Shown here piece after piece: positions 1 to 64,000 of a stretch of DNA of 64,000 nt. Within the stretch, counting starts at the first letter, position 1, and each line of letters opens with the position of its first letter. The notes under the pieces were generated by a model. The model was not told the origin of the DNA and ran no database searches. It saw only the letters and a program-made list of their open reading frames with translations. The stretch is from Nocardia sp. NBC_01730. Its GTDB lineage: Bacteria; Actinomycetota; Actinomycetes; Mycobacteriales; Mycobacteriaceae. The position numbers and the translations under genes were made by a program. The stretch covers positions 8,060,001 to 8,124,000 of the forward strand of contig NZ_CP109162.1 in the NCBI RefSeq assembly GCF_035920445.1. The letters are read 5' to 3'.

Positions 1-3000
1 TCGCCGGAAGAGCTGATGGACGACGACGCGGTCGAGGAAGAACTCGCGAACCGGCGAGGGGCGAACGGCGAGGTGGAGGAGAAATTCGAGCGGCTGCACA
101 AGATCATGCAGTGGGTCGCGAAAGCCGGCCGCTTGCAGGGACGGGCCGAGGAGATCGGCGCGTTGGCCGAGGCGCTGCGCGGTGCCCGGGCGCGGTTCGA
201 GCAGGGTGTAGGGTCCGTCGACGGTATCCGTCGGCTGACCGCACAGGCTGCTCGACTCGACGCGGTGGCAGGCCGGATCCGGCAGTTGGAGAACTTCCGG
301 GCACCGATCGGGCAGCAGTTGGATCTTGCCGCCGACGCCGAACGGGCCGCGCAGCTGACGCAACTGCGCGAACAGTTGCGCACCGGACTGGAGGAGTTGG
401 CGCTCGACCCGGTCGGTGCGGTCCGGGACGCGGCCGGTGTCACCGTGGGAACCGAATTGCTGCGCGCCAGGGCCGAAGCATTGGTGGCGCGTGGTACGGC
501 CAGGGAGCAGTTCTCCGATACCAGTGCCGCCCTGCGTGAGCCGGTCGACCGGACGGACCTGCGGGCCGAACATGCCCGGCTGCACGAGGAACGGGTACTG
601 AAGCTGGCCGGTATCGCCGCGATGCTCGGCGTGTCGCCGGAACAGCTGACACCGGGCCTGATCGCGGCGACAGCGGTGGAATTGTTCGACCGCGAAGCCG
701 GCCTGGCGTGGGAAGCGACAGTGCGGCGGCTGGAGGACCTCGACACGCTCCTGCGGGTGCTCGATGCCTTCGTCGCCGCGGACGATCGGGTGCGCCGGAT
801 CGACGCCGCCGAAGCCGCGTTGGCGCAGGTGGCCGCCCAGCGCGGCGTGGCGCGCACCCGGTACACAGAAGCTCACCGCGCCCATCGGAAACGCTTTGGT
901 GACAAGCAACTCCCGCCGCGGCCGGACCATGTGTCGACGGCGTTGCGAGAACAGCTCAGGGCAGCTTTCGTGGCAGTGACGCAGTTGCCGGGGTGGAGCG
1001 AGCCTGCTGCGACCCCCGCCGCGGTTCGCGGTTGGGTGCAGCGGATCGGGCCGGACGCGGGTGAACAGCTCGACACCGCGGAGCGGTACCTGAGTCTGCA
1101 CGAATTGCACAGTGCCGCTGTGGATTACGATAGCTGGGACCTGCTCGGGTACCGATTGTCGGCCCAGGCGCAACGACTCGAGAGCGTTGTGGTGCGCCGA
1201 CGCGAGGTCGCCGGTCTGCACGCAGGGGTCGGCAACGAGGTCGCAGTGCTCGCCGCCTGGCTCGGGGTGGCGCCCACCGACAGCGAGACCCGCCCGAGGA
1301 CGTTGCGCCGCGAACGGGAAAAGGCCCGTAAAGAGCTGGAGCAGCTGGTCCGGGACTCGGATTCGGACGTGCTGCGCAGCGAACTCGTCGAGGGCAGGCT
1401 GCCCCTGCGGCGGGTGCCCGCGCTACGGGACCTGCTGCTGCCGCGGCACGAATCGCTGCGCTTCGCAGCTACGAAGGTGATCGGCTACGGCGACTTGGCC
1501 GAAATGGCGACCCGCCGCAACGAACTGGCCGCGATGCTGGCCCAGCAAGATCGTCACCTGGACTCCGGTCTGGCCGAACTGGCCGACCGAACCTCGGAAT
1601 CGGTGGCCACCGAAGGCCTTTCACTGAGTTCGACCGACTTCCTGCCCCCCGACTCCGACCGCCGGGTCCTGCCGGGCAACTGCCTGCCGATGGCAGGCCG
1701 AGCCGCGATGAACGCGGTGGGTGCGCCGATCCCGCCGGGACTGGCCGGCTTCGTCGCGGGCACCGAAGGGGTGACCGCCCGCGACGCGGCGAAACTGCTG
1801 CGCGCCACATGGCATCCGGGCGGTTTCGACTCGATGGACGACATCCGCGCACACCTGATCGCCAATGGCGGCGCGGTGGTCGCGGTGATGGTCTTCGACG
1901 GCTTCCGGGACATGACCGTAGGTGCCCACGCGGTGTGCGTGAAACTCGTCGGCGACCGCGTCGTCGTCGTGGATGACGACGGTGTCGAAGTCGACTACGA
2001 CGACTGGGTGCGCCCGGACGGTGTGGCCGGCATCTTCGGTTTCGTCTTCAACGCCGACGGCACCGCCGCCCTCCCCCTCGCCGACGGCGAAGAACCGGGG
2101 CAGGTCGGTGTCGACTTCGAGGACACCAACATCGGCGCGCGGCCGGATCCGGGCGGGGGCCGGATCCGCGGCTTGTTCGGTCGGCGTGCGAAACTGCAAT
2201 CAGTCCGTGCCACGGCTGATGGGGCCGGATTGCCGCAGCCGAGGCCGCCCCGCAGCCTCGGAGACCCCATTGGCCTCCCATCGACCGGCGACGACAGCTC
2301 GGAGGTCGAGGATGTGCCGGAGCCTGGTCGCGGCGGCCAGGGCAAGCCGGCGCCCCGAATCGGCCGCGGACAACGCGACGGGGCGCTCCTCTCGGGCGGG
2401 GAGGACGTTCCATGGGTCGGTGACGGCACGGCTGCGCCTGGCCAGGTACATGTCCCGCCGTCTGGAGAACCTGTCGGGCCGAATGCGGTTCCGGAAGTAT
2501 TTCGGTCGGCACACGAGGATTTGGTCGTCGAACGGGCCGAGGCAGCGGCGGAATTGGCGAAGGCGGTTGCGAAGACAGGCGCCGACCTGGATGCCTTGCA
2601 GTCGGATCGGTTCGAACAAGAGCTGGAAGCCGCTCGGCAGCGCCTGGACGAACAAGGGGTCTTCGACGCGGACCGCTACGACACCGACTTGCGAACGGCG
2701 ACCCTTCGTTACCGCGAGGTCGCCGCGATGGTTCGCCGGCTCGAGGAACTTGGTGGGGTGTCGAAAGGTGCGGCGCCGTTTCGGCACCGGCTGTTGACGA
2801 AGCATGCTGCCGCGGTACTGAGTCGGCAGGAAGCGTTGCGGAGTCTGCGTGAAGCTGCCGCCGCGGCGGCAGCCGACCTGGTGGCGCTGCGGTCGGAGGC
2901 GCGAGCCGAGACCGAGATGGACAGGTTGCAGGGGCAGATTCCCGATGACGACTATTGGGAGCTCTCCGCGGCGCAGATCCTCTACGTCGAAAAGTCGGAG

Positions 3001-6000
3001 TCGGTAAGCCATTCGGAGCGGGCCATCGTGACACACGATGCCGTGGTGGAACATCGTGTCGACACTTCGGATCCGAATGAATCCGATCCCGTGCAAATAA
3101 TTCAGAGTTGGTCGGCAGACCAGCGCGAAGCGACCGTGGGGTTCAGCTGGGGTGAAGCAGGGGCGGTCGAAGCTGCCGCGTCGGCGTTGGGGGACAAGCT
3201 GCGGGAGTGGGGCTGGCGTGACCCAGGTCGGATCGCCGCGGCGATGGAGGTGGTGCGTAACGCCGGACTCGGTGCACTGGAATTCATCCGGGAATTCCCT
3301 GAACCGGAGGAGTTGGAACAGTTCGGAAACTTGGCGGGGTTCGACGGAGCATTTCAGAGCGCTCGCATCGGACAGGCTATGGAACACGTCTCCATTCGGC
3401 GCATTTTGTCGACGCCGTGGGTGCTACTGACGGTGCGATGGTCGGAGGATGCCGATATCCGATCGCTGTCTGTATCTGTCGAATGCAATCAATACCGCAT
3501 GCAGGGGCCGTTGCCTGAAGAACTCTTCTTGGGTGTAGAAGAGCTTGTCCCGCATCACAGTGCCGCCGCGGTGGGGGCGGAGGTCTACCGGTCGCTGAAG
3601 GCCGCCGAGCGGTCGGGGGTCGAGCCCAACGGGGAAGCCTGGGCGCATTTCGAAGAGCCGCGTGCTGTGGATGAGCCGGCGCGAAGCCGAGTCGACGGTG
3701 ACGAGGTGTCCGAGCCTCCGGACCAGGCGACACGGGATTTCGAGGCCAAGCGACGGGTGGTCGAGAAACTGTACGACGATCACCATGTCCGGTTGCTCGG
3801 ATGGGAGGCCGAGGACGTTCTGGTGGACGCTCTGGAGTCCGCCGACCGCGAGTTGCGTGACCTGATCGCGGAATACGGTGGCAGGCACAACCTTCGGGAA
3901 GTGCGTTTCGTCGATCCGGATGTGTTGAACCGCATCTCGGAAAAAGCCGTGGGACTGGCGAGTTCCTTCGGGACCAGTTATACCGCGACACACGCGAATT
4001 ATTACTCGGTCATCGAGATCGATCGAAAGGCGGTGACCGACCGGAAATGGTCCGCCGAGACACTGCAGAACGGGCGGGAGACCTTCTGGTGGGGCCGGTC
4101 GCCGGGGGGCCTGATCTCTCATCTCCTACGTCACGAGTTCATTCATGTGTTGGATCGGTCTCGCGGAATCACCAGGTCTCGCGGCAGCTTGATAGCGGGA
4201 ATGAATAGGGCCTTCGACGTTTTTCACAGCCGCGGGTTGCCGCCGTCGCCCCTTACATTCGTCGGCTGGTCGTGGCTGCTTCCGCGTTATGTCTTCGTCG
4301 ATGGCGACCCGGCAAAGGAGTGGAAGGAACAGGAGGTGCTGGCGGAGGGGGGCGTAGCCGGGGCACGGGACGCCTCTTTGGCGTTGGACGATCCGGCGCG
4401 GGTGGCATACGGGCTGTCGCATGGACTCGGCGCGGAAGAGTTCGCGCACACCATGGCGGACTGGGAGCATACGCGACTGCGCGTCGCGTATGGGAGCCGA
4501 AGTTTCCTGCGGCGGTTGGTGCAGAAAGTGCCCGCTCCGGCGCCCGCCGCCGAGGGAAACGGGGCGTATGCGCGTCCGTCTGTGCCGTGGTCGCACGAGG
4601 ACTACCTGTGTGGTCCGTTGACGATGCACGACGTCGGCGCGGTGACGGGCAGGGCTGGTCTCGACAAGTTCACCGCTGGGCTCGGGGGGATGCGGGTCAG
4701 TCGCATCGAAAAGGTGATGGGCGGTCGCAAGCAAGCTTTCACGAACATCGGCGAGGCCGTCGCCCGGTTGGAGGAGTGGGGTGCGCGGCGCGATGAGGAG
4801 AACCCGGGCAGTGGCAAGGACGTGGGCCTGTTGGTATTCGAACCGACGCATTCCGGAAAGCGCAGGGGGCGCGGGGATGTCGGCCACATGTATTGGCTGG
4901 TTCGTCGGGTGGACGCGGACGGAACCGTCCGGATCGAGCGGCGAGACCCGGGCAAGGGAGTGTTGCAACCCAATTTCGTGGAGTCGCGGGAGTCGGCTGG
5001 GCGTCCGGTGTTCGGCATGTTCCTCGACGCCGACGGCGAGCGGGTCGAAGTCGCCGACGCCGACGGCGTTGTGTGGACCAGTCATCGCGACTTCCGTGTC
5101 GGCGCGTCCGGCCAGGACCGGTCGGCGCGACCCGCTCCGCCCGGTAGCGACCCTGCCGTTGCCGTCTTGCTGGAGGCTGTCGACCCTGAACGGCTGGTGT
5201 TGTTGCGCGAAAGCCTCGTTGCGGAACGTAATGCCGCAGCATTGGATTGGCTCGAGACGGCGTTGCCCGAGGATGAGGAGCGCTACCAGAGGTTGCGCGA
5301 CATGGTTGTCCGGCTCGATAAGTTGCGCGCCGTCGTCTATCAACCCGATCCCATCGTCAGGTCGGATCGACTTCGGTTGCTTGTGCACCACTTCCACGCC
5401 GTCGCGGAGTGGTTCGACGCATTGGTAAGCGCCGACAACGCAACTTCGCTGTTCAGGCAGGTCCCCGACAACAGCATCGACGAGCACGAACGACGGGCAG
5501 TCGAAGCTGTCGACCGCTACCGAACAGCCGACGACCGAGTCCGCGCTCTCGCCGACGCGTTGGGCGCGGCCGAGTCCGGCAGTGCACCCGATCCCCGAGC
5601 GGTAGCGCCCGAGGCGTTGGAGAAGCCAGAGCAATCGGCGCCGAAGTATGGCGGTAGCGATGCGCCGCAGCGAGTTCGGTTTCGGGACGGTCACGAGGCC
5701 TGGGATTTCGAAAGACGATCGCGGTACGGGCACGAAATCTGGGATGAGGTGGTCAGTCAGCTGACCGACGACGAGCGCGCCTTGCTGAGTCGTTTCGCGT
5801 CGCTGGCGCAATCCGATGTGGAATTCGTCGCTCTGGTCGATGCCACGTTGCGCGGAGAGCGTGAACTCACTCCAGAGCTGGCCCGGATCATCGAGATCAT
5901 CGACGACGTTCTGACTCGGTGTCCGGTGGCCGAGCCGATCATGGTGACCCACGCTATCCCTGACGCTGCACTGGACATGACCAGCGATCTAACTGGAACA

Positions 6001-9000
6001 ATCCACCGACTGGACGAATTCGTGCCAGCGGTGATCGGGAAGCTCCCCAGACTGAGTGGACTCTTTTTCCACCTAGAACTGACCGTTCCCGCGGGCACTC
6101 CGGCGTTGTTCCTGACCGGATTGTCACCCACCCAGCATTCCGTTCCCGGCCTCCTGCTGGCCCGCGGGATGCACTACCGCATCGACAGGGTCGTAGACCA
6201 GGGTAGCGGTGAGTGGCTGATTCAGGCGACGGTTGTCCCCGAGCCGGGTCCGCGATCCACTTCCGGACCCGACCAGGCGACACCGCCTGCACGAGAACAA
6301 GGGCCGCGAACGGAAGGGCAGAGCGGGGCAGTCGATCCTCGAGTCGTGGTCGGCTCGCCCCAATGGCGAGATCATCACGAAGTCGATTTGATCTCGGCTG
6401 CGGGCGTGACGGACAGGGGCGGGCAGCCCGGCCGGCAGCACAAGGTGAACGAAGATTTCTTCGCAATCACAACGGCGGATATCGCCGGCGAGCAGTGGAC
6501 TTTGGCAGCGGTAAACGACGGCGTGTCCAGCCAGGGCCACAGCGAAGAAGCCGCGGAGATAGCTGCCGAAGCAGCCACTGCTGTTCTGCATCAGGAAGCT
6601 GCCCGTGTCCGGGCCGGCGGCAGACCGGACCCGGTGAAGACCATGAAAATAGCGGCCGAGGCCGCGCACCGTGCCGTTCACGCCCTGATATCGGAGAAAT
6701 ACGCCGACTCCGAACTTCCTCCCGGATGCACCATGGTGCTGGCGCTGGTGACTCCGACACAGATTCTCACCGACGTGGTCGGCGATTCCATCGCGTACTG
6801 GATCCCGCTCGACGGCGGACCCGCGATCCGGCTGACCGAGGATGACTTCTATCTCGCGGAATTGGCGAAGCGACGCGGCACGACGGTGGAGGCACTGAAG
6901 GCATCGGGGTTCAACCCATCGGTCTCCACCCGTTTTCTGGGTAAGGACTTCGAATGGCGAGGGCCGGAGCCCAAGGTCCACAACCTCACCGGCAGAGGAA
7001 TTGTGGCGCTGTTCTCGGACGGCGCCGTGAAGATCCATTCCAAGGACAAGTCGAGCGCGGACACCGTCGAACAGAAGATCGCGGACAGCGTCAGGCACAA
7101 GCTGGAGCAATCCTCGGGTAGCCTGCTCGGCGCGTCGAGAGCGATCGTGCAGCACGCCATCGATATGGGTGAACACGACAACGTCACCGCTGTCCTGATG
7201 GACCGCCCCTGGAGCAAATCCGGTTTCGAGGTACTCGCAGGGCAACTGCGTGCGCACAGTGGACCTTCTACACCGCAGGATGGTTCCGCGCCGTATCACC
7301 CCTCCGCCTCAGCGCGCCGTCCCGGCGGTGGGCTGCCGCTGGCCGATCCGGTGGTGGCCGAGCCGGTTGTCTGGGTGCGGCACGGCCTTCCTGGGCATGG
7401 CAATGATTGTGTGCCGGTGGCGTTCGGGGAGTTGGAGCGGGTGCATGGCGCGGGGTTGGTGGATTGGTCGGGGTTGGGTGCGGTCGGGCCGGAGGGTGTG
7501 TCGGGTAGTCGGATTGTTGGTGCGTTGCGGCGGCATCGGCCGGTAGGTGTTGCCGATCGGGCTGTTGATGTGTTGCGGCATCGTCCGGAAGGTTTCGCTG
7601 ATCGCGAGGCGGTTTTTCGGGAGGTGGCGGGGCGTGGTGTGAATGCCGCGGCGGTGATGTTCGAGGTGTACGACGACACCGGTATGGGGCATGCGGTGCT
7701 TTTGGTGCACAAGGGCGCTGGTCGGGTTGTGGTTCGTGAGGGTGACCTGGAGACGGACTTCGAGCAGTGGTGTAGGGATCGTCCGGATCCGACTGGTGTG
7801 TGGGCGGCTGTGGTCGACGAGAACGGCGATCTTGTGATCGGCCTGGGCAAGCCGGAGTCGCCGCTGTTCCCACTGGACAGGACCTTCGGACAGAAACCGG
7901 AATTCTCCGATAACCCTCCCGACGCCACACATACTGAACCGCCAAGTGGCGGCCGTGTTCCCCCGGGAGAACCGCACGCGCGCACGTTCGGTGAGGTGCG
8001 TGATCAATTCGGGCCGGAGATTTTCTGGATGGTGTTGTCCGAGGTGGGTGATCGGGGGTTGGCGCAGGCGATAACCCGAGATGTATTTGCGTATGCGGAG
8101 TCTCGTCTCGGGGTGATCGCCGAAAAGCGTGGTCTCGCCGATGGGCTGCGTGAGGTCGTTCATCGCGTCATGTTCGAGCGGTTGCGCGGGGGGATTCTGG
8201 CGGCGTTGCGGGATGCGGAGGTAGCCGAATCCGCGCTGGAATACTGGGTGTTGGCCGAGACGAGCACAGTGACGATCGAGCAGTGCTTGGCACAGCTGCG
8301 CTCCGGCTGGCGCCAATGGTTGGTGTTGCGGTTCAGGGAGGGGAAGTCGCGGGCCGAGGCTGCGGTGGCGAGGCGCTTGGGTGGTGCGAGCGCGGACACG
8401 ATCGCGAAGCTGGAGCTCGATGCGATCCGTGGGTTGTCGGCCAAGTTGATTGCTGCCGATTTCGGCGTAGATCTTCCTGTCGACCAGCCTGAGCCGGATG
8501 GGCCGGCGTATCAGCATGGTGTGGACGTGCTGCCGCCGGTGGATTCGCAGGAGTATGCGGAGTTGCTGTCAGCGGTGGAGGAAAGGGTGCATCCGAAGGT
8601 TCGGGATGCGATGGCAGGCGATCTCGGGGCGTTGCTACGTGCTATCGATGGCCTTCCATCGTCCGACCAGCGGAAATTTTGTGCCCTGCGGATCTTCCAG
8701 GGTTTGTCTCTGGAAGAGACGGCAACGGCGATGGGCAACAGCACCTTGGCGCGGGTCAAGGGGCTACGGGACCGTGCCGGGACGGCGTTGGCCGAGCGAC
8801 TTCCTGCCGAGGTCGGCAAAAGCGCCGAACCAGCGCCTGCCGAGCAGACCAGCGCCGCGATCGAGGGCTCGAGCCCAGCTGGTGACTCGAGTGCGGCTGG
8901 TGGTGGCGAGGCGTCGGTCACCGGCCGCTACCGGGCGTTGGATTTGGTAAAGGCGGCTTGGCGGGACGACCGCGCCGCAGTGCTTGTCGCGATGGGGCGA

Positions 9001-12000
9001 CTCACCCGCTTCGAGCGGAAGTCCATCCGGCTGCGGATTATCGAGGGGCTTTCTCTCGCCGACATGGTGACGGCGATGGCAGATGCGAAGCGCAGCGAAG
9101 CGGGGCTCAGCCAACTGTATAAAAAGGCCATCCGCAACTTGGCCGAAGAACTCACCGGTTTCAGGGCACTGACGAATGCTGAGGCAAGGGCGCGGGTCAG
9201 GGCGGCTCAGCGCTACGACGCAGCGGGCTTCGAGCGTTTTGTTCGGGAGCTGGGCACCGATCAACTCAACGCTGACGAGCGGCGGCTCGTCGAACTGCGA
9301 TTCCTGGAGAACCTCGAGCACGGCGCGATTGCGGCCGTTATGGATAAATCCGAGTCTGCGGTCGAGAAGCTGCAGGACCGCGCCGTCGGAAAATTGGCAG
9401 TGCTGCTGATGGCCGCATTGCTTCCCGACGGTGAAAAGTACACCGTCCTCGGTACGGTCCGACCAGCCACCGCCGATGATGTGGCCCGAGTGGTCGGGGT
9501 GAGCCGGAAAACGGTCGACCTGGTGCTCAGGGGTGCGAATCCGGTGGACCCGAGCACTGTGCGACGTCTGCTGGCCGCCGCCGAGGTACTCGGGTATCAG
9601 CCAGGCAGTGGTGAAACCCATACGGCCGTGCGGACGTTGCCCGATCGGCCGCCCGCGGAGTCGCCGGTTCCGGCAGTGGATGATGGTGCGGCCGAGTATG
9701 TGGAATCGGCGCACAGTCTCAACTGGTGCGTGCCATTGGTGTTGGGAGAGTTGGCGGATTCCGGTGTGACGGGTGTGCGGATACTCGAGAATGTCGGTTT
9801 GGCGGGGGTTCTGGCACCGGTCGCCCAGGATGCGATGGCCGGTTGGATGCTGGAGATCCCGGTCGATCCCGACCGCCCGGACGATCCGCATGCGGCGGTC
9901 AAGCGCCAACTGATTCAGCTCGGCAAGGGTGCACAGGCTGTTATCGTCGACGAGTACGCCGACGAGCATCACGACATGGTCGACGGGAAGCCGGTAGGCG
10001 CCCACATGTACCGATTGGTGAATGTGGACGGGCACCGGATCGAGGTGCGGGATCCGGGGCGTGGCCGGGTCCACGAATACCCGCCGGTCGCCGGGCGGCG
10101 GTTGAAGGGCTCGTGGTCGACGTTGTTTGCCGCGGACAAGAGTCGGGTGCATCCGCTCGAATCCGAGAGGCCGGCAGAATATTCGGGGATTCTGCCGGAA
10201 TCGTATATCGGCAAGGGGTTGCCGCTGGATGAGACCTTCGGGCGGAATCCCGATGATGAGCGGCCGCCATCGGCCGCCGAACGCGGAACGCGGCATTCGG
10301 ATTCGGCAGAACCAGCCTCGGTGGAGGACGGCCCGGCTGCCGAGTTGCTGCGTACCGTGATGGCGGCTGACCGCGAAGCAGTGTTGTCGGTGATCGCGGA
10401 ACAGGCTGAGCCACAACGAGAATTGCTGCAGCGGGTTTTCGTGGCAGATCCGCCCAGGTCGGTGGATGGGGCGGCGCGACGGTTGGGATTGTCCCCGGGG
10501 GAGGCAGACCAGCTGCGGCAGGGGATCGCCGCGACGTTGGAGCAGTTGGCGATTCCGGTCCAGATATTGAACGCGCAGAAGAGATTCCGGCTACAGACAA
10601 TTTTGCGTAAACGCCCATGGGAAGGTGTGGTCGCGCTTCGCGAACTGGGTGCGCATGATCGACTGCATCTGGCGTGCGTCGAATTCCGGATACTGGTGGA
10701 CGTCCCCAGGTCGCTCGAGGGGTTCGCCGCGGAATTGGGCATCTCCGCAGCAGCGGTGATACGCCACGAGCGTCTCGGTGTGGAATGGTTGACAACGTTC
10801 TTCGACGATCGAATGCCGTTGGGCACGGCGGCGATCTTGCTTGTGCATGCCCGCGACCACCATCGCGATGTGTTGGACCGGGTGCTGGATCTGTTTCATG
10901 CACACAGCGCCGTACAGTGCGGACTGATCCGAACGTGGCTCGCCGACGAGGCTGTGGCATCGGCCGCCGCCCGACGCCGGTTCATAAATCAGCCCGCGTT
11001 GCAGAACGCCGCGAAACGCCTGGCTTCTTGGCTGGCGACGGAACTGGATCCGGTGGCGGAAGTAGAACGTCGGGAACGTTTCGACCGCCAGGTCGATCGA
11101 GTGACGGTGCCTGACACGTCACCTGCTGCTCAGGCGCGATGGTCGGAAGCCAGGGTCGAAGCCGCGGTCCCGCCTGATATCGCGACGGCGAATGTCGCGA
11201 ACGCGGAAGCGGGCTATTGGCTCAAGTGGCTGGCCATGTGGTGGGGTGCTACCCGTCACGGCATCCGCGACCTGGACCCGCATCCCGATGGCCACCGGCC
11301 GGATCCCAGCACCGTGTTGGAGCATTGGCCGAACCGGTATGCCGAGACACTGGCCTCCGACCGGCCCCTGGACACGTTGTACGCGGCGTTCCGCGAGTTC
11401 CTCCGGATAGAGCCGTTGCCGGCGGGCGGCGTGGCTGTCCACAACGACGGACACGGCCCACGCACGCTGTGGATAATGGCTGCCGAGTTGGCGGTGATCT
11501 ACGAGCTCGGGTTCCCTTTCAACGCGTCCGAGGATGCGGTGCGTGAAGCCATTGAACGTGTTCGACCAGAACGGTTGACCGCGATCGCAGCGGTGCTGGA
11601 ACCGGTCGACACGCGGAACGCGGCGCGGCTGAAGCGGATGGCGACCCTCGTGGCCAGGTTGTCCGCGGAATCGGAGTTCTTCGCGGACGTGTTGCGGTCG
11701 CCGGTCCCCGACACCTGGAGCTGGCCGTCCCCGGACCGACACGAGCAGGCCAGGGCCCTGTCCGCGCCGATCACCATCGACCTGACGGGCCCGGAGGCGC
11801 CGGTTTCGGACCTCGTTGTCGATGCCGAGTCGTCGACCTTGGGCGATGTGGTGGCGCGCATCGAGCACGCCCAACACCACCAGCCTCAATTGCTGACGGC
11901 CGTCATCGAAGAACAGCTCTACACGAGCTCGGTCAAGAGTCACTCGGTTGCTGTCGACCTGTTGCTGCGACACGGGCCATCTCGATTGCCGGAACTGTTG

Positions 12001-15000
12001 GCCAGGTCACTCGATATCTCCGTCGAGCAGGCGAAAAGGTTGCTTCATGCGGCGTTGCAGGGGGTGGTCGACCGGCTTTCCGTCGCAGCTGTGTCGACCG
12101 AATCTCCTGTGCTGCAGCATGTTCGGTTGCCGGACCTGGTAGAGGACGAGATCCCGGCCGCGTTGACCGAGATCGGTTGCGCGCTCAACTGGCTGAGACT
12201 GCGGTACGGATACCTCACATACCACCTGCCCGTCTTCGAACCTGCGGACGACGAGGCGTGGCGGTCGATAACCATTCTGGAGCGGTGGGGCGCTGCCTTC
12301 CGCACGCAGTTGCGAGCCGACCCGATGTGGACTGCTTTGTCTAGTAGGGTCGAGAGCTATTTCCCGCTGGACACTGAAGCTGTTCACCCGGTGCTGATCC
12401 GCAACGGCGGTCCGGGCCCGGCATTGCTGATGCTGTCGCGGATAGAGGAAATGCTATGGCGCATCGTGGGATCGCCGCTGCAGCCTGGGGAGGACGCGGA
12501 ACGCAGGGTCGCCGAACTTGTGCACCCGGCTCGGTTGGCTCGGATCGTCGCGAAGCTGGATCCGAGGTCCGACCCCTACGGGTTGGTAGTGCAACTGACC
12601 AGCGAGGCCCTCCTGAAGCTCCCCGCGGAATCGGGGGTGCTCGGGTCTGTGGTGCATGGACCCGCGCCGGAGACGGTGGATTGGCCCGCCGCTGTGGAAT
12701 GGCACCCGGCGTGGGCGAGCATCGCTGTGCGGCCGCCGATGTCCTTGCTCCCGCCGGACACCGGCGGCACGGCGGCAACCGCCGGACCCGCCCCCGACCC
12801 GAAGTCGATCCCACCCGCGCCACCCCGAGAACCCGCCACCGGCGAACGGCCGCGACTCCGCCCTACCCCCGCCGATCTGCGCGCCTTGGCGGAACGAAAG
12901 CGGAATCCTCCCGCCGCCCCGACGACATTCGCCGCGGCGACCCCCGGAATCGGCCATGAGACATGGGCATTCGGCCCGGCGCTCGGGACACCGCGGGATG
13001 TCGCCGATGTCATGGACGAGCTGGGGGTGCCGGAGCGGGAGCGGGAGCCCAATCCGATCGCGAACCCGTTCGGCAGGCGGGGAATGCTTGATTCCGGAGT
13101 CTGGTTCGCACATGACCCGCACCTCGGATCGGATGCGCACGCATTCGACCCGTACGTGGCGGGTGTTTCGCGGGCGCGCCGGGAACGCGCCGCGTTGGCC
13201 GCACGGCAGTATCGGCTGCGCACGGAAGGCGATCAGGAGGCCGCGGAGTGGTTGGCCGGGCGGATCAGTGAGCTCGACGCGACACTGGAGCAACCGGATT
13301 CGCCGCCCGAGCAGGTCGGCGAACCCGACCGCCGTGATGCGGAAAGCATATTGCGCGAGCACGGAATTCGGGCTGTGGGGGTCGACACCGCGAACTCGGA
13401 CCGGAACCGGGTGGCGGCGATCGCGCGCCGGCTGTGCCATGCACTGGTCGAGCATGTCGGATTCGACGTGCGCGAGATACGGTTCGAACCAATGGACCTG
13501 GGCGTGTTCTGGGATGTCGACTTCGATCTGGACAGCGCCGAAATGTCTTTCGGGGTGGGATGGTTTTTCGCCCGGTCGATCACGTTCAACGAACGGTATC
13601 TGACCGATCCGAGGCGGCTGGCGCACGACTGGGCGCAGGCGGTGGCGGAGGGGCGGATACGTGGCCCGGTCGACGACCCGGTGACCGGGATGGCCGACCG
13701 CGCCATCGCCGCAACCCTGGTCATGACGGGTGGCTGGGCCCCCATCGCCTCGATGATGGAAGCCCTGGCCGCCCGGCACGCGGCCAGCGGCAGCTCCATG
13801 GCGCTGGATGCCTGGTATTACGCGCAGTTCAGGGAATTCGGTCGCCTCCCGAACGGCGCGGTCGACGAAACGGCGTTGTTCGTCGAGGCGTTCGCCGCGG
13901 TGGAACGTGGCGACGACACCGCCACCGACGGCGACGTGGTCTTGCACACGTTGCTGCGCGACAGCGGCCGGGAAGAGATCCGTCGGCAGGAGTGGGTCGC
14001 GGCCATCGCCGCGCAACACCGCACCGCGTCCGAGGCGGAACAGCAGGCCAAGCAGCAACTCACCAAGCGGTTGACCGACCGCGGCTTCCACGTTTGGGGA
14101 TTCGACAACCGGCTGATCCCGGTCCAAATCGTGCGCGAATACGTCGAGACGGTGGAAACCCTGGCGGACCGATACCGCTTTCTCGACTCCTTGGAGCGGT
14201 ACGACATGCTGGGCTGGCCGGACCTGTGGATCGATGTGCCACACGGCGAGATGGACGGCACGTCGGATGTGGCGGACATGCTGGTCGAATTCCACGAGGA
14301 CGGCCGGATCGCCCTGAACCCGCTGTGGGCGGCGGCGCCGGAGGAACTGCGCCGCCGGGTACGCGCCGACCTCGCCGCAGGCAGGCGGCGCGGCGACCCC
14401 GAACACCCGACCGCCGGGCTGATCATGAACGCGCTCGCTCGCTGGGTGTCCGACTTGGTCGAACCCGACCAGGCCGCGATCGACAACCCGGGTATCCAGC
14501 CCGAAGTCGACAAGCTGCGAGCCCTGTTCGGGTCGATCGACACCGGCGAGGTCGGGTTCGACGACTGGTTGCACACCCAGTTCTCCGAATCCTGTTTCCC
14601 CGAAGGCGTTTTCGATCCGGCTGAGGCAGTGGTGGAGTCGTTCATGCTGGGCGAGCTCGACCTGGAGCGCACGGCGGGTGAGGACCTCCTGCATCGCCAC
14701 CTGCAGGACCGGATCGCCGCCGCTGCCGAGCGCGCGGGCACGGACCGGTCCGAGCCGGCGCCGTTGCCGTTGCCGCCACCTTCAGAGGAGCCGGTGGCCG
14801 AGGCGGCCGTCGACCCGAGTGTGCTGGTGGACGAACAGGGCAGGCCGAGGCCCGAACTGGCCGCGGCATTGAACCTCTCGCACGAGCAGGTGCCCGCCGA
14901 CATCGACGAGACGCCCGTGGTCACCGCGGAGGACGACAGCGCCGGGTGGCGGGCGCAGAACCCGCACGGAGTGCTGCTGGTCGATGAATACGGCCCGCTC

Positions 15001-18000
15001 GGCGGCGATTCCGGGCTGCAGATGCCCCGCGACCACGCGATGCTGATCGCCGATGCGGCGATAAAGTCGAACCACATCGCCCAGGGGTTCAACAACCGCA
15101 TCTACTACATCGGGGAATACGTGGTGCTGGTGGTGAAACCGGTGCAGGGGGTGGACCCGAAGCAGTTCCCACAGCACGTGATGTTGACGGAACTGGCCAG
15201 GGCCGGGGTGGTGAAATCAACTCGAGTGTTGCACGTGCTGACAAACTTCCGATTGCCGGAAGGCACTGTGGTCGACGAGTCCGCACCGGTGTTGATCATG
15301 GAGCGGAAACGCGGGCGGGTGCCGACGCAGGAGGAGTTCTATCGGCTACGGCCGAAGATCCTCCGGGATCTGAAAACGATGACCGAGCAGTTGCGCACGG
15401 TCGACCAGGAACCACTGCGCCGCTACCTTCCCGCGAACACCCCGACGAACGTGTGGGAGTTCGCCCGTTACCTCATTGCCGAACGACGAAAAGTCTTCCG
15501 GCAGTTCGCGGCCGCAGGGATGCGGGGAAAATTCCGGGATCTCGGCATCGTCAGTGATGATGTCGCCGACCCGTACGCGGTGTTGGAGCCGTTGATCCCG
15601 CTGCTGGTGCCGGAAGATCTCTGGCCCGGGCACGGCGACTGGATTCCGGACAACATGTTGATCGCGGACGACGAGTTGCAGGTTGTGTTGGACTGGGAGC
15701 TGGGGCTGTTTGCCCCGGAATCGTACAACTGGGCGATCCTGCACTACCGCGGTGTCCCCGGCTACGTTCCCAGCAGCCTGGGCGGGCCGAACATGTGGTT
15801 CTGGTTGCTGGTGTGCCACATCGCGCGCACCGTGGACGACGCCTCCCGCCAGGTCCCGGGCGGTCGAGACACCACCTACCTGGCCAGTCTGGTTGTGTTG
15901 CACATGCTGCACGGCCGCAATCCGAGGGGGGCCGCGGAAGTGGTGCGCCGGGCTACCGGCAGCGTACCCCGGGTCGATATCGGAACCGAACCGAAAATCA
16001 CCATGCTGATCCTCCGGGAGGAGGGCGTCGTCTACAACGACGAGCTCATCGACCAGGCCGCCGCGGCCGCGGTCGAATTCGTCGGCCACCAAGTGGCGGA
16101 ATGGCCGTCCTACAAACGTTCGGCGATCAGAAACCTTGTCAACCTGGCGGTTTCCCACGCGCTCACCGAATCGCATGGGAAAGTCGTGGTCATGGTGGAC
16201 AAGGCGGCGCTGCCGGAATGGAACCGCATGGTGCGGTTCACCGTGTCCAGCGACGCCCCGGTGCTGTTGGACTGGTCCTTCCTCCCGGACGACATGCGGG
16301 ACTGGTTCGGGGAATGCGAATCGTCCTTCGTGACCGACCCTTACGAGGGATTGACCAATGCGGCCGTATTCGTCAGTCGAACAAGATATTTCGGCACCAT
16401 CAGCGCCGACAAAGCGATGGCGGCCATGGCGCGTTCCTTCCACCGACTCCTATCCGAACCCGACTCCTACTACCGGCATCTGGGCGTGCCGCAGGACCTC
16501 CGCGGCGAACTGCCCCGAGACGAGGCGTGGAACCTGTTGCAGCTAGCGGCGCAGTGGGCGGTCGGCCGGGTGGAGGGGCCGCACTGGGAGGGCGTCGCGG
16601 TCGGTGACGGGTACTGGGTGTGCTGGGACATCCCGGACCGGACCGAATCGCCCGGCAATCCTCTGGGGCTGCGCCCGTTCGCGGGCCGTGAACACCTAGT
16701 GGCGCAGGCGTTGGTAGCCGCCCAGGTGGACTTGGCGCCGCAGGTCCTGCGGGTCTTTCCTGGCCAGGAGGTGTTCGAAGGCGACAATCCGCCACGGCTG
16801 GCGCTCATCATGCGGCGGATCCCCGGCGAGCCGCGCACCGGCCACGCCCTGGAACGGATGTCCGACGAAATCGCTTATGCCGCATCGGCGCACCTGCGCC
16901 AGCTGGAACAGGTGCCGGTGGGGACGCTGCCCGCGCTGCCCTCGGGTTGGCCGACCAACTCCCGAGACTTCCTGCGGCACCTCATCGACCACGCGCGCGC
17001 GGCGTTCGAACCACACCGGGAGCGGGCGGCCGCCTTGGGGATCATCGACGCTGCCGACCCGTTCCGGTCGGTGTCCGCCCGGATAACCGAACTCGAGTTG
17101 CGCGAACTGCAGTTGGTGCCCAGCATTTTCGACCCCACCAACATCCTGTTCACCAACGACCGGGTGTCCGGGATCACCGGCGCGCTGTGTTGGGGTGACC
17201 CGTCCTGGCTCTGGGCGAACCTGCACAGCGCCAATCTGACGGTGCCACCGGAGCACCTGGACGGCAACGCCCTGATCTACATCCATTTCCTCAGAACGTG
17301 GCGGCTCATGCGCGGGGTCATCGACATGGCCTCGGATCAGAGCCTGGAACCGGCGGAGCAGGTATTCGCGATTGCGGAGGAAAGCCCCGAGCACCCTGTG
17401 GTCACGGTGGTGGAACTGCCGCCGGGGGACGAGTTCCGGGCGGTTGGGGAGACAACCGGACGGGACATGACCCCGGACGAGGCCGTCGAGATCGTCGCCA
17501 CGGTGCTGCACCACGGCGAGGCCACCGAGGACACCCGTACCTACTCCTACGAGTTCGGCGATTACCGGGTCGAAGTGGAGAAGCCGGCGCAGGGGTATCC
17601 GTGGGAGCGGATTCCTCAGCATGAGGTGGTGGAATTCCTGGCCGGGCACGGCGTCGAATGGCTGCCACAGGTGCTCTGTGTCCTGGGCGGCCACGACCCG
17701 GTGGGACAGATGCGGGACGGCGGCAGCCGGATACCGAGCGGATGGACGCGCGGCATCCGGCTGCCGGGAGGGCTGGTGGCAGACGAATCCTCGCGGGTGG
17801 TCCTTCTGCGCCGCAACCCGAACGCCCATGTCGCCACGGCCGAGGAGTTCGACCGGCATCGGGACCGGATCATGGCGACCCTGCGGGAGCAGGCCGCGCA
17901 GCTGGAGCGGATTCCACTGGAGGAGATGACAACGTGGTTGCGGCGGTGGGTGTCCGAGCTGGATCTCCCCGGGAACCGCTATTGCGGCGATGTGGTCGCG

Positions 18001-21000
18001 TTCCTGTGGTCGCAACTCGGTGCCCGGAGAACGGACTTCGAGCACCGGTGGGGTGGCGGGTTGGGAACCGTGTTCCGCGGGTTGGAAATTCCCGACAGGC
18101 CGTATCATCCGTTCTACGAATTGGAGAGCGCGCTGGTTGTGGAAACGATCCGGATTCTGCACACGGCGCTGCGCCCAGAAAACCTGTCGATCGATGACCA
18201 CGGCAACCTGATCGAGGTCACCGGCTGGGACAAGGCCCGACCCGGTCCCTCGTCGTGGGACCTGACCATGCTCGAATCCATCGGTATTCCATCGGTTTCC
18301 GAGCCGGACGACCACCCCAACCGGGCGGTCTGGCGGCAGTTGCACGCTGTCCAGGAGGTGATCGAGCGGGCGTTCGACCAGTTGGGCACCGACCCCGACC
18401 CGGCGTACTTGGAACGTTTCGTCGCCGCGCGCAGGTTCTGGGGACTGCCTACCGATACCAGCGCGCAGCTGCTCACCGCGGTGGTCGCTGGACCGGAGAG
18501 CCGGTTGGCGGCCGAGCTGCCCGAAGCCCACACGCTGCGTCGTAGCCACCTGGTACGCGAGGACGGGCAGCGGATCGGCGCGGCCGAGACGCGGGATGCG
18601 GTGCAGGATGCGGGCAATTTCCTGCGCCGCTCACTGGCGCGCTGGTCGCCCACGCGCCCGACACACGTGCGGGCAGCGGCGGCCGCCCTGGGCACGGTGG
18701 TCCGGCATGCGCTGGACATCACCGACACCGGCCGGGTGATGGTTACCGTCGACGAGATCGCCGCTCCCGCATGGAACCGGACGCTGCACGTGCGGGTGCT
18801 CTACGCCGGCTCGCAGCCGTATCTGCCGGAACAGCTGCCCGAGGACGTAGAGGGGAACCTGCACACGGTGACCGCGGCGGCGCTGGACGACCGCCACGAA
18901 GGCTGGGCTGCCTGGTCGTTCAGTTTCGCGATCCGTACCGCGGTCTTCGACGCGACTCGGGCGGACGAGGTCGCCGGCGCGCTGCCGGCGGACGTGCTGC
19001 GGCCCACCCACACCTCGGCGCACCGCTACCGGCCGTTGGGGCTGCTCCCAGGGGCCGGCCCGACCATGACCGAGGACGAAGCGGTCGCCGTGCTGACCGG
19101 TCCGGACGCCAATGGGACCGGTTCGCTGGTCAAAGGCGTGCACAGCTGGGGGACCGCGGTCGGCGACGGTTTCTGGGTGGCTCGGCCGCGACCGCGGCAT
19201 CCCGACGAGATGAGCCCGCAACCCTGGCAGTACCACGGGCATCGCGTGCTGATCGCCATGACCCCGCACGTCGCGTTGACGCCGCGGGTGCTGCACGTCG
19301 CGGCGGGCGGCCGGGTGCTGATCATGCAGCGCCTGCCCGGTCATTCGGGCACCAGGGAAGAGCTGGAGATGCTCGGCGGGGAGGTCACCACGGTGACCGA
19401 GACGCTGTTGACACAGCTGGCGTCGGTGCCGGAAGACACCTTGCCCGCACTGCCCGCGGGATACCCGAGACGTCCTGCGGAATTCTTGGACATGCTCGTC
19501 GACACCGCGATGGCGGTGTTCGACCGGCACCGGGAGGCACTGCAGGAGGTGCTGGGCTGGCTCGATATCCCGGACAACCCGTTCGCTCCGGTACTTGTGC
19601 AGCGGGAAGCTCTGGCCGAGCACCCGCTCCAGCTGATCCCCGGGGCGCTGGGGTCCGAGGACTACCTGTTCGGCAACGGGGTGATCACCGGCATCACCGG
19701 GAGTGGGATCTCGTTGCTGTGGGGCGACCTGTCCTATGCCTGGGCGGTGCTGCAGAATTCCGATTTACCGGTGCCGTGGTCGGCCGATGGTAATGCCGAG
19801 ATTTACCGGGGTTTCCTGGTCGTTCGGGACGTCCTGTCCGGCTTGATCGAATTGATCTCGCCCGAGGTGACGTCCGCGGACCGCGTCGCGGTCGAGCGGC
19901 GGGTTCGCCGCAGTATCCACCGGGCTCACAACCTGTGGGGAGTCCGCAGACAGAGGCAGGACGCGATCGACGCGGTGCTGGCGAAAATCCGCGACCGGGC
20001 CGGCGAAACGATCCCACCGGTGTTCGACGCGCCGGAGAACTTCGACCGGCTGCCCGCCATCGGCAAGCACGCCATTGCCCGCGCCGAAATATCCCAGGAC
20101 ATCCGGGCTTTCGACACCGACACCGACGCGGTCCGGTTTGCCCAGCCCCAGGCCGGGCAACGACTACCGCTGACCCACGCCCTGATCATCATGCTCGCGA
20201 TCCCGGACGCGATTCCAGCCGCCGTAGCACAGCTCCCCCCAGACACCGTCGCCGAGATCGGAGCTCGCCCGTCGGATCGATTGTCGGACGGGAACATCGG
20301 GTATCTGCGGGTACCCCGCGGCACGTTGGTGCAGTGGGAGTCGGACATCGACGGCAACCCGCGTCTGCGGCTGGTCCACGGCGGCGACGTCCAGGTGACC
20401 CGTGCCTTCTCCGACGAGAACGGCTACGGAAACATCTACGGCAGGCTCACGCCCCGTGGCGACGGCAGGCCCGACGGCGGTCCGGATGCGCCGGAAACGC
20501 TGTCGCTGCCGCCGGACACGGTGGCGGCGGCCGAATTCGGTCGCCAAGGCTCCGAAGCCGCGGACACGGTCGGTGCGCATGTTGCCGAAACGGCGGCAGG
20601 CCAGGAGGCGATGGACCTCGCCACGGACACCGCGCGAAGCCGGATCGGGCGCCACCATGGCGTCGGGCAGTGGATCCGGAACACGGTTGCCCGGCTGGGT
20701 TTCGGGCGCGGTTCGACGGCCGTCGGCGCTATGGACGCAGCCATGGCCAAGCCGGTGCCGCTGCCCGATCCAGATCGGGTTCCGCGAACCTGTGGTCCGG
20801 TGGGATTGCGGTTCGGCCGGGACGAGCTCGGCCTGCCGGTGCGGGTCCAGGAGCTGACCGCCCAGATTCGGGCCAGGGGATTGTCCGGCCGCGAGATCGT
20901 CGAGGCCACTGACGGCAACTGGCAGGGCTTCCGGCTGGTGTCGCAGATGGCGGAGTTGGCCGAGAACGGGCACACGGTGTTCGGCGCGGCCAATTTCGGT

Positions 21001-24000
21001 GGCCGCCGGGGTGGGCACCTGTTCGTGATCTATCAGGATCCGAAGACCCGCAGGGTGATGGTGCACGAGGGACTCGGGGACACCGAACGCACTATCCCCT
21101 ATGCCGAGTGGAAACCGCCGACCGGTGCGGTGGGCTACGCCGGAATCGTGTTCGGCCAGGACAAGCTGCCGGTGGACCCGGTGAATCCGGCGACCGGTCC
21201 GCGGTTCGACCCGGAGGTGAGCATCCCGGAGTGGGTCGGTACCCGGCGGGCTGCCGGAGACGAGACAGCACTGTTGGTCGAGGCGATCCAGAAATACCAG
21301 TCGAGCCTGCTGGCGCCGCTGCTGGCACAGCTGTCGGAGGACGAACAGTGGTTGTTCCACCGGTTTTTCGAGCTCGGCGACGAGCTCAATCCGATCGGGG
21401 AGGAGATCGGCAGGAACCGCAACGCGGTTCGACGGCGGGTGAACAGCCTTGCCGAGAAACTTTTGGGGTTGCTGCCTGCTGACACTCTCGAACGTTTCAC
21501 TGCCGGTGGGGTGATTCGGCTGGCCACTGTGGCGGATATTGCTGCGGATGCGGGGGTGGGCGTGCGGATGGTGCAGCGGGTGCGTGGTGATGCGCGGGGA
21601 ATCGATCCCGAGGTGCGGGAGCGGGTAGCGTCGTCGGAGCGCCGAATCGGGTTCCAGACCGGCCGCCGTGTCATCGTTGTCGATGCCGCGGACGTGGACG
21701 TGGACGAGATACAACAGCGGACCCCGATTCCGGTGGTGACCGGAACCGAAACACCGCCGCCTTCTCTTCGGGAGAGCCCACAGTTGCGGGCAGTCAATGA
21801 GGCCGATCGGGACATGCTGCGCGATTGCATTGCCCGGCTGAAGGATCCGGACGACCAGCTGCTCGCCACCTGGTTGTTCCTGGACAAGCTGAAACCCGCC
21901 GCTGTAGCCGAACGGTGGGGATGCGCCACACGCCTCGCCATCAAGCGGCGCTACCAGCTGGCGATGTCGTTGGCGATTCTTCTTTCCGGCCGCCCGTTGC
22001 TCAGCGACGGAGAAGTCATCTTGCTGGTCGAGGTGATTCAAGAGCACGACGTGGATGTGCTGCGGCCGTTGACGGCAGAGCTTTCCCCGGACCGGCAAGC
22101 GCTTTTCGAGCAGTTCTACGTCGATCACCTCGGCACCGAAGACATCACGGCACGGGAAGGGCTCGGCCGAGGCGTCGCCTACGATCGAATTGTCCGGATC
22201 GCTCGGCTGTTGACCGAAAAGATCCCGGTGGAACTCATGCAGTGGTACACCCGGGGAAGACTGCGGCGGGTCGAGTTGGAGGATGTGGCCGTTCGGGTGG
22301 GGTTGAGCGTGCCGACGGTGCGTTCGATACTGCACAACTACGCCGACAAGCTCGCCAGAATCCCTGCGGCTACCGTGCGTCGGACGCGCGAGGCGGCCGA
22401 TTACCTGGGGTGGACTGTGGAGCACCAGGCGGTTGTGATGGAGACGCCGGCTGGTGTCGTGCCGGTATTCGGGTCGAGGGACCGCGAACTCGTCACTGCT
22501 GCCAAGTCAGGCGTTGCGGAGGCGGTGGATCTGTTGTGGGACCATCACCGCGGCGTGGTCGACCGGTTGCTGTCGCGGTTGCGTGAGCCGAGGCGGGTGC
22601 AGCTGACGGCGGAGGTGCAGCGGCGGGTACGCCAGGGCGTGTCCGACTTGGAGCCGGACACGGATGTGGCGCGGTGGTTCGGCGAGGTGACCGAGCAGGT
22701 GTTGCGGCAGTGGCAGCAGTACGCCGAACACATCCGTTTCCGCCAGGCGGTGCAGGAGTATGCGCAGCCTGTTGAGGTGCGGGAGACCTTGGCGCGGGCG
22801 AGCGATCGAGATTTCCTGGCTGCGTTCCGGTCATTGCCCGTGGGTTGGCAGGAGATTTTCCGGCTGCGTTTCCACGTCCAGGAGAGGACCGCAGCGCAGG
22901 TGGCTACCCGCAAGGGGGTGAGCAAGGCTGCGGTCGAGGAGTTGCTGGACGACGGGATTGCGCAGCTGGGGGAGCGGATTGCCCCGCGTGCCCGCGTATT
23001 GGTGTTGAAAGGGGTGGCAAGGGATCACTCAGCGGCGTTGGAACCGCTGCTGGGGCGGTTGTCCACGGAGGACCAGGAGCTGTACAACCGCTGCTTCGTC
23101 CAGGGACACCAGCCGTCGCGGGTCGCACGGGACACAATGTCGGAGTGGGTGGCACTGCACAACCGGCTGGAGAACCTGGCCACCGCTCTGCTCGGCGGGC
23201 TGCCGGGGCAGCTGTGGAGCGGCTATCTGGCCGATCTGCCCGAGGACATCCGGACCCATGGGGCAGCTGATACCGGATTGGACCACGCGGCGGTGCTGCT
23301 GATCGAAGCGGTCCAGGCGAGTGAACCGGAGTTGCTGCGCTCGTGTGCCGAGCGGCTGGCCGAGGAGGACCACCCGCAGTTCGACCGCTATTTCGCGGAC
23401 GGTTGGATGCCGTCGGAGATTGCCGCGGAGAAGGGATCCCCAACACGGTCGGTCAGAGCCGATCTGCGTCGGCTGGCAACCGAACTGCTCGACATGTTGC
23501 CCGCCGATCTCGAACAGCGCTACACCGGTGGCGGCCGGCTGCGCCGGGCCCGCCTGCCGGACGTGGCACAGGAAGCCGGGGTCGGGCGCGCCACTGTGGT
23601 GGCGGTGCTGCAGGGCGGAGTCGAGGTGGATCCCGCCGAGCGGCAGCGGGTGCTCGATGTGGTGCGCCGACTCGACTATCACCCGGTCCGTGCGGGGGTG
23701 GTGCGCGACAGCAGTGCCAACCGGACCCGGGCCTCGGCGCCGGACAGCCCGATTCCGCGAGTCTTTCTGCCTGGGGCCCTGCCACGGATCTGCGGCCCCG
23801 TGGCGTTTCGGTTCGCGCACGACCGGCTGGGCCTGGACGTGGATGTGCCGGAAATAGGCAATGCCAGGATCCGCACCGCAGGCATGTCGGGTATTGCGGT
23901 GGCGGTTGCCGCGAAAGGGAATTGGCACGGGTTCGACGACATCGGGCAGATGGCCGAGCGGGCCGCCATGGGCGGGACGGTGTTCGGTGCGGTGAACTTC

Positions 24001-24423
24001 GGCGGTGACCTGGGTGGGCATCTGTTCGTGGTGTATCAGCACCCGGAAACCGGTGTGGTGATGGTGCACGAGGAGGTGGATGGCGTCGAAGCAGACGTCG
24101 CGGTCGAGGACTGGGTGCCACCGGAAGGCGTGGTGGGCTACGCCGGGATCGTGATCGGCAAGGACAAGCGGCCGATGGATCCGGTGGATCCGGAGACCGG
24201 TCCGCGGTTCGACCCGGAGGCGAGTATCCCGGAATGGGTCGGTCACCGCCCCGATGATGTCGAGCCGCCCGATCCGGACGGCTCCGCCGAGCCGCCGACT
24301 GCTGCGGAGCCGGACGAATCGGGACTGCCGCCCGGCAGCAAGCAGCTACCGGATCCGGGGGCACGACTTTCCGATGAGGGCGCCATCGCCGGGCTTCCCG
24401 AGCAAGCCGCGGCGGGAGGGTGA
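1..24423 (+). CDS. Giant multidomain polymorphic-toxin-like protein (5' end outside window)
   Basis: One open frame runs from the window edge to a stop at 24421. The first ATG in view is at 16 and the frame is open before it, so the true start probably lies upstream. Residues are numbered from the ATG at 16. Seen: a helical N-terminus; six papain-like/glutamine-deamidase modules with Cys-His pairs C556/H638 (D653), C1532/H1624 (D1644), C2465/H2559, C3238/H3330 (D3346), C6926/H7001 and C7926/H8002; a zincin motif HEFIH at 1373-1377; an ADP-ribosyltransferase-like stretch near 1975-2067 without its catalytic residues; a PP2C phosphatase at about 2120-2400 (VNEDFF, NDG, VGDS, FSDG, DNVT motifs); sigma-region-4-like repeats at 2760-3135; LacI-type HTHs near 3149, 7169, 7417 and 7844; four kinase-like repeats at 4990-6640. 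Domain names follow motif recognition. Inference: a secreted or cell-associated effector; no secretion signal is visible because the N-terminus is missing. Confidence 0.9.
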   Translation, partial: SPEELMDDDAVEEELANRRGANGEVEEKFERLHKIMQWVAKAGRLQGRAEEIGALAEALRGARARFEQGVGSVDGIRRLTAQAARLDAVAGRIRQLENFRAPIGQQLDLAADAERAAQLTQLREQLRTGLEELALDPVGAVRDAAGVTVGTELLRARAEALVARGTAREQFSDTSAALREPVDRTDLRAEHARLHEERVLKLAGIAAMLGVSPEQLTPGLIAATAVELFDREAGLAWEATVRRLEDLDTLLRVLDAFVAADDRVRRIDAAEAALAQVAAQRGVARTRYTEAHRAHRKRFGDKQLPPRPDHVSTALREQLRAAFVAVTQLPGWSEPAATPAAVRGWVQRIGPDAGEQLDTAERYLSLHELHSAAVDYDSWDLLGYRLSAQAQRLESVVVRRREVAGLHAGVGNEVAVLAAWLGVAPTDSETRPRTLRREREKARKELEQLVRDSDSDVLRSELVEGRLPLRRVPALRDLLLPRHESLRFAATKVIGYGDLAEMATRRNELAAMLAQQDRHLDSGLAELADRTSESVATEGLSLSSTDFLPPDSDRRVLPGNCLPMAGRAAMNAVGAPIPPGLAGFVAGTEGVTARDAAKLLRATWHPGGFDSMDDIRAHLIANGGAVVAVMVFDGFRDMTVGAHAVCVKLVGDRVVVVDDDGVEVDYDDWVRPDGVAGIFGFVFNADGTAALPLADGEEPGQVGVDFEDTNIGARPDPGGGRIRGLFGRRAKLQSVRATADGAGLPQPRPPRSLGDPIGLPSTGDDSSEVEDVPEPGRGGQGKPAPRIGRGQRDGALLSGGEDVPWVGDGTAAPGQVHVPPSGEPVGPNAVPEVFRSAHEDLVVERAEAAAELAKAVAKTGADLDALQSDRFEQELEAARQRLDEQGVFDADRYDTDLRTATLRYREVAAMVRRLEELGGVSKGAAPFRHRLLTKHAAAVLSRQEALRSLREAAAAAAADLVALRSEARAETEMDRLQGQIPDDDYWELSAAQILYVEKSESVSHSERAIVTHDAVVEHRVDTSDPNESDPVQIIQSWSADQREATVGFSWGEAGAVEAAASALGDKLREWGWRDPGRIAAAMEVVRNAGLGALEFIREFPEPEELEQFGNLAGFDGAFQSARIGQAMEHVSIRRILSTPWVLLTVRWSEDADIRSLSVSVECNQYRMQGPLPEELFLGVEELVPHHSAAAVGAEVYRSLKAAERSGVEPNGEAWAHFEEPRAVDEPARSRVDGDEVSEPPDQATRDFEAKRRVVEKLYDDHHVRLLGWEAEDVLVDALESADRELRDLIAEYGGRHNLREVRFVDPDVLNRISEKAVGLASSFGTSYTATHANYYSVIEIDRKAVTDRKWSAETLQNGRETFWWGRSPGGLISHLLRHEFIHVLDRSRGITRSRGSLIAGMNRAFDVFHSRGLPPSPLTFVGWSWLLPRYVFVDGDPAKEWKEQEVLAEGGVAGARDASLALDDPARVAYGLSHGLGAEEFAHTMADWEHTRLRVAYGSRSFLRRLVQKVPAPAPAAEGNGAYARPSVPWSHEDYLCGPLTMHDVGAVTGRAGLDKFTAGLGGMRVSRIEKVMGGRKQAFTNIGEAVARLEEWGARRDEENPGSGKDVGLLVFEPTHSGKRRGRGDVGHMYWLVRRVDADGTVRIERRDPGKGVLQPNFVESRESAGRPVFGMFLDADGERVEVADADGVVWTSHRDFRVGASGQDRSARPAPPGSDPAVAVLLEAVDPERLVLLRESLVAERNAAALDWLETALPEDEERYQRLRDMVVRLDKLRAVVYQPDPIVRSDRLRLLVHHFHAVAEWFDALVSADNATSLFRQVPDNSIDEHERRAVEAVDRYRTADDRVRALADALGAAESGSAPDPRAVAPEALEKPEQSAPKYGGSDAPQRVRFRDGHEAWDFERRSRYGHEIWDEVVSQLTDDERALLSRFASLAQSDVEFVALVDATLRGERELTPELARIIEIIDDVLTRCPVAEPIMVTHAIPDAALDMTSDLTGTIHRLDEFVPAVIGKLPRLSGLFFHLELTVPAGTPALFLTGLSPTQHSVPGLLLARGMHYRIDRVVDQGSGEWLIQATVVPEPGPRSTSGPDQATPPAREQGPRTEGQSGAVDPRVVVGSPQWRDHHEVDLISAAGVTDRGGQPGRQHKVNEDFFAITTADIAGEQWTLAAVNDGVSSQGHSEEAAEIAAEAATAVLHQEAARVRAGGRPDPVKTMKIAAEAAHRAVHALISEKYADSELPPGCTMVLALVTPTQILTDVVGDSIAYWIPLDGGPAIRLTEDDFYLAELAKRRGTTVEALKASGFNPSVSTRFLGKDFEWRGPEPKVHNLTGRGIVALFSDGAVKIHSKDKSSADTVEQKIADSVRHKLEQSSGSLLGASRAIVQHAIDMGEHDNVTAVLMDRPWSKSGFEVLAGQLRAHSGPSTPQDGSAPYHPSASARRPGGGLPLADPVVAEPVVWVRHGLPGHGNDCVPVAFGELERVHGAGLVDWSGLGAVGPEGVSGSRIVGALRRHRPVGVADRAVDVLRHRPEGFADREAVFREVAGRGVNAAAVMFEVYDDTGMGHAVLLVHKGAGRVVVREGDLETDFEQWCRDRPDPTGVWAAVVDENGDLVIGLGKPESPLFPLDRTFGQKPEFSDNPPDATHTEPPSGGRVPPGEPHARTFGEVRDQFGPEIFWMVLSEVGDRGLAQAITRDVFAYAESRLGVIAEKRGLADGLREVVHRVMFERLRGGILAALRDAEVAESALEYWVLAETSTVTIEQCLAQLRSGWRQWLVLRFREGKSRAEAAVARRLGGASADTIAKLELDAIRGLSAKLIAADFGVDLPVDQPEPDGPAYQHGVDVLPPVDSQEYAELLSAVEERVHPKVRDAMAGDLGALLRAIDGLPSSDQRKFCALRIFQGLSLEETATAMGNSTLARVKGLRDRAGTALAERLPAEVGKSAEPAPAEQTSAAIEGSSPAGDSSAAGGGEASVTGRYRALDLVKAAWRDDRAAVLVAMGRLTRFERKSIRLRIIEGLSLADMVTAMADAKRSEAGLSQLYKKAIRNLAEELTGFRALTNAEARARVRAAQRYDAAGFERFVRELGTDQLNADERRLVELRFLENLEHGAIAAVMDKSESAVEKLQDRAVGKLAVLLMAALLPDGEKYTVLGTVRPATADDVARVVGVSRKTVDLVLRGANPVDPSTVRRLLAAAEVLGYQPGSGETHTAVRTLPDRPPAESPVPAVDDGAAEYVESAHSLNWCVPLVLGELADSGVTGVRILENVGLAGVLAPVAQDAMAGWMLEIPVDPDRPDDPHAAVKRQLIQLGKGAQAVIVDEYADEHHDMVDGKPVGAHMYRLVNVDGHRIEVRDPGRGRVHEYPPVAGRRLKGSWSTLFAADKSRVHPLESERPAEYSGILPESYIGKGLPLDETFGRNPDDERPPSAAERGTRHSDSAEPASVEDGPAAELLRTVMAADREAVLSVIAEQAEPQRELLQRVFVADPPRSVDGAARRLGLSPGEADQLRQGIAATLEQLAIPVQILNAQKRFRLQTILRKRPWEGVVALRELGAHDRLHLACVEFRILVDVPRSLEGFAAELGISAAAVIRHERLGVEWLTTFFDDRMPLGTAAILLVHARDHHRDVLDRVLDLFHAHSAVQCGLIRTWLADEAVASAAARRRFINQPALQNAAKRLASWLATELDPVAEVERRERFDRQVDRVTVPDTSPAAQARWSEARVEAAVPPDIATANVANAEAGYWLKWLAMWWGATRHGIRDLDPHPDGHRPDPSTVLEHWPNRYAETLASDRPLDTLYAAFREFLRIEPLPAGGVAVHNDGHGPRTLWIMAAELAVIYELGFPFNASEDAVREAIERVRPERLTAIAAVLEPVDTRNAARLKRMATLVARLSAESEFFADVLRSPVPDTWSWPSPDRHEQARALSAPITIDLTGPEAPVSDLVVDAESSTLGDVVARIEHAQHHQPQLLTAVIEEQLYTSSVKSHSVAVDLLLRHGPSRLPELLARSLDISVEQAKRLLHAALQGVVDRLSVAAVSTESPVLQHVRLPDLVEDEIPAALTEIGCALNWLRLRYGYLTYHLPVFEPADDEAWRSITILERWGAAFRTQLRADPMWTALSSRVESYFPLDTEAVHPVLIRNGGPGPALLMLSRIEEMLWRIVGSPLQPGEDAERRVAELVHPARLARIVAKLDPRSDPYGLVVQLTSEALLKLPAESGVLGSVVHGPAPETVDWPAAVEWHPAWASIAVRPPMSLLPPDTGGTAATAGPAPDPKSIPPAPPREPATGERPRLRPTPADLRALAERKRNPPAAPTTFAAATPGIGHETWAFGPALGTPRDVADVMDELGVPEREREPNPIANPFGRRGMLDSGVWFAHDPHLGSDAHAFDPYVAGVSRARRERAALAARQYRLRTEGDQEAAEWLAGRISELDATLEQPDSPPEQVGEPDRRDAESILREHGIRAVGVDTANSDRNRVAAIARRLCHALVEHVGFDVREIRFEPMDLGVFWDVDFDLDSAEMSFGVGWFFARSITFNERYLTDPRRLAHDWAQAVAEGRIRGPVDDPVTGMADRAIAATLVMTGGWAPIASMMEALAARHAASGSSMALDAWYYAQFREFGRLPNGAVDETALFVEAFAAVERGDDTATDGDVVLHTLLRDSGREEIRRQEWVAAIAAQHRTASEAEQQAKQQLTKRLTDRGFHVWGFDNRLIPVQIVREYVETVETLADRYRFLDSLERYDMLGWPDLWIDVPHGEMDGTSDVADMLVEFHEDGRIALNPLWAAAPEELRRRVRADLAAGRRRGDPEHPTAGLIMNALARWVSDLVEPDQAAIDNPGIQPEVDKLRALFGSIDTGEVGFDDWLHTQFSESCFPEGVFDPAEAVVESFMLGELDLERTAGEDLLHRHLQDRIAAAAERAGTDRSEPAPLPLPPPSEEPVAEAAVDPSVLVDEQGRPRPELAAALNLSHEQVPADIDETPVVTAEDDSAGWRAQNPHGVLLVDEYGPLGGDSGLQMPRDHAMLIADAAIKSNHIAQGFNNRIYYIGEYVVLVVKPVQGVDPKQFPQHVMLTELARAGVVKSTRVLHVLTNFRLPEGTVVDESAPVLIMERKRGRVPTQEEFYRLRPKILRDLKTMTEQLRTVDQEPLRRYLPANTPTNVWEFARYLIAERRKVFRQFAAAGMRGKFRDLGIVSDDVADPYAVLEPLIPLLVPEDLWPGHGDWIPDNMLIADDELQVVLDWELGLFAPESYNWAILHYRGVPGYVPSSLGGPNMWFWLLVCHIARTVDDASRQVPGGRDTTYLASLVVLHMLHGRNPRGAAEVVRRATGSVPRVDIGTEPKITMLILREEGVVYNDELIDQAAAAAVEFVGHQVAEWPSYKRSAIRNLVNLAVSHALTESHGKVVVMVDKAALPEWNRMVRFTVSSDAPVLLDWSFLPDDMRDWFGECESSFVTDPYEGLTNAAVFVSRTRYFGTISADKAMAAMARSFHRLLSEPDSYYRHLGVPQDLRGELPRDEAWNLLQLAAQWAVGRVEGPHWEGVAVGDGYWVCWDIPDRTESPGNPLGLRPFAGREHLVAQALVAAQVDLAPQVLRVFPGQEVFEGDNPPRLALIMRRIPGEPRTGHALERMSDEIAYAASAHLRQLEQVPVGTLPALPSGWPTNSRDFLRHLIDHARAAFEPHRERAAALGIIDAADPFRSVSARITELELRELQLVPSIFDPTNILFTNDRVSGITGALCWGDPSWLWANLHSANLTVPPEHLDGNALIYIHFLRTWRLMRGVIDMASDQSLEPAEQVFAIAEESPEHPVVTVVELPPGDEFRAVGETTGRDMTPDEAVEIVATVLHHGEATEDTRTYSYEFGDYRVEVEKPAQGYPWERIPQHEVVEFLAGHGVEWLPQVLCVLGGHDPVGQMRDGGSRIPSGWTRGIRLPGGLVADESSRVVLLRRNPNAHVATAEEFDRHRDRIMATLREQAAQLERIPLEEMTTWLRRWVSELDLPGNRYCGDVVAFLWSQLGARRTDFEHRWGGGLGTVFRGLEIPDRPYHPFYELESALVVETIRILHTALRPENLSIDDHGNLIEVTGWDKARPGPSSWDLTMLESIGIPSVSEPDDHPNRAVWRQLHAVQEVIERAFDQLGTDPDPAYLERFVAARRFWGLPTDTSAQLLTAVVAGPESRLAAELPEAHTLRRSHLVREDGQRIGAAETRDAVQDAGNFLRRSLARWSPTRPTHVRAAAAALGTVVRHALDITDTGRVMVTVDEIAAPAWNRTLHVRVLYAGSQPYLPEQLPEDVEGNLHTVTAAALDDRHEGWAAWSFSFAIRTAVFDATRADEVAGALPADVLRPTHTSAHRYRPLGLLPGAGPTMTEDEAVAVLTGPDANGTGSLVKGVHSWGTAVGDGFWVARPRPRHPDEMSPQPWQYHGHRVLIAMTPHVALTPRVLHVAAGGRVLIMQRLPGHSGTREELEMLGGEVTTVTETLLTQLASVPEDTLPALPAGYPRRPAEFLDMLVDTAMAVFDRHREALQEVLGWLDIPDNPFAPVLVQREALAEHPLQLIPGALGSEDYLFGNGVITGITGSGISLLWGDLSYAWAVLQNSDLPVPWSADGNAEIYRGFLVVRDVLSGLIELISPEVTSADRVAVERRVRRSIHRAHNLWGVRRQRQDAIDAVLAKIRDRAGETIPPVFDAPENFDRLPAIGKHAIARAEISQDIRAFDTDTDAVRFAQPQAGQRLPLTHALIIMLAIPDAIPAAVAQLPPDTVAEIGARPSDRLSDGNIGYLRVPRGTLVQWESDIDGNPRLRLVHGGDVQVTRAFSDENGYGNIYGRLTPRGDGRPDGGPDAPETLSLPPDTVAAAEFGRQGSEAADTVGAHVAETAAGQEAMDLATDTARSRIGRHHGVGQWIRNTVARLGFGRGSTAVGAMDAAMAKPVPLPDPDRVPRTCGPVGLRFGRDELGLPVRVQELTAQIRARGLSGREIVEATDGNWQGFRLVSQMAELAENGHTVFGAANFGGRRGGHLFVIYQDPKTRRVMVHEGLGDTERTIPYAEWKPPTGAVGYAGIVFGQDKLPVDPVNPATGPRFDPEVSIPEWVGTRRAAGDETALLVEAIQKYQSSLLAPLLAQLSEDEQWLFHRFFELGDELNPIGEEIGRNRNAVRRRVNSLAEKLLGLLPADTLERFTAGGVIRLATVADIAADAGVGVRMVQRVRGDARGIDPEVRERVASSERRIGFQTGRRVIVVDAADVDVDEIQQRTPIPVVTGTETPPPSLRESPQLRAVNEADRDMLRDCIARLKDPDDQLLATWLFLDKLKPAAVAERWGCATRLAIKRRYQLAMSLAILLSGRPLLSDGEVILLVEVIQEHDVDVLRPLTAELSPDRQALFEQFYVDHLGTEDITAREGLGRGVAYDRIVRIARLLTEKIPVELMQWYTRGRLRRVELEDVAVRVGLSVPTVRSILHNYADKLARIPAATVRRTREAADYLGWTVEHQAVVMETPAGVVPVFGSRDRELVTAAKSGVAEAVDLLWDHHRGVVDRLLSRLREPRRVQLTAEVQRRVRQGVSDLEPDTDVARWFGEVTEQVLRQWQQYAEHIRFRQAVQEYAQPVEVRETLARASDRDFLAAFRSLPVGWQEIFRLRFHVQERTAAQVATRKGVSKAAVEELLDDGIAQLGERIAPRARVLVLKGVARDHSAALEPLLGRLSTEDQELYNRCFVQGHQPSRVARDTMSEWVALHNRLENLATALLGGLPGQLWSGYLADLPEDIRTHGAADTGLDHAAVLLIEAVQASEPELLRSCAERLAEEDHPQFDRYFADGWMPSEIAAEKGSPTRSVRADLRRLATELLDMLPADLEQRYTGGGRLRRARLPDVAQEAGVGRATVVAVLQGGVEVDPAERQRVLDVVRRLDYHPVRAGVVRDSSANRTRASAPDSPIPRVFLPGALPRICGPVAFRFAHDRLGLDVDVPEIGNARIRTAGMSGIAVAVAAKGNWHGFDDIGQMAERAAMGGTVFGAVNFGGDLGGHLFVVYQHPETGVVMVHEEVDGVEADVAVEDWVPPEGVVGYAGIVIGKDKRPMDPVDPETGPRFDPEASIPEWVGHRPDDVEPPDPDGSAEPPTAAEPDESGLPPGSKQLPDPGARLSDEGAIAGLPEQAAAGG

Positions 24424-24674
24424 GAGCCCGACGCCGTTTTCGAACGGTTCCGGCGTCGACTTGTCGCGGCGTTGTCGGAGCTGGGATGGGAGGAGTCCAC
24501 TCCGGAGCATCGTGCGCTGACGCGGATGCCGTCGCCGAGTCTCGACGGGAATCGTCTACCGGTACGAATAGCCGCTGACGGCGGGACCACCTCCGAAGTC
24601 GTGGAATGGTTGCGCCCTGTCACCATGTGTCAGAAGTGGCTCGACGCGCGCCGAGGCCAGCACAAGACTGCAGA
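24424..24674 (+). pseudogene. Possible gene remnant continuing in frame after the giant gene's stop
   Basis: Directly after the TGA at 24421 the same frame stays open and reads like real protein (FERFRRRLVAALSELGWEES and onward to about WLDARRGQH) before turning into low-quality sequence around 24675. There is no ATG before 24538. It may be a lost C-terminal extension of the giant protein, a small downstream gene with a non-ATG start, or a decayed immunity-type gene. I do not recognise the family. The stretch from 24675 to the next gene at 24755 holds nothing I can identify. Confidence 0.35.
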
Positions 24675-24754
24675 AAGCCCGCGGACGCGAGTAGGACAGC
24701 CATCAGCTTCGAACTCACCACCCTCGAGTATCAGGCATGCCGGTGGCGGTGTTG

Positions 24755-25456
24755 TCAGGCCGACGCGGGTATCGGCCGCGGTAGTCGCCTGGAGCGCGTC
24801 TCGATATCGGCGAAATGAGCCGACATCGCCGCTCGCGCGGCCTCGGGGTCACCTGCGCGTAGCGCGTGCAGGATCAGGCGGTGTTTGGCGATGATCTCGG
24901 AACGCTTCCACGTGGTGGGACGTAGGTCGGCGTCGATCTGGTGGTAAACAGTCCAGAACAGATCGATGAGCTGGGTGGCGATCTCGTTGTCCACCCGCTG
25001 GTACAGCGTCAGATGGAACTTGCGATCCGTTTCGGCCAGATCCCCGGTCTCCATCTCGGCGATCGCCTCTTCGAGGTCCGCCAGGAACTGGTCGTCGGTC
25101 AGCCGCGCCGCCTCGTCGATCAGCGCGACCTCCAGTATTCGGCGCACCTGGACCAACTCGGCCAGATCGTCGGCGTCATGCCGGACCGCTTGCTGTGCCC
25201 GGAACCGCAAGGCGGGCAACATCGCGGTCATCGGCGCATGCCCGACCACAGTGCCGTGGCCGTGCCGAATGTCCACGATCCCCAGCGTGTGCAGGGCCCG
25301 CAACGCCTCGCGCACCGAGTTGCGGCTCGCCCCCAGTTCGGCCATCAGCTGCGGTTCCGGCGGCACCACATCGCCCGGTCCCAGACCGCGTTCGAGAATC
25401 AGGTTGACAACCCGCTCCTGCAGTGACATCCCTTGCGGACCTCTTCTGGCAACCAT
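24755..25456 (-). CDS. GntR family (FadR subfamily, FCD domain) transcriptional regulator
   Basis: A 233-aa protein with an N-terminal winged HTH (about residues 10-75, including SRNSVREALRALHTLGIVDI) followed by an all-helical FCD ligand-binding domain with the usual metal-ligand pattern (histidines around RKFH, AKHRLILHAL and SAHFADIE). FadR-type regulators bind short palindromes and respond to small acids or sugars. It is divergently transcribed from a lyase and an MFS carrier, and the gap between them carries a palindrome, so it very likely controls those genes and itself. NanR, the sialic-acid regulator of enterobacteria, belongs to the same subfamily, but the ligand here is an inference. 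The GTG/ATG at 25429 is an alternative start. Confidence 0.9.
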   Translation of the reverse strand: MVARRGPQGMSLQERVVNLILERGLGPGDVVPPEPQLMAELGASRNSVREALRALHTLGIVDIRHGHGTVVGHAPMTAMLPALRFRAQQAVRHDADDLAELVQVRRILEVALIDEAARLTDDQFLADLEEAIAEMETGDLAETDRKFHLTLYQRVDNEIATQLIDLFWTVYHQIDADLRPTTWKRSEIIAKHRLILHALRAGDPEAARAAMSAHFADIETRSRRLPRPIPASA

Positions 25457-25475
25457 GCCCTCGACTTGTTCGTCT

Positions 25476-25599
25476 CATAGGACATGGTACGTCTCGGGGC
25501 TCGTCTCGGATGGCGAGCTGATTCCCATGGTGGTGGCCGCCGGTCTTGACTCGCTTTCGCCCGCCCCCTACTGTCGTGGGACATCCTACGTCCTATGTC
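25476..25599. promoter_or_regulatory. Candidate FadR/GntR operator region between divergent genes
   Basis: A 22-bp imperfect palindrome at 25578-25599 has arms GGACAT and ATGTCC around a central ACGT. An octamer, CATAGGAC, occurs at 25476-25483 on the plus strand and again as GTCCTATG at 25589-25596. One copy lies 20 bp upstream of the regulator's start and the other about 100 bp upstream of the lyase gene, as expected for a shared auto-regulatory operator. Confidence 0.5.
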
Positions 25600-25699
25600 C
25601 AAGGCGTTCCGCCTTGTGGTCGGGATGACGGATTGTTCAATCGGCGCCGAGCGTGCTGCGGCACACCGGTTCACCCATCCAGAGGCATTGGAGCCGACT

Positions 25700-26629
25700 A
25701 TGGCAACGACGTTTCGGGGCATCGTCCCGCCGGTGTGCACTCCGCTGCGCGACAACTTCGGTGTCGACGTGCGATCTCTGTGCAGGACGGTGGATTTCCT
25801 GCTGGACGCGGGTGTGCACGGTCTTTTCGTACTCGGCTCTACCAGCGAAGTCGCCTATCTTCCCGATCGCCATCGCGCGCTGGTGATGGAGACCGTGGTG
25901 GACCATGTCGCCGGACGTGTACCGGTGCTCGTCGGATGTATCGATACGACGACGTTGCGTGTCGCCGAACACATCGACATGGCCGGGCAAGCAGGCGCGG
26001 ACGCTGTGGTGGTCACCGCGCCGTTCTATGCCAGGACCCATCCCGGCGAAATCGAGCTCCACTATCGGATGTTGCGTGACCGGACCGAGTTGCCCATCGT
26101 CGCTTACGACATACCGACCGCGGTACACAGCAAACTGGACTCCGACCTGGTGCTCCGCTTGGCCGAGGACGGAGTGCTGGCCGGAATCAAGGACTCCAGC
26201 GGTGCCGATGCCTCGTTCCGTGCCCTCGTGCTGGGCAAACGGGATCGCGGGTTGCGCGACTTCGCCGTGCTGACCGGTTCGGAGCTGTTGGTCGACACGA
26301 TGCTCGCGCTCGGTGCCGACGGAGCGGTCCCCGGGCTGGCGAACGTGGATCCGGTGGGTTTCGTCGCCATCCATCGCTTCATGAGCGACGGCGATTCGGC
26401 TGCGGCGCGGTCCGAGCAGGAGCGGCTGCTGCGCCTGTTCTCGATCATCGATATCGGCGCACCGGACCGGATGGGCCGCGGCTCCGCCGCCTTGGGCGCG
26501 TTCAAGTCCGCGATGAAGCTGCGCGGAGTGATCGACAACGCCGTGACGGCGCCACCGCAGGTTCCGCTCGATGACGAAGAGGTCAAGCAAATCGAGGCGA
26601 TCCTCGCCGAAACCGGCCTGCTGCCCTGA
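25700..26629 (+). CDS. Dihydrodipicolinate synthase / N-acetylneuraminate lyase family aldolase
   Basis: A 309-aa TIM-barrel class I aldolase of the DapA/NanA superfamily. The carboxylate-binding loop GSTSE (46-50, family GxTGE), catalytic Tyr136 in AYDIPT and Schiff-base Lys164 in AGIKDSSG are all present. Members cleave or condense pyruvate with an aldehyde (N-acetylneuraminate, 2-keto-3-deoxy sugars, aspartate semialdehyde). ATG 25700 is preferred over the upstream in-frame ATG at 25595 because it has GGAG six bases upstream and begins the conserved barrel; 25595 overlaps the palindromic operator. It is followed after 11 bp by an MFS gene and is divergent from a FadR-type regulator. This arrangement suggests catabolism of an acidic sugar rather than lysine synthesis. 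The exact substrate cannot be read from the sequence. Confidence 0.88.
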
Positions 26630-26640
26630 CGAGATTCGGT

Positions 26641-28128
26641 GTGGGCAGTCCCGTGACAAGTGATGCGGAATCCACTCGGGCCCGGACACTTCCGTGGTAC
26701 CGGCAGATCGATGTGCGGCAGTGGAAGTCGTTCACCGCCGCCTGGCTCGGCTACCTGCTCGACGGTTTCGATTTCGTGCTGATCACATTGGTGTTGACCG
26801 AAGTCGAAGATACCTTCGGGCTGACTACGGCCCGGGCGGCGAGCCTGGTGTCGGCCACGTTCATCTCCCGCTGGGCGGGTGGTCTCGCGCTGGGCGCACT
26901 GGGCGACCGTTACGGCAGGAGGCCCGCCATGGTGGCCTCGATCGGACTGTTCAGCCTCGGCACCCTCGGCTGCGGGCTGGCGCCTTCGTTCGGTGTGTTG
27001 TTCGTCGCGCGGCTGATCATCGGGCTCGGGATGGCTGGTGAGTACGGCGCCAGCTCCACCTATGTGATCGAGTCCTGGCCGACGCAGCTGCGGAACAAGG
27101 CGAGTGGGTTCCTGATTTCCGGCTATTCGATCGGAACCGTAGTGGCGGCCGGTGCCTATGCCCTGGTGGTTCCCCTCTTCGGCTGGCGCGCGTTGTTCTT
27201 GATCGGAGTCGCGCCGATCATTGTCGCCGTCTGGCTGCGGCGCAGTCTGCCTGAGTCACGAGATTGGGAAGCCACAGTCGGTCCGCAAGAGTCGCCCTCG
27301 GCATTGCATGTGCTGTTTCGTGGTGGTAGGGCGGCGGTGAATGCCGTGCTCGCCGCAGTGGCGTTCGCCGCACTGTTGCTGATATTCACCAGTACGGCGC
27401 ATGGCGTCGTGGTGGCTGTGCTCGCCGTAGCGACCGCACTGGTCTTCGTGTCGTACACAGTGCAGCTCAATGGTGCCCGCTGGCCGACCGCCATTACCTT
27501 GATGGTCACCGTATTCGCCGCGTTCCTGTACTCGTGGCCGATCCAGGCACTACTGCCCACATACCTGAAGAGCGATCTCGGGTACAGCCCTGGCCACACC
27601 AGTATGGTGTTGTTCTTCGCCGGATTCGGTACGGCCGTGGGCTGTTGCGTTGCCGGATTCGCTGGTGATCGGTTCGGGACGGTGCGGGCATACTGGGTAA
27701 GCCTGGCGCTGTCGCAGCTGCTGATCTTCCCCGTCTTCGCTGTCGGCGGCGCGAGTCTGGTCCTGCTCGGCGTTCTGCTGTTTCTCCAGCAGGTGTTCGG
27801 CCAGGGGATTTCCGGCCTGCTACCGAAATGGATCGGCGGATACTTCGCCGTCCGCGATCGCGCCGCGGGCTTGGGGTTCACCTACAACGTCGGCGCTCTC
27901 GGCGGTGCGGTGGCACCGGTCCTCGGCGTCGCTTTGACCGGGCGTATCAGCCTCGGTGCCGCGCTGGCGATGTTGTCATTCGGGTTGACCCTCGTGGTCA
28001 TGATGCTCATTGCGGCCGACGCCCCGACCCGCGTACAGCGATGGCTGCGGCCGGATGCGGTGTGGGTCGGAGACACCATCGACGGCAGCACGCGCAGGGC
28101 GGCTCCCGCCCAGCCGGATCTCGAGTGA
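26641..28128 (+). CDS. MFS transporter, sialate/acidic-sugar:H+ symporter-like
   Basis: A 495-aa integral membrane protein with twelve predicted segments and the MFS signature between TM2 and TM3 ([13 protein letters not shown]), plus a second copy in the C-terminal half ([12 protein letters not shown]). The N-terminal stretch [19 protein letters not shown] is typical of NanT-like and aromatic-acid:H+ symporters. It starts at GTG 26641, 11 bp after the lyase, with no strong ribosome site, so translation is probably coupled. GTG 26653 is an alternative. Together with the lyase and FadR-type regulator it resembles a nanRAT set. Uptake of the lyase substrate is the likely role; sialic acid itself is an inference. 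Confidence 0.85.
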
Positions 28129-28259
28129 CTATGTTCGGCGGGTCGGACCGGCGGCCTCGGCTATCGGGCCGGGATCAGATCGACATCGGACGGATGCGAC
28201 GATCTTCCACCACGTCAGGATCAACCCGTGTTCGGGGCCTGGCAGATCGTGGCGGTCGG

Positions 28260-29237
28260 TCATGGCCGCACCTCCGATGGGTTGTGTATTCGGCGCTCGT
28301 GGTTCCAGCGCCCCGGGTCGGCCTCCAGGGCGGAGCGGTCCCAGTGGCCGAGTTCGGCGGCGGCCTCATATGTTGTGTCAAAGAACTCGAGTAGCGCCTG
28401 CTCCGGCGCTTCGGCGGTCCGCACCGCCTCGTACGGCAGCAGAAACTGACGGTGGTCTCGGCTGTAGAAGGCTTCTCGCGGCCCGACGCGATAGTCGGCG
28501 AATCCGTCGGGTTCCGGATATGCGTAGGCGTAGAAGGCACCTTCCGCACCGCCGCCCGGCCAGAATCCACAGCTGCTCAGCTCATGGGAGTAGCCCTCCA
28601 CCATGACCCAGTCGCCACAGTTGGGGGCGCCACCCGGGTGCTGCGGCGCTGCCCGCCCCGAGAATCTGGTGCACGCCAGATCCATCGCTCCCCAGAAGAA
28701 GTGCACTGGGCTCACCTTGCCGATGAAGCGCGATCGGAACTCGTGCATGACGCGGTCGGCGGCGACCAGTTGCTGCCAGAACACGGTGGCGGCCGCGGCA
28801 TCGTAGGACCGATGCTCGTGGTCCTCGGCGAACGGGATCGCCGGATCGACCTCATTGGGTCTGGCTTGGATCTGCACCGGAACGCCCAGTTCGCCCATGG
28901 CGCCGATGGTTTCGGCATAGAAGGCGGCTACCGGCTTGGGTTCGAGCGCAACCTGCCGGGTCCGGCCATCGCTGGATCGGATGTGCAGCGTGTGGTCGAT
29001 GAAGTCGAACTCGATGTCGAATGAACCCGCAGCGTGCGGAATGGCAGAGGTGGTCAGTCCCCGCGGGCTGACGTAGAAGGTGACTTGCCACCAGTGGTTG
29101 ACCAGCGGAGCCTGGGAAAGTCTGATCTTGCCGACGATCTGCGTCCACATATGCAGGGTTTCGCGGGTGGGAGTCCAGTCGTCGACGCGCAATGCCGGCC
29201 ACGCCCGCCGTTGACGTGTGGGCTCAGTGTCTGTCAC
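28260..29237 (-). CDS. DUF5996 family protein
   Basis: A 325-aa soluble protein recognised as DUF5996 by its N-terminal signature WPALRVDDW, LHMWTQIVGK and PLVNHWWQVTFYV, and by later HFFWGAMDLACTRFSGR and GYSHELSSCGFWPGG blocks. The function of this actinobacterial and proteobacterial family is not established. The start is GTG at 29237, preceded by GGAGG nine bases upstream. It lies 55 bp downstream of csbD on the same strand and may be cotranscribed. The 131 bp between its stop and the convergent MFS gene show nothing recognisable. Confidence 0.85.
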   Translation of the reverse strand: MTDTEPTRQRRAWPALRVDDWTPTRETLHMWTQIVGKIRLSQAPLVNHWWQVTFYVSPRGLTTSAIPHAAGSFDIEFDFIDHTLHIRSSDGRTRQVALEPKPVAAFYAETIGAMGELGVPVQIQARPNEVDPAIPFAEDHEHRSYDAAAATVFWQQLVAADRVMHEFRSRFIGKVSPVHFFWGAMDLACTRFSGRAAPQHPGGAPNCGDWVMVEGYSHELSSCGFWPGGGAEGAFYAYAYPEPDGFADYRVGPREAFYSRDHRQFLLPYEAVRTAEAPEQALLEFFDTTYEAAAELGHWDRSALEADPGRWNHERRIHNPSEVRP

Positions 29238-29291
29238 CGCTGCTGCACCTCCGTGGGAAGGGGTCGTACCGCCCTGCCCCCGCGTCGGAAA

Positions 29292-29543
29292 CTAGACGTT
29301 TTTGCCGCTCTGGTGCGCGCTCTGGCGCGCCTCGTCGAGATCGGCTTCCGCGCGTGCCTTTTCGGCCTCCGCTTCCTTCTGGGCCGCGTCACGCTGGGAT
29401 TCGGCCTTGTCCTGCTGCGCGCGTCCCTCCTTCTTCAGGTCTTCGTCGCCGGTGACGACGCCCGCAGCCTCCTTCGTCTTGCCCTTGATGTCCTCGACGA
29501 CACCTTCGACAGCTTCCCGAGGTCCGCTCTTGTGCTCCGGCAT
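29292..29543 (-). CDS. CsbD family stress protein
   Basis: An 83-aa highly charged protein. Residues 8-45 match the CsbD pattern (EAVEGVVEDIKGKTKEAAG, then GDEDLKKEGRAQQ), followed by a Glu/Ala/Arg-rich helical tail ending QSGKNV. CsbD proteins are abundant, probably disordered and induced by general stress under SigB-type sigma factors, and their biochemical role is unknown. ATG 29543 has a good GGAGG at the right distance; the frame extends far upstream but without coding character. A SigB-like promoter is visible about 40-65 bp upstream. Confidence 0.85.
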   Translation of the reverse strand: MPEHKSGPREAVEGVVEDIKGKTKEAAGVVTGDEDLKKEGRAQQDKAESQRDAAQKEAEAEKARAEADLDEARQSAHQSGKNV

Positions 29544-29582
29544 GACATACCTCCGAATCGTTTGTCGGCTGACACCGACCGC

Positions 29583-29607
29583 ATACCCCGGTCCGAGGGG
29601 CCCAATC
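29583..29607 (-). promoter_or_regulatory. Candidate SigB/SigF-type promoter for csbD
   Basis: Reading the minus strand, GATT (29607-29604) is followed after 15 bp by GGGTAT (29588-29583). This fits the actinobacterial SigB-group pattern GNNT-N14-16-GGGTAT and lies about 40 bp upstream of the csbD start. The rest of the roughly 310-bp gap up to 29854 shows no gene, repeat or other site that I can support. Confidence 0.4.
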
Positions 29608-29854
29608 AAGCTGTGACCCGAGTCCGACACCGGCCCGACTCGCTGCCTCTGGGCCGCCCGCTGTCCCGGCGGCCGTGTAGCCCCGTCGTCGATCGAGCCA
29701 GGCGAAGTGTTCGGCCTCGTTCGGAGGTCGAGTGTGCGCACCCGAGTACCGCCCGATCGGCCCGCCGCCGGTCCAGCCGAGCGAGGGAAGGTCACAGTCG
29801 GATTCTGTCCACGCGGCAGCCGAAAAGTCGCGCGCCACGGCCGGGCATGACACT

Positions 29855-30601
29855 TCAGCTGTCGAAGACCTTGTGCGGGATGCCCGCCGTCAGGCCGCCG
29901 TCGATGACGAACTCGCTGCCGGTGGAGTACGACGATTCGTCGCTGGCCAGGAAGGTCACCAGGGCGGAGACCTCGGACGGATCGGCGGCGCGGCCGAGCG
30001 GGATCTGCAGGAAGTCCTCGGGGATGTTCTCGGTCATCGGGGTGCGGATCAGGCCGGGGTGGACCGAGTTCACCCGAATCTTGTGCTGCGCCAACTCCAG
30101 CGCCGTGGACTTGGTGAGCCCGCGCACGGCGAACTTGGTGGCCACATATCCGTGCAGGCCAGGGCTGCCTTGGATGCCCTCGACGGAGGAGATGTTGACG
30201 ATCGAGCCGCCGCCCGCCTCGATCATGGCGGGCGTCGCGGCCTGCATGCCGAGGAACGTGCCGGTCAGGTTGATGTCGAGAATCCGCTGCCATTCGCCGA
30301 GCTCGAAGGCGACGAGCAGGTTGCCGTTGGCGATGCCTGCGTTGTTCACCAGCACGTTCAGCGAGCCGAAGCGCCGCACGGTTTCGGCGACGGCCGCGTG
30401 CCACTGCTCCGGCTCGCGCACGTCGAGGTGCAGGTAGGCGGCGTTGTCACCCAGTTCCTCGGCGACCGCGGCACCCTCGTCGTCGAGCACGTCGCCCAGT
30501 ACCACGCGCGCGTCCTCGGCGACCAGTGCCTTGGCGTGCGCGGCGCCCATGCCGCGTGCTCCGCCGCTGATCAACGCCACCTTGCCGGTCAACCGACCCA
30601 T
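29855..30601 (-). CDS. fabG3: SDR family 3-alpha (or 20-beta)-hydroxysteroid dehydrogenase, Rv2002-like
   Basis: A 248-aa classical short-chain dehydrogenase. The cofactor loop SGGARGMG is at 12-19, NNAG at 86-89, and the catalytic triad is Ser138/139, Tyr152 and Lys156. The C-terminal SDESSYSTG and VIDGG motifs are present. From memory it resembles Mycobacterium tuberculosis Rv2002 (FabG3), an NADH-dependent 20-beta-hydroxysteroid dehydrogenase, very closely over its whole length. ATG 30601 has GGAGG in the leader, and the upstream extension of the frame is not coding-like. It lies about 205 bp downstream of the WS/DGAT gene on the same strand, whose leader carries a KstR-type box, which is consistent with a steroid-linked role. 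Confidence 0.87.
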   Translation of the reverse strand: MGRLTGKVALISGGARGMGAAHAKALVAEDARVVLGDVLDDEGAAVAEELGDNAAYLHLDVREPEQWHAAVAETVRRFGSLNVLVNNAGIANGNLLVAFELGEWQRILDINLTGTFLGMQAATPAMIEAGGGSIVNISSVEGIQGSPGLHGYVATKFAVRGLTKSTALELAQHKIRVNSVHPGLIRTPMTENIPEDFLQIPLGRAADPSEVSALVTFLASDESSYSTGSEFVIDGGLTAGIPHKVFDS

Positions 30602-30806
30602 GGAGGTACCTCCGTCTCTCTGAAATCGTCTGCAACACGTCACAGAAATGCGCCGTTTGCGCATCCCGCGACAGTAGCTCAGGTGTGGTTGAAAGCCGGT
30701 CGCCGTCCCGAGATCTACTGCGGCGGATCGAGATTCGCTGAGGCGGCCCGGTCTGGCGGCGGTGGCAAACAGGGCGCCGGGGGAAAATCCGCCGGATGAC
30801 CGGCGA

Positions 30807-32198
30807 TCAGACTGAGTTCCGTGCCGCGGACAGCAATTCGGTGACAACGCCAGGAACCGCGTCGGCCAGTTCGGCGATGTCGGGCACCAGTTCCTTGCAG
30901 GCGATGAAACCGAAATACAGCTTGTGGTTGTTCGACAGCGCGGTCACGGTCAGCCCCGCGCCGTGGAATACCGGCCCGAACGGGTACATGCCGTCCACGC
31001 GTATGCCGAGAAAATACAGCGGCATCGGCGGACCGGGCACGTTGGACACGACCAGGTTGTGCACTACCGGGTGCATCTCGGCCAGTTTCAGCGACGAGTA
31101 CATCCTTGCGGCGAGCCGAAAGGTGTTCGGCGGAGCGTACTTCGACCAGTCCTGCAGAAAGTCCGAGCCCATCAAGTCGTGCTCCTCTTTGGCTCCGCAA
31201 TTGGCCTCGGCCACCTGGCGAAGGCGTTCCACCGGATCGGCGATGTCGGTGCCGAGCCGCGCGAACAGCGTGGACACCTTGTTGATGCCCGCGGTGTGTC
31301 GCGTCGACTCGTGGACCGACACCGGCACCGACGCGATGAGCGAGCGATCCGGCAGATGGTCGTGCTTTTCCAGATAATCGCGCAGCGCACCCGCCACGAT
31401 GGTCAGTACCACGTCGTTGACCTTCACCCCGAACGTGGAACTGATCTCTTTGATCGCGCCGAGCTCGGCCTGGGTGAACGCGACGGCGCGATGCGGGGTT
31501 ATGGCGAGATTGAACGGTGTGCGTGGAGCGGAGAACGGTATCGCCATGCCGGTCTTGTTGTTTCGGCGTCGCTGCGCGAAACCGGCGACGACGCCGAGGG
31601 TTTTCGGCACCATGCCGACGATCCCCATCTTCGCCGGGAACTTCACTACCGCCTCGGCCAGTAGTTGCCATTCGCTGGGCCTCGGCTCGGGCTGCCGGTC
31701 CTGCTTCGGCTCCGGCCTGGTGACGCCTGGTTCCAGGTCGCACAGGTGCGTCATCATGTTGGCGGCGGCGATGCCGTCCACCGCCGCGTGGTGGTATTTG
31801 CAGATCACCGCGACCTTGCCGTCGGCGAGGCCCTCTACCAGGGACATCTCCCAGAGCGGGCGATCGCGGTCCATCGGGCGGCCTGCGATATCCCCCACGA
31901 GTTCGGCGAGCTCGCGGTCGCCGGCCGGTGCGGCGATCGCGATGCGGCGGACGTGGTAGTCCAGGTCGAAATCTTGGTCCTCGACCCAGACGGGGTGGTC
32001 GAGGTGGAACGGCACCTCGTACACCCGGCGGCGCAGCTGCGGAATCAGGGGTAGTCGACGACCGAGTTCGGCCTTGAATTTGTCGAACGAGTAGTCCCCT
32101 GCGGAGGGGTCCAGGATCAGCAGGCCGCATACGTGCAAGTGCTGGGTCCCGGTTTCCAGATAGAGAAAGCTGGCATCCAATCCCGTCAATCGTTCCAT
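30807..32198 (-). CDS. Wax ester synthase/acyl-CoA:diacylglycerol acyltransferase (WS/DGAT)
   Basis: A 463-aa member of the WS/DGAT family that makes triacylglycerol or wax esters from acyl-CoA. The catalytic HHxxxDG motif is at 136-142 (HHAAVDG). The start MERLTGLDASFLYLET and the later VSNVPGPPMPLYF block (family NVPGP) are diagnostic. The length is typical (about 450-480 aa). These bifunctional enzymes are numerous in mycobacteria, rhodococci and nocardiae, where they build storage lipid. A KstR-like palindrome 14 bp upstream of the ATG suggests induction by cholesterol or steroid catabolites, coupling propionyl/acyl-CoA surplus to lipid storage. Confidence 0.93.
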   Translation of the reverse strand: MERLTGLDASFLYLETGTQHLHVCGLLILDPSAGDYSFDKFKAELGRRLPLIPQLRRRVYEVPFHLDHPVWVEDQDFDLDYHVRRIAIAAPAGDRELAELVGDIAGRPMDRDRPLWEMSLVEGLADGKVAVICKYHHAAVDGIAAANMMTHLCDLEPGVTRPEPKQDRQPEPRPSEWQLLAEAVVKFPAKMGIVGMVPKTLGVVAGFAQRRRNNKTGMAIPFSAPRTPFNLAITPHRAVAFTQAELGAIKEISSTFGVKVNDVVLTIVAGALRDYLEKHDHLPDRSLIASVPVSVHESTRHTAGINKVSTLFARLGTDIADPVERLRQVAEANCGAKEEHDLMGSDFLQDWSKYAPPNTFRLAARMYSSLKLAEMHPVVHNLVVSNVPGPPMPLYFLGIRVDGMYPFGPVFHGAGLTVTALSNNHKLYFGFIACKELVPDIAELADAVPGVVTELLSAARNSV

Positions 32199-32211
32199 AG
32201 CGAAAGCCTAC

Positions 32212-32225
32212 TGGAACGCGTTCTA
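32212..32225. promoter_or_regulatory. KstR-type operator (TNNAACNNGTTNNA)
   Basis: TGGAACGCGTTCTA fits the TNNAACNNGTTNNA consensus of KstR, the TetR-family repressor of cholesterol catabolism, and its centre GAACGCGTTC is a perfect palindrome. It lies 14 bp upstream of the WS/DGAT start codon, overlapping the probable promoter. Confidence 0.6.
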
Positions 32226-32358
32226 ATTCCCGGCGATTCGTGCCGCATTTGTGTGTTACTGAAAGTTCTATGTATGTGTATGATCTTTGCTACAGCAATG
32301 CAGGAACGCGCGGACGAGGCGGTCGGTCGCGCGGACGAGTGAAGATCGAGGAGTGCCG

Positions 32359-32540
32359 ATGAAGCTACTTCGCAGAGCTGGGCGGCGACCCGACACGGAT
32401 CCGGGCGACGTGGCGCTGCATGCCCGCAACGTGCGATTCGACTGGGCAGGCCCGCCGCTGCGCTGGCTGCCACCGAGCCCATCGCCTCGCATCTGATCAA
32501 TTCGCTCAAGGAGAAGGCCGGTGAAGCTCACGTGAGGTTG
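32359..32540 (+). pseudogene. Truncated, frameshifted N-terminus of a metal-dependent hydrolase-type protein
   Basis: An ATG at 32359 with GAGGAG upstream opens a frame reading DVALHARNVRFDWAGPPLRW, which resembles the start of a family of predicted metal-dependent hydrolases. After about 37 codons the frame breaks near 32470: the original frame stops at 32494, while the next frame continues the pattern (TEPIASHLINSLKEKAG). Homology ends where the convergent GRDP-like gene begins. A deletion plus a frameshift is the simplest reading. The family assignment is from memory and moderate. Confidence 0.5.
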
Positions 32541-33040
32541 TGCGTCGTCCGGGCGAGTTCGGCCTCGACGGCTTCGACTCGCCCGGCCTCGATGCCCCAC
32601 GGCTGGTCAACGCCGACCCTGCGGTCCAGGTCCCACAGCACACACTCCTCGTCCGGCGCCGCCACCAGTGACCATGCCACCACGGTGCGGCCGAGCTGTT
32701 GCGCCATCGTGCCGTGCGAACTATCCGGCGGCCCAGCGCCTTCCGGGAAATGGTGCAGGAAGCGACCGTAGGCTGCCGCGCAGAACCGGGCGTAGCGCTG
32801 CGTGCACAGGATGAATCCGTGCCATGCCTCGTCCACCGCGTGCGACGGCATGCCGATCACCTGGTCGTCGCGCATCGCGGCGCCACAGCAGCGCAGCCAG
32901 TGCCGCAGGCCGGTCTCCACCAGCTCGCGCGGCTGCCACGGGCAGGTCTTGTACACGGCCTCGGGCAGTTCCAGCGCGTCGACGACGGTGCGCACCGTCG
33001 TCAGGTCGATCGTGGACTTGCGGAAGCTGAAGAATGCCAC
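32528..33040 (-). CDS. Glycine-rich domain-containing protein (GRDP)-like
   Basis: A 170-aa soluble protein with a pattern seen in plant and bacterial GRDP-like proteins: MPSHAVDEAWHGFILCTQRYARFC with an HHFP motif soon after. The invariant W-H and H-H residues suggest a small helical domain, but no enzymatic role is established. It starts at GTG 33040, five bases after a TACAGT -10 element on the minus strand, so the transcript is probably leaderless. It is divergent from a membrane protein with a Cys-Gly-Ser tail, 43 bp apart. The two are likely functional partners; in other actinobacteria, GRDP-like genes sit near Gly/Cys-rich membrane proteins (inference). Confidence 0.72.
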   Translation of the reverse strand: MAFFSFRKSTIDLTTVRTVVDALELPEAVYKTCPWQPRELVETGLRHWLRCCGAAMRDDQVIGMPSHAVDEAWHGFILCTQRYARFCAAAYGRFLHHFPEGAGPPDSSHGTMAQQLGRTVVAWSLVAAPDEECVLWDLDRRVGVDQPWGIEAGRVEAVEAELARTTHNLT

Positions 33041-33045
33041 AGTTC

Positions 33046-33051
33046 ACTGTA
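33046..33051 (-). promoter_or_regulatory. -10 element of a probable leaderless promoter (GRDP-like gene)
   Basis: On the minus strand TACAGT (TANNNT type) is followed by five bases and then the GTG start at 33040, so transcription would begin at or next to the start codon. No convincing -35 is visible. Confidence 0.4.
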
Positions 33052-33071
33052 CGCATGCGCATTTCCGCGGC

Positions 33072-33077
33072 TAGCGT
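33072..33077 (+). promoter_or_regulatory. -10 element of a probable leaderless promoter (Cys/Gly-rich protein)
   Basis: TAGCGT is followed by six bases and then the ATG at 33084. No Shine-Dalgarno sequence is present, so initiation on a leaderless message is likely. Confidence 0.4.
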
Positions 33078-33083
33078 TTCGAT

Positions 33084-33503
33084 ATGAGCGCCACCATCAT
33101 TCTCCTGTTCCTCGTGTCGATGGTGGTCGTATTCGGGGCCACACCTGCGCTCGTGGTGTTCGTCGTGCTCCGCTCGCAACGCAACCGGGACCTTCCGCCG
33201 CCGTACGGGCCGTGGCGCGCGGGACATCGCGGCGAAGGATATTACGGTGGGGCGCCCAGCAGTTCGGACCCGTTCTGGGCGGCTGGTGGGGCTGGTCTCG
33301 GGGGCGGCTACGACCCGAGTCGGTCGAATGGCTGTAGCGGGGGCTGGAATCCCGGTGACGGGGGCGGTCATCATCACCATGGCGGCAGCTGTGGCGGTGG
33401 GAGTAGTTGCGGTGGTGGTGGGAGCAGTAGTGGTTGCGGTGGTGGGAGCAGTAGTAGTTGCGGCGGTGGCAGTAGCGGCAGCAGCTGCGGTGGAGGCTCC
33501 TGA
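33084..33503 (+). CDS. Small membrane protein with Cys-Gly-Ser-rich tail
   Basis: A 139-aa protein. Residues 3-28 form one transmembrane helix (TIILLFLVSMVVVFG and following), then a basic RSQRNRD stop-transfer segment, a Gly/Pro/Tyr-rich linker, a His-rich patch (GGGHHHHGG), and a tail of about 50 residues made of SCGGG/SSS units with six cysteines. The tail could bind metal, form disulphides or be a wall-associated matrix segment. The family is not recognised beyond similarity in style to TIGR04222-type membrane proteins, which also end in Gly-Cys runs. The repeats are encoded by near-identical GGTGGxGGxAGxAGT units, so the tail length may vary by slippage. Confidence 0.65.
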   Translation: MSATIILLFLVSMVVVFGATPALVVFVVLRSQRNRDLPPPYGPWRAGHRGEGYYGGAPSSSDPFWAAGGAGLGGGYDPSRSNGCSGGWNPGDGGGHHHHGGSCGGGSSCGGGGSSSGCGGGSSSSCGGGSSGSSCGGGS

Positions 33504-33596
33504 TCGGGCCCGCTTGCGCACGATTTGACCTCAACTGCGCTTCAGGTTTCATGCTGATCGGTGTCCGATGCGGCAAGGAACGATGGAGGTTGTGTC

Positions 33597-34586
33597 ATGC
33601 GGGCTGTGCAGGCCAGTGAGTTCGGTGGACCGGAAGTGCTCGCGGTGCGCGAGCTGCCGGAACCGGTGGCCGGACCAGGTGAGGTGGTGGTCGACGTGGC
33701 GGCCGCCGATGTGATGTTCTTGGATACCCGGCTGCGCGGCGGCTGGGGCACCGACTTCTTCGCGATCGAGCCACCGTACGTGCCAGGCGGTGCGATCGCT
33801 GGTGTGGTCGCGGCGGTAGGCCCGGATGTCGATCCGGCCTGGGTGGGGAAGCGAGTGTCCACCCCGACCGCGGCCAGCGGGATCGGCGGCGGCCTGCCGA
33901 TCGGCGGATACGCCGAGAAGGCGCTTGCCAAGGCGAACACGCTGGTCACCGTGCCTGATGGACTGAGCCTGCCGCAGGCTGTCGCACTAGTGCACGACGG
34001 CAGGACCGCGCTGGCGGTGTTCGACCGCGCCGCCGTGCAACCAGGGGAGTGGGTGCTGATCACCGCCGCCGGGGGAGGGCTCGGCACCTTGCTGATCCAG
34101 CTCGCCCGGGCAGCGGGCGCGAACGTGGTCGCCGCTGCCCGCGGTGCCGCGAAGCTCGAGCTGGCCGCACGACTAGGTGCGAATGCCGTGGTCGACTACT
34201 CGGAACCCGACTGGTCGGCGAAGGCGCACGCCGCCAGCGGGGGAGCGCAGGTAGTCTTCGACGGCGCGGGCGGCGCACTGGGCGCTGCCGCGCTCGCGGC
34301 CACCGCCGACGGTGGCCGGTTCCTCGGATACGGCGCCGCCGCAGGTGAATTCGCCACACTCGATCGCGACGTGTACACGGCGCGCGGCATCACCGTGTAC
34401 GGGCTGTTCGACATTACCGGCGCCGACACCGACTGGCACGCGGTCGCCGAGCGTGCACAGGCTGAGGTGGCCGCGGGTCGCCTGGAGGTCGTCATCGGTC
34501 AGACCTTCCCGCTCGACCAGGCCGATCGGGCGCACGCCCTCATCGAATCCCGGGCTACCTCAGGGCGCACTTTGTTAACAGTGTGA
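33597..34586 (+). CDS. Zinc-independent quinone oxidoreductase (MDR superfamily, zinc-binding dehydrogenase fold)
   Basis: A 329-aa NADPH:quinone reductase-type protein. The N-terminal GroES-like domain (MRAVQASEFGGPEVL, typical of quinone oxidoreductases) is followed by a Rossmann domain with AAGGGLGTLLIQLARAAGA. The structural and catalytic zinc cysteines of alcohol dehydrogenases are absent. The C-terminus FPLDQADRAHALIESRATSGRTLL is the usual family ending. It reduces quinones or enones with NADPH. ATG 33597 is chosen over 33561 because GGAGG lies just upstream and the fold begins here. It is apparently monocistronic. Confidence 0.9.
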   Translation: MRAVQASEFGGPEVLAVRELPEPVAGPGEVVVDVAAADVMFLDTRLRGGWGTDFFAIEPPYVPGGAIAGVVAAVGPDVDPAWVGKRVSTPTAASGIGGGLPIGGYAEKALAKANTLVTVPDGLSLPQAVALVHDGRTALAVFDRAAVQPGEWVLITAAGGGLGTLLIQLARAAGANVVAAARGAAKLELAARLGANAVVDYSEPDWSAKAHAASGGAQVVFDGAGGALGAAALAATADGGRFLGYGAAAGEFATLDRDVYTARGITVYGLFDITGADTDWHAVAERAQAEVAAGRLEVVIGQTFPLDQADRAHALIESRATSGRTLLTV

Positions 34587-34637
34587 ACTAGCCCGTAACT
34601 GGACAATTGTTGTAGTGCGTGGCGTCGGTGACGGCGC

Positions 34638-34643
34638 TAGGGT
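34638..34643 (+). promoter_or_regulatory. -10 element of a probable leaderless promoter
   Basis: TAGGGT followed by exactly six bases and a GTG start at 34650. No Shine-Dalgarno is visible. This is the same spacing as at 33072, 35526 and 43016. Confidence 0.4.
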
Positions 34644-34649
34644 GCCTGC

Positions 34650-34811
34650 GTGGAGACTCTGATAGTCGTCGGTGCCGTCATCGTGGTCCTCGGCATCGTC
34701 GTAGCTGTGGTGCAGTTCGCCAGCAGACCGCCGAAAGATATCGAGCCCTGGCGCGGAGGTGACGCCGAGGACTACGAGGACGACTGGGAAGGCGATTACC
34801 GCGAACGCTGA
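34650..34811 (+). CDS. Small single-pass membrane protein
   Basis: A 53-aa protein starting at GTG 34650: one N-terminal transmembrane helix (LIVVGAVIVVLGIVVAVVQF) followed by a short soluble tail rich in Asp, Glu and Trp (DAEDYEDDWEGDYRER). It is too short for usual ORF cut-offs but has clear composition and a -10 element at leaderless spacing. It overlaps the 3' end of the convergent nitroreductase gene by 16 bp. The function is unknown. Confidence 0.6.
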   Translation: METLIVVGAVIVVLGIVVAVVQFASRPPKDIEPWRGGDAEDYEDDWEGDYRER

Positions 34812-35248
34812 GCCCGCTCAGCCGACGGGGTGAGCACCACGACCGCAATGGGCCGCTTGGTCAGCTTCTGGTAGGCGCTGTAGCGGCCCCGATTCACCTT
34901 GTCGACGATCGCCCACCGCCGAGCGTAGTCCGGATCATCCGGCAGCGTCGGCCGCGCGAGCACCGTCAGTCTCCGCCGCCGGACCTGAATCTCGCACTCC
35001 GGCTTCGCTTTCAGATTCGCCAACCACCCCGGCGGCCGCGGTGAGCCACCGTTGGAAGCCGTCACCAGATAGTCCTCGCCGTCGCGCCCGTACGTCAGCG
35101 CCGAGGTCCGCTCCCCGCCGGTCTTGCGGCCCACCGTCCGCAGCAGCAACGTGGGATTCCCCAGCAGCAGCCGATGCCCCACCAGCCCACCGCTGTGCTC
35201 ATACACCCACTGATGCGCCCTCAGCACGTTCATGAACAGACCGGCCAT
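34796..35248 (-). CDS. Nitroreductase/deazaflavin (F420)-dependent oxidoreductase family protein
   Basis: A 150-aa split-barrel protein of the DDN (deazaflavin-dependent nitroreductase) family. The motifs LLLRTVGRKTGGERT and DYLVTASNGGSPRPPGWLANLKAKP are the usual F420-phosphate-binding signature. Such enzymes use F420H2 to reduce quinones or nitro compounds, and F420 is characteristic of Actinobacteria. The start at 35248 is preferred to the longer frame from 35317 because GGAGG lies just upstream and homology begins at MAGLFMNVLRAHQ. It overlaps the convergent small membrane protein gene at the 3' end. Confidence 0.9.
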   Translation of the reverse strand: MAGLFMNVLRAHQWVYEHSGGLVGHRLLLGNPTLLLRTVGRKTGGERTSALTYGRDGEDYLVTASNGGSPRPPGWLANLKAKPECEIQVRRRRLTVLARPTLPDDPDYARRWAIVDKVNRGRYSAYQKLTKRPIAVVVLTPSAERAQRSR

Positions 35249-35366
35249 ATCTGACCCTCCAGTAAGGTTTCCGGACCAACCACACCCTGAGCCACCGACC
35301 ATCCGACTGGTCCCCACCCCACCCGACCCGGTAGCATCCCCAACGCTCGCGGATTCCCCGCGGCGA

Positions 35367-35440
35367 GGGGCGGTAGCTCAGTCGGTTAGAGCCGTGGACT
35401 CATAATCCATTGGTCGCGGGTTCGAGCCCCGCCCGCCCCA
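35367..35440 (+). tRNA. tRNA with CAT anticodon (elongator Met, or Ile2)
   Basis: A 74-nt cloverleaf: acceptor GGGGCGG pairs with CCGCCCC and an unpaired A follows; the D arm contains AGCTCAGTCGGTTAGAGC; the anticodon stem GTGGA/TCCAT closes loop CTCATAA with anticodon CAT; the T arm is GCGGG-TTCGAGC-CCCGC. CCA is not encoded. Elongator Met is the default call, and lysidine-modified Ile2 is possible because both use CAT. The 3' half serves as the integration target of the island that follows. Confidence 0.93.
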
Positions 35441-35444
35441 CAAA
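35399..35444. repeat. attL-like direct repeat (tRNA 3' half)
   Basis: This 46-bp stretch, from the anticodon loop through the tRNA end plus CAAA, recurs at 40735-40780 with two differences. The pair is the expected footprint of a tRNA-targeting tyrosine recombinase and bounds the genomic island. Confidence 0.75.
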
Positions 35445-35502
35445 CACTACCTGATCAGCGGAAACGCTGCACTCGACAGCCGAGTTAGTCCAGAACAGCG
35501 CT

Positions 35503-35531
35503 CCGACAGCAATGTATTTTGCCGGTAGAAT
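35503..35531 (+). promoter_or_regulatory. Promoter of the integrase remnant
   Basis: A -35-like CCGACA (35503-35508), a 17-bp spacer and a -10 TAGAAT (35526-35531) are followed by six bases and the ATG at 35538, so the message is probably leaderless. The surrounding 21-mer is repeated with one change at 40654-40674, without the -10. Confidence 0.4.
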
Positions 35532-35537
35532 CCGGAC

Positions 35538-35966
35538 ATGGGGCTGGATCTGGACGACATCCGAGAGCTTGCGGAAGACTTCGCGACGGAGCTGCGCCGC
35601 AAGAACCGGAGCAAGCAGACCATCGACGGCTACCTCACCCGAATCAGGTACTTCGCCGACTTCCTTCAACAGCGCGAGCTGCCGACCACGGCACCCGACA
35701 TCACCCGCGCCCACATCGGCGGCTACATCGAAGACCTGCTCACGCGGCCCAACCAGCGGACCGGCGAGCCGCTGTCGCCGGAGTACGCACGCGGTCAGTA
35801 CCGGTCGCTGCAACAGTTCTTCAAATACCTTGCAGCCGAGGAGATCATCGACGCGAATCCGTTCGACAAGATGAGCCCGCCGGCCGAAACGTCGGCGGGC
35901 TGTTTGTCCCTGGTGCGGGGGCGCGTGCGCCTCCGCGGGGGCAGGCCACCGGCCTGTCCCTTATAG
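35538..35966 (+). pseudogene. Tyrosine recombinase/phage integrase, N-terminal fragment
   Basis: Residues 1-115 are the SAM-like core-binding domain of a tyrosine integrase: KNRSKQTIDGYLTRIRYFADFL, then YARGQYRSLQQFFKYLAAEE and NPFDKMSPP. The catalytic domain that should follow (Arg-His-Arg-Tyr) is missing. After Pro116 the frame runs into the inverted-repeat region and ends within about 27 unrelated codons at 35966. It lies directly after the tRNA attachment site, the usual place for the island's integrase gene. The deletion breakpoint near 35885 coincides with the start of the repeat locus. Confidence 0.8.
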
Positions 35967-36168
35967 CCTGCTCTTCTCGCGCAGAGGCTCACGGGTCAAG
36001 GGTGGCCGCAGGCCATCGCCGCAGGCGACGCCGCAGGCGCCCTTGAAGCGTGAGTGGCGCGGGAACACAATGCAGGCGACCCCGCACCAGGGACACGCGG
36101 CCGCAGGCCGCGCACGGCGCACCGCGCCGCCATCCAGACCGATTGCCGATCGATAGCAGGAACCTACA

Positions 36169-36194
36169 CGTGGGCGGCTTAGAAGCCGCCCACG
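36169..36194. other. Perfect 12-bp hairpin with 2-nt loop
   Basis: CGTGGGCGGCTT, AG, then AAGCCGCCCACG. It is very GC-rich and lacks a following T-run, so it is not a classic rho-independent terminator. It lies inside the large inverted-repeat locus. Confidence 0.6.
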
Positions 36195-36329
36195 GAAGTC
36201 TCGCGATCCTTCGGTTCGACCGGCAAATGGCTGAGAGTTGAGGCTGGATATCTGCTGCCCGGTTCTGGTTTGACAATTGATCTTGCAGGTCCGCCGAGGT
36301 GTGAAAATCCGGGTAAAACGCCAGCTCGC

Positions 36330-36352
36330 AGTTGAGACAACTTGTCTCAACT
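36330..36352. promoter_or_regulatory. Perfect 23-bp palindrome, possible protein-binding site
   Basis: Arms AGTTGAGACAA and TTGTCTCAACT flank a single central C. The size and perfect symmetry resemble a TetR- or ParB-type binding site rather than an RNA hairpin, since a 1-nt loop is unfavourable. It lies 12 bp before the nested hairpin. Confidence 0.45.
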
Positions 36353-36363
36353 TTTCGCAGAAG

Positions 36364-36543
36364 CACCCCACCCCCGGTTACCTCCCTAACCTGCGAAACC
36401 GACGCTGCGCGTCGTTGAATTCCTCCACCCACCCAGTCCCCAATCTCATCTCCCACTACGTGAACGGAAGATGAGATTGGGGACTGGGTGGGTGGAGGAA
36501 TTCAAGATCAAATCAGGTTAGGGAGGTAACCGGGGGTGGGGTG
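36364..36543. repeat. Perfect nested inverted repeat (30-bp and 37-bp stems)
   Basis: The outer arms 36364-36393 and 36514-36543 are exact 30-bp reverse complements containing GGTTACCTCCCTAACCTG. The inner arms 36415-36451 and 36469-36505 are exact 37-bp reverse complements containing GAATTCCTCCACCCACCCAG. They are separated by a 17-nt loop and by asymmetric internal loops of 21 and 8 nt. A 67-bp perfect stem in one unit is far beyond chance and must be recent or under selection. Confidence 0.85.
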
Positions 36544-37178
36544 AAAAGACAAAGACTCTGGTTGCGTTGAGTGGGTATCGGCAGGTTTGCGATGCGGTTG
36601 CGTAAGAGACGTTTCAGCACCTGGCGGTGCTGCTTGCAGCTGATCAGCTTGTGTGTGTCGGCGGCGGTCTACCGATCCACGGATCGGGACCTGACACCGG
36701 ATTTGCACGGCGCGCCACGTGATGCGACTGGATGCGCGAGCGTAGCTCGCGGAAGAACTTCCACGGCCTGACGGCCGTGTGCCCCTGGGTGGGACCGCCT
36801 GCATTGTGTTCGCGCGCCCCTCCAGCGTCAAGGGCGCTTCGCGTCGCCTGCGGCGATGGCCTGGCGGCCACCCTTGACCCCGGAGCCTCTACGCGCGAAG
36901 AGCAGGCTATAACGGGCAGGCCGGTGGCCTGCCCGGTGGAGTTGCCGCAGGCGGCCCCACCCAGGGGCAAGAACACCCGCCAAACTCCGGTCGGCAAGTC
37001 TGCCGCAGCCCGAGTCAACACCAATTCTTCAAGAATTCCTCAATACTGAATCGCGAACTTGGGCTGGTTCCGGCGAGTGAACATGCAGCGCAACCGCTAT
37101 GTCCACCATATTCAAGAGCTGTGCGCGACCGGATCCGGTCCGGTTCGTTCTATGTTGTCCGTGAACGAGTGAGTTCGA

Positions 37179-37366
37179 CTACCCGGGCGCTGCTCGGACG
37201 CTGGCCCACTGCGCCTTCCGCAATGCGCATACCGCAGGGTCGTCGGTCAACAGGCCTACCACCAGCGCGGAAGTATCGTTCCATAACCAATGCGAATGCT
37301 GTCCAGCTTCATCGATTAGTTGCGCTGTCGCGGGACCATGTAACCAGTCGCCTGGGTATGCGCAAC
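37179..37366 (-). pseudogene. Short coding-like remnant downstream of the 624-aa gene
   Basis: On the minus strand the frame ending at the TAG at 37179 reads like authentic protein (GDWLHGPATAQLIDEAGQ, then WLWNDTSALVVGLLTDDPA) for about 60 codons but has no start codon before the stop near 37374. The style recalls the C-terminal regions of DUF5753/Scr1-type regulators, but the match is too short to be sure. It is probably a 5'-truncated gene. The plus-strand frame over the same bases is low-quality. Confidence 0.3.
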
Positions 37367-39240
37367 TAGAGCTTGTTCATGAGCATTGACCGCGCAATTG
37401 TCGGGTATTTGCCAATGGGACGATCGGTGCCAGCAAGGTCGAGAAAGGTCTGTGGCCGGACGGGCATCGACTTCGTGCATAGCATGCGCCACTGAGCGAT
37501 CATCTCGACGAAGGCCTTGGGGGCGCGGTGTTCGCTGACTCCTTCGAATACCTGCAGTTCGCGGTAGATGAGGACACCCGGCGAGGTCACGAACTTGCCA
37601 AGTTGCCCGAGCACGGAGTGCGACCGAAGTTTGAAGTCCACGTCAGCGAGCACGGTGGGCGGGATACCTGCATTGGGCACGATCACTAGCGGAACGTAGA
37701 CCGTCTGGTCGTCGAATGAGCACCCCTCCCAGCCGTTATCGGCGAGCAGCTCAATTGTCGACCTCAGCTGAAGGAACTTCTTGCTGACGAAGGCTTTCTC
37801 GGTGTCCTCCTGGTAGTCCTCTGCGTCGCCGAAGCCCTGCGCTGCCTTCTCGTCGAGCCAGTGGTTCGTCGCGTCGACCAGAAGACAGTACCTTCCGGCC
37901 ACGAGCACCCAGTCGCACACCGATGGTGTGCGGCCCCCACGTGTCCACGCTTGCTGCATCTGTTCCTCGGTGATCAGCGTGATCAACGAGCGGGCTCGGC
38001 GGGTTACCCGCCGGAACAAGTACCCGACGCTGCTCTCGAACACGTAGTTCATTGCCTGGCTGAACTGCTCACCGCGTGGATCCTGTTCGGTGCCGAAGTC
38101 GAAGAACGTCTGCCAGTACAGCTGGGAGCCGCAGAGGCGGTCGAGCATCCAGGCCGGTCGTAGCGCAAGGTATTCGTTGTCACCGATACGCACCAGCGGT
38201 CGCTCTGTGAAGGTGTAGCGGCGGTGAGCGAGGAATCCTCTCTTGCGTTCCCGCTCAAGCCGTTTCCGGTACTCCTTGACGGTCAGCGAGACCGCGTTCT
38301 GCATCATGCCCAGTGCCTGGGGATCGACCGAACCCTCCATCGGCACGGTGCTGAACGTCACCTCACCGGTCTTGGTGTGTTCCCAGAGTCGAAGCCCCAG
38401 TCTGATGAACTCATCCAATGGCACGTTGGTAGCGGCACGAAACGCATCTTCGGGTGCGTCGCCGATCAGGTCGTGCGGTGCTGCCTTTGGCCAGCTCTTG
38501 AACCAGGTGTCGTAAGTGTCGCCGAGGACTACATGGGGAACCGTAGTCGCGTTGGCCTGCATCCGGGCGAGCTCCGAGACCATTTGCCGCCGAAACTCAC
38601 GCAGCATCATGTCGTCATCGACCGACATCGCGGCGTTGTACTGTGTGAGCTCTTCGGCAGTGGGTGGCCAGGATTGGAAGAAGTCCGGGACGTCTTGGCG
38701 TTCTTGGTCACCGTTGATCGACAACACGAGATGGACGAAGTCGTTGATTGCCAGGGGTGGATGCGCGTCAGCGGCTCCCGAGGCAGCCCCATCGGCATGG
38801 GAGCACCATTCGATGACCTCACGGACTAATTGGGTTAACGCTGGCGGCGGCATCACAACGGACCTGTTCTTGACGGCGTTGCCGACCTGGGCTGCGAGGG
38901 TTCCAGTCAGCCTGCGGACGAACTGCTTCTCAAAGGCGCCGACCCGGGAAAACATTGCCGCGTCGTCGAACTGAGCGAAGGTCGTGCATACGAACTTGAG
39001 GGTGGGAAGCAACGCATGGCCAGCGAGCAGCTCCTTGCGGCGTTGCTCGTCTAGGTGCTCGATATCGATACTGTTCGCGGTAATGCATTGTGGCCCGAGG
39101 TCTTGGGCCATCGTGTTCAGGAAAGCTTCGTACTGTTTGTTGGAGCTGAACCACGGCGGTCGCTGCCCGGGGATCCCGAGAGGCAGGCCGCTCCCAGTGG
39201 CGCCCTGGAAGGTATGCATCGGATACTGGCGGTCGGACAC
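37366..39240 (-). CDS. Large uncharacterised island-encoded protein (possible nuclease/defence role)
   Basis: A 624-aa soluble protein starting at GTG 39240 with GGGGAG eight bases upstream. I do not recognise the family. Seen: an N-terminal half with helical, charged segments (FEKQFVRRLTGTLAAQVGN; DDDMMLREFRRQMVSELARM); a basic KEYRKRLERERKRGF segment mid-protein; and around residues 440-465 a strand-strand-helix pattern CDWVLVAGRYCLLVDATNH followed by acidic residues and EKAFVSKKFLQLRSTIELL. This placement resembles a PD-(D/E)xK nuclease core, but the usual final Lys is not where expected. There is no signal peptide and no membrane segment. It sits alone in the centre of a tRNA island next to a toxin-antitoxin pair, which suggests a defence or mobile-element maintenance role (inference). 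Confidence 0.8.
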   Translation of the reverse strand: MSDRQYPMHTFQGATGSGLPLGIPGQRPPWFSSNKQYEAFLNTMAQDLGPQCITANSIDIEHLDEQRRKELLAGHALLPTLKFVCTTFAQFDDAAMFSRVGAFEKQFVRRLTGTLAAQVGNAVKNRSVVMPPPALTQLVREVIEWCSHADGAASGAADAHPPLAINDFVHLVLSINGDQERQDVPDFFQSWPPTAEELTQYNAAMSVDDDMMLREFRRQMVSELARMQANATTVPHVVLGDTYDTWFKSWPKAAPHDLIGDAPEDAFRAATNVPLDEFIRLGLRLWEHTKTGEVTFSTVPMEGSVDPQALGMMQNAVSLTVKEYRKRLERERKRGFLAHRRYTFTERPLVRIGDNEYLALRPAWMLDRLCGSQLYWQTFFDFGTEQDPRGEQFSQAMNYVFESSVGYLFRRVTRRARSLITLITEEQMQQAWTRGGRTPSVCDWVLVAGRYCLLVDATNHWLDEKAAQGFGDAEDYQEDTEKAFVSKKFLQLRSTIELLADNGWEGCSFDDQTVYVPLVIVPNAGIPPTVLADVDFKLRSHSVLGQLGKFVTSPGVLIYRELQVFEGVSEHRAPKAFVEMIAQWRMLCTKSMPVRPQTFLDLAGTDRPIGKYPTIARSMLMNKL

Positions 39241-39495
39241 TTGGGGCTCCCCTCGATGGTTCTTCCCGTCAAATCGCCCTGTTTCGAGGTCCTGTTAGCG
39301 AACTCGGGACGATTGATTTCGATGGTTCCGAAACTCACTGCGCGCGGAGGGAGAAGGCATCCGAAAGTGCCGCCGCAATCAAGCTGGGAGCCCAGAACCA
39401 CCGCTGAACCGCGACGTACCCACCAGCCTGCACAGTCGTTTACCTTCTCATGTGGGGAGATCCGTTACTGCCCGAGAGGGGAGTAGTGCGCTTGT

Positions 39496-39780
39496 TCATG
39501 CTTCTCTCGTGGTGCGTCGCCATTCCGAGGTGACTCCCCCGTGGGATCGTGCGCGAGTGGAACGCTCGCCCACTTTGTCCACGTAGCCCCTGTGGCGTAG
39601 CCGTAGCAGCATCGGCCCTAGTCTGCGGGGCTCCGACAACTCCGGCCACCCGTTGGCGCGCATGACGTCCAGCACGTCCGCGCTGATGAACTCTTTGCCT
39701 GCCGGCATGGCGATGACCAGTTGTGCTGCTACCTCGAGGTAGCGCTCGTCATGGTCAAAAGCGTTGGATGACTGGGTCAT
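39496..39780 (-). CDS. Small winged-helix-like DNA-binding protein
   Basis: A 94-aa protein starting at ATG 39780 (GAGGTG upstream; a longer frame to 39885 lacks coding quality). The pattern EFISADVLDVMRANGWPELSEPRRLGPMLLRLRHRGYVDKVGE fits a winged-helix domain as seen in small phage and island proteins, followed by a basic tail (STRARSHGGVTSEWRRTTR). It lies 255 bp upstream of, and on the same strand as, the 624-aa gene, so it may be its regulator or partner. The 255-bp gap contains no further gene that I can support. Confidence 0.65.
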   Translation of the reverse strand: MTQSSNAFDHDERYLEVAAQLVIAMPAGKEFISADVLDVMRANGWPELSEPRRLGPMLLRLRHRGYVDKVGERSTRARSHGGVTSEWRRTTREA

Positions 39781-39978
39781 TGCGGCACCTCGATCCCCTC
39801 CCGCAATCACGTACACAATCCACGGTACGAGCACGCACACACCGCCATACAGGGTTTCCAGGAACACGTCACCTACGCCGGTCACTGCGAGTACGGCAAC
39901 GTGCTCGCATGCAGGACCGTAAAGGAAGGGGCCTGGGGTGCTCGCCCCTCAGGTGCGATAAAGGTAGGATCTCTGGTT

Positions 39979-40251
39979 ATGAGCACGCGGAAAGTGAGCC
40001 TCACCCTGCCGGAGGAATTGGTGGTGCGGGCCGAGAACGCCGTCAAGGTCGGCCAGGCCCGCTCGGTAAGCGCCTACATCGCCGCCGCGGCTGGATCCGG
40101 CGAAGCCCGGACCACGGTCGACGAGGTCGTTGCACGGTGGCGTGCCGAGCACGGCGAACCGACCGTCGAGCAACTGGCAGAATCTGAAACTCGAGCACGA
40201 GCGATGTTTGACCGCGCCGACCGCCGCCAGCGCAGCTACGGCGCCGCATGA
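39979..40251 (+). CDS. Ribbon-helix-helix antitoxin (VapB/CopG-like)
   Basis: A 90-aa protein whose first 45 residues form a ribbon-helix-helix DNA-binding domain (STRKVSLTLPEELVVRAE, then ARSVSAYIAAAA). The remainder is a charged tail that would wrap the toxin. A -10-like TAGGAT ends eight bases before the ATG. The gene overlaps the following PIN-domain gene by four bases (ATGA), the usual type II toxin-antitoxin layout, and the RHH protein presumably represses its own operon. Toxin-antitoxin pairs commonly stabilise integrative islands such as this one. Confidence 0.85.
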   Translation: MSTRKVSLTLPEELVVRAENAVKVGQARSVSAYIAAAAGSGEARTTVDEVVARWRAEHGEPTVEQLAESETRARAMFDRADRRQRSYGAA

Positions 40252-40625
40252 GGCCCACCGCCGCCGGAACCATCCTCGATGCGTCCGCGCTGGTCGCTCT
40301 ACCGCGCAGCATCTTCGCGCAAACCGTGCTTGGCATCAGCATGCGCCAGCGGCGCCCGTTGGTGATCCCCGCTACTAGCCTCTACGCCGCGGTGCTGGCC
40401 GGCGCCGATCCAGCCGACTTCGACGCACACGGTTTCACAGTCATTCCGCTCAGCCAAGCCATCGTCCCGGGTGTGGCATTGGTCGCCCAGACTGCCACCG
40501 CGCCGATCGCGTCGGACGTCGCACACGTCGCCTGGGAAGCTCAAGTCACCGGGTACCCAGTCCTCACAGACAACCCTGTGGCCTACGAGCACCTCAACGT
40601 GCCGATCGACCTGGAAGCCCTGTAG
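40248..40625 (+). CDS. PIN-domain-like toxin (VapC-type, degenerate active site)
   Basis: A 125-aa PIN-fold protein translated by coupling (ATGA overlap) with the antitoxin. The start TILDASALVAL holds the first conserved aspartate. The C-terminal VAHVAWEAQVTGYPVLTDNP is the common PIN ending with two acidic positions. The usual acidic residue after the first strand pair (family S/T-x-x-x-x-E) is not obvious in PATSLYAAVLAGA, so activity could be reduced. PIN toxins cleave tRNA or rRNA. Pairing with an RHH antitoxin supports the call. Confidence 0.8.
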   Translation: MRPTAAGTILDASALVALPRSIFAQTVLGISMRQRRPLVIPATSLYAAVLAGADPADFDAHGFTVIPLSQAIVPGVALVAQTATAPIASDVAHVAWEAQVTGYPVLTDNPVAYEHLNVPIDLEAL

Positions 40626-40653
40626 GGCGCGCAGTCGGTACATCCAGTCCCGT

Positions 40654-40674
40654 TCCGTCAGCAATGTATTTTGC
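40654..40674. repeat. Second copy of the integrase-promoter 21-mer
   Basis: This 21-mer, ending CAGCAATGTATTTTGC, matches 35502-35522 with one change (T for A). Here it is not followed by an integrase gene but lies 60 bp before attR, suggesting rearrangement of related elements. Confidence 0.6.
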
Positions 40675-40734
40675 GAGTTTGCTTCTCTTTGAGCAGTATC
40701 ATTGCTGGTCAGCACACCGTTCGCAGTGTTTGAT

Positions 40735-40780
40735 CTCATAATCCATTGGTCGTGGGTTCGAGCCCCACCCGCCCCACAAA
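40735..40780. repeat. attR-like copy of the tRNA 3' half
   Basis: It matches 35399-35444 at 44 of 46 positions. The two differences (C to T and G to A) fall on opposite sides of the T stem and replace a C-G pair with a T-A pair, so pairing is preserved. No 5' half of a tRNA precedes it, so it is not a functional gene. Confidence 0.75.
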
Positions 40781-40879
40781 TGCTACCTGACCTGCGGAGA
40801 TTGTCGGGTCAAGAGCCGAATTGATCCAGTACGGCGCATGCACAGCCATGGATTTCGGCAGCGAACTGGGCCCATAGGG

Positions 40880-40966
40880 ATGCTCGATCTGCGTGAGTTG
40901 AAGAACGACTTCGCGACCGAGTCGCGGCGAAAGAACCGCAGCAACGCGGCGACCGACATCTACCTA
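40880..40966 (+). pseudogene. Second integrase N-terminal relic
   Basis: The frame from ATG 40880 encodes LDLRELKNDFATESRRKNRS followed by NAATDIYL, parallel to the N-terminus of the integrase remnant at 35538 (LDDIRELAEDFATELRRKNR). Similarity also extends upstream through the att site and leader. It then loses frame and identity. This is evidence of a second, related integrated element in tandem of which only the left end survives. Confidence 0.6.
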
Positions 40967-41012
40967 GTTCACATCGGCTCCGTAGCTGCACGTACCCGTC
41001 CGCTGAACGAAG

Positions 41013-41828
41013 TCAGACGGCGGCGAAGCGCGCGGCGTTGTCGTCGGCCCACTGGGCGAAGGTCGTCGCGGGTCGGCCGGTGATGTCCTGGACACTGGTG
41101 ATGGGCAGGGCTGCGGGCTGCGGGTCGAAACCGGTCAGAACGTTGTCGACGTACCAGGTCGCATTGTCGCCCATCGTGGGGGTCAAGGCGGTGACGGTGT
41201 CCTCGCGCGAGGACCGGTGGAAGGCGATGTCGCGGCCGAGTGCGTCGGCCAGGTGCCGGACGAGGTCGGTGCGGGAGAGGATCTCCGGCCCCGCCAGCGG
41301 GTAGGCGCGGCCCAGATGGGCGTCGGTCAGCAGAGCGGTGGCGGCGACGGCGGCGATGTCGTCCATGGCGATGGGCGCGCTCGCTGCGTTGGGCCGCGGT
41401 TCCCGGACGGCGCCGGTCGCGCGGATCTGGTGCGACCAGATCAGGGTGTTCTCCATGAAATCGCCGGGCCACAGGTGAGTCCAGGCCAGACCGCTGTCGT
41501 CGACAGCCGTGCAGACGCTGCCCCACCAGCTCTCCGGTTCGCCGGACAGGTCGACGACATGCCGCATGCCGGCCGCGCGGGCCAGCGCGAGCACCTGAGT
41601 GACACTGTCCGGGGTCGGCGCGAGGTACATCCGCTCCACGCCCGCGAACGCCGCAGGCAGGGTGTCCGGTCGCCGCAGGGAGCCCTCGGCCACCTGCACC
41701 CCGGCGGGCAGCGCCGCCTTCCGCCGGTTGTTGGTGAGGGCGCGGATATCGGTGGCGCCTTGGGCGAGCAGGTGGTCGACGACCTTGCGGCCGATGTTTG
41801 CTGTGGCTCCGGTTACCAGGATGGTCAT
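41013..41828 (-). CDS. NmrA-like NAD(P)-binding atypical SDR
   Basis: A 271-aa atypical short-chain dehydrogenase. The N-terminal MTILVTGATANIGRKVVDHLL is an atypical GxxGxxG cofactor loop, followed by the NmrA-type scaffold (IRALTNNRRKAALPAGVQVAEGSL, then YPLAGPEILSR). The catalytic Tyr-Lys pair of classical SDRs is not evident. Relatives act as NAD(P)H quinone reductases or redox sensors. The start at 41828 is chosen for its GAGG leader; the upstream in-frame extension runs through a transposase relic. It lies immediately outside the tRNA island. Confidence 0.88.
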   Translation of the reverse strand: MTILVTGATANIGRKVVDHLLAQGATDIRALTNNRRKAALPAGVQVAEGSLRRPDTLPAAFAGVERMYLAPTPDSVTQVLALARAAGMRHVVDLSGEPESWWGSVCTAVDDSGLAWTHLWPGDFMENTLIWSHQIRATGAVREPRPNAASAPIAMDDIAAVAATALLTDAHLGRAYPLAGPEILSRTDLVRHLADALGRDIAFHRSSREDTVTALTPTMGDNATWYVDNVLTGFDPQPAALPITSVQDITGRPATTFAQWADDNAARFAAV

Positions 41829-41967
41829 CTGTACCTCTTCGGCATGGGTCGCTGAACACCCCATCCTGCCAACGGAATTCGGGCAACGTCCACGCATCCC
41901 GGCCGGACGACCCCGTGTTCGGTGACAGGAATCCTGCCGAAGTGACAGATCTAGCGCTTCGCCACGC

Positions 41968-42114
41968 GCGCAGGACGACGCCGTCGCCGCATACATCCGC
42001 CGACGCAACCAGTACGCCGAGACCGAACGCGACTTCGCCGTCAACTCCAAGATCCGGCAGCCGGATTACCTACCGTCCCTGACCTGGACAAGACGCGGGG
42101 CCACAGCCGGTTGA
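41968..42114 (+). pseudogene. Transposase C-terminal remnant
   Basis: A short frame ending at the TGA at 42112 reads DDAVAAYIRRRNQYAETERD and then FAVNSKIRQPDYLPSL, the kind of C-terminal tail found in IS630-like DDE transposases. No start, no catalytic domain and no terminal repeats are visible nearby. It is a relic of insertion-sequence activity next to the island. Confidence 0.45.
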
Positions 42115-42253
42115 CCGGGCAGAGCGCTGGCGGAGAAGCTGGATGGGCAGGTGTCGCTGGACATTCCGTGCGTATAGCCGAATGCTGTTCCTGCGCCGAA
42201 CGATACGGCCGCTGACGACTCTTCGGCAGCAAACCTGAAGGAGTAAGCCGACG

Positions 42254-42487
42254 ATGGTACACCGTAAACGAATTCATGCCACCATGGTTGCCCTCGGCAT
42301 CGCAGTAGCCGCAACACTCAGCCTCTCCGCGTGTGGCAAGACAGAACGATGGTGCGAACTCGACCGGGGCGATGTTGTCGTCGAAAACTGGCACTGTGAG
42401 CAGAACCTGTCGGGCTACGAGTGGGAGCCTGACCACGACAAACCGAAGGTGAAGAAGAAGCCGAACAAGACGAAGAAGAAGCAGTGA
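42254..42487 (+). CDS. Small putative lipoprotein
   Basis: A 77-aa protein with a basic N-terminus, a hydrophobic stretch (TMVALGIAVAATLSLS) and a lipobox LSAC-G, so Cys27 is the likely lipidated residue after signal peptidase II cleavage. The mature part is short, contains two further cysteines and ends in a strongly basic Lys-rich tail (KPKVKKKPNKTKKKQ). AAGGAG lies about ten bases upstream. The function is unknown. A decayed frame follows directly. Confidence 0.65.
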   Translation: MVHRKRIHATMVALGIAVAATLSLSACGKTERWCELDRGDVVVENWHCEQNLSGYEWEPDHDKPKVKKKPNKTKKKQ

Positions 42488-42500
42488 CAGCGACCGAGGA

Positions 42501-42770
42501 ATGGCTCCGCACCATGTGGGAGTCGACGGCACCTGGGTCACAGATGAACTCGTGTGGGCATTCCTGGACCATAAGAGGGCGGAGTGGGCAACCATGGCGG
42601 ACTGGTCGGAGCGCACACCGAGCAGCAAGCCGATGCCATCGAAGGTCTGCGGAACAGGGTTGCGGCGGCCGAATGATGCCGAGACGACTTCCGGGCAATC
42701 ATCAACGAGCGGCTCCATTTTCAACCTTCCGTAAGCCGAATACCGCCGCTCAAAGTAATTTCCGGCCTGA
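42501..42770 (+). pseudogene. Decayed small helical protein gene
   Basis: Coding-like sequence changes frame at least twice. The frame from 42501 gives GVDGTWVTDELVWAFLDHKR, then near 42600 another frame gives LVGAHTEQQADAIEGLRNRV and AAAE, a TGA interrupts, and after it DDFRAIINERLHFQPSVSR follows. Together these would make one roughly 85-aa helical protein, so accumulated frameshifts are the simplest explanation. The remaining 250 bp up to the FHA/ABC promoter hold nothing that I recognise. Confidence 0.35.
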
Positions 42771-43015
42771 TCGTGTTCGGTTTGCAATTCGACCGTGATT
42801 TCCTTTGTGGGGCGGGTGGCGGCCCGTTCGGCGGGTCGGCTGCCGGGTTTCACGGGCTCGGATGTGGTTGCCCTTTCTGCTCCTGAGGTCGGTTTGTGCT
42901 GTTCAGACTGGTTTCAGCTGGGTTAGCGCGGTGGTGAGCGCGGGGGCGGAGACGGGCAAACATCGCGACGGAATCGTGGGAGGCCGACTATTGCGGCGAC
43001 AGTGCGGCAGAGTCG

Positions 43016-43021
43016 TATACT
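43016..43021 (+). promoter_or_regulatory. -10 element of the leaderless FHA/ABC promoter
   Basis: TATACT is followed by exactly six bases and ATG 43028, which places the transcription start on the A of the start codon. A weak -35 candidate TTGCGG lies at 42991-42996 with a long 19-bp spacer. Confidence 0.55.
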
Positions 43022-43027
43022 CGTTTT

Positions 43028-45469
43028 ATGGCCGGACAGTCGTCCTCCACGGAATTCCTCATGGCGCCGATTCTTGTGGTGCAGACGAGGGAACGCGTCT
43101 ATCGGTTACACGCTGGGAGTGCATATAATGTCGGTCGCGATCCGACGGCCGACATCGTAGTGACCGATCCGCGTGTATCTTCGTTGCACGCAGTTCTGGA
43201 GCGGGGTGCGGACGGTTGGGAAATCGATGACTTCGGCAGCCTCAACGGCACCTTTTTCGCCGGTCACCGTGTCGACCGGATGGTGATCGACCGAGAGGAG
43301 ACGTTCCAGCTCGGGCACGCCGTGGACGGCGAGCAGCTGGCCTGCTCGGTGGAGGCACCATCTGGCCGCGATATCGGTGGAGACACGATGGTCGTCCCCG
43401 ATCCCGGCTGCAACCTCGAAGATGAAGCAACGGTCACGAGGTCCTACTCGAGCCTGCCCCGGCGAGTTTCACGATCGTCACATCCGACGGGCCACCCCGG
43501 CGCGGTCGTCCAGATCGCATCGGACACTCTTCGGATCGGTCGCGCCACCGACAACGACGTTGTCGCGCTCGACCTCATGGTCTCCCGTCATCACGCCGAG
43601 CTGCACAAGATCGGCGCAGGCAGGTATCGGATCGTCGACCTCGGCAGCCACAACGGCACCTACGTCAACGGCTCCCGGGTCGACGCCGCAGACCTGTCCG
43701 AGTCCGACTTGATCGGCATGGGGCACACCACCTTCCGGCTCGTCGGCGACGAGCTGCGCGAGTCCGTCGATACCGGTGATGTGTCGGTCTCGGTGCAGAA
43801 CCTCACCGTGCGAACCCCTGAGGGCAAGGTGCTCCTCGACGGGCTGGGTTTCCCCATCGCGCAGCGCTCGCTCGTCGGGGTCATCGGGCCCAGTGGCGCG
43901 GGCAAGTCGACGCTGCTCGGCGCCGTCACCGGGTTGCGGCCGGCGACGGAGGGGACCGTCCGCTACGACGGACGCGACCTGTACGCCAATTACGACGAGC
44001 TCCGGCACCGGATCGGGCTGGTCCCGCAGGAGGACATCCTGCACAACCAGCTTCAGACGCGGCGCGCGCTGCTCTACGCGGCCGAACTGCGCTTCCCCGG
44101 TGACACGCGCGGTGAGGAGCGCGAGCAGCGGGTCGACGAGGTCCTCGACGAGCTCGGCTTGGCGCGGCACGCCGATACCCGCATCGATAGGCTCTCGGGC
44201 GGGCAGCGCAAACGCGTGAGCGTCGCACTGGAGTTGCTGACCAAACCGTCCCTGTTGTTTCTCGATGAACCAACCTCCGGCCTCGACCCGGGCCTGGACA
44301 AAACGGTCATGGAAATGCTGGCCGAACTGGCGCACGACGGCCGGACCGTCATCGTCGTCACGCACAGCGTGGCGAATCTGGATTACTGCGACCGCCTGCT
44401 GGTCCTGGTGCCCGGTGGTCGGCTGGCCTATTACGGGCCGCCCGCGGAGGGGCTGCAGCAGTTCGCACAACGCACTTGGGCTGAGGTGTTCCAGGCATTC
44501 GAGCGCGAGGACGACCGCGACTGGGCCGGCGAGTTCCGGACTTCGCCACGCTTCGAGAACTACGTGGCGGTCGGACTGACCGACGATGTCGGCCCAGCGG
44601 AAGTGCACCCACCGGCGCCGCCGCCCGCGCAGCAGTCCAAGCTCAGCCAGCTCAGTACGCTGTGCCGGCGCTATCTGGCGGTGATTGCCTCGGACCGAAG
44701 TTATTTGGCGCTCCTCGGCGTGATGCCCCTGCTTCTTGGGGGCTTGATCGCCGCGGTGCCGTCGGGCGAGGGGTTCACCGGGTCGCCGGGAACCAACACG
44801 GATGCCCCGACCAAGCTCATGATTTTGGCATTCGGTGCATGCTTCGTCGGCACCGGTAACGCGGTTCGCGAGATCGTCAAGGAGCAGACGATCTACCGCA
44901 GAGAACGCGCGGCAGGCCTGTCAGCGGGGGTCTACCTGATGTCGAAACTGCTGGTCCTGGGCGTGATCACCATCCTTCAGGCGGCGGTGTTGGTCTTGAT
45001 CGGCACCATTGGTGAGGATCTGCCGCCCAAAGGGATTTTCACGATATTCGAGCTGGAGCTGATTCTGGCGATGGCGATGCTCGGCGTCACATCGCTGGCG
45101 TTGGGCCTGCTGGTGTCGGTGTCGGTGAACACCTCGGAGAAGACACTGCCGCTGCTGATTGTGCTGTCGATGGCACAACTGGTGCTCACGGGCGGGCTGG
45201 TGCGGCTCCCCGGCACACCCGTCCTGCAGCAACTGTCCTACCTATCGCCGTCTCGTTGGGGGTACGGCGCAGGAGCCGCCAGCCTCGACCTCGACACCCT
45301 CTCACCGCACACAGGCGGACCCGATCCGCTCTGGGAACACACCCTCGGCGCGTGGCTGTTCGACATGGGAGCCGTGGCCGGCCTAGGGGCCGTCTTCCTG
45401 GCGTTGGCCTGGTACCGCCTGTACCAGCTGCGTCCACGGCGCCGAGGTGCCCGCCGCGCGAGGCTTTGA
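43028..45469 (+). CDS. FHA domain-containing ABC exporter (Rv1747-like)
   Basis: An 813-aa protein. Two FHA phosphothreonine-binding domains come first: residues about 15-110 (VGRDPTADIVV, SSLHAVLE, SLNGTF) and 155-240 (IGRATDNDVV, SRHHAELH, SHNGTYVNG). They are followed by an ABC ATPase (Walker A GPSGAGKST at 287-295, signature LSGGQRKRVS at 389, Walker B LLFLDEPTSGLD), then an ABC-2 type permease with six helices. The order matches M. tuberculosis Rv1747, whose FHA domains are phospho-regulated by Ser/Thr kinase PknF and which exports cell-envelope lipid (PIM-related) material. ATG 43028 fits leaderless initiation; ATG 43061 is an alternative. No kinase gene is adjacent here. Confidence 0.92.
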   Translation: MAGQSSSTEFLMAPILVVQTRERVYRLHAGSAYNVGRDPTADIVVTDPRVSSLHAVLERGADGWEIDDFGSLNGTFFAGHRVDRMVIDREETFQLGHAVDGEQLACSVEAPSGRDIGGDTMVVPDPGCNLEDEATVTRSYSSLPRRVSRSSHPTGHPGAVVQIASDTLRIGRATDNDVVALDLMVSRHHAELHKIGAGRYRIVDLGSHNGTYVNGSRVDAADLSESDLIGMGHTTFRLVGDELRESVDTGDVSVSVQNLTVRTPEGKVLLDGLGFPIAQRSLVGVIGPSGAGKSTLLGAVTGLRPATEGTVRYDGRDLYANYDELRHRIGLVPQEDILHNQLQTRRALLYAAELRFPGDTRGEEREQRVDEVLDELGLARHADTRIDRLSGGQRKRVSVALELLTKPSLLFLDEPTSGLDPGLDKTVMEMLAELAHDGRTVIVVTHSVANLDYCDRLLVLVPGGRLAYYGPPAEGLQQFAQRTWAEVFQAFEREDDRDWAGEFRTSPRFENYVAVGLTDDVGPAEVHPPAPPPAQQSKLSQLSTLCRRYLAVIASDRSYLALLGVMPLLLGGLIAAVPSGEGFTGSPGTNTDAPTKLMILAFGACFVGTGNAVREIVKEQTIYRRERAAGLSAGVYLMSKLLVLGVITILQAAVLVLIGTIGEDLPPKGIFTIFELELILAMAMLGVTSLALGLLVSVSVNTSEKTLPLLIVLSMAQLVLTGGLVRLPGTPVLQQLSYLSPSRWGYGAGAASLDLDTLSPHTGGPDPLWEHTLGAWLFDMGAVAGLGAVFLALAWYRLYQLRPRRRGARRARL

Positions 45470-45623
45470 CGCCCGGCGACGCGAACCGGTGGCTCGTCGA
45501 CTGGCTGGTTTCCGCAGGTCAACGGGTGGCTCCTCTGAGCTGGTGCGATATGAGGCTGTGCGACGACCGCGCCAAGTGTGCCGCCTTCCGTGCCGGTGCA
45601 CGGCTCGGCTGACCGCGTGGTGG

Positions 45624-46586
45624 CTACAACATCCGACGTGGCTTGCTCATCGCCTTGGCGCGGCGTACCGACACCCGCGACCACACCGCCTGCTGTAATG
45701 CCAGAGTGGCCCAGCCCGCCAGCGCCATCCCGGACAGGTTCACCACGAGTTGCAGGGTGCTGCCCCAGATCGCCGACCCGACACCGAAGGCAGCGCCGAG
45801 CGCGATATTGCCCGCGGCGGGCACCGTGGTCACCGAAATGAAAACGCCGGCCATTCCCCCGGCCTTGGCCGAGGTCAGCGCGAGTACTCCGGCGGCGGCC
45901 GCGACGATGGCGACGATGAACGACCACTTGTCGGGGGTGTAGATGAAGGCCGTCCCCGGGCGCGGGCCGGTCACGGCATCCACAGTGATCCAGCCCAGTG
46001 CGCGCCCAAACAAGACGAGTGCGAAGGTGATGGCGATGGCGGTGGCGAAGCCGAGCAGCAGCGTGCGCACGGCGAGCCAGAGCAAGACGAATCGGCGGCG
46101 TACCAGGGCGACTCCGAGCGCTGCGATCGCCCCGAATTCCGGACCGAGGACCATGGCCCCGATGACCAAAATCTGGGAATCCAGCACGATCGCGATCGCG
46201 GCGATCACCGTGGCGAAGGTCATAAAGCTGAGATAGGTCCAGTTCAGCTCGGTTTCCTCATACGAGCGCTGGGCGACATCGGCCCAGACCACGGCGTCTG
46301 CACTGCTGCCAGGCGTGCGTACCTCGCAATCGAATCCGCTGCGCGACAGCCAGGTATGGACCGGCTCGATCTCGATGCTGCCCGTACGGTGCAGTCCGAT
46401 CGCACGCAACCGCTCGATTACGTCATTCGCCGCTTCCCGCGCCACATCGGCCAGCACCATGTCACCGCTTGGCCGCCGGGCGGCGCTGCGCATGACTGCG
46501 AGGCCACTGACGGCATCGTCCTGTTCGAGAATCTTGATCACGTCATCGGTCAGCTCGGCCGGAACCAGCATCCGCAGGTGTAACAC
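45624..46586 (-). CDS. DUF389 family membrane protein
   Basis: A 320-aa protein with a soluble N-terminal domain of about 100 residues and then six or seven hydrophobic helices. The diagnostic DUF389 blocks are [20 protein letters not shown] followed by [20 protein letters not shown], and [18 protein letters not shown]. The function of this widespread family is not settled. GTG 46586 is chosen because the conserved N-terminus ([20 protein letters not shown]) begins there; ATG 46571 is the alternative. It is convergent with the FHA/ABC gene, 154 bp apart. The roughly 290 bp upstream, to 46877, show no gene. Confidence 0.88.
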
Positions 46587-46877
46587 CCCGATAGTGTGCC
46601 CCGCGCAGCCGATATCTCGGCGCAACGCGGCACAACAATCTCGGAGTCGCGGACGAGGCCCTCGTGCGAGCCATGTCGTGAGCCTGAGTCAGCGTCCGGT
46701 GACTCGGGTTATGGGCGGGTGAGTCATGGCCGGTGGCCTGCCCAGCAGAGGGTGTCGGCTTTGCCGGTTGTCTTTCCCGAGTCCTCTGCGTTGAACATCA
46801 TGTAAGGAGCCCGTCCGACGGAGCACGGCCCCACGGTCACGATGACGGCATCCGGGCTCGTCCGGCCGCAGTCGGAG

Positions 46878-47549
46878 TCAGACGGGCCACCGAGACCGTT
46901 CTTCGGCTATGCGCGCGATGTCGGTGGGTGTGCCGCCCATGATGATGGCGGCGTGTTCGGTGATCAGCTCGATCGACCAGTCCCACCATCGGGCTTGCAA
47001 CAGCAGTTCGACGTCTTCCGGCTCGAAGCGGGTGCGGATGGGGCGGGCCGGGTTGCCCGCGACGATCGCGTAGGGGGCAGCGTCTTTGGTGACAACCGAA
47101 TGTGCGGCGACGACCGTGCCGTCGCCGAGGGTGACGCCGGGCATGATCGTCGCTTCGCGGCCGATCCAGACATCGTTGCCGATGACGGTGTTCGGTACCG
47201 GCGGAATGGACAGGAAGGTGTCGAGGGTGTTCTCCGCCCAAGCGCCGCCGAACATGGTGAAGGGATAGGTCGAGGGCCCGATCATGGGGTGGTTGCCCGC
47301 GGGCATGAGGAAAGTCGCCCGCGGACCGATCGCGGAGAACCGGCCGATGATCAGGCGTTGCGGGCCGTAGTTGTAGAGGACGTTCGCCGTCTGGAACGGT
47401 ACGCCGGATCCCTCGTCGTCGAAGTAGGTGTAGTCACCGACCTCGATGAACTCGGAATCGACCTGGTTGGCGAGGAAGACCACGTTGGTCAGATCGGGAC
47501 GAGTCGAGGGGTGCAGCTGACGAGGATCCGGTACCGACATGCCGTCCAT
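46878..47549 (-). CDS. Vat/CatB-like xenobiotic O-acetyltransferase (left-handed beta-helix)
   Basis: A 223-aa hexapeptide-repeat acetyltransferase. Motifs of the streptogramin/chloramphenicol (Vat/XAT) group are visible: [21 protein letters not shown], the catalytic His in [15 protein letters not shown], and the helix [20 protein letters not shown] plus [15 protein letters not shown]. It uses acetyl-CoA to acetylate a hydroxyl group. Actinomycete chromosomal copies may or may not confer resistance to streptogramin A, and this cannot be decided from sequence. The start is at 47549 or at ATG 47540; neither has a strong ribosome site. Confidence 0.88.
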
Positions 47550-47864
47550 TATTCTGACCGCCTCTACCTTGCGTGCGTGAACGGGTGGACACGTGCGGCG
47601 GCTGACGTAGCCGATGGTAAGAGGCGTTTTGCAGACCCGAAGCCAGAAGCACCGATGCCCCGCACCATAGGCCGCTGTCCGGCCGCCCGGTCATGACTAC
47701 CGGCGCGGCCTCCGGAATCGGCCGCAGCTCGCTCAGCTGTTGTCGCGCAAGGGGTCCGAAGCTGCTCGCTCGTCCTTCTGTGTCGTCTCGGTTTCTCGGT
47801 TTCCCGGCTATCGGCTGTGTGTTCGATTGGGTGCGGACCTGGGGCGATCCACCAGATCGATGCC

Positions 47865-48235
47865 GCGTCGATCCGCATGCGCCGTGGCGCACGCAAGTGC
47901 GCCACGGCATCGAGGCGTGGATCCGTTCCGCGCAGGAGGACCCCTCGATCACACTCAGCTGGATCCGCGTCGTCCCCGCGCTCGGCGAGGACGCGTGGTA
48001 ATTGCCGCGCGACACCGGCGACGCGTATGTCACTCTGATCCAAGCTCACCGACACACCGGAATTCGCGGCCGCCGGCTTGCATCCGCCCTCCCGTCAGGT
48101 GGCGACGATCATGCTCGGTGGCTTCCGCGAACTCATCGCGACAACCGTCGAGGACGGCAACGAGATCGCTGACATGATCGATGTGGCGGTTGAATCAGCG
48201 ATCGCTCTGGTCGGTCCCCGCAGTGAGTGTCGCGA
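47865..48235 (+). pseudogene. TetR family regulator, C-terminal remnant
   Basis: The sequence encodes a typical TetR C-terminal domain in pieces: IEAWIRSAQEDPSITLSWIR with VVPALGEDAW, then an in-frame TAA at 48000, then LPRDTGDAYVTLIQ, a frame change near 48045 (LTDTPEFAAAGL), and HPPSRQVATIMLGGFRELIA with IADMIDVAVESAIALVGPR. The N-terminal HTH is absent. A nonsense mutation, a frameshift and a deletion together make it nonfunctional. The 47550-47865 stretch holds no recognisable gene. Confidence 0.65.
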
Positions 48236-48263
48236 CGGAACTCGCATTGAAGGCGCCGTCCGG

Positions 48264-49001
48264 TCAGAGGCGAGGTGTGCTGTGGGCGGCGAGTGCGGAC
48301 TCGAGTCGTCCGCCGCACAGCAGCTCCAGCCGACGGGGCCATGGGTGTTCGCCCATCGTGCCGGGACCGGTGAAATAGAACGTGGAACAGCCCGGGCCGT
48401 GGTTGCGGTCATGCGGGTTGAATCCGCCGCCGTCGGGGACCATGCCCGCCGACTCCGCGAGTTCACGCCGCATGGTCAGATAGGTGCTCGAGTCCAAGCC
48501 CTCGACGGCAAAAGCGAAGTGGGTCTCCCGGTTGTGGCGCCGCTCGTCCTCGCGCGCCCACAGGTGGGCGGCCGATGCGACGGGGAAGAAGATCTCGATT
48601 CGCTGCTCGCGGCTGGGGCTGCCCAGGTGTCGGCGTCGGGCGTGCAGGATGTGAATGCGATAGCTGTCCGAGTCGAGTCCGTAGCGAGTGCAGACCCGTC
48701 GCTGGACGACGACGCTCGGCACCGTCGTGCCCAGCAGGAAGCCCGCTGTTACGAGGTGCTTGCGCATGGCCTCGGCATCCGCCGGAAACAAGAAGACCGC
48801 ACCATGGTCGAAAACACATCGATCCCACAGGGGGCCCCGCGGCTCGCCCCCGCGATCCAGTGCCAACAAGGTCGAAAGAATGACCCGCGGAGAAATGGAC
48901 GCGATGTACTCGACCAACCGGGCCAGCCTGGCGCTGTCTGTCGCATCGAGGCCATAGGCCCCGGCGGCGGCTTCGACACTATCGATATCTGATAGTTCCA
49001 T
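48264..49001 (-). CDS. Uncharacterised protein next to the PKS operon
   Basis: A 245-aa soluble protein from ATG 49001. Longer frames to 49247 look non-coding. I do not recognise the family with confidence. Seen: a helical N-terminus (ARLARLVEYIASISPRVILS), then alternating strands with FAVEG, RREQRIEIFFPVASAAHLWA and a Gly/His-rich C-terminal motif GGGFNPHDRNHGPGCSTFYF. Several conserved-looking His and Glu residues (ETHFAF; NPHDRNHGPG) suggest a metal site, possibly of VOC/DUF1338 type. It is divergent from the PKS operon, 336 bp away, so it may belong to the same pathway. Confidence 0.7.
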   Translation of the reverse strand: MELSDIDSVEAAAGAYGLDATDSARLARLVEYIASISPRVILSTLLALDRGGEPRGPLWDRCVFDHGAVFLFPADAEAMRKHLVTAGFLLGTTVPSVVVQRRVCTRYGLDSDSYRIHILHARRRHLGSPSREQRIEIFFPVASAAHLWAREDERRHNRETHFAFAVEGLDSSTYLTMRRELAESAGMVPDGGGFNPHDRNHGPGCSTFYFTGPGTMGEHPWPRRLELLCGGRLESALAAHSTPRL

Positions 49002-49337
49002 CGTGCGGGGCCCTGTCCGGTGAAGCAATTCCAGCGCGGCGCAGCGTGGAGAACTGGTGCGGAAATCTGCCAGTGCGAAGTATTCCCGGTGGAACCGACT
49101 CCCGCAACGCGAAACGTAGACCTCGATGACGTTGCGCGGCGGAGAAGCCGAGCGAGCGGACAACGTAGTTCCTTCGCTACATCTTGCGTCACACCAGGCT
49201 TGGTCAGCGCCCTTGGGCTCGCTATGGCAAGATCCGTCAGTGGACATGTCTATCGGAGTGGAATTCCCTGCTCACGAAGGTGTTCCACGCTTCGTTGAAA
49301 TCAGCCGCATGGCCGATCAGACTCATCAGGAACGGCT
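49002..49337. other. Intergenic control region of the PKS operon
   Basis: 336 bp between the divergent uncharacterised gene and the monooxygenase. No gene, RNA or clear inverted repeat is visible. An AGGAA ribosome site precedes ATG 49338. Promoters for both directions should lie here, but I cannot assign -10/-35 elements with confidence. Confidence 0.4.
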
Positions 49338-50477
49338 ATGACCAATGGCAAGTTGCTCGAGCGAGTGCGGGACCTCGTCCCGAACATCAGGGAACGGGCT
49401 GCGAATACCGAGCGGCAGCGGCGGGTGCCGGAGCACACGGTCCGCGAACTGACCGACGCGGGCGTTTTCCGGATGTTGCAGCCCCGCCGTTTCGGTGGCG
49501 ACGAGTCATCGCCGGTGGACTTCTTCGAAGTTATCCGCGCTATCGCGGCGGCGTGCCCGTCGACAGGGTGGGTCGCCTCGGTTTTCGGTACGCACGCATG
49601 GCAGCTGGCACTGTTCCCGCTGGAAGCCCAGCATGACGTCTGGAGCCATAACCCCGACGCCTTGGTGTCGACGTCCTATGTGCCTGCGGGAACGTCGACA
49701 CCTGTCGACGGCGGCTTCGAATTGTCCGGCCGATGGGGGTTCTCGTCCGGCTGTGATCACGCCGACTGGGTCATGGTGGGTGCGTTGGCGCCTGGTGCCG
49801 ACGGTGCACCGGGTGTCCATCTGACGTTGCTGGTGCCCCGCGGCGACTATCGGATCGACGACGTGTGGCATGCGGTGGGTCTGTCGGGAACGGGCAGCCA
49901 TGACATTGTGATCGACAAGGCGTTCGTGCCCGTCCACCGGACCCACGATGCGGAACTCCACAATGCGGAACTCGGCGTGCCTGCCGATGTCCCCGCGCTG
50001 TACCGGCTCCCGTTCACCAGCATCTTGCCGAGTGGCGTCGCCGCGCCGGTCATCGGTGCTGCACAGGGCGCCTACGAGGCGTACCTGGAGCGAATGCGGG
50101 AGCGTGCCACCGCCACCGACCCTTTTACTCATGTGCACATCGCCCGCGCCGCGTCGGAGATCGACGCCGCGGTCCTGCAAATGGATCGCAATCTGTCCGA
50201 GGAACTGCGCTACGCCGAAGTGGGTGAGGATATTCCGATCGAACTGCGATTGCGTGCCCGCCGCGATCAAGTACGCGGCACCGAGCGCGCGGTGGAAGCG
50301 ATCGAGCTGCTCTTCAGGATTTCCGGTGGCCGGGGGGCACGCACGCCCAATGTGGTGGAACGCCATTGGCGCGATGCGCACGCGGGGAGTCTGCATCTTG
50401 CCAATGCCGCCGAGCGGGCATTGGCGAACTTCGGCCGAGGCGAACTCGAGCTGCCGGTGGAAGATCGGATCCTGTGA
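49338..50477 (+). CDS. Flavin-dependent monooxygenase, acyl-CoA dehydrogenase fold (HsaA-like, group D)
   Basis: A 379-aa protein of the acyl-CoA dehydrogenase superfamily. N-terminal helices (VPEHTVRELTDAGVFRMLQP) are followed by CPSTGWVASVFGTHAWQLALFP, a beta-domain (SGRWGFSSGCDHADWVMVGA) and a C-terminal helical bundle ending HWRDAHAGSLHLANAAERAL. The ACPSTGW and FSSGCDHADW signatures are those of two-component FMNH2-dependent hydroxylases (HsaA, hydroxyphenylacetate 3-hydroxylase type), not of true acyl-CoA dehydrogenases. No flavin reductase gene is adjacent. Its stop overlaps the GTG/ATG region of the next gene, so the two are translationally linked. It probably hydroxylates a precursor or product of the PKS (inference). 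Confidence 0.85.
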   Translation: MTNGKLLERVRDLVPNIRERAANTERQRRVPEHTVRELTDAGVFRMLQPRRFGGDESSPVDFFEVIRAIAAACPSTGWVASVFGTHAWQLALFPLEAQHDVWSHNPDALVSTSYVPAGTSTPVDGGFELSGRWGFSSGCDHADWVMVGALAPGADGAPGVHLTLLVPRGDYRIDDVWHAVGLSGTGSHDIVIDKAFVPVHRTHDAELHNAELGVPADVPALYRLPFTSILPSGVAAPVIGAAQGAYEAYLERMRERATATDPFTHVHIARAASEIDAAVLQMDRNLSEELRYAEVGEDIPIELRLRARRDQVRGTERAVEAIELLFRISGGRGARTPNVVERHWRDAHAGSLHLANAAERALANFGRGELELPVEDRIL

Positions 50478-50479
50478 GC

Positions 50480-51613
50480 ATGGCCACCGCCACAATTGAT
50501 CCCCACCTCATCGGGATCGCCACCGAACTTCCCCGTTCCGTGCATTCGACCGAGGAATTGCTCGCCGCGGGCCGCGGGCATCTGTCCGACAAGTTGGAGA
50601 CGATGCTCGGCAGCCTGGGGGTCGAGAAGAGGCACTCCGTCCTCGCCAACTATCCGGACGTTCTCTTTCGAGGCGCCGAACCGGAACGCGGTATCGCCGT
50701 GGTCGATCTCGCGGTCAGGGCGGCCCGCAAATGTCTTGCCAGGGCCGATATTCCGGTGGCGACGATCGGTCTGGTGCTCGGTGTGTCGAGCAGCCCAGGC
50801 CGACTGGTGCCGAGCCTGGTGTGCGACATGTTTGCGCGGATGCCGGAACTGCCCAGGACCGCGCACAACCTGAGTATTGAGTACATGGGTTGCTCGGCGA
50901 TGGCGAAGGCCGTCGACACGGCGCGGTGGTATCTGACGTGCAACCCCGGAAAGCGGGTCCTGGTCTGCTTCGCGGAAGCCACCACGCCACTGTCACCGCC
51001 GCTCCCCGGCTTCTACTCGCATTTCTCTGAGGTAGGCCTCGACGAGCGTCAGGACACCGTGAACGTGATGCACGGCTTTCTGTTCGCGGACGCGGCCGTG
51101 GCGATGGTGCTGGGCGCGGAAGGGGATGGACCGTCGTTCGGTCCGGTGGCGAACCTGACGAACGACCTCCCTGAGGACGCCGAACTCGGCACCGTCCCGG
51201 ACGGCGGCTCGGATATCCCCGTGGTGGACGGGCGCCGGGCGTACACCCTGAGTCCTCTCGTCACGCCGCGTGGAGCTTTCTATGCCAGGGAGACCGTGCG
51301 GATGGCGCTGAAGGAAGAGTCCTGCGAACTGGCATCGCCGGCTGATGCCTCGGTGCTGCTCATGCACACCGGCAGCGTGCGCATCCTGAACGCGTTGTGC
51401 AAGGGGTTCGGCGTCGACCCTGACGATGAGGTGGTCGTCTCGTCGTATCGGGTGCTGCGCGACTACGGCAACACCCTCGGATGCTCGGTTCCCTTGATGC
51501 TGGCGGAGCCGGTGTACCGCCCGGCCGGGCAGGGAATTCTCGTGGCGTTCGGGTTGAGCTTCGGCTGCGGCGTATTCACGATGACGGTCCCCGAAGGCGG
51601 ATGGGCTCCGTAG
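50480..51613 (+). CDS. Type III PKS / KAS III-like condensing enzyme
   Basis: A 377-aa thiolase-fold protein. The catalytic triad is Cys138 in YMGCSA (the MGCSA form is shared with plant 3-ketoacyl-CoA synthases), His296 in LLMHTGS and Asn331 in DYGNTLGC, the spacing expected of chalcone-synthase-like and KAS III enzymes. It would load an acyl-CoA or acyl-ACP and condense it with malonyl units. ATG 50480 is used; GTG 50474 is equally possible and overlaps the preceding stop. Its 3' end overlaps the PKS gene. The product could prime the PKS or be a separate branch. Confidence 0.85.
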   Translation: MATATIDPHLIGIATELPRSVHSTEELLAAGRGHLSDKLETMLGSLGVEKRHSVLANYPDVLFRGAEPERGIAVVDLAVRAARKCLARADIPVATIGLVLGVSSSPGRLVPSLVCDMFARMPELPRTAHNLSIEYMGCSAMAKAVDTARWYLTCNPGKRVLVCFAEATTPLSPPLPGFYSHFSEVGLDERQDTVNVMHGFLFADAAVAMVLGAEGDGPSFGPVANLTNDLPEDAELGTVPDGGSDIPVVDGRRAYTLSPLVTPRGAFYARETVRMALKEESCELASPADASVLLMHTGSVRILNALCKGFGVDPDDEVVVSSYRVLRDYGNTLGCSVPLMLAEPVYRPAGQGILVAFGLSFGCGVFTMTVPEGGWAP

Positions 51614-54600
51614 TGCATCCGCGGTACACACTTCCTTCGCTGTTCAACGCCGCCGCCGAGGCCGCGGGTGCGGAACCGGCGGTGTTCGCCGACGGCGGAT
51701 ACCGGTCCTGGGCGCGATGGCGTGCGGAGGCGGACGCGCTGGCCCGCGGGCTGCAGGACCTGGGAATCGGGAAGGGCGATGTGGTCGCCGTACACCTGCC
51801 CAACTGCTGGGAGTTCCTGACCGTTCATATCGCTGTCGCGGCTGCGGGCGCGGTGATGCTTCCGCTGCACATGGGCCTCGGGGTGCACGAGCTGCGTTCG
51901 CTCCTCGCCCGGACGCGGGCCGTCACGGTGGTCGTCACGGCGGACCGTCGGCGCGAACTCATGCCAGAACTTCGCGGGGAATTCCTTGCACTGAGAAACG
52001 TGCTGGTGGTCGGGGACGTCGATGACCCGTCGAGCAACGCGCTGTCGCTCGAGGACATCGTGCTGCGGTGGGCGGGGACCGCGCCCCTGCCGACAGATGT
52101 GGCGTCCACCGACCCCCTCGTGCTTCTCCCGTCGTCCGGCACGACCTCGCTGCGCCAGAAAATCTGCGTGCACACCCACCACGGCCTCATATCGAACGCC
52201 GTCACGGTCGCTGCCGACGCCGGAGCCCGTGGTACCGATACGATCCTCAGCGGCAGCCTTTTCACGCACCTTTTCGGCCTTCTTTCGGTCCACCTCAGCC
52301 TGGTGACCCGAGGCCGCCAGGCGTTGCTGAGCAGCTGGGACGTGGGGGAGTTCCTCCGGCTGGCACAGATCAGCGAGGCGACGGTGCTGTTCGCGGTGCC
52401 TGCCCAGATCCGTGATGTCGTGGCCAGGCTCGGTTCGTCCGCCGACACCGGTGCAGTCCGGCTGCGCGAGGTCCGGGCCAGCGGCGCAGCCGTACCCGCC
52501 ACGCTCATCGAAGACGCCCGCCGACTGCTCGGGGCGCAAGTGATCGCCCAATGGGGCATGTCCGAGCTGGGTGCGGGCCTGTTCACCCGGCCGGGCGATC
52601 CGCTGGAAGCGGCGACCAGCAGCGTCGGCCGCCCGATCTCCGGCGGTGCGGTGCGGGTGGTCGCCGAGGACGGTAGCCCGTGTGCTCCTGGTGCGACCGG
52701 CCGACTCCAGTTCCGCAGCCCTTTTCTCTTCGCAGAGTATTTCGAGGACCCCGAGCTGACCAGGACCGCGCTGACCGCGGACGGCTGGCTGCGGACCGGT
52801 GACCGCGCCAGTATGAACGACGACGGCACAGTAACTTTCCGAGGCCGGGACGTCGAGGTCATCAATGTCGGCGGCGTGAAATTCAGCGCGCCGGAGATCG
52901 AGACGCTACTCGACGACATGGCGGGACTGGGCCTGATCGCCGTCGTCGGCCGCCCGGACGATCGTCTGGGCGAGTATCCATGTCTGGTCGTCACCCTGCG
53001 TGAGAGCGCCTCGGTCACCCTGGACGACGTTGCCGGACATCTGGCAGCCAAGGGCGTGGCGGAGTACAAGTTCCCGGTCGAGCTGGTCGTGCTCGACAAG
53101 ATGCCGTGCACGCCGACCGGCAAGATCGCGCGAAGTCAGCTTGTCGCGATGCTGGACCGCGGTGGCGCGCGCACGCAGTCGCCGTGGGCGCAGCGGCTGC
53201 GGGCGTTGCCACCGTCCGAACGGCTGCGGCACGCTCTGGACCTGGTGCGCGAACAGGTCCGCGCGGTGCTCGAGGCACCGAAGCCGATCGGGCCGGACCA
53301 GGTGTTCACCGATTACGGCCTGAAGTCACTCACCGCGGTCCGGTTATGCGCCGTTTTGGCCGAGACCACGGGCTTCGATCTGCCGACGACCATCGCCTAC
53401 GACCTGCCGACGCCGAATCTGCTCGCCCGCCACCTCTGTGCCCTTCTCGGTGCAGGCCCGACCCCGGACCCGCTCGACCTGGCTACGCCGAACCGGCCAC
53501 GACCGGCCGAGGACGACCCGGTGGTCGTCGTGGGCATGGGATGTCGGTTGCCGGGCGGCGTCGCGTCTCCCGCCGAGTTCTGGGACCTGCTCGCGGACGG
53601 TCGGGAGACGATCGGTGACTTCCCCACCGATCGTGGCTGGGAGGTCGACCCGGACGCCACGTATGCGCGGCGCGGAAGTTTCCTGGACGCCGCCTGGTTC
53701 GATCCCGCCTTCTTCGGGATCTCGCCGCGCGAAGCCGTCACCATGGATCCCCAGCAGCGGCTCCTGCTGGAAACCGCGTGGGAGGCGCTCGAGCACGCCC
53801 GGATCGACCCGGTCTCGCTGCGCGGCAGCGACACGGGGGTCTTCGTCGGCATCATGGCGTCGGATTACGTGCCGCGTACGTATGAGACGGTCAAGAATTC
53901 CGACATCGGCGCCATGACCGGTAATGCCGGTGGTGTGGCGTCCGGCCGGATCTCCTATGTGCTAGGGCTGCACGGCCCGGCTCTCACCGTGGACACCGCG
54001 TGCTCGTCTTCTCTTGTGGCGCTGCATCTTGCGGCCCGATCGCTGCGTGACGGGGAATGCTCACTGGCGATGGTCGGGGGTGCGACCGTGCTGTCCACAC
54101 CTGCCGCCTTCGTGGAATTCGCCCAGCAGAACGGTCTCGCGGCCGACGGTAGATGCAAGCCCTTCGCCGCCGGGGCCGACGGGACGGGCTGGGGAGAAGC
54201 GGTCGGCGTGCTCGTGCTCGAGCGTCTCTCCGCTGCGCGCCGCGCTGGCCATCGCGTGCTCGGCGTCATTCGCGGGTCGGCCGTCAACTCCGACGGCACC
54301 TCGAATGGGCTGACCGCGCCGAATGGTCCTGCGCAGCAGCGGGTGATCCGGCAGGCGCTGGCCGATGCCGGGCTCGAGCCGTCCGAGGTGGACGCGGTCG
54401 AGGCGCACGGCACGGGGACGACACTCGGCGACCCGATCGAAGCGAACGCGATCCTGGCGACTTATGGGCGCGACCGTGGACAGCCGCTTTTGCTCGGGTC
54501 GCTGAAATCGAACCTGGGGCATTCGCAGGCCGCCGCGGGGATCGTCGGGACGATCAAGATGCTCATGGCGATACGGCATGGTTCGGTGCCCAAGACGTTG

Positions 54601-57363
54601 CACGTGGACGAGCCGTCCCCACATGTGGTCTGGGCCGCGGGAGCGGTACGCCTGGCCGCCGACGCGGTGCCGTGGCCGGAGACCGGACGACCGCGCCGCG
54701 CGGGCGTCTCCGCATTTGGGATCAGCGGCACGAACGCACACGTCATCATCGAACAGGCCCCCACCGGAAAAGACACAGCAGAGGCAGCCGCTGTACCACG
54801 CACGTCGGTGCCGGTGGTGCCGCTGGTCTTCTCGGCAGCGACGAAACAGGCCGTGGCCGCTCAGGCGGAACGATTGGATTCCCTCTTCAGCGAGGGTGCC
54901 ACGCCCACGGACGTGGGCTACTCACTGGCCAGCACCCGCGCGAGGCTCGAACATCGAGCGGTCGTGTTCGATCGGGACGACCTGGCAGCGCTGGCGTCGT
55001 GGACGCCGAGTGGTGCGGTGACAGGTCGCGCCGATCTCCACGGCCGTATCGTGTTCGTCTTCCCGGGGCACGGCGCGCAGTGGGCGGGGATGGGGGTCGA
55101 GCTGATCGCTTCGTCCCCGGTCTTCGCCGACGCGATGGCCGAGTGTGAGAAGGCGCTGAGCGAGTTCGTCGACTGGTCTCTGACCGAGGTCATCGCGGAC
55201 GAATCCGCCTTGCGCCGAACCGAAGTCGTTCAGCCCGTGCTGTTCGCGGTGACGGTCTCGCTAGCGCGGCTGTGGCAGCGGCACGGGGTCGTGCCGGACG
55301 CGGTCATCGGCCACTCTTTCGGCGAGATCGCCGCCGCGCACGTCGCTGGCGTGCTCTCGCTGCGCGACGCCGTCCGGGCCATCGTCTGCCGTGGCGCGCT
55401 GTGTGCGGGTCTCAGCGGTCGGATGTTGTCCATCGAATCGGACGCGGAAGACGTCGAGCAACGGATCTCCGGCCACCCCGGCGTGAGCATCGCCGCGCGC
55501 AACGGTCCGTCCACGACCGTCGTGGCGGGCGACGTCGACGCCGTCACCGCGCTGGCGGCGGACTACCGGGACCTCGGCGTGCCGACCCACGTCGTGCAGA
55601 TCGGCTTCGCGTCGCACTCGGTGCATGTCGAGCCTCTCCGCGACCGCCTGCCGGCAGACCTGTCCGATCTGCGCCCGCAGCCCGCCCGCATTCCCTGGTA
55701 CTCGACAGTCACCGGCGAACTGATGGCGGGTCCCGAGGCAGGCGCCCGCTATTGGTATGACAATCTGCGGCAGCCTGTTTCGTTCGCGTCGACGGTGACT
55801 ACTGTGGCGGCGGCGGGGTTCGGCTATTTCATCGAGGTCGGCCCCCATCCGGTGCTCACCACAGCGATCGGTGCGACGGTGGGTGAAGCCGGTTTGGCCG
55901 TGGGAACCTTGCGGCGTGGCCAGGGTGGCATCGGCCAGTTCGCGGTTTCGCTGGCCAAGGCGTACGTCCGGGGGCTGCCGGTCGACTGGGCGAGGTTCTT
56001 CGACGGCTCCCGAGCCGACCAGGTCGACCTGCCCACCTACCCGTTCCAGCGCAGCCATTACTGGCTCGGTCGAACGAAAACGAAGCAGCCGGCCAGACCC
56101 GGTCGGCATGACGTCACGCGAGACGCGGCCGGACGGCAGTCCGCCGATGACCGTGCACTGGTCGACACCGGTACCGTGCCGGTGAGAGCGACCGCTGCCG
56201 CCGCACCATCGGACGCTTTTCGCGGTCAGCTCACCGGGCGCGACAAGGCCGAGCAGGTTCGGCTCATCGAGGACCTGATACGTGCCCGCGCCGCTGCTTT
56301 GCTGGGCCATCGCGATCCGTCCGCGGTGGCGCCGGATCACAAATTCCTGGAAATCGGCTTCGACTCGCTGACCGTGACGGAGCTGCAAGACACGCTCAAC
56401 CAGGTCATCGGCCTCCGGTTGCCGCCCATCACCGTATTCGAGGCCGAGACTCCCGCGGCACTGGCAAGGCGAGTGTTCGATGAGCTGATCGAACAGCCGA
56501 GTGTTCCCGAGCCGGAGCCTATCGCGCCACTACCGCGGTACGACGAGTCCGTCCGGACTGTTATCCAGCACGCGGTCACGATGGGTAACCCGGATGCGGC
56601 CTTCGGCCTGATGCGTGCGGTGGCGGACCTTCGGCCATCGTTCGGCGCGGTCGCCGATCTCGGCTCCTTTCCCGCACCGACGATTCTGGCCGATGGACCG
56701 CGACGCACGCGGCTCATCGCCGTGAGCTCGCCGATGGCGAACGGTGGTGTTCACCAGCATGCGAGGCTCGCCGCACATTTCCAGGGCGTGATGCGTGTCT
56801 CGGCGGTGCCCCTACTCGGGTTCGTCTCGGAAGAGAAGCTTCCGGCGTCCGCCGAGGCCGCGGTCGCCGCGGTGGCCGAAAGCGTGCACCGGGCCGCTGC
56901 GGGCGAGCCGTTCGTACTGCTCGGATATTCTTCGGGCGGTGCGCTGGCGTATGCCGCGGCCCGCCACCTGGAAAAAGTTCAGCAGACCGGGCCGTCCGCG
57001 GTGATCATGATCGACACTTTCCGGATCGATGACCCCACGGTGCCGACCGAGACGATCCTGCGCGAGATGTTCGCGGATTCCCATGGTTTCGGCGGAATCA
57101 CCGGCGACCGGCTCTCCGCGATGGGCCGCTGGCTCGCGACGATGTCCGGCATGGAATTCACTCCGCTCGGTGTGCCGGTGCTGTTCGTTCAGGCCTCGGA
57201 ACCGGTCGTGCCGGGTGCGGGTGACCCGGCCCGCTGGCTGGCGAAGCCCTTCGAACGGACACATGATCTCCGGACCGTGCGATCGAACCATTTCGGCCTG
57301 GTGGGGCCGGATTCGGCGCAGACGGCCCAGGTCATCCGCGAATGGCTCGATGAGCGATTGTGA
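51601..57363 (+). CDS. Single-module polyketide synthase: adenylation-ACP-KS-AT-ACP-thioesterase
   Basis: A 1,920-aa protein (start ATG 51601; GTG 51613, sharing a base with the upstream TAG, is the alternative). Domains: adenylation/acyl-AMP ligase 15-515 (SSGTTS at about 178, GWLRTGDRA, PTGKIAR with Lys508); ACP1 with Ser576 (GLKSLTAV); KS from 640 with Cys801 (DTACSSSL), His936 (EAHGTGTT) and His974 (SNLGHS); AT with Ser1239 (GHSFGE) and specificity motif FASH 1336-1339, closest to the YASH of methylmalonyl-type ATs; ACP2 with Ser1589 (GFDSLT); thioesterase with Ser1777 (GYSSGG) and His1897. No KR, DH or ER is present, so the product should be an unreduced beta-keto (probably alpha-methyl) acid or its lactone. 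The layout equals FadD32 fused to Pks13, the mycolic acid condensase pair, though the TE and size suggest a secondary metabolite. Confidence 0.95.
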   Translation: MGSVVHPRYTLPSLFNAAAEAAGAEPAVFADGGYRSWARWRAEADALARGLQDLGIGKGDVVAVHLPNCWEFLTVHIAVAAAGAVMLPLHMGLGVHELRSLLARTRAVTVVVTADRRRELMPELRGEFLALRNVLVVGDVDDPSSNALSLEDIVLRWAGTAPLPTDVASTDPLVLLPSSGTTSLRQKICVHTHHGLISNAVTVAADAGARGTDTILSGSLFTHLFGLLSVHLSLVTRGRQALLSSWDVGEFLRLAQISEATVLFAVPAQIRDVVARLGSSADTGAVRLREVRASGAAVPATLIEDARRLLGAQVIAQWGMSELGAGLFTRPGDPLEAATSSVGRPISGGAVRVVAEDGSPCAPGATGRLQFRSPFLFAEYFEDPELTRTALTADGWLRTGDRASMNDDGTVTFRGRDVEVINVGGVKFSAPEIETLLDDMAGLGLIAVVGRPDDRLGEYPCLVVTLRESASVTLDDVAGHLAAKGVAEYKFPVELVVLDKMPCTPTGKIARSQLVAMLDRGGARTQSPWAQRLRALPPSERLRHALDLVREQVRAVLEAPKPIGPDQVFTDYGLKSLTAVRLCAVLAETTGFDLPTTIAYDLPTPNLLARHLCALLGAGPTPDPLDLATPNRPRPAEDDPVVVVGMGCRLPGGVASPAEFWDLLADGRETIGDFPTDRGWEVDPDATYARRGSFLDAAWFDPAFFGISPREAVTMDPQQRLLLETAWEALEHARIDPVSLRGSDTGVFVGIMASDYVPRTYETVKNSDIGAMTGNAGGVASGRISYVLGLHGPALTVDTACSSSLVALHLAARSLRDGECSLAMVGGATVLSTPAAFVEFAQQNGLAADGRCKPFAAGADGTGWGEAVGVLVLERLSAARRAGHRVLGVIRGSAVNSDGTSNGLTAPNGPAQQRVIRQALADAGLEPSEVDAVEAHGTGTTLGDPIEANAILATYGRDRGQPLLLGSLKSNLGHSQAAAGIVGTIKMLMAIRHGSVPKTLHVDEPSPHVVWAAGAVRLAADAVPWPETGRPRRAGVSAFGISGTNAHVIIEQAPTGKDTAEAAAVPRTSVPVVPLVFSAATKQAVAAQAERLDSLFSEGATPTDVGYSLASTRARLEHRAVVFDRDDLAALASWTPSGAVTGRADLHGRIVFVFPGHGAQWAGMGVELIASSPVFADAMAECEKALSEFVDWSLTEVIADESALRRTEVVQPVLFAVTVSLARLWQRHGVVPDAVIGHSFGEIAAAHVAGVLSLRDAVRAIVCRGALCAGLSGRMLSIESDAEDVEQRISGHPGVSIAARNGPSTTVVAGDVDAVTALAADYRDLGVPTHVVQIGFASHSVHVEPLRDRLPADLSDLRPQPARIPWYSTVTGELMAGPEAGARYWYDNLRQPVSFASTVTTVAAAGFGYFIEVGPHPVLTTAIGATVGEAGLAVGTLRRGQGGIGQFAVSLAKAYVRGLPVDWARFFDGSRADQVDLPTYPFQRSHYWLGRTKTKQPARPGRHDVTRDAAGRQSADDRALVDTGTVPVRATAAAAPSDAFRGQLTGRDKAEQVRLIEDLIRARAAALLGHRDPSAVAPDHKFLEIGFDSLTVTELQDTLNQVIGLRLPPITVFEAETPAALARRVFDELIEQPSVPEPEPIAPLPRYDESVRTVIQHAVTMGNPDAAFGLMRAVADLRPSFGAVADLGSFPAPTILADGPRRTRLIAVSSPMANGGVHQHARLAAHFQGVMRVSAVPLLGFVSEEKLPASAEAAVAAVAESVHRAAAGEPFVLLGYSSGGALAYAAARHLEKVQQTGPSAVIMIDTFRIDDPTVPTETILREMFADSHGFGGITGDRLSAMGRWLATMSGMEFTPLGVPVLFVQASEPVVPGAGDPARWLAKPFERTHDLRTVRSNHFGLVGPDSAQTAQVIREWLDERL

Positions 57364-57376
57364 CGTCGGCCGCTGC

Positions 57377-57838
57377 TCATCCGGAGGTGGCTGGTTCCCG
57401 ACCGACAGCGGCCATCAGGGCCGAATGCGCGGGTTCGTCTTCGGTCGCCGATGGGATCACCCGCAGCACGATCAAGTCGCTGTCGCTGCCGAAGACATAC
57501 ATCGTGTTCCAGAGCTGAAATGGGTAGGCGTCGAGTCGGATCGCGCGATCGCCGACGGTCAACTGCCGGGGTGCCGACGACCAGCCCGCGGGGTCGTAGA
57601 CGACTCGCCAGATGGGTCCCAGCCGAACTGCCAGTACCGCCAGTAGGTCTGGTAGTTCGGCGGTGAGGTCGCCGGATCGGGGCCACCATGCGCCGTCGAT
57701 GTATCCGCCGCGTTCGGTTTTCGCTTTGAGCCTCAGTCGAGGCGTGTACTCGGGCGGAACTCGATGTCGGGCGGACTGCGGGCGAAGAGGCGCCGACGCC
57801 ACGACGATGCGGTTGTTCTGGCTGCTGCGAAATCGCAT
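57377..57838 (-). CDS. DUF5994 family protein (copy 1)
   Basis: A 153-aa protein with the DUF5994 signature GAWWPRSGDLTAELPDLLAV and LGPIWRVVYDPAGW, then GDRAIRLDAY. The family function is unknown and members are common in mycolata and streptomycetes. It has an AAAGGA leader before ATG 57838. It is convergent with the PKS gene, 13 bp apart, and divergent from a TetR gene 263 bp away; it is the first of three paralogues in this region. Predicted soluble; the Trp-Trp-Pro and acidic residues are the most conserved features. Confidence 0.82.
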   Translation of the reverse strand: MRFRSSQNNRIVVASAPLRPQSARHRVPPEYTPRLRLKAKTERGGYIDGAWWPRSGDLTAELPDLLAVLAVRLGPIWRVVYDPAGWSSAPRQLTVGDRAIRLDAYPFQLWNTMYVFGSDSDLIVLRVIPSATEDEPAHSALMAAVGREPATSG

Positions 57839-58046
57839 GTCAGTCCTTTCTCGAAGGTTGGGAAGAGGCCGGTCGGTAGTGACGGCAGGCCGCGGACCAG
57901 GCGCTGGTGCCTGCGAGGATGAGCACCGAACCGATGACCACGACGATGACGTGGTAGCCGAATACGGCGAAATTATCGGTCCGGTGTGGGTGCCGCCGAT
58001 CTCTGTCATTCTCCAGTAGACGCCGCTCGCATCGGCATGTCAACGT

Positions 58047-58058
58047 TGTAGGGCTACA
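58047..58058. promoter_or_regulatory. Candidate operator for TetR copy 1
   Basis: TGTAG-GG-CTACA inverted repeat, 43 bp upstream of the TetR start. The same half-sites occur as CTACA-C-TGTAG 42 bp upstream of the paralogous TetR gene (60133-60143). Confidence 0.4.
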
Positions 58059-58101
58059 CTGCCTATCTACATGCTTCCACAGGGATGGAGACAGTTCCGC
58101 C

Positions 58102-58812
58102 ATGGCCAAACCGCCGATCGACCGCGCGCATGTCAGAACCGGAACCCACCGCAGGGGCGACAATCCGGTCACCAGGGCCGCGGTCTTGGCCGCGGCACTG
58201 GAGATCGTCGATCGTGACGGGGTCGACGGGTTGTCGATGCGGCGGCTGGCCGACGCGGTGGGTCGGGATCCGATGGTGATCTATCGGCATGTGCCGAACA
58301 AGGCCGCTGTGCTCGACGGTGTCGCGGAGATCGTGTTCGCGCAGTTGTCGGTGGATGCGACCGATGCGGACTGGGCTGGACAGTTGAGGGTTGTCGCGCG
58401 CGATTTCCGCAGGCTGGCACTGACCCATCCGAAGGTGGTGCCATTGTTGGTGACTCGGCCGTTGTCGACGCCTTTGGGGCTGCGGCCACGGTCTGTGGTT
58501 CGGCCGTTGGAAGACACTCTCGCGCTACTGACTCGCGCCGGCTTCTCCGGAGTTGACGCGCTGCACATCTATCGCGCGCTGTTCGGGTTCCTCTACGGAC
58601 ACATCCTCAACGAGTTGCAGGAAATCGTGGAGAAGCCCGAAGAGACCGACGAAGTGCTGCGCCTGGGTCTGCACCGGCTGCCGATCGGCGAATTCCCCCT
58701 GCTCCGCGAACTCGCACCGGTGCTGGCCGACTACGACGGCGTCGCCGAACTGGAACGCGGTCTCGACATCCTGCTCACCGGATTCGCCTCCACACTGCTC
58801 GGCCGCCGCTGA
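58102..58812 (+). CDS. TetR family regulator with TetR_C_1 domain (copy 1)
   Basis: A 236-aa regulator. The HTH spans about residues 22-70 (TRAAVLAAALEIVDRDGVDG, LSMRRLADAVGRDPMVIYRH, VPNKAAVLDG). The C-terminal domain is of the class that binds tetracycline-like or other lipophilic ligands (LRVVARDFRRLALTHPKVVP, RALFGFLYGHILNELQE). It is very similar throughout to the TetR encoded at 59326-60090. It lies between two DUF5994 genes, divergent from one and convergent with the other (13-bp gap). It probably represses itself and perhaps DUF5994 copy 1 through the palindrome at 58047. Confidence 0.9.
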   Translation: MAKPPIDRAHVRTGTHRRGDNPVTRAAVLAAALEIVDRDGVDGLSMRRLADAVGRDPMVIYRHVPNKAAVLDGVAEIVFAQLSVDATDADWAGQLRVVARDFRRLALTHPKVVPLLVTRPLSTPLGLRPRSVVRPLEDTLALLTRAGFSGVDALHIYRALFGFLYGHILNELQEIVEKPEETDEVLRLGLHRLPIGEFPLLRELAPVLADYDGVAELERGLDILLTGFASTLLGRR

Positions 58813-58825
58813 TGACCGTACCGGC

Positions 58826-59329
58826 TCAGCGTGCTCCGGCTCCGCCTTCGGAATCCCAACGCTGTTGTGCGCCAAAGGTTTCGATGTCGTCGACTCCCAG
58901 CGGATCGCCGATGGTCGGTGCGCCGTGTGGGTCGGCCATATCCATCATGCTCGTGCGCGCAGAGTCGGCATCGGTGCGCGGGCGACTCACCAGCAAGGTA
59001 ATTCTGGTGCCGCCGACCCCGAGGATGTCGAGGGTGCGGGACGGCTTGTGCCGGTAGCCGTCGAGTCGCACCCGACGTCCGGCATTCTGGAGTTTCCTTG
59101 GCGCGGTGTCCCATTCGTCGAGGTGGTAGACCACCCGATGGATGGGACCGAGTCGATTCCCGAGCGCTGCGAGCAGGCCCGGCAGCTCGGCGCTCAGGTC
59201 ATGGCTGTACGGCCACCAAGTCCCGTCGGTGGACGTGTTTCCGATCGTTCTGGGCGCGAGCAGCAGAGTCGGCCGCCGTATGGGCGCCGGTCGCCGACCG
59301 GCATCGGTTGCGGTCTGCTGTGGCGTCAT
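58826..59329 (-). CDS. DUF5994 family protein (copy 2)
   Basis: A 167-aa paralogue with GTWWPYSHDLSAELPGLLAA, LGPIHRVVYHLDEW and GRRVRLDGY. The start ATG 59329 overlaps the stop of the upstream TetR gene by four bases, so TetR copy 2 and this gene form a translationally coupled pair. The C-terminus (GAQQRWDSEGGAGAR) is shared in style with copy 3 (AEQRWVSEGGAEH), which points to copies 2 and 3 being the closest relatives. Confidence 0.85.
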   Translation of the reverse strand: MTPQQTATDAGRRPAPIRRPTLLLAPRTIGNTSTDGTWWPYSHDLSAELPGLLAALGNRLGPIHRVVYHLDEWDTAPRKLQNAGRRVRLDGYRHKPSRTLDILGVGGTRITLLVSRPRTDADSARTSMMDMADPHGAPTIGDPLGVDDIETFGAQQRWDSEGGAGAR

Positions 59330-60090
59330 GGTCGCCGCTCCCGTCTCGGCCGCATAACGGCCGGTGTCATGGTCTTGCCGAGTCCGGCGATCAGGATGTC
59401 GAGGCCGCGTTCCAGTTCGGCGGCGCCGTCGTAGGCGGCCAGCGCCGGTGCCAGGTCGCGCAGCAGGGGGAATTCGGCGATCGGCAGCCGGTGTAGTCCC
59501 AGACGCAGCAGGTCGGTTGCTTCTTCTGGGCATTCGACGATTTCCTGCAACTCGTTGAGGATGTGTCCGTAGAGGAATCCGAACAGAGCCCGGTAGATAT
59601 GCAGGGCGTCGGCGTTGTCGAAGTCGGCGTGGGTGAGCAGATCCAGGATGTGTTCCAGTGGTCTCAGGGTGCCCAGCGGCCGCAATCCGAGCGGGGTGGC
59701 GAGCGGGTGGGTGACCAGCAGCGGCACCATGTTCGGGTGGGCCACTGCCAGCTTGCGGAAGTCGCGCGCGACGATCCGTAGTTGGTGGCGCCAGTCGGGA
59801 TCGGTGGTGTCGACCGTCAGTTGCGCGAGCACGATCTCGGCGACTCCATCGAGGAGTGCGGCCTTGTTGGCGGCGTGCCGGTAGAGCGCCATCGGGTCAC
59901 GACCGAGCTCCTGGCCCAGACGTCGCATCGACAGTCGAGCGACACTGTCGCGGTCGATCATCTCGAGTGCGGCGGCCAGCATCGCGGCCCGCGTCAGAGG
60001 GGTGTTCCGGTTGCGCTCACGGTCGGCGCGATGGTCCGGAAGGTCTGTGTAGTCGGTTGGTCTGGCTCTGATTCGATCCATCGAATCCAT
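59326..60090 (-). CDS. TetR family regulator with TetR_C_1 domain (copy 2)
   Basis: A 254-aa paralogue of the 58102 gene: HTH LTRAAMLAAALEMIDRDSVA and LGRDPMALYRHAANKAALLD, C-terminal ARDFRKLAVAHPNMVPLLVT and RALFGFLYGHILNELQEIVE. The start is ATG 60090, with other Met codons a few residues in. It is followed with an ATGA overlap by DUF5994 copy 2, so the regulator and DUF5994 protein are produced together. A CTACA-C-TGTAG palindrome 42 bp upstream is the likely autoregulatory site. Confidence 0.9.
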   Translation of the reverse strand: MDSMDRIRARPTDYTDLPDHRADRERNRNTPLTRAAMLAAALEMIDRDSVARLSMRRLGQELGRDPMALYRHAANKAALLDGVAEIVLAQLTVDTTDPDWRHQLRIVARDFRKLAVAHPNMVPLLVTHPLATPLGLRPLGTLRPLEHILDLLTHADFDNADALHIYRALFGFLYGHILNELQEIVECPEEATDLLRLGLHRLPIAEFPLLRDLAPALAAYDGAAELERGLDILIAGLGKTMTPAVMRPRRERRP

Positions 60091-60132
60091 CGCCTCACGA
60101 GTTCGGTGCAGCCTTTGTCAACAAGTCAACAC

Positions 60133-60143
60133 TACACTGTAGA
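60133..60143. promoter_or_regulatory. Candidate operator for TetR copy 2
   Basis: CTACA-C-TGTAG, 42 bp upstream of ATG 60090 on the minus strand. It lies in the 142-bp gap shared with the divergent small gene at 60233, so it could also control the desaturase side. An ATAC-N3-GTAT repeat follows immediately. Confidence 0.4.
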
Positions 60144-60232
60144 CATACGATGTATCTAGGTCATATGCTGTGGCTATACCGCTTCGTTCCGGCAGATCAG
60201 TCGCAGGAACGCGCGGAGGTGGGATTACGCCG

Positions 60233-60406
60233 ATGACCATCGAGAACAAGATCGCGCACTGGTTGCGGGCAGTGTGGGCGAGTGCGCAGAAGCTTCTTGC
60301 CAGAACCGACGAAGACAGCCGTCGCCGCACCGACAGTGGCGGCAGGCCGGCTCATGGCACCCTCGAGCAAGCCATAGGCAAGCTGCGAGGTGCGTTTCAC
60401 CGCTGA
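60233..60406 (+). CDS. Small CsbD-like protein
   Basis: A 57-aa basic, charged protein (NKIAHWLRAVWASAQKLLAR, then GTLEQAIGKLRGAFHR) that follows the CsbD pattern of an N-terminal NKI helix and a C-terminal GK-A-G-KLR repeat, though weakly. GGAGG lies 13 bases upstream of ATG 60233. It precedes the desaturase gene by 84 bp on the same strand and is divergent from TetR copy 2, so it may be the first gene of a TetR-controlled operon. Confidence 0.55.
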   Translation: MTIENKIAHWLRAVWASAQKLLARTDEDSRRRTDSGGRPAHGTLEQAIGKLRGAFHR

Positions 60407-60490
60407 CCTGTCCCGACACGACCAGCGGCAGCGTCGCCGAATTCATCCGCCGGTCATTCGGCGAACACTCAGGAACTGGGGACATGAAGC

Positions 60491-61798
60491 ATGGCAATCA
60501 CGCAAGTCGCTGTGTACGCGCATTTGACCGCGGCCGATATCGAGGCGCTCGGGTGTGAGCTCGACGCGATTCGACAGGACATTCTGGATCAGCGCGGTGC
60601 GCGGGATGCGACGTACATCCGCCGCACGATCGCGTTTCAGCGGATACTCGACGCCGCCGCGAGGTCGACGATCTGTTTCGGTCGGACCAGGACCAGTTGG
60701 CTCCTGGGCACAGCGGGGTTGGCGACGGCGAAGAGCATCGAGAACATGGAACTCGGTCATAACGTCTGCCACGGCCAATGGGACTGGATGAACGATCCGG
60801 AAATCCACTCCAGCACGTGGGAGTGGGACATGGCGGGCTTGTCGTCGCAGTGGCGCTTTGCGCACAACTACCGCCACCATGTCTTCACGAACGTTCTCGG
60901 GATGGACGAGGACATCGGGTTCGGCGTCATACGCGTGACCCGTGACGAGCGATGGCGCCCAGCACACCTGCTGCAGCCGCTACAGAATCTGTTGCTGGCG
61001 GCCACCTTCGAGTGGGGTATCGCGCTGCACGACCTGTACTCCGAACGCGACCGTGCCGCGACACCCGCGCAGAAGTCCGCCCACATCAGGGCGTTGGTCA
61101 AGAAGATCGCGCGGCAGGCGGGCAAGGATTATGTGCTGTTCCCCGCGTTCAGCGGGCGACGCTGGCGGCGAACACTTGCCGCGGACGCGAGTGCCAACAT
61201 CATGCGCAATCTGTGGGCGTATCTGGTGATCTTCTGCGGTCATTTCCCCGATGGCGCGGAGAAGTTCGCACCCACCGTCGTGGAGCACGAAACCAAACCC
61301 GAGTGGTACCTGCGGCAGATGCTGGGCACCGCGAATTTCTCCGCGGGTCCACTACTCGCCTTCCTCAGTGGGAACCTCTGCTACCAGATCGAGCACCACC
61401 TTTTCCCTGACCTACCCAGCAACCGCTACGCCGAGATCGCCGTTCGAGTGCGGGCACTGTGCGACAAATACGACCTGCCCTACACCTCCGGGTCTCTACT
61501 TCGCCAGTACCTGCTGACCCTGCGCACCATTCACAAACTGGCCCTTCCGGACAGTTTCCTGATCGCCACCTCCGACGACGCACCCGAGACCGCGTCGGAA
61601 CGCAAGTTCGACGGCGTCGAAGCATCCGATACCGACCACCCACTCGGACGAAGCGGGTTGCGTACAGCGCTACGTCGGGCCGGCCGTAGCCGGTACGGTC
61701 GACATATCGGCGTCACCTCGCGCGCGCTCATGTCGCGTTATCGCCCGATCCGAATCGAGTCGGCCGATTCGGGGCCGAGACAGGGGCGCCGGCCATGA
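60491..61798 (+). CDS. Membrane fatty acid desaturase (DesA3-like stearoyl-CoA 9-desaturase type)
   Basis: A 435-aa di-iron integral membrane desaturase with the three histidine boxes HNVCH (90-94), HNYRHH (125-130) and QIEHH (with His302-303). The flanking sequences GQWDWMNDP, FTNVLGMDEDIG and HLFPDLPSNRYAEIA are typical of actinobacterial acyl-CoA desaturases such as DesA3. It inserts a double bond into acyl-CoA using oxygen and an NADPH oxidoreductase, which is not encoded here. The hydrophobic region after box 1 appears short, and residues after 390 form a basic tail not needed for catalysis. It overlaps the next gene by four bases (ATGA). Confidence 0.9.
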   Translation: MAITQVAVYAHLTAADIEALGCELDAIRQDILDQRGARDATYIRRTIAFQRILDAAARSTICFGRTRTSWLLGTAGLATAKSIENMELGHNVCHGQWDWMNDPEIHSSTWEWDMAGLSSQWRFAHNYRHHVFTNVLGMDEDIGFGVIRVTRDERWRPAHLLQPLQNLLLAATFEWGIALHDLYSERDRAATPAQKSAHIRALVKKIARQAGKDYVLFPAFSGRRWRRTLAADASANIMRNLWAYLVIFCGHFPDGAEKFAPTVVEHETKPEWYLRQMLGTANFSAGPLLAFLSGNLCYQIEHHLFPDLPSNRYAEIAVRVRALCDKYDLPYTSGSLLRQYLLTLRTIHKLALPDSFLIATSDDAPETASERKFDGVEASDTDHPLGRSGLRTALRRAGRSRYGRHIGVTSRALMSRYRPIRIESADSGPRQGRRP

Positions 61799-62328
61799 AG
61801 CAATCCAAGGCCCGCGCCGGAATTCGGTCGCACGGCGACCTCGCACCGCGAGTGCAGTTGAAGCCTCCGACATCGAAGACCGGCTACACAACGCCGAAGA
61901 CCGGCTACGTTGACGGAGCGTGGTGGCCGCATAGTGATGTACTGGTGCGTGAACTTCCGGCGCTACTCGCGGTCCTGGCTGCCCGGATCGGCCCGGTCCA
62001 TCATGTGGCGTACCCGCTCGGCGAATGGGCGGGAACGCCCAGCGAACTCGTCGTTGCCGGCCGGACGGTGCGATGTGCCGGATATCGATACGGGACTGCT
62101 CACACTGTCGAAATGCTCGGTGTGAAGGATTGCAGGCTGGTCCTGCTCGTGGTCCCGCCATACACCGACGCGCACGACGCGTTCGCGATGATGACGTCCG
62201 CGTCCGCCACGAATGACGAATCGGCAGTCGACGAACTGCTGATGATCGGCGTACGTGAGCGCAGCGACCGCGCCGAACGAGCCGCCGCCGAGCAACGTTG
62301 GGTTTCCGAAGGTGGCGCGGAGCATTGA
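61795..62328 (+). CDS. DUF5994 family protein (copy 3)
   Basis: A 177-aa paralogue with GAWWPHSDVLVRELPALLAV, IGPVHHVAYPLGEW and GRTVRCAGY. It is translationally coupled to the desaturase by an ATGA overlap. An N-terminal direct repeat (KTGYTTP then KTGYVDG) is peculiar to this copy. The coupling to a desaturase here, and to TetR regulators elsewhere in the locus, hints at a membrane-lipid or stress link for DUF5994 (inference). Confidence 0.85.
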   Translation: MKQSKARAGIRSHGDLAPRVQLKPPTSKTGYTTPKTGYVDGAWWPHSDVLVRELPALLAVLAARIGPVHHVAYPLGEWAGTPSELVVAGRTVRCAGYRYGTAHTVEMLGVKDCRLVLLVVPPYTDAHDAFAMMTSASATNDESAVDELLMIGVRERSDRAERAAAEQRWVSEGGAEH

Positions 62329-62381
62329 CCGTGAGATCGGTGTGCTGAGGCACGGGTCTCGTTGCCGCGCAGCACTGTCGG

Positions 62382-62523
62382 TCACCGCGGTATCAGTCGC
62401 GTCCGTTCGGCACCTTTGAGCAGGAATTCGCCGGGCCGTACGCCCTTGGCCCGAGCGAAGGCGACGCTGAGGGCGTAGCCGTCGCTGTAGCCGACTCGGC
62501 GCGCGATTGCGCCGAGGGTGTCG
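62382..62523 (-). pseudogene. AraC family C-terminal HTH fragment
   Basis: The frame ending at 62382 carries only the last part of an AraC-type HTH domain (LGAIARRVGYSDGYALSVAF, then ARAKGVRPGEFLL). The sequence upstream in that frame is out-of-frame DNA of the intact AraC gene. It therefore looks like the surviving 3' tail of a second AraC gene, abutting the stop of the intact one. Confidence 0.65.
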
Positions 62524-63519
62524 TCAGTACGAGACGCGGGTTGTCCGGATCTCGGAGATCGACATGCCCCGGCGGCGTCGGAACAGGCTGCGCAGGGTGC
62601 CTGCGTTGAGGTAGCCGACCCTGGCCGCGACCGCGTCCACGGTGAGGGAGGTGGTCCGCAGCAGGTGCATTGCCCGCTCCAGTCGGATGTCGTGCACGAA
62701 TTCGCTGGGAGACATGCCGAGTTCGGCATGGGTGGCGCGCTGCAGGCTTCGTTCGGTGACACCGATCGCCTTGGCGGCGTGTGAAATCCGGAAGTTCTCG
62801 GTGAGATGGTCGCGAACCCACCGTTCGAACGCGGCGGTCATCGAATCTCCCCTGGCGACGACCTCCGGAATAATGAACTCGCGCTGCGGTCGCCCGGCGC
62901 CGACCGCCAGGTAGCGCATCGCGCGCTCGGCCAGCGCGGGGCTCCTCGCGGCGATCATCGACAGGGCTAGGTCCATGTGCGACAGCGAGGCGCCCGCGGT
63001 GATGACGTTACGGCCGCGGCACAGCGTCCGACTCTCGTTCAGCTCGACGAGGGGGTAGCGACGGCGAAAGGCTGGGCCGAGCCACCAACTCGTGGTCGCG
63101 GGTGAGCCGTCCAGCACTCCGGCCTCGGCCAGGAAGAACGTTCCGGTGCACGCGCCTGCGAGGTGCACACCCCGGTCCCGCGCCGCGATCAAGCGATCGA
63201 GTACGGGGCGACTGGCCCGCGCGGAGACGAGTTCGATCAGCGCCTCGGCGGCCAGCACGTTCACCGCGGGCACGATCATCAGATCGAACTCGTCGCCGAG
63301 TTCGTCGAGCGGAATCGTCGGCACGGTGTAGCCGTTGCCCGAGCGTATGTCGGTTTTGAACGACACGGTTCGGACCCGCCACGGCTGCGGCGGGTCGGCG
63401 AGTTCGGATCGCACGGCATTTGCGGTGTTGAAGGTCTCCAGGAGGGCGGCGAACCCGAAGTCGGCAACGCCGTCCACGACGAAGACAGCGACGTCCATGT
63501 CGGGAACAGTACCGAACAT
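62524..63519 (-). CDS. GlxA family AraC-type transcriptional regulator (DJ-1/PfpI domain plus HTH)
   Basis: A 331-aa regulator. Residues 8-190 form a DJ-1/PfpI-like glutamine-amidotransferase-type sensor domain (VAVFVVDGVADFGFAALLE, then HLAGACTGTFFLAEAGVLDG with Cys at the nucleophile elbow, then NVITAGASLSHMDLAL). Residues 220-325 are an AraC HTH (FRISHAAKAIGVTERSLQRA, then AVAARVGYLNAGTLRSLFRR). The start at 63519 or ATG 63498 is undecided; neither has a good ribosome site. It is divergent from a glyoxalase-fold gene 123 bp away that it may control. Confidence 0.9.
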   Translation of the reverse strand: MFGTVPDMDVAVFVVDGVADFGFAALLETFNTANAVRSELADPPQPWRVRTVSFKTDIRSGNGYTVPTIPLDELGDEFDLMIVPAVNVLAAEALIELVSARASRPVLDRLIAARDRGVHLAGACTGTFFLAEAGVLDGSPATTSWWLGPAFRRRYPLVELNESRTLCRGRNVITAGASLSHMDLALSMIAARSPALAERAMRYLAVGAGRPQREFIIPEVVARGDSMTAAFERWVRDHLTENFRISHAAKAIGVTERSLQRATHAELGMSPSEFVHDIRLERAMHLLRTTSLTVDAVAARVGYLNAGTLRSLFRRRRGMSISEIRTTRVSY

Positions 63520-63642
63520 GTCGTTTGCGACACTCCGTTTTGGTTGGAATCTGTCCTACTGTCATCGGACGCGGCTCGCCACCGGCCCCGCGGGCCGGTG
63601 CGGCCGACTTGCCCACCGTACCTCTTCACCTGGGGAGCTTGC

Positions 63643-64000
63643 GTGACCATGATCGATACAACCGGCACTCACCACGTCCGGTTGACGGTGACCGACATCG
63701 CTCGATCCCGAGCGTTCTACGGGGATGTCCTCGGATTCCCGATCGCCGCCGAATCTCCGGGCAGCCCCGACGACCCGGTGGTGCGCAATGACCCTATGCA
63801 GCTGTTCGGCGGGGTGGTGTTCCAGGCCAACGGGATGTTGCTCGGCCTGCGCCCGGTGGCGCCCGCGACGGATCGTTTCGATGCCGACCGCGTCGGGCTC
63901 GACCATCTCAGCTTCACCGTTCCGTCCCGCGACGACCTGGTCGCGGCGGCCGCCCGTCTGGCCGCGGCCGGAATCGAACACGGCGAGATCACCGAAATGG
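63643..64000 (+). CDS. VOC family (glyoxalase/dioxygenase-fold) protein, 3' end outside window
   Basis: At least 119 residues of a vicinal-oxygen-chelate protein starting at GTG 63643 (GGGGAG just upstream; ATG 63649 is the alternative). The first beta-alpha-beta-beta-beta unit has THHVRLTVTDIARSRAFYGD with DVLGFPI, and the second begins at GLDHLSFTVPSRDDLVAAAA. The two histidines of THHVRL and LDHLSF are the usual metal-ligand positions. The reaction cannot be specified from this part. It is likely a target of the divergent AraC-type regulator. Confidence 0.85.
   Translation, partial: MTMIDTTGTHHVRLTVTDIARSRAFYGDVLGFPIAAESPGSPDDPVVRNDPMQLFGGVVFQANGMLLGLRPVAPATDRFDADRVGLDHLSFTVPSRDDLVAAAARLAAAGIEHGEITEM

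What the first reader, a model, noticed from the sequence alone, without database searches (positions are those of the whole stretch)
1..24423. A single >8,135-codon frame packing six deamidase-type modules with phosphatase, protease, kinase-like and DNA-binding-like domains
Seen directly: one uninterrupted frame with six Cys-His papain-like modules spread along 7,400 residues, a HEFIH zincin, a PP2C domain with all motif aspartates, and kinase-like and HTH-like repeats. Known: papain-fold glutamine deamidase (Tox-PL), ADP-ribosyltransferase and zincin domains are standard C-terminal warheads of polymorphic toxins, normally one per protein. Inference: this is either a stacked multi-warhead toxin or a reservoir from which single warheads are exchanged. 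No such combination is known to me.
Basis: partly seen in the sequence, partly recalled or inferred. Interest (0 to 1): 0.85.

Follow-up and report, generated by a model that had tools for sequence, protein, structure and literature searches.

The report
Nocardia 36,587-residue multi-enzyme megaprotein gene
The long frame in the window is only the tail of a single 36,587-codon gene in a Nocardia bacterium, one of six giant frames in that genome that look like secretion-linked proteins packed with enzyme modules, among the longest predicted bacterial proteins, with unknown targets.

Summary
The 8,140-codon frame is the 3' quarter of one stop-free 36,587-codon frame, gA (genome 7974660-8084423). 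The genome (genus Nocardia, from named relatives) holds six such frames of 17,116 to 51,851 codons, 184,023 codons in all, about 6% of the chromosome. A related species has one of 40,805 codons. gA begins with a WXG100_2-like domain (below Pfam's cut-off by itself, relatives well above) behind a YbaB/EbfC gene. The six papain-like modules in the window all keep Cys and His; gA has 33 modules, ten giants 226, of which 189 keep both; shuffled and reversed controls gave none. PP2C, APH-kinase, sigma and LacI domains are confirmed; the zincin rests on conservation only; deamidase chemistry and ADP-ribosyltransferase are not shown. Giants of different species are mostly collinear (20 of 26 testable pairs), show pN not above pS in 601 segment pairs, are Cys-poor, and five of six lack a co-directional downstream gene. 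Best reading: a type VII secretion-linked multi-effector megaprotein, a much larger variant of the giant actinobacterial multi-toxin proteins noted in 2012. Export, processing and target are inferred.

The parts
1..24423 (+). Last 8,140 codons and stop of gA, a 36,587-codon frame (genome 7974660-8084423)
1573..2145 (+). papain-like module 1 (Cys, His kept); AlphaFold core pLDDT mostly above 90
4528..5103 (+). papain-like module 2
7285..7863 (+). papain-like module 3
   Evidence: sub-threshold PF15644 match lies in module 4, not here
9622..10176 (+). papain-like module 4
20743..21231 (+). papain-like module 5
23710..24225 (+). papain-like module 6, near the C-terminus
3748..4530 (+). putative zincin segment with HEFIH; 9 of 11 aligned homologous copies keep HExxH
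   Evidence: fold prediction failed
6052..6216 (+). sub-threshold ADP-ribosyltransferase-like stretch (PF03496, E 0.02); inconclusive
6433..6843 (+). PP2C phosphatase domain (PF13672)
8647..8745 (+). ECF sigma-like stretch (PF07638)
9259..9396 (+). sigma-70 region 4 (PF04545, E 2.9e-13)
9475..9603 (+). LacI-type HTH (PF00356, over cut-off)
15076..15744 (+). APH-type kinase domain (PF01636, over cut-off); further weaker copies downstream
22831..22968 (+). sigma-70 region 4 (PF04545)
23554..23685 (+). LacI-type HTH (PF00356, over cut-off)
24755..25456 (-). next gene, convergent: GntR/FCD regulator; no co-directional immunity-like gene after gA

Best explanation
gA is the tail-bearing end of a secretion-linked multi-effector megaprotein of Nocardia. 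A WXG100_2-type head, made next to a YbaB/EbfC partner gene, marks the roughly 4-MDa chain for a type VII (ESX-type) exporter; the rest is an ordered string of about 33 papain-like Cys-His(-Asp/Glu) modules interleaved with PP2C, zincin-like, APH-kinase, alpha/beta-hydrolase, HATPase, sigma and LacI-type modules and helical linkers. Some papain modules probably cut the chain at linkers (as proposed for internal Tox-PL1 domains) and the released modules act on proteins of a competitor or, more likely in the absence of paired immunity genes, a eukaryotic grazer or host. Shown here: the frame, the head domain, the modules and their kept catalytic residues, collinearity, low pN/pS. Inferred: export, processing, target.
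For: One 36,587-codon frame with coding periodicity throughout. WXG100_2: 11 of 12 N-terminal relatives match PF25547, best E 7.9e-18. YbaB/EbfC homologue within 2.5 kb upstream on the same strand in 48 of 64 named loci and next to gA and gE. Three EccC ATPases in the genome, one 22 kb from the end of paralogue gF. 226 papain modules in ten giants, none in one shuffled and one reversed control; 192 Cys, 199 His, 189 both, acidic third position 204 of 225. pN/pS median 0.59, none above 1 in 601 segment pairs. Cys 0.24% in giants against 0.85% in 17 ordinary window ORFs, as in many exported proteins (general knowledge). Collinearity, tau 0.6 or more in 20 of 26 testable giant pairs. Five of six giants followed by a convergent gene. 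Zhang 2012 passages on Tox-PL1 in T7SS proteins and as internal releasing peptidase.
Confidence: 0.5

Rival explanations
1. Classical antibacterial polymorphic toxin: only the last module is the warhead, the rest is stalk plus a graveyard or reservoir of earlier tips, swapped by recombination in the shared 5' block.
For: A DNA block from 2.5 kb upstream to 6.6-9.9 kb into the gene is 96.9-99.7% identical in five giants, which then differ; near-identical tandem repeats in gF; 36 of 220 modules have their best match in the same giant.
Against: No co-directional immunity-like gene after five of six giants; 121 of 220 modules match best in another species and order is mostly conserved; internal modules keep catalytic residues and low pN/pS.
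Confidence: 0.17
2. Not a toxin: a giant intracellular or envelope-bound regulatory or processing protein built from sigma, LacI, HATPase, PP2C and kinase modules.
For: 62 of 73 listed LacI-HTH matches of the genome lie in giant frames, 26 of them over the cut-off (150 of 245 candidates scored); sigma-type, HATPase_c_2 and PP2C domains.
Against: WXG100_2 head, YbaB/EbfC neighbour, Cys depletion, and a majority of papain-like and toxin-type modules.
Confidence: 0.15
3. Self-processing giant surface or cell-wall protein (adhesin-like or coat-like), as proposed for giant ORFs of Omnitrophota.
For: Size class and poor Pfam coverage resemble those ORFs (passages of PMC10066038).
Against: No adhesion or transmembrane-repeat domain reached the threshold in the Pfam scans of gA; transmembrane helices were not predicted here.
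Confidence: 0.1
4. Artefact, decaying sequence or several genes in one frame.
For: Assembly reads were not available; gC and gF show a frame break in a low-complexity tract.
Against: Stop-free frames of 10,820-51,851 codons in three genomes, pN not above pS, no excess of promoter-like (2, expected 2.2) or terminator-like (13, expected 10.3, sd 3.6) sites in window 1-20000.
Confidence: 0.08

Closest known systems
Giant actinobacterial multi-toxin proteins (SACTE_5178 of Streptomyces sp. SirexAA-E, 13,652 residues; Zhang et al. 2012, PMC3482391, passages read)
   Same: Actinobacterial, over 10,000 residues, several toxin-type enzyme domains in one chain, papain-like and metallopeptidase domains
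   Different: Here 36,587 (up to 51,851) codons, 33 papain-like modules in one chain, APH, PP2C, sigma and LacI modules, six giant frames per genome with a homogenised 5' block, collinear across species; caspase, MCF1-SHE and lethal-factor domains did not reach Pfam thresholds in gA
Tox-PL1 / Gln_amidase PF15644 papain-fold toxin domains
   Same: Cys-His-acidic pattern; 22 of 27 PF15644 matches of the genome lie in giant frames, 4 of them over the cut-off
   Different: Window modules stay under the cut-off (best 15.8 against 24.1 bits); many copies per chain instead of one
WXG100_2 (PF25547) / CpnT-type N-terminal domains (CpnT link recalled)
   Same: Profile match of the N-terminal domain in 11 of 12 relatives
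   Different: Attached to a chain of tens of thousands of residues
MARTX-type multi-effector toxins (recalled, not tested)
   Same: Many effector domains on one exported chain with an internal cysteine protease
   Different: No sequence relation tested; different secretion route, about ten times smaller (recalled)
15,203-residue Nocardia brasiliensis calpain-half homologue (PMC4631099, passage read)
   Same: Giant Nocardia protein with a papain-fold fragment
   Different: Mentioned in one sentence only; homology to gA not tested

Membership tests
Giant actinobacterial multi-toxin proteins (Zhang 2012) | One chain over 10,000 residues | tested here: met
   36,587 codons, no stop
Giant actinobacterial multi-toxin proteins (Zhang 2012) | Several toxin-type enzyme domains in one chain | tested here: met
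   33 papain-like modules, CdiA_C (E 1.5e-12), PP2C, APH
Giant actinobacterial multi-toxin proteins (Zhang 2012) | Lethal-factor metallopeptidase, caspase, ART and MCF1-SHE set | tested here: inconclusive
   Only weak ART (E 0.02) and Tox-MPTase4 (E 0.085) matches in the Pfam scans; HExxH segment conserved
T7SS substrate with WXG100_2 head (PF25547) | Profile score over curated cut-off | tested here: inconclusive
   gA 20 bits, cut-off 27; 11 of 12 relatives match, best E 7.9e-18
T7SS substrate with WXG100_2 head (PF25547) | Export depends on EccC | not testable with these tools
   EccC genes present
Gln_amidase PF15644 / Tox-PL1 | Conserved Cys, His, acidic residue | tested here: met
   Window 6 of 6 Cys+His; ten giants 189 of 226, acidic 204 of 225
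Gln_amidase PF15644 / Tox-PL1 | Pfam cut-off reached | tested here: not met
   Window modules at most 15.8 bits against 24.1; four modules in gF and gB reach it
Gln_amidase PF15644 / Tox-PL1 | Papain fold | tested here: inconclusive
Gln_amidase PF15644 / Tox-PL1 | Glutamine deamidase activity | not testable with these tools
   -
Polymorphic toxin system | Immunity gene directly downstream | tested here: not met
   gA, gB, gC, gE, gF followed by convergent genes; gD by a co-directional 1,274-residue frame with an MFS domain (ORFs picked by GC3)
Polymorphic toxin system | Shared N-terminus, variable remainder | tested here: met
PP2C phosphatase (PF13672) | Pfam cut-off reached | tested here: met
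   42.8 against 24 bits
APH kinase (PF01636) | Pfam cut-off reached | tested here: met
   42.4 against 23.2 bits

The most novel reading that the evidence does not exclude
Nocardia holds a genus-level class of collinear, self-processing, T7SS-exported megaproteins of 10,000 to 52,000 residues, each a fixed-order arsenal of dozens of papain-type and other effectors on one polypeptide, on which one strain spends about 6% of its chromosome, kept identical at the 5' end by gene conversion.
Probability: 0.4. Interest if true: 0.9.

Novelty: new variant of a known kind. Interest (0 to 1): 0.75.

Why it matters
It pushes a known but little-studied class (giant actinobacterial multi-toxin proteins) from about 13,652 residues to 36,587 and 51,851, with six giant frames in one genome. 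If translated and exported it asks how a bacterium makes, folds and moves a 4-6 MDa chain, what selects for keeping dozens of catalytic modules in fixed order, and whether Nocardia uses them against grazers or hosts. The genes are testable by deletion and proteomics in one strain.

Tried and rejected
Protein-database searches gave almost nothing: P0001 region 500-3400 found 1 protein (a 5,314-residue 'sigma factor' of Nocardia; 615 candidates scored), the C-terminal 440 residues none, the papain profile A3 one 268-residue fragment with papain and LacI parts. PDB sequence searches gave none. A single-sequence fold of the zincin segment failed. The first named-genome scan with gA's N-terminus alone found no relative; the alignment A1 did. 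Pfam scans of ten representatives of non-papain repeat families named two of them over the cut-off or near it (PP2C over, HATPase_c under). Rejected: pure chance frame; decaying sequence; reservoir of randomly shuffled warheads as sole explanation (but 6 of 26 pairs had tau under 0.6 and five of these were not significant except gB-gF). The N-terminal region was left in for comparisons between species, which raises tau a little. Papers: searches listed no paper on these Nocardia giants beyond the one-sentence mention in PMC4631099; subscription journals are not covered. Size records recalled, from no call: Chlorobium chlorochromatii about 36,800 and an Omnitrophota ORF of about 85,800 residues; read in a passage: 39,678.

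Full report
WHAT IS THERE. The window lies at G000:C1:8060001-8124000 of a single-contig 8,676,891-base genome. Its 8,140-codon frame is open on through the two 20-kb stretches upstream and begins at an ATG at 7974660: gA, 36,587 codons, no stop. The other five frames over the same DNA hold 127 to 774 stops and GC3 is above GC2 in every block. The genus is Nocardia: 61 of 64 named loci found with the N-terminal alignment are Nocardia, and several of the unnamed same-genus genomes have contigs of the same length as those named records.

SIX GIANTS IN ONE GENOME. gA's N-terminus recurs in the genome. The frames are gA 36,587; gB 32,449 (1970700-2068049, minus); gC 17,379 (2900416-2952555, minus); gD 17,116 (712306-763656, plus); gE 28,641 (533842-619767, plus); gF 51,851 codons (6937504-7093059, plus): 184,023 codons. 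For gC and gF the head domain lies in a separate frame of 646 and 642 codons; the break is in a low-complexity tract and was left as it is. From about 2.5 kb upstream of the start to 6.6-9.9 kb into the gene, A, B, C, D and F are 96.9-99.7% identical in the aligned pieces, then they differ: a homogenised 5' block.

IN THE GENUS. 136 of 150 same-genus genomes match the first 400 residues at E 0.001 or better; most of these frames are short. In the listed rows (the list is cut) 16 of 150 genomes have such a frame of 10,000 residues or more, up to 40,807 between stops. I read three in tandem in G117 (40,805, 10,820 and 15,940 codons) and one in G115 (33,511). With the papain profile, 17 of 249 genomes of the order matched; in the 12 outside the genus the frames were 253 to 6,941 residues long (at most 13 candidates per genome scored).

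HEAD AND OPERON. 11 of 12 N-terminal relatives match WXG100_2 (PF25547), best E 7.9e-18; gA itself gets 20 bits, under the cut-off of 27. Upstream of gA lie a 614-residue frame, a 119-residue frame and a 163-residue YbaB/EbfC-family gene. A YbaB homologue lies within 2.5 kb upstream on the same strand in 48 of 64 named loci (these loci include short WXG100_2 proteins), and gE has one too. The genome has three EccC genes over the cut-off; one is 22 kb beyond the end of gF, none is next to gA.

OTHER MODULES. PP2C (again in gF), APH kinase (gA, gB twice, gF twice over the cut-off), Abhydrolase_8 (gF E 2.4e-19, gE 2.3e-7), HATPase_c_2 and CdiA_C in upstream gA, sigma-type and LacI HTH. 62 of 73 listed LacI-HTH matches of the genome lie in five giant frames, none listed in gE. 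The HExxH segment is kept in 9 of 11 aligned copies. 2,056 of 2,970 non-papain 150-residue pieces have a homologous piece elsewhere in the ten giants; most such families have no Pfam name.

HOW IT EVOLVES. In 601 homologous segment pairs outside the shared block, chosen at 45-97% identity and not independent, pN/pS has median 0.59 and never exceeds 1. 20 of 26 giant pairs with at least five matched segments have Kendall tau of 0.6 or more, for example 0.89 over 49 segments between G117 and G115, 0.99 over 22 between gB and G117; but gB-gC 0.0, gF-xB 0.14, gC-yA 0.21, gC-gF 0.29, gA-gC 0.33 and gB-gF 0.52. Of 220 modules with a match (pairs above 97% left out) 121 match best in another species, 63 in another giant of the genome, 36 in the same giant. 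So there is an old, mostly ordered backbone plus duplication and displacement, with recent tandem repeats in gF.

CONTEXT AND COMPOSITION. gA, gB, gC, gE and gF are followed by convergent genes (GntR/FCD, LysR, FAD oxidoreductase, transposase, and a small frame plus HTH/DUF5753); gD by a co-directional 1,274-residue frame with an MFS domain. Cys makes up 0.24% of the ten giants and 0.85% of 17 ordinary window ORFs. Promoter- and terminator-like sites in window 1-20000 are not in excess.

WHAT IT MOST LIKELY DOES. The head, the operon, the Cys depletion and the enzyme content point to an exported multi-effector protein; Zhang et al. 2012 describe the Tox-PL1 papain domain in T7SS proteins, and internally as a releasing peptidase, as well as giant actinobacterial multi-toxin proteins up to 13,652 residues (passages). 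I therefore take gA for a secretion-linked arsenal that may cut itself. The lack of paired immunity genes makes a eukaryotic target somewhat more likely than a bacterial one. Export, cutting and target are inference; the sigma and LacI modules remain unexplained.

NOVELTY. A new variant of a known kind: same general class, but 2.7 to 3.8 times longer than the longest in that 2012 set, with dozens of papain modules, six giant frames per genome and ordered conservation. Searches named under Tried and rejected found no description of these genes.

Noticed in passing
G000:C1:2952333-2954273 (-) and 6935798-6937726 (+): In gC and gF the WXG100_2 head lies in its own short frame ahead of the giant frame, with the break in a Ser/Asp-rich low-complexity tract: phase variation, decay or assembly error.
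   Followed up: no
G000:C1:3214936-3221163 (-): A 6,034-residue frame with three LacI-HTH matches, possibly another relative without the queried head.
   Followed up: no
G000:C1:629254 (+): A 3,484-residue frame with a weak Gln_amidase match shortly after gE and a transposase gene.
   Followed up: no
gF residues 48401-50490: Tandem long repeats about 85-93% identical, signs of recent growth.
   Followed up: partly
window 35367-35441: tRNA-Met (CAT).
   Followed up: no
window 51481-57363: A 1,960-codon plus-strand frame, not examined.
   Followed up: no
P0002: A public 5,314-residue relative is named 'sigma factor' by its source, a misleading label for such mosaics.
   Followed up: no
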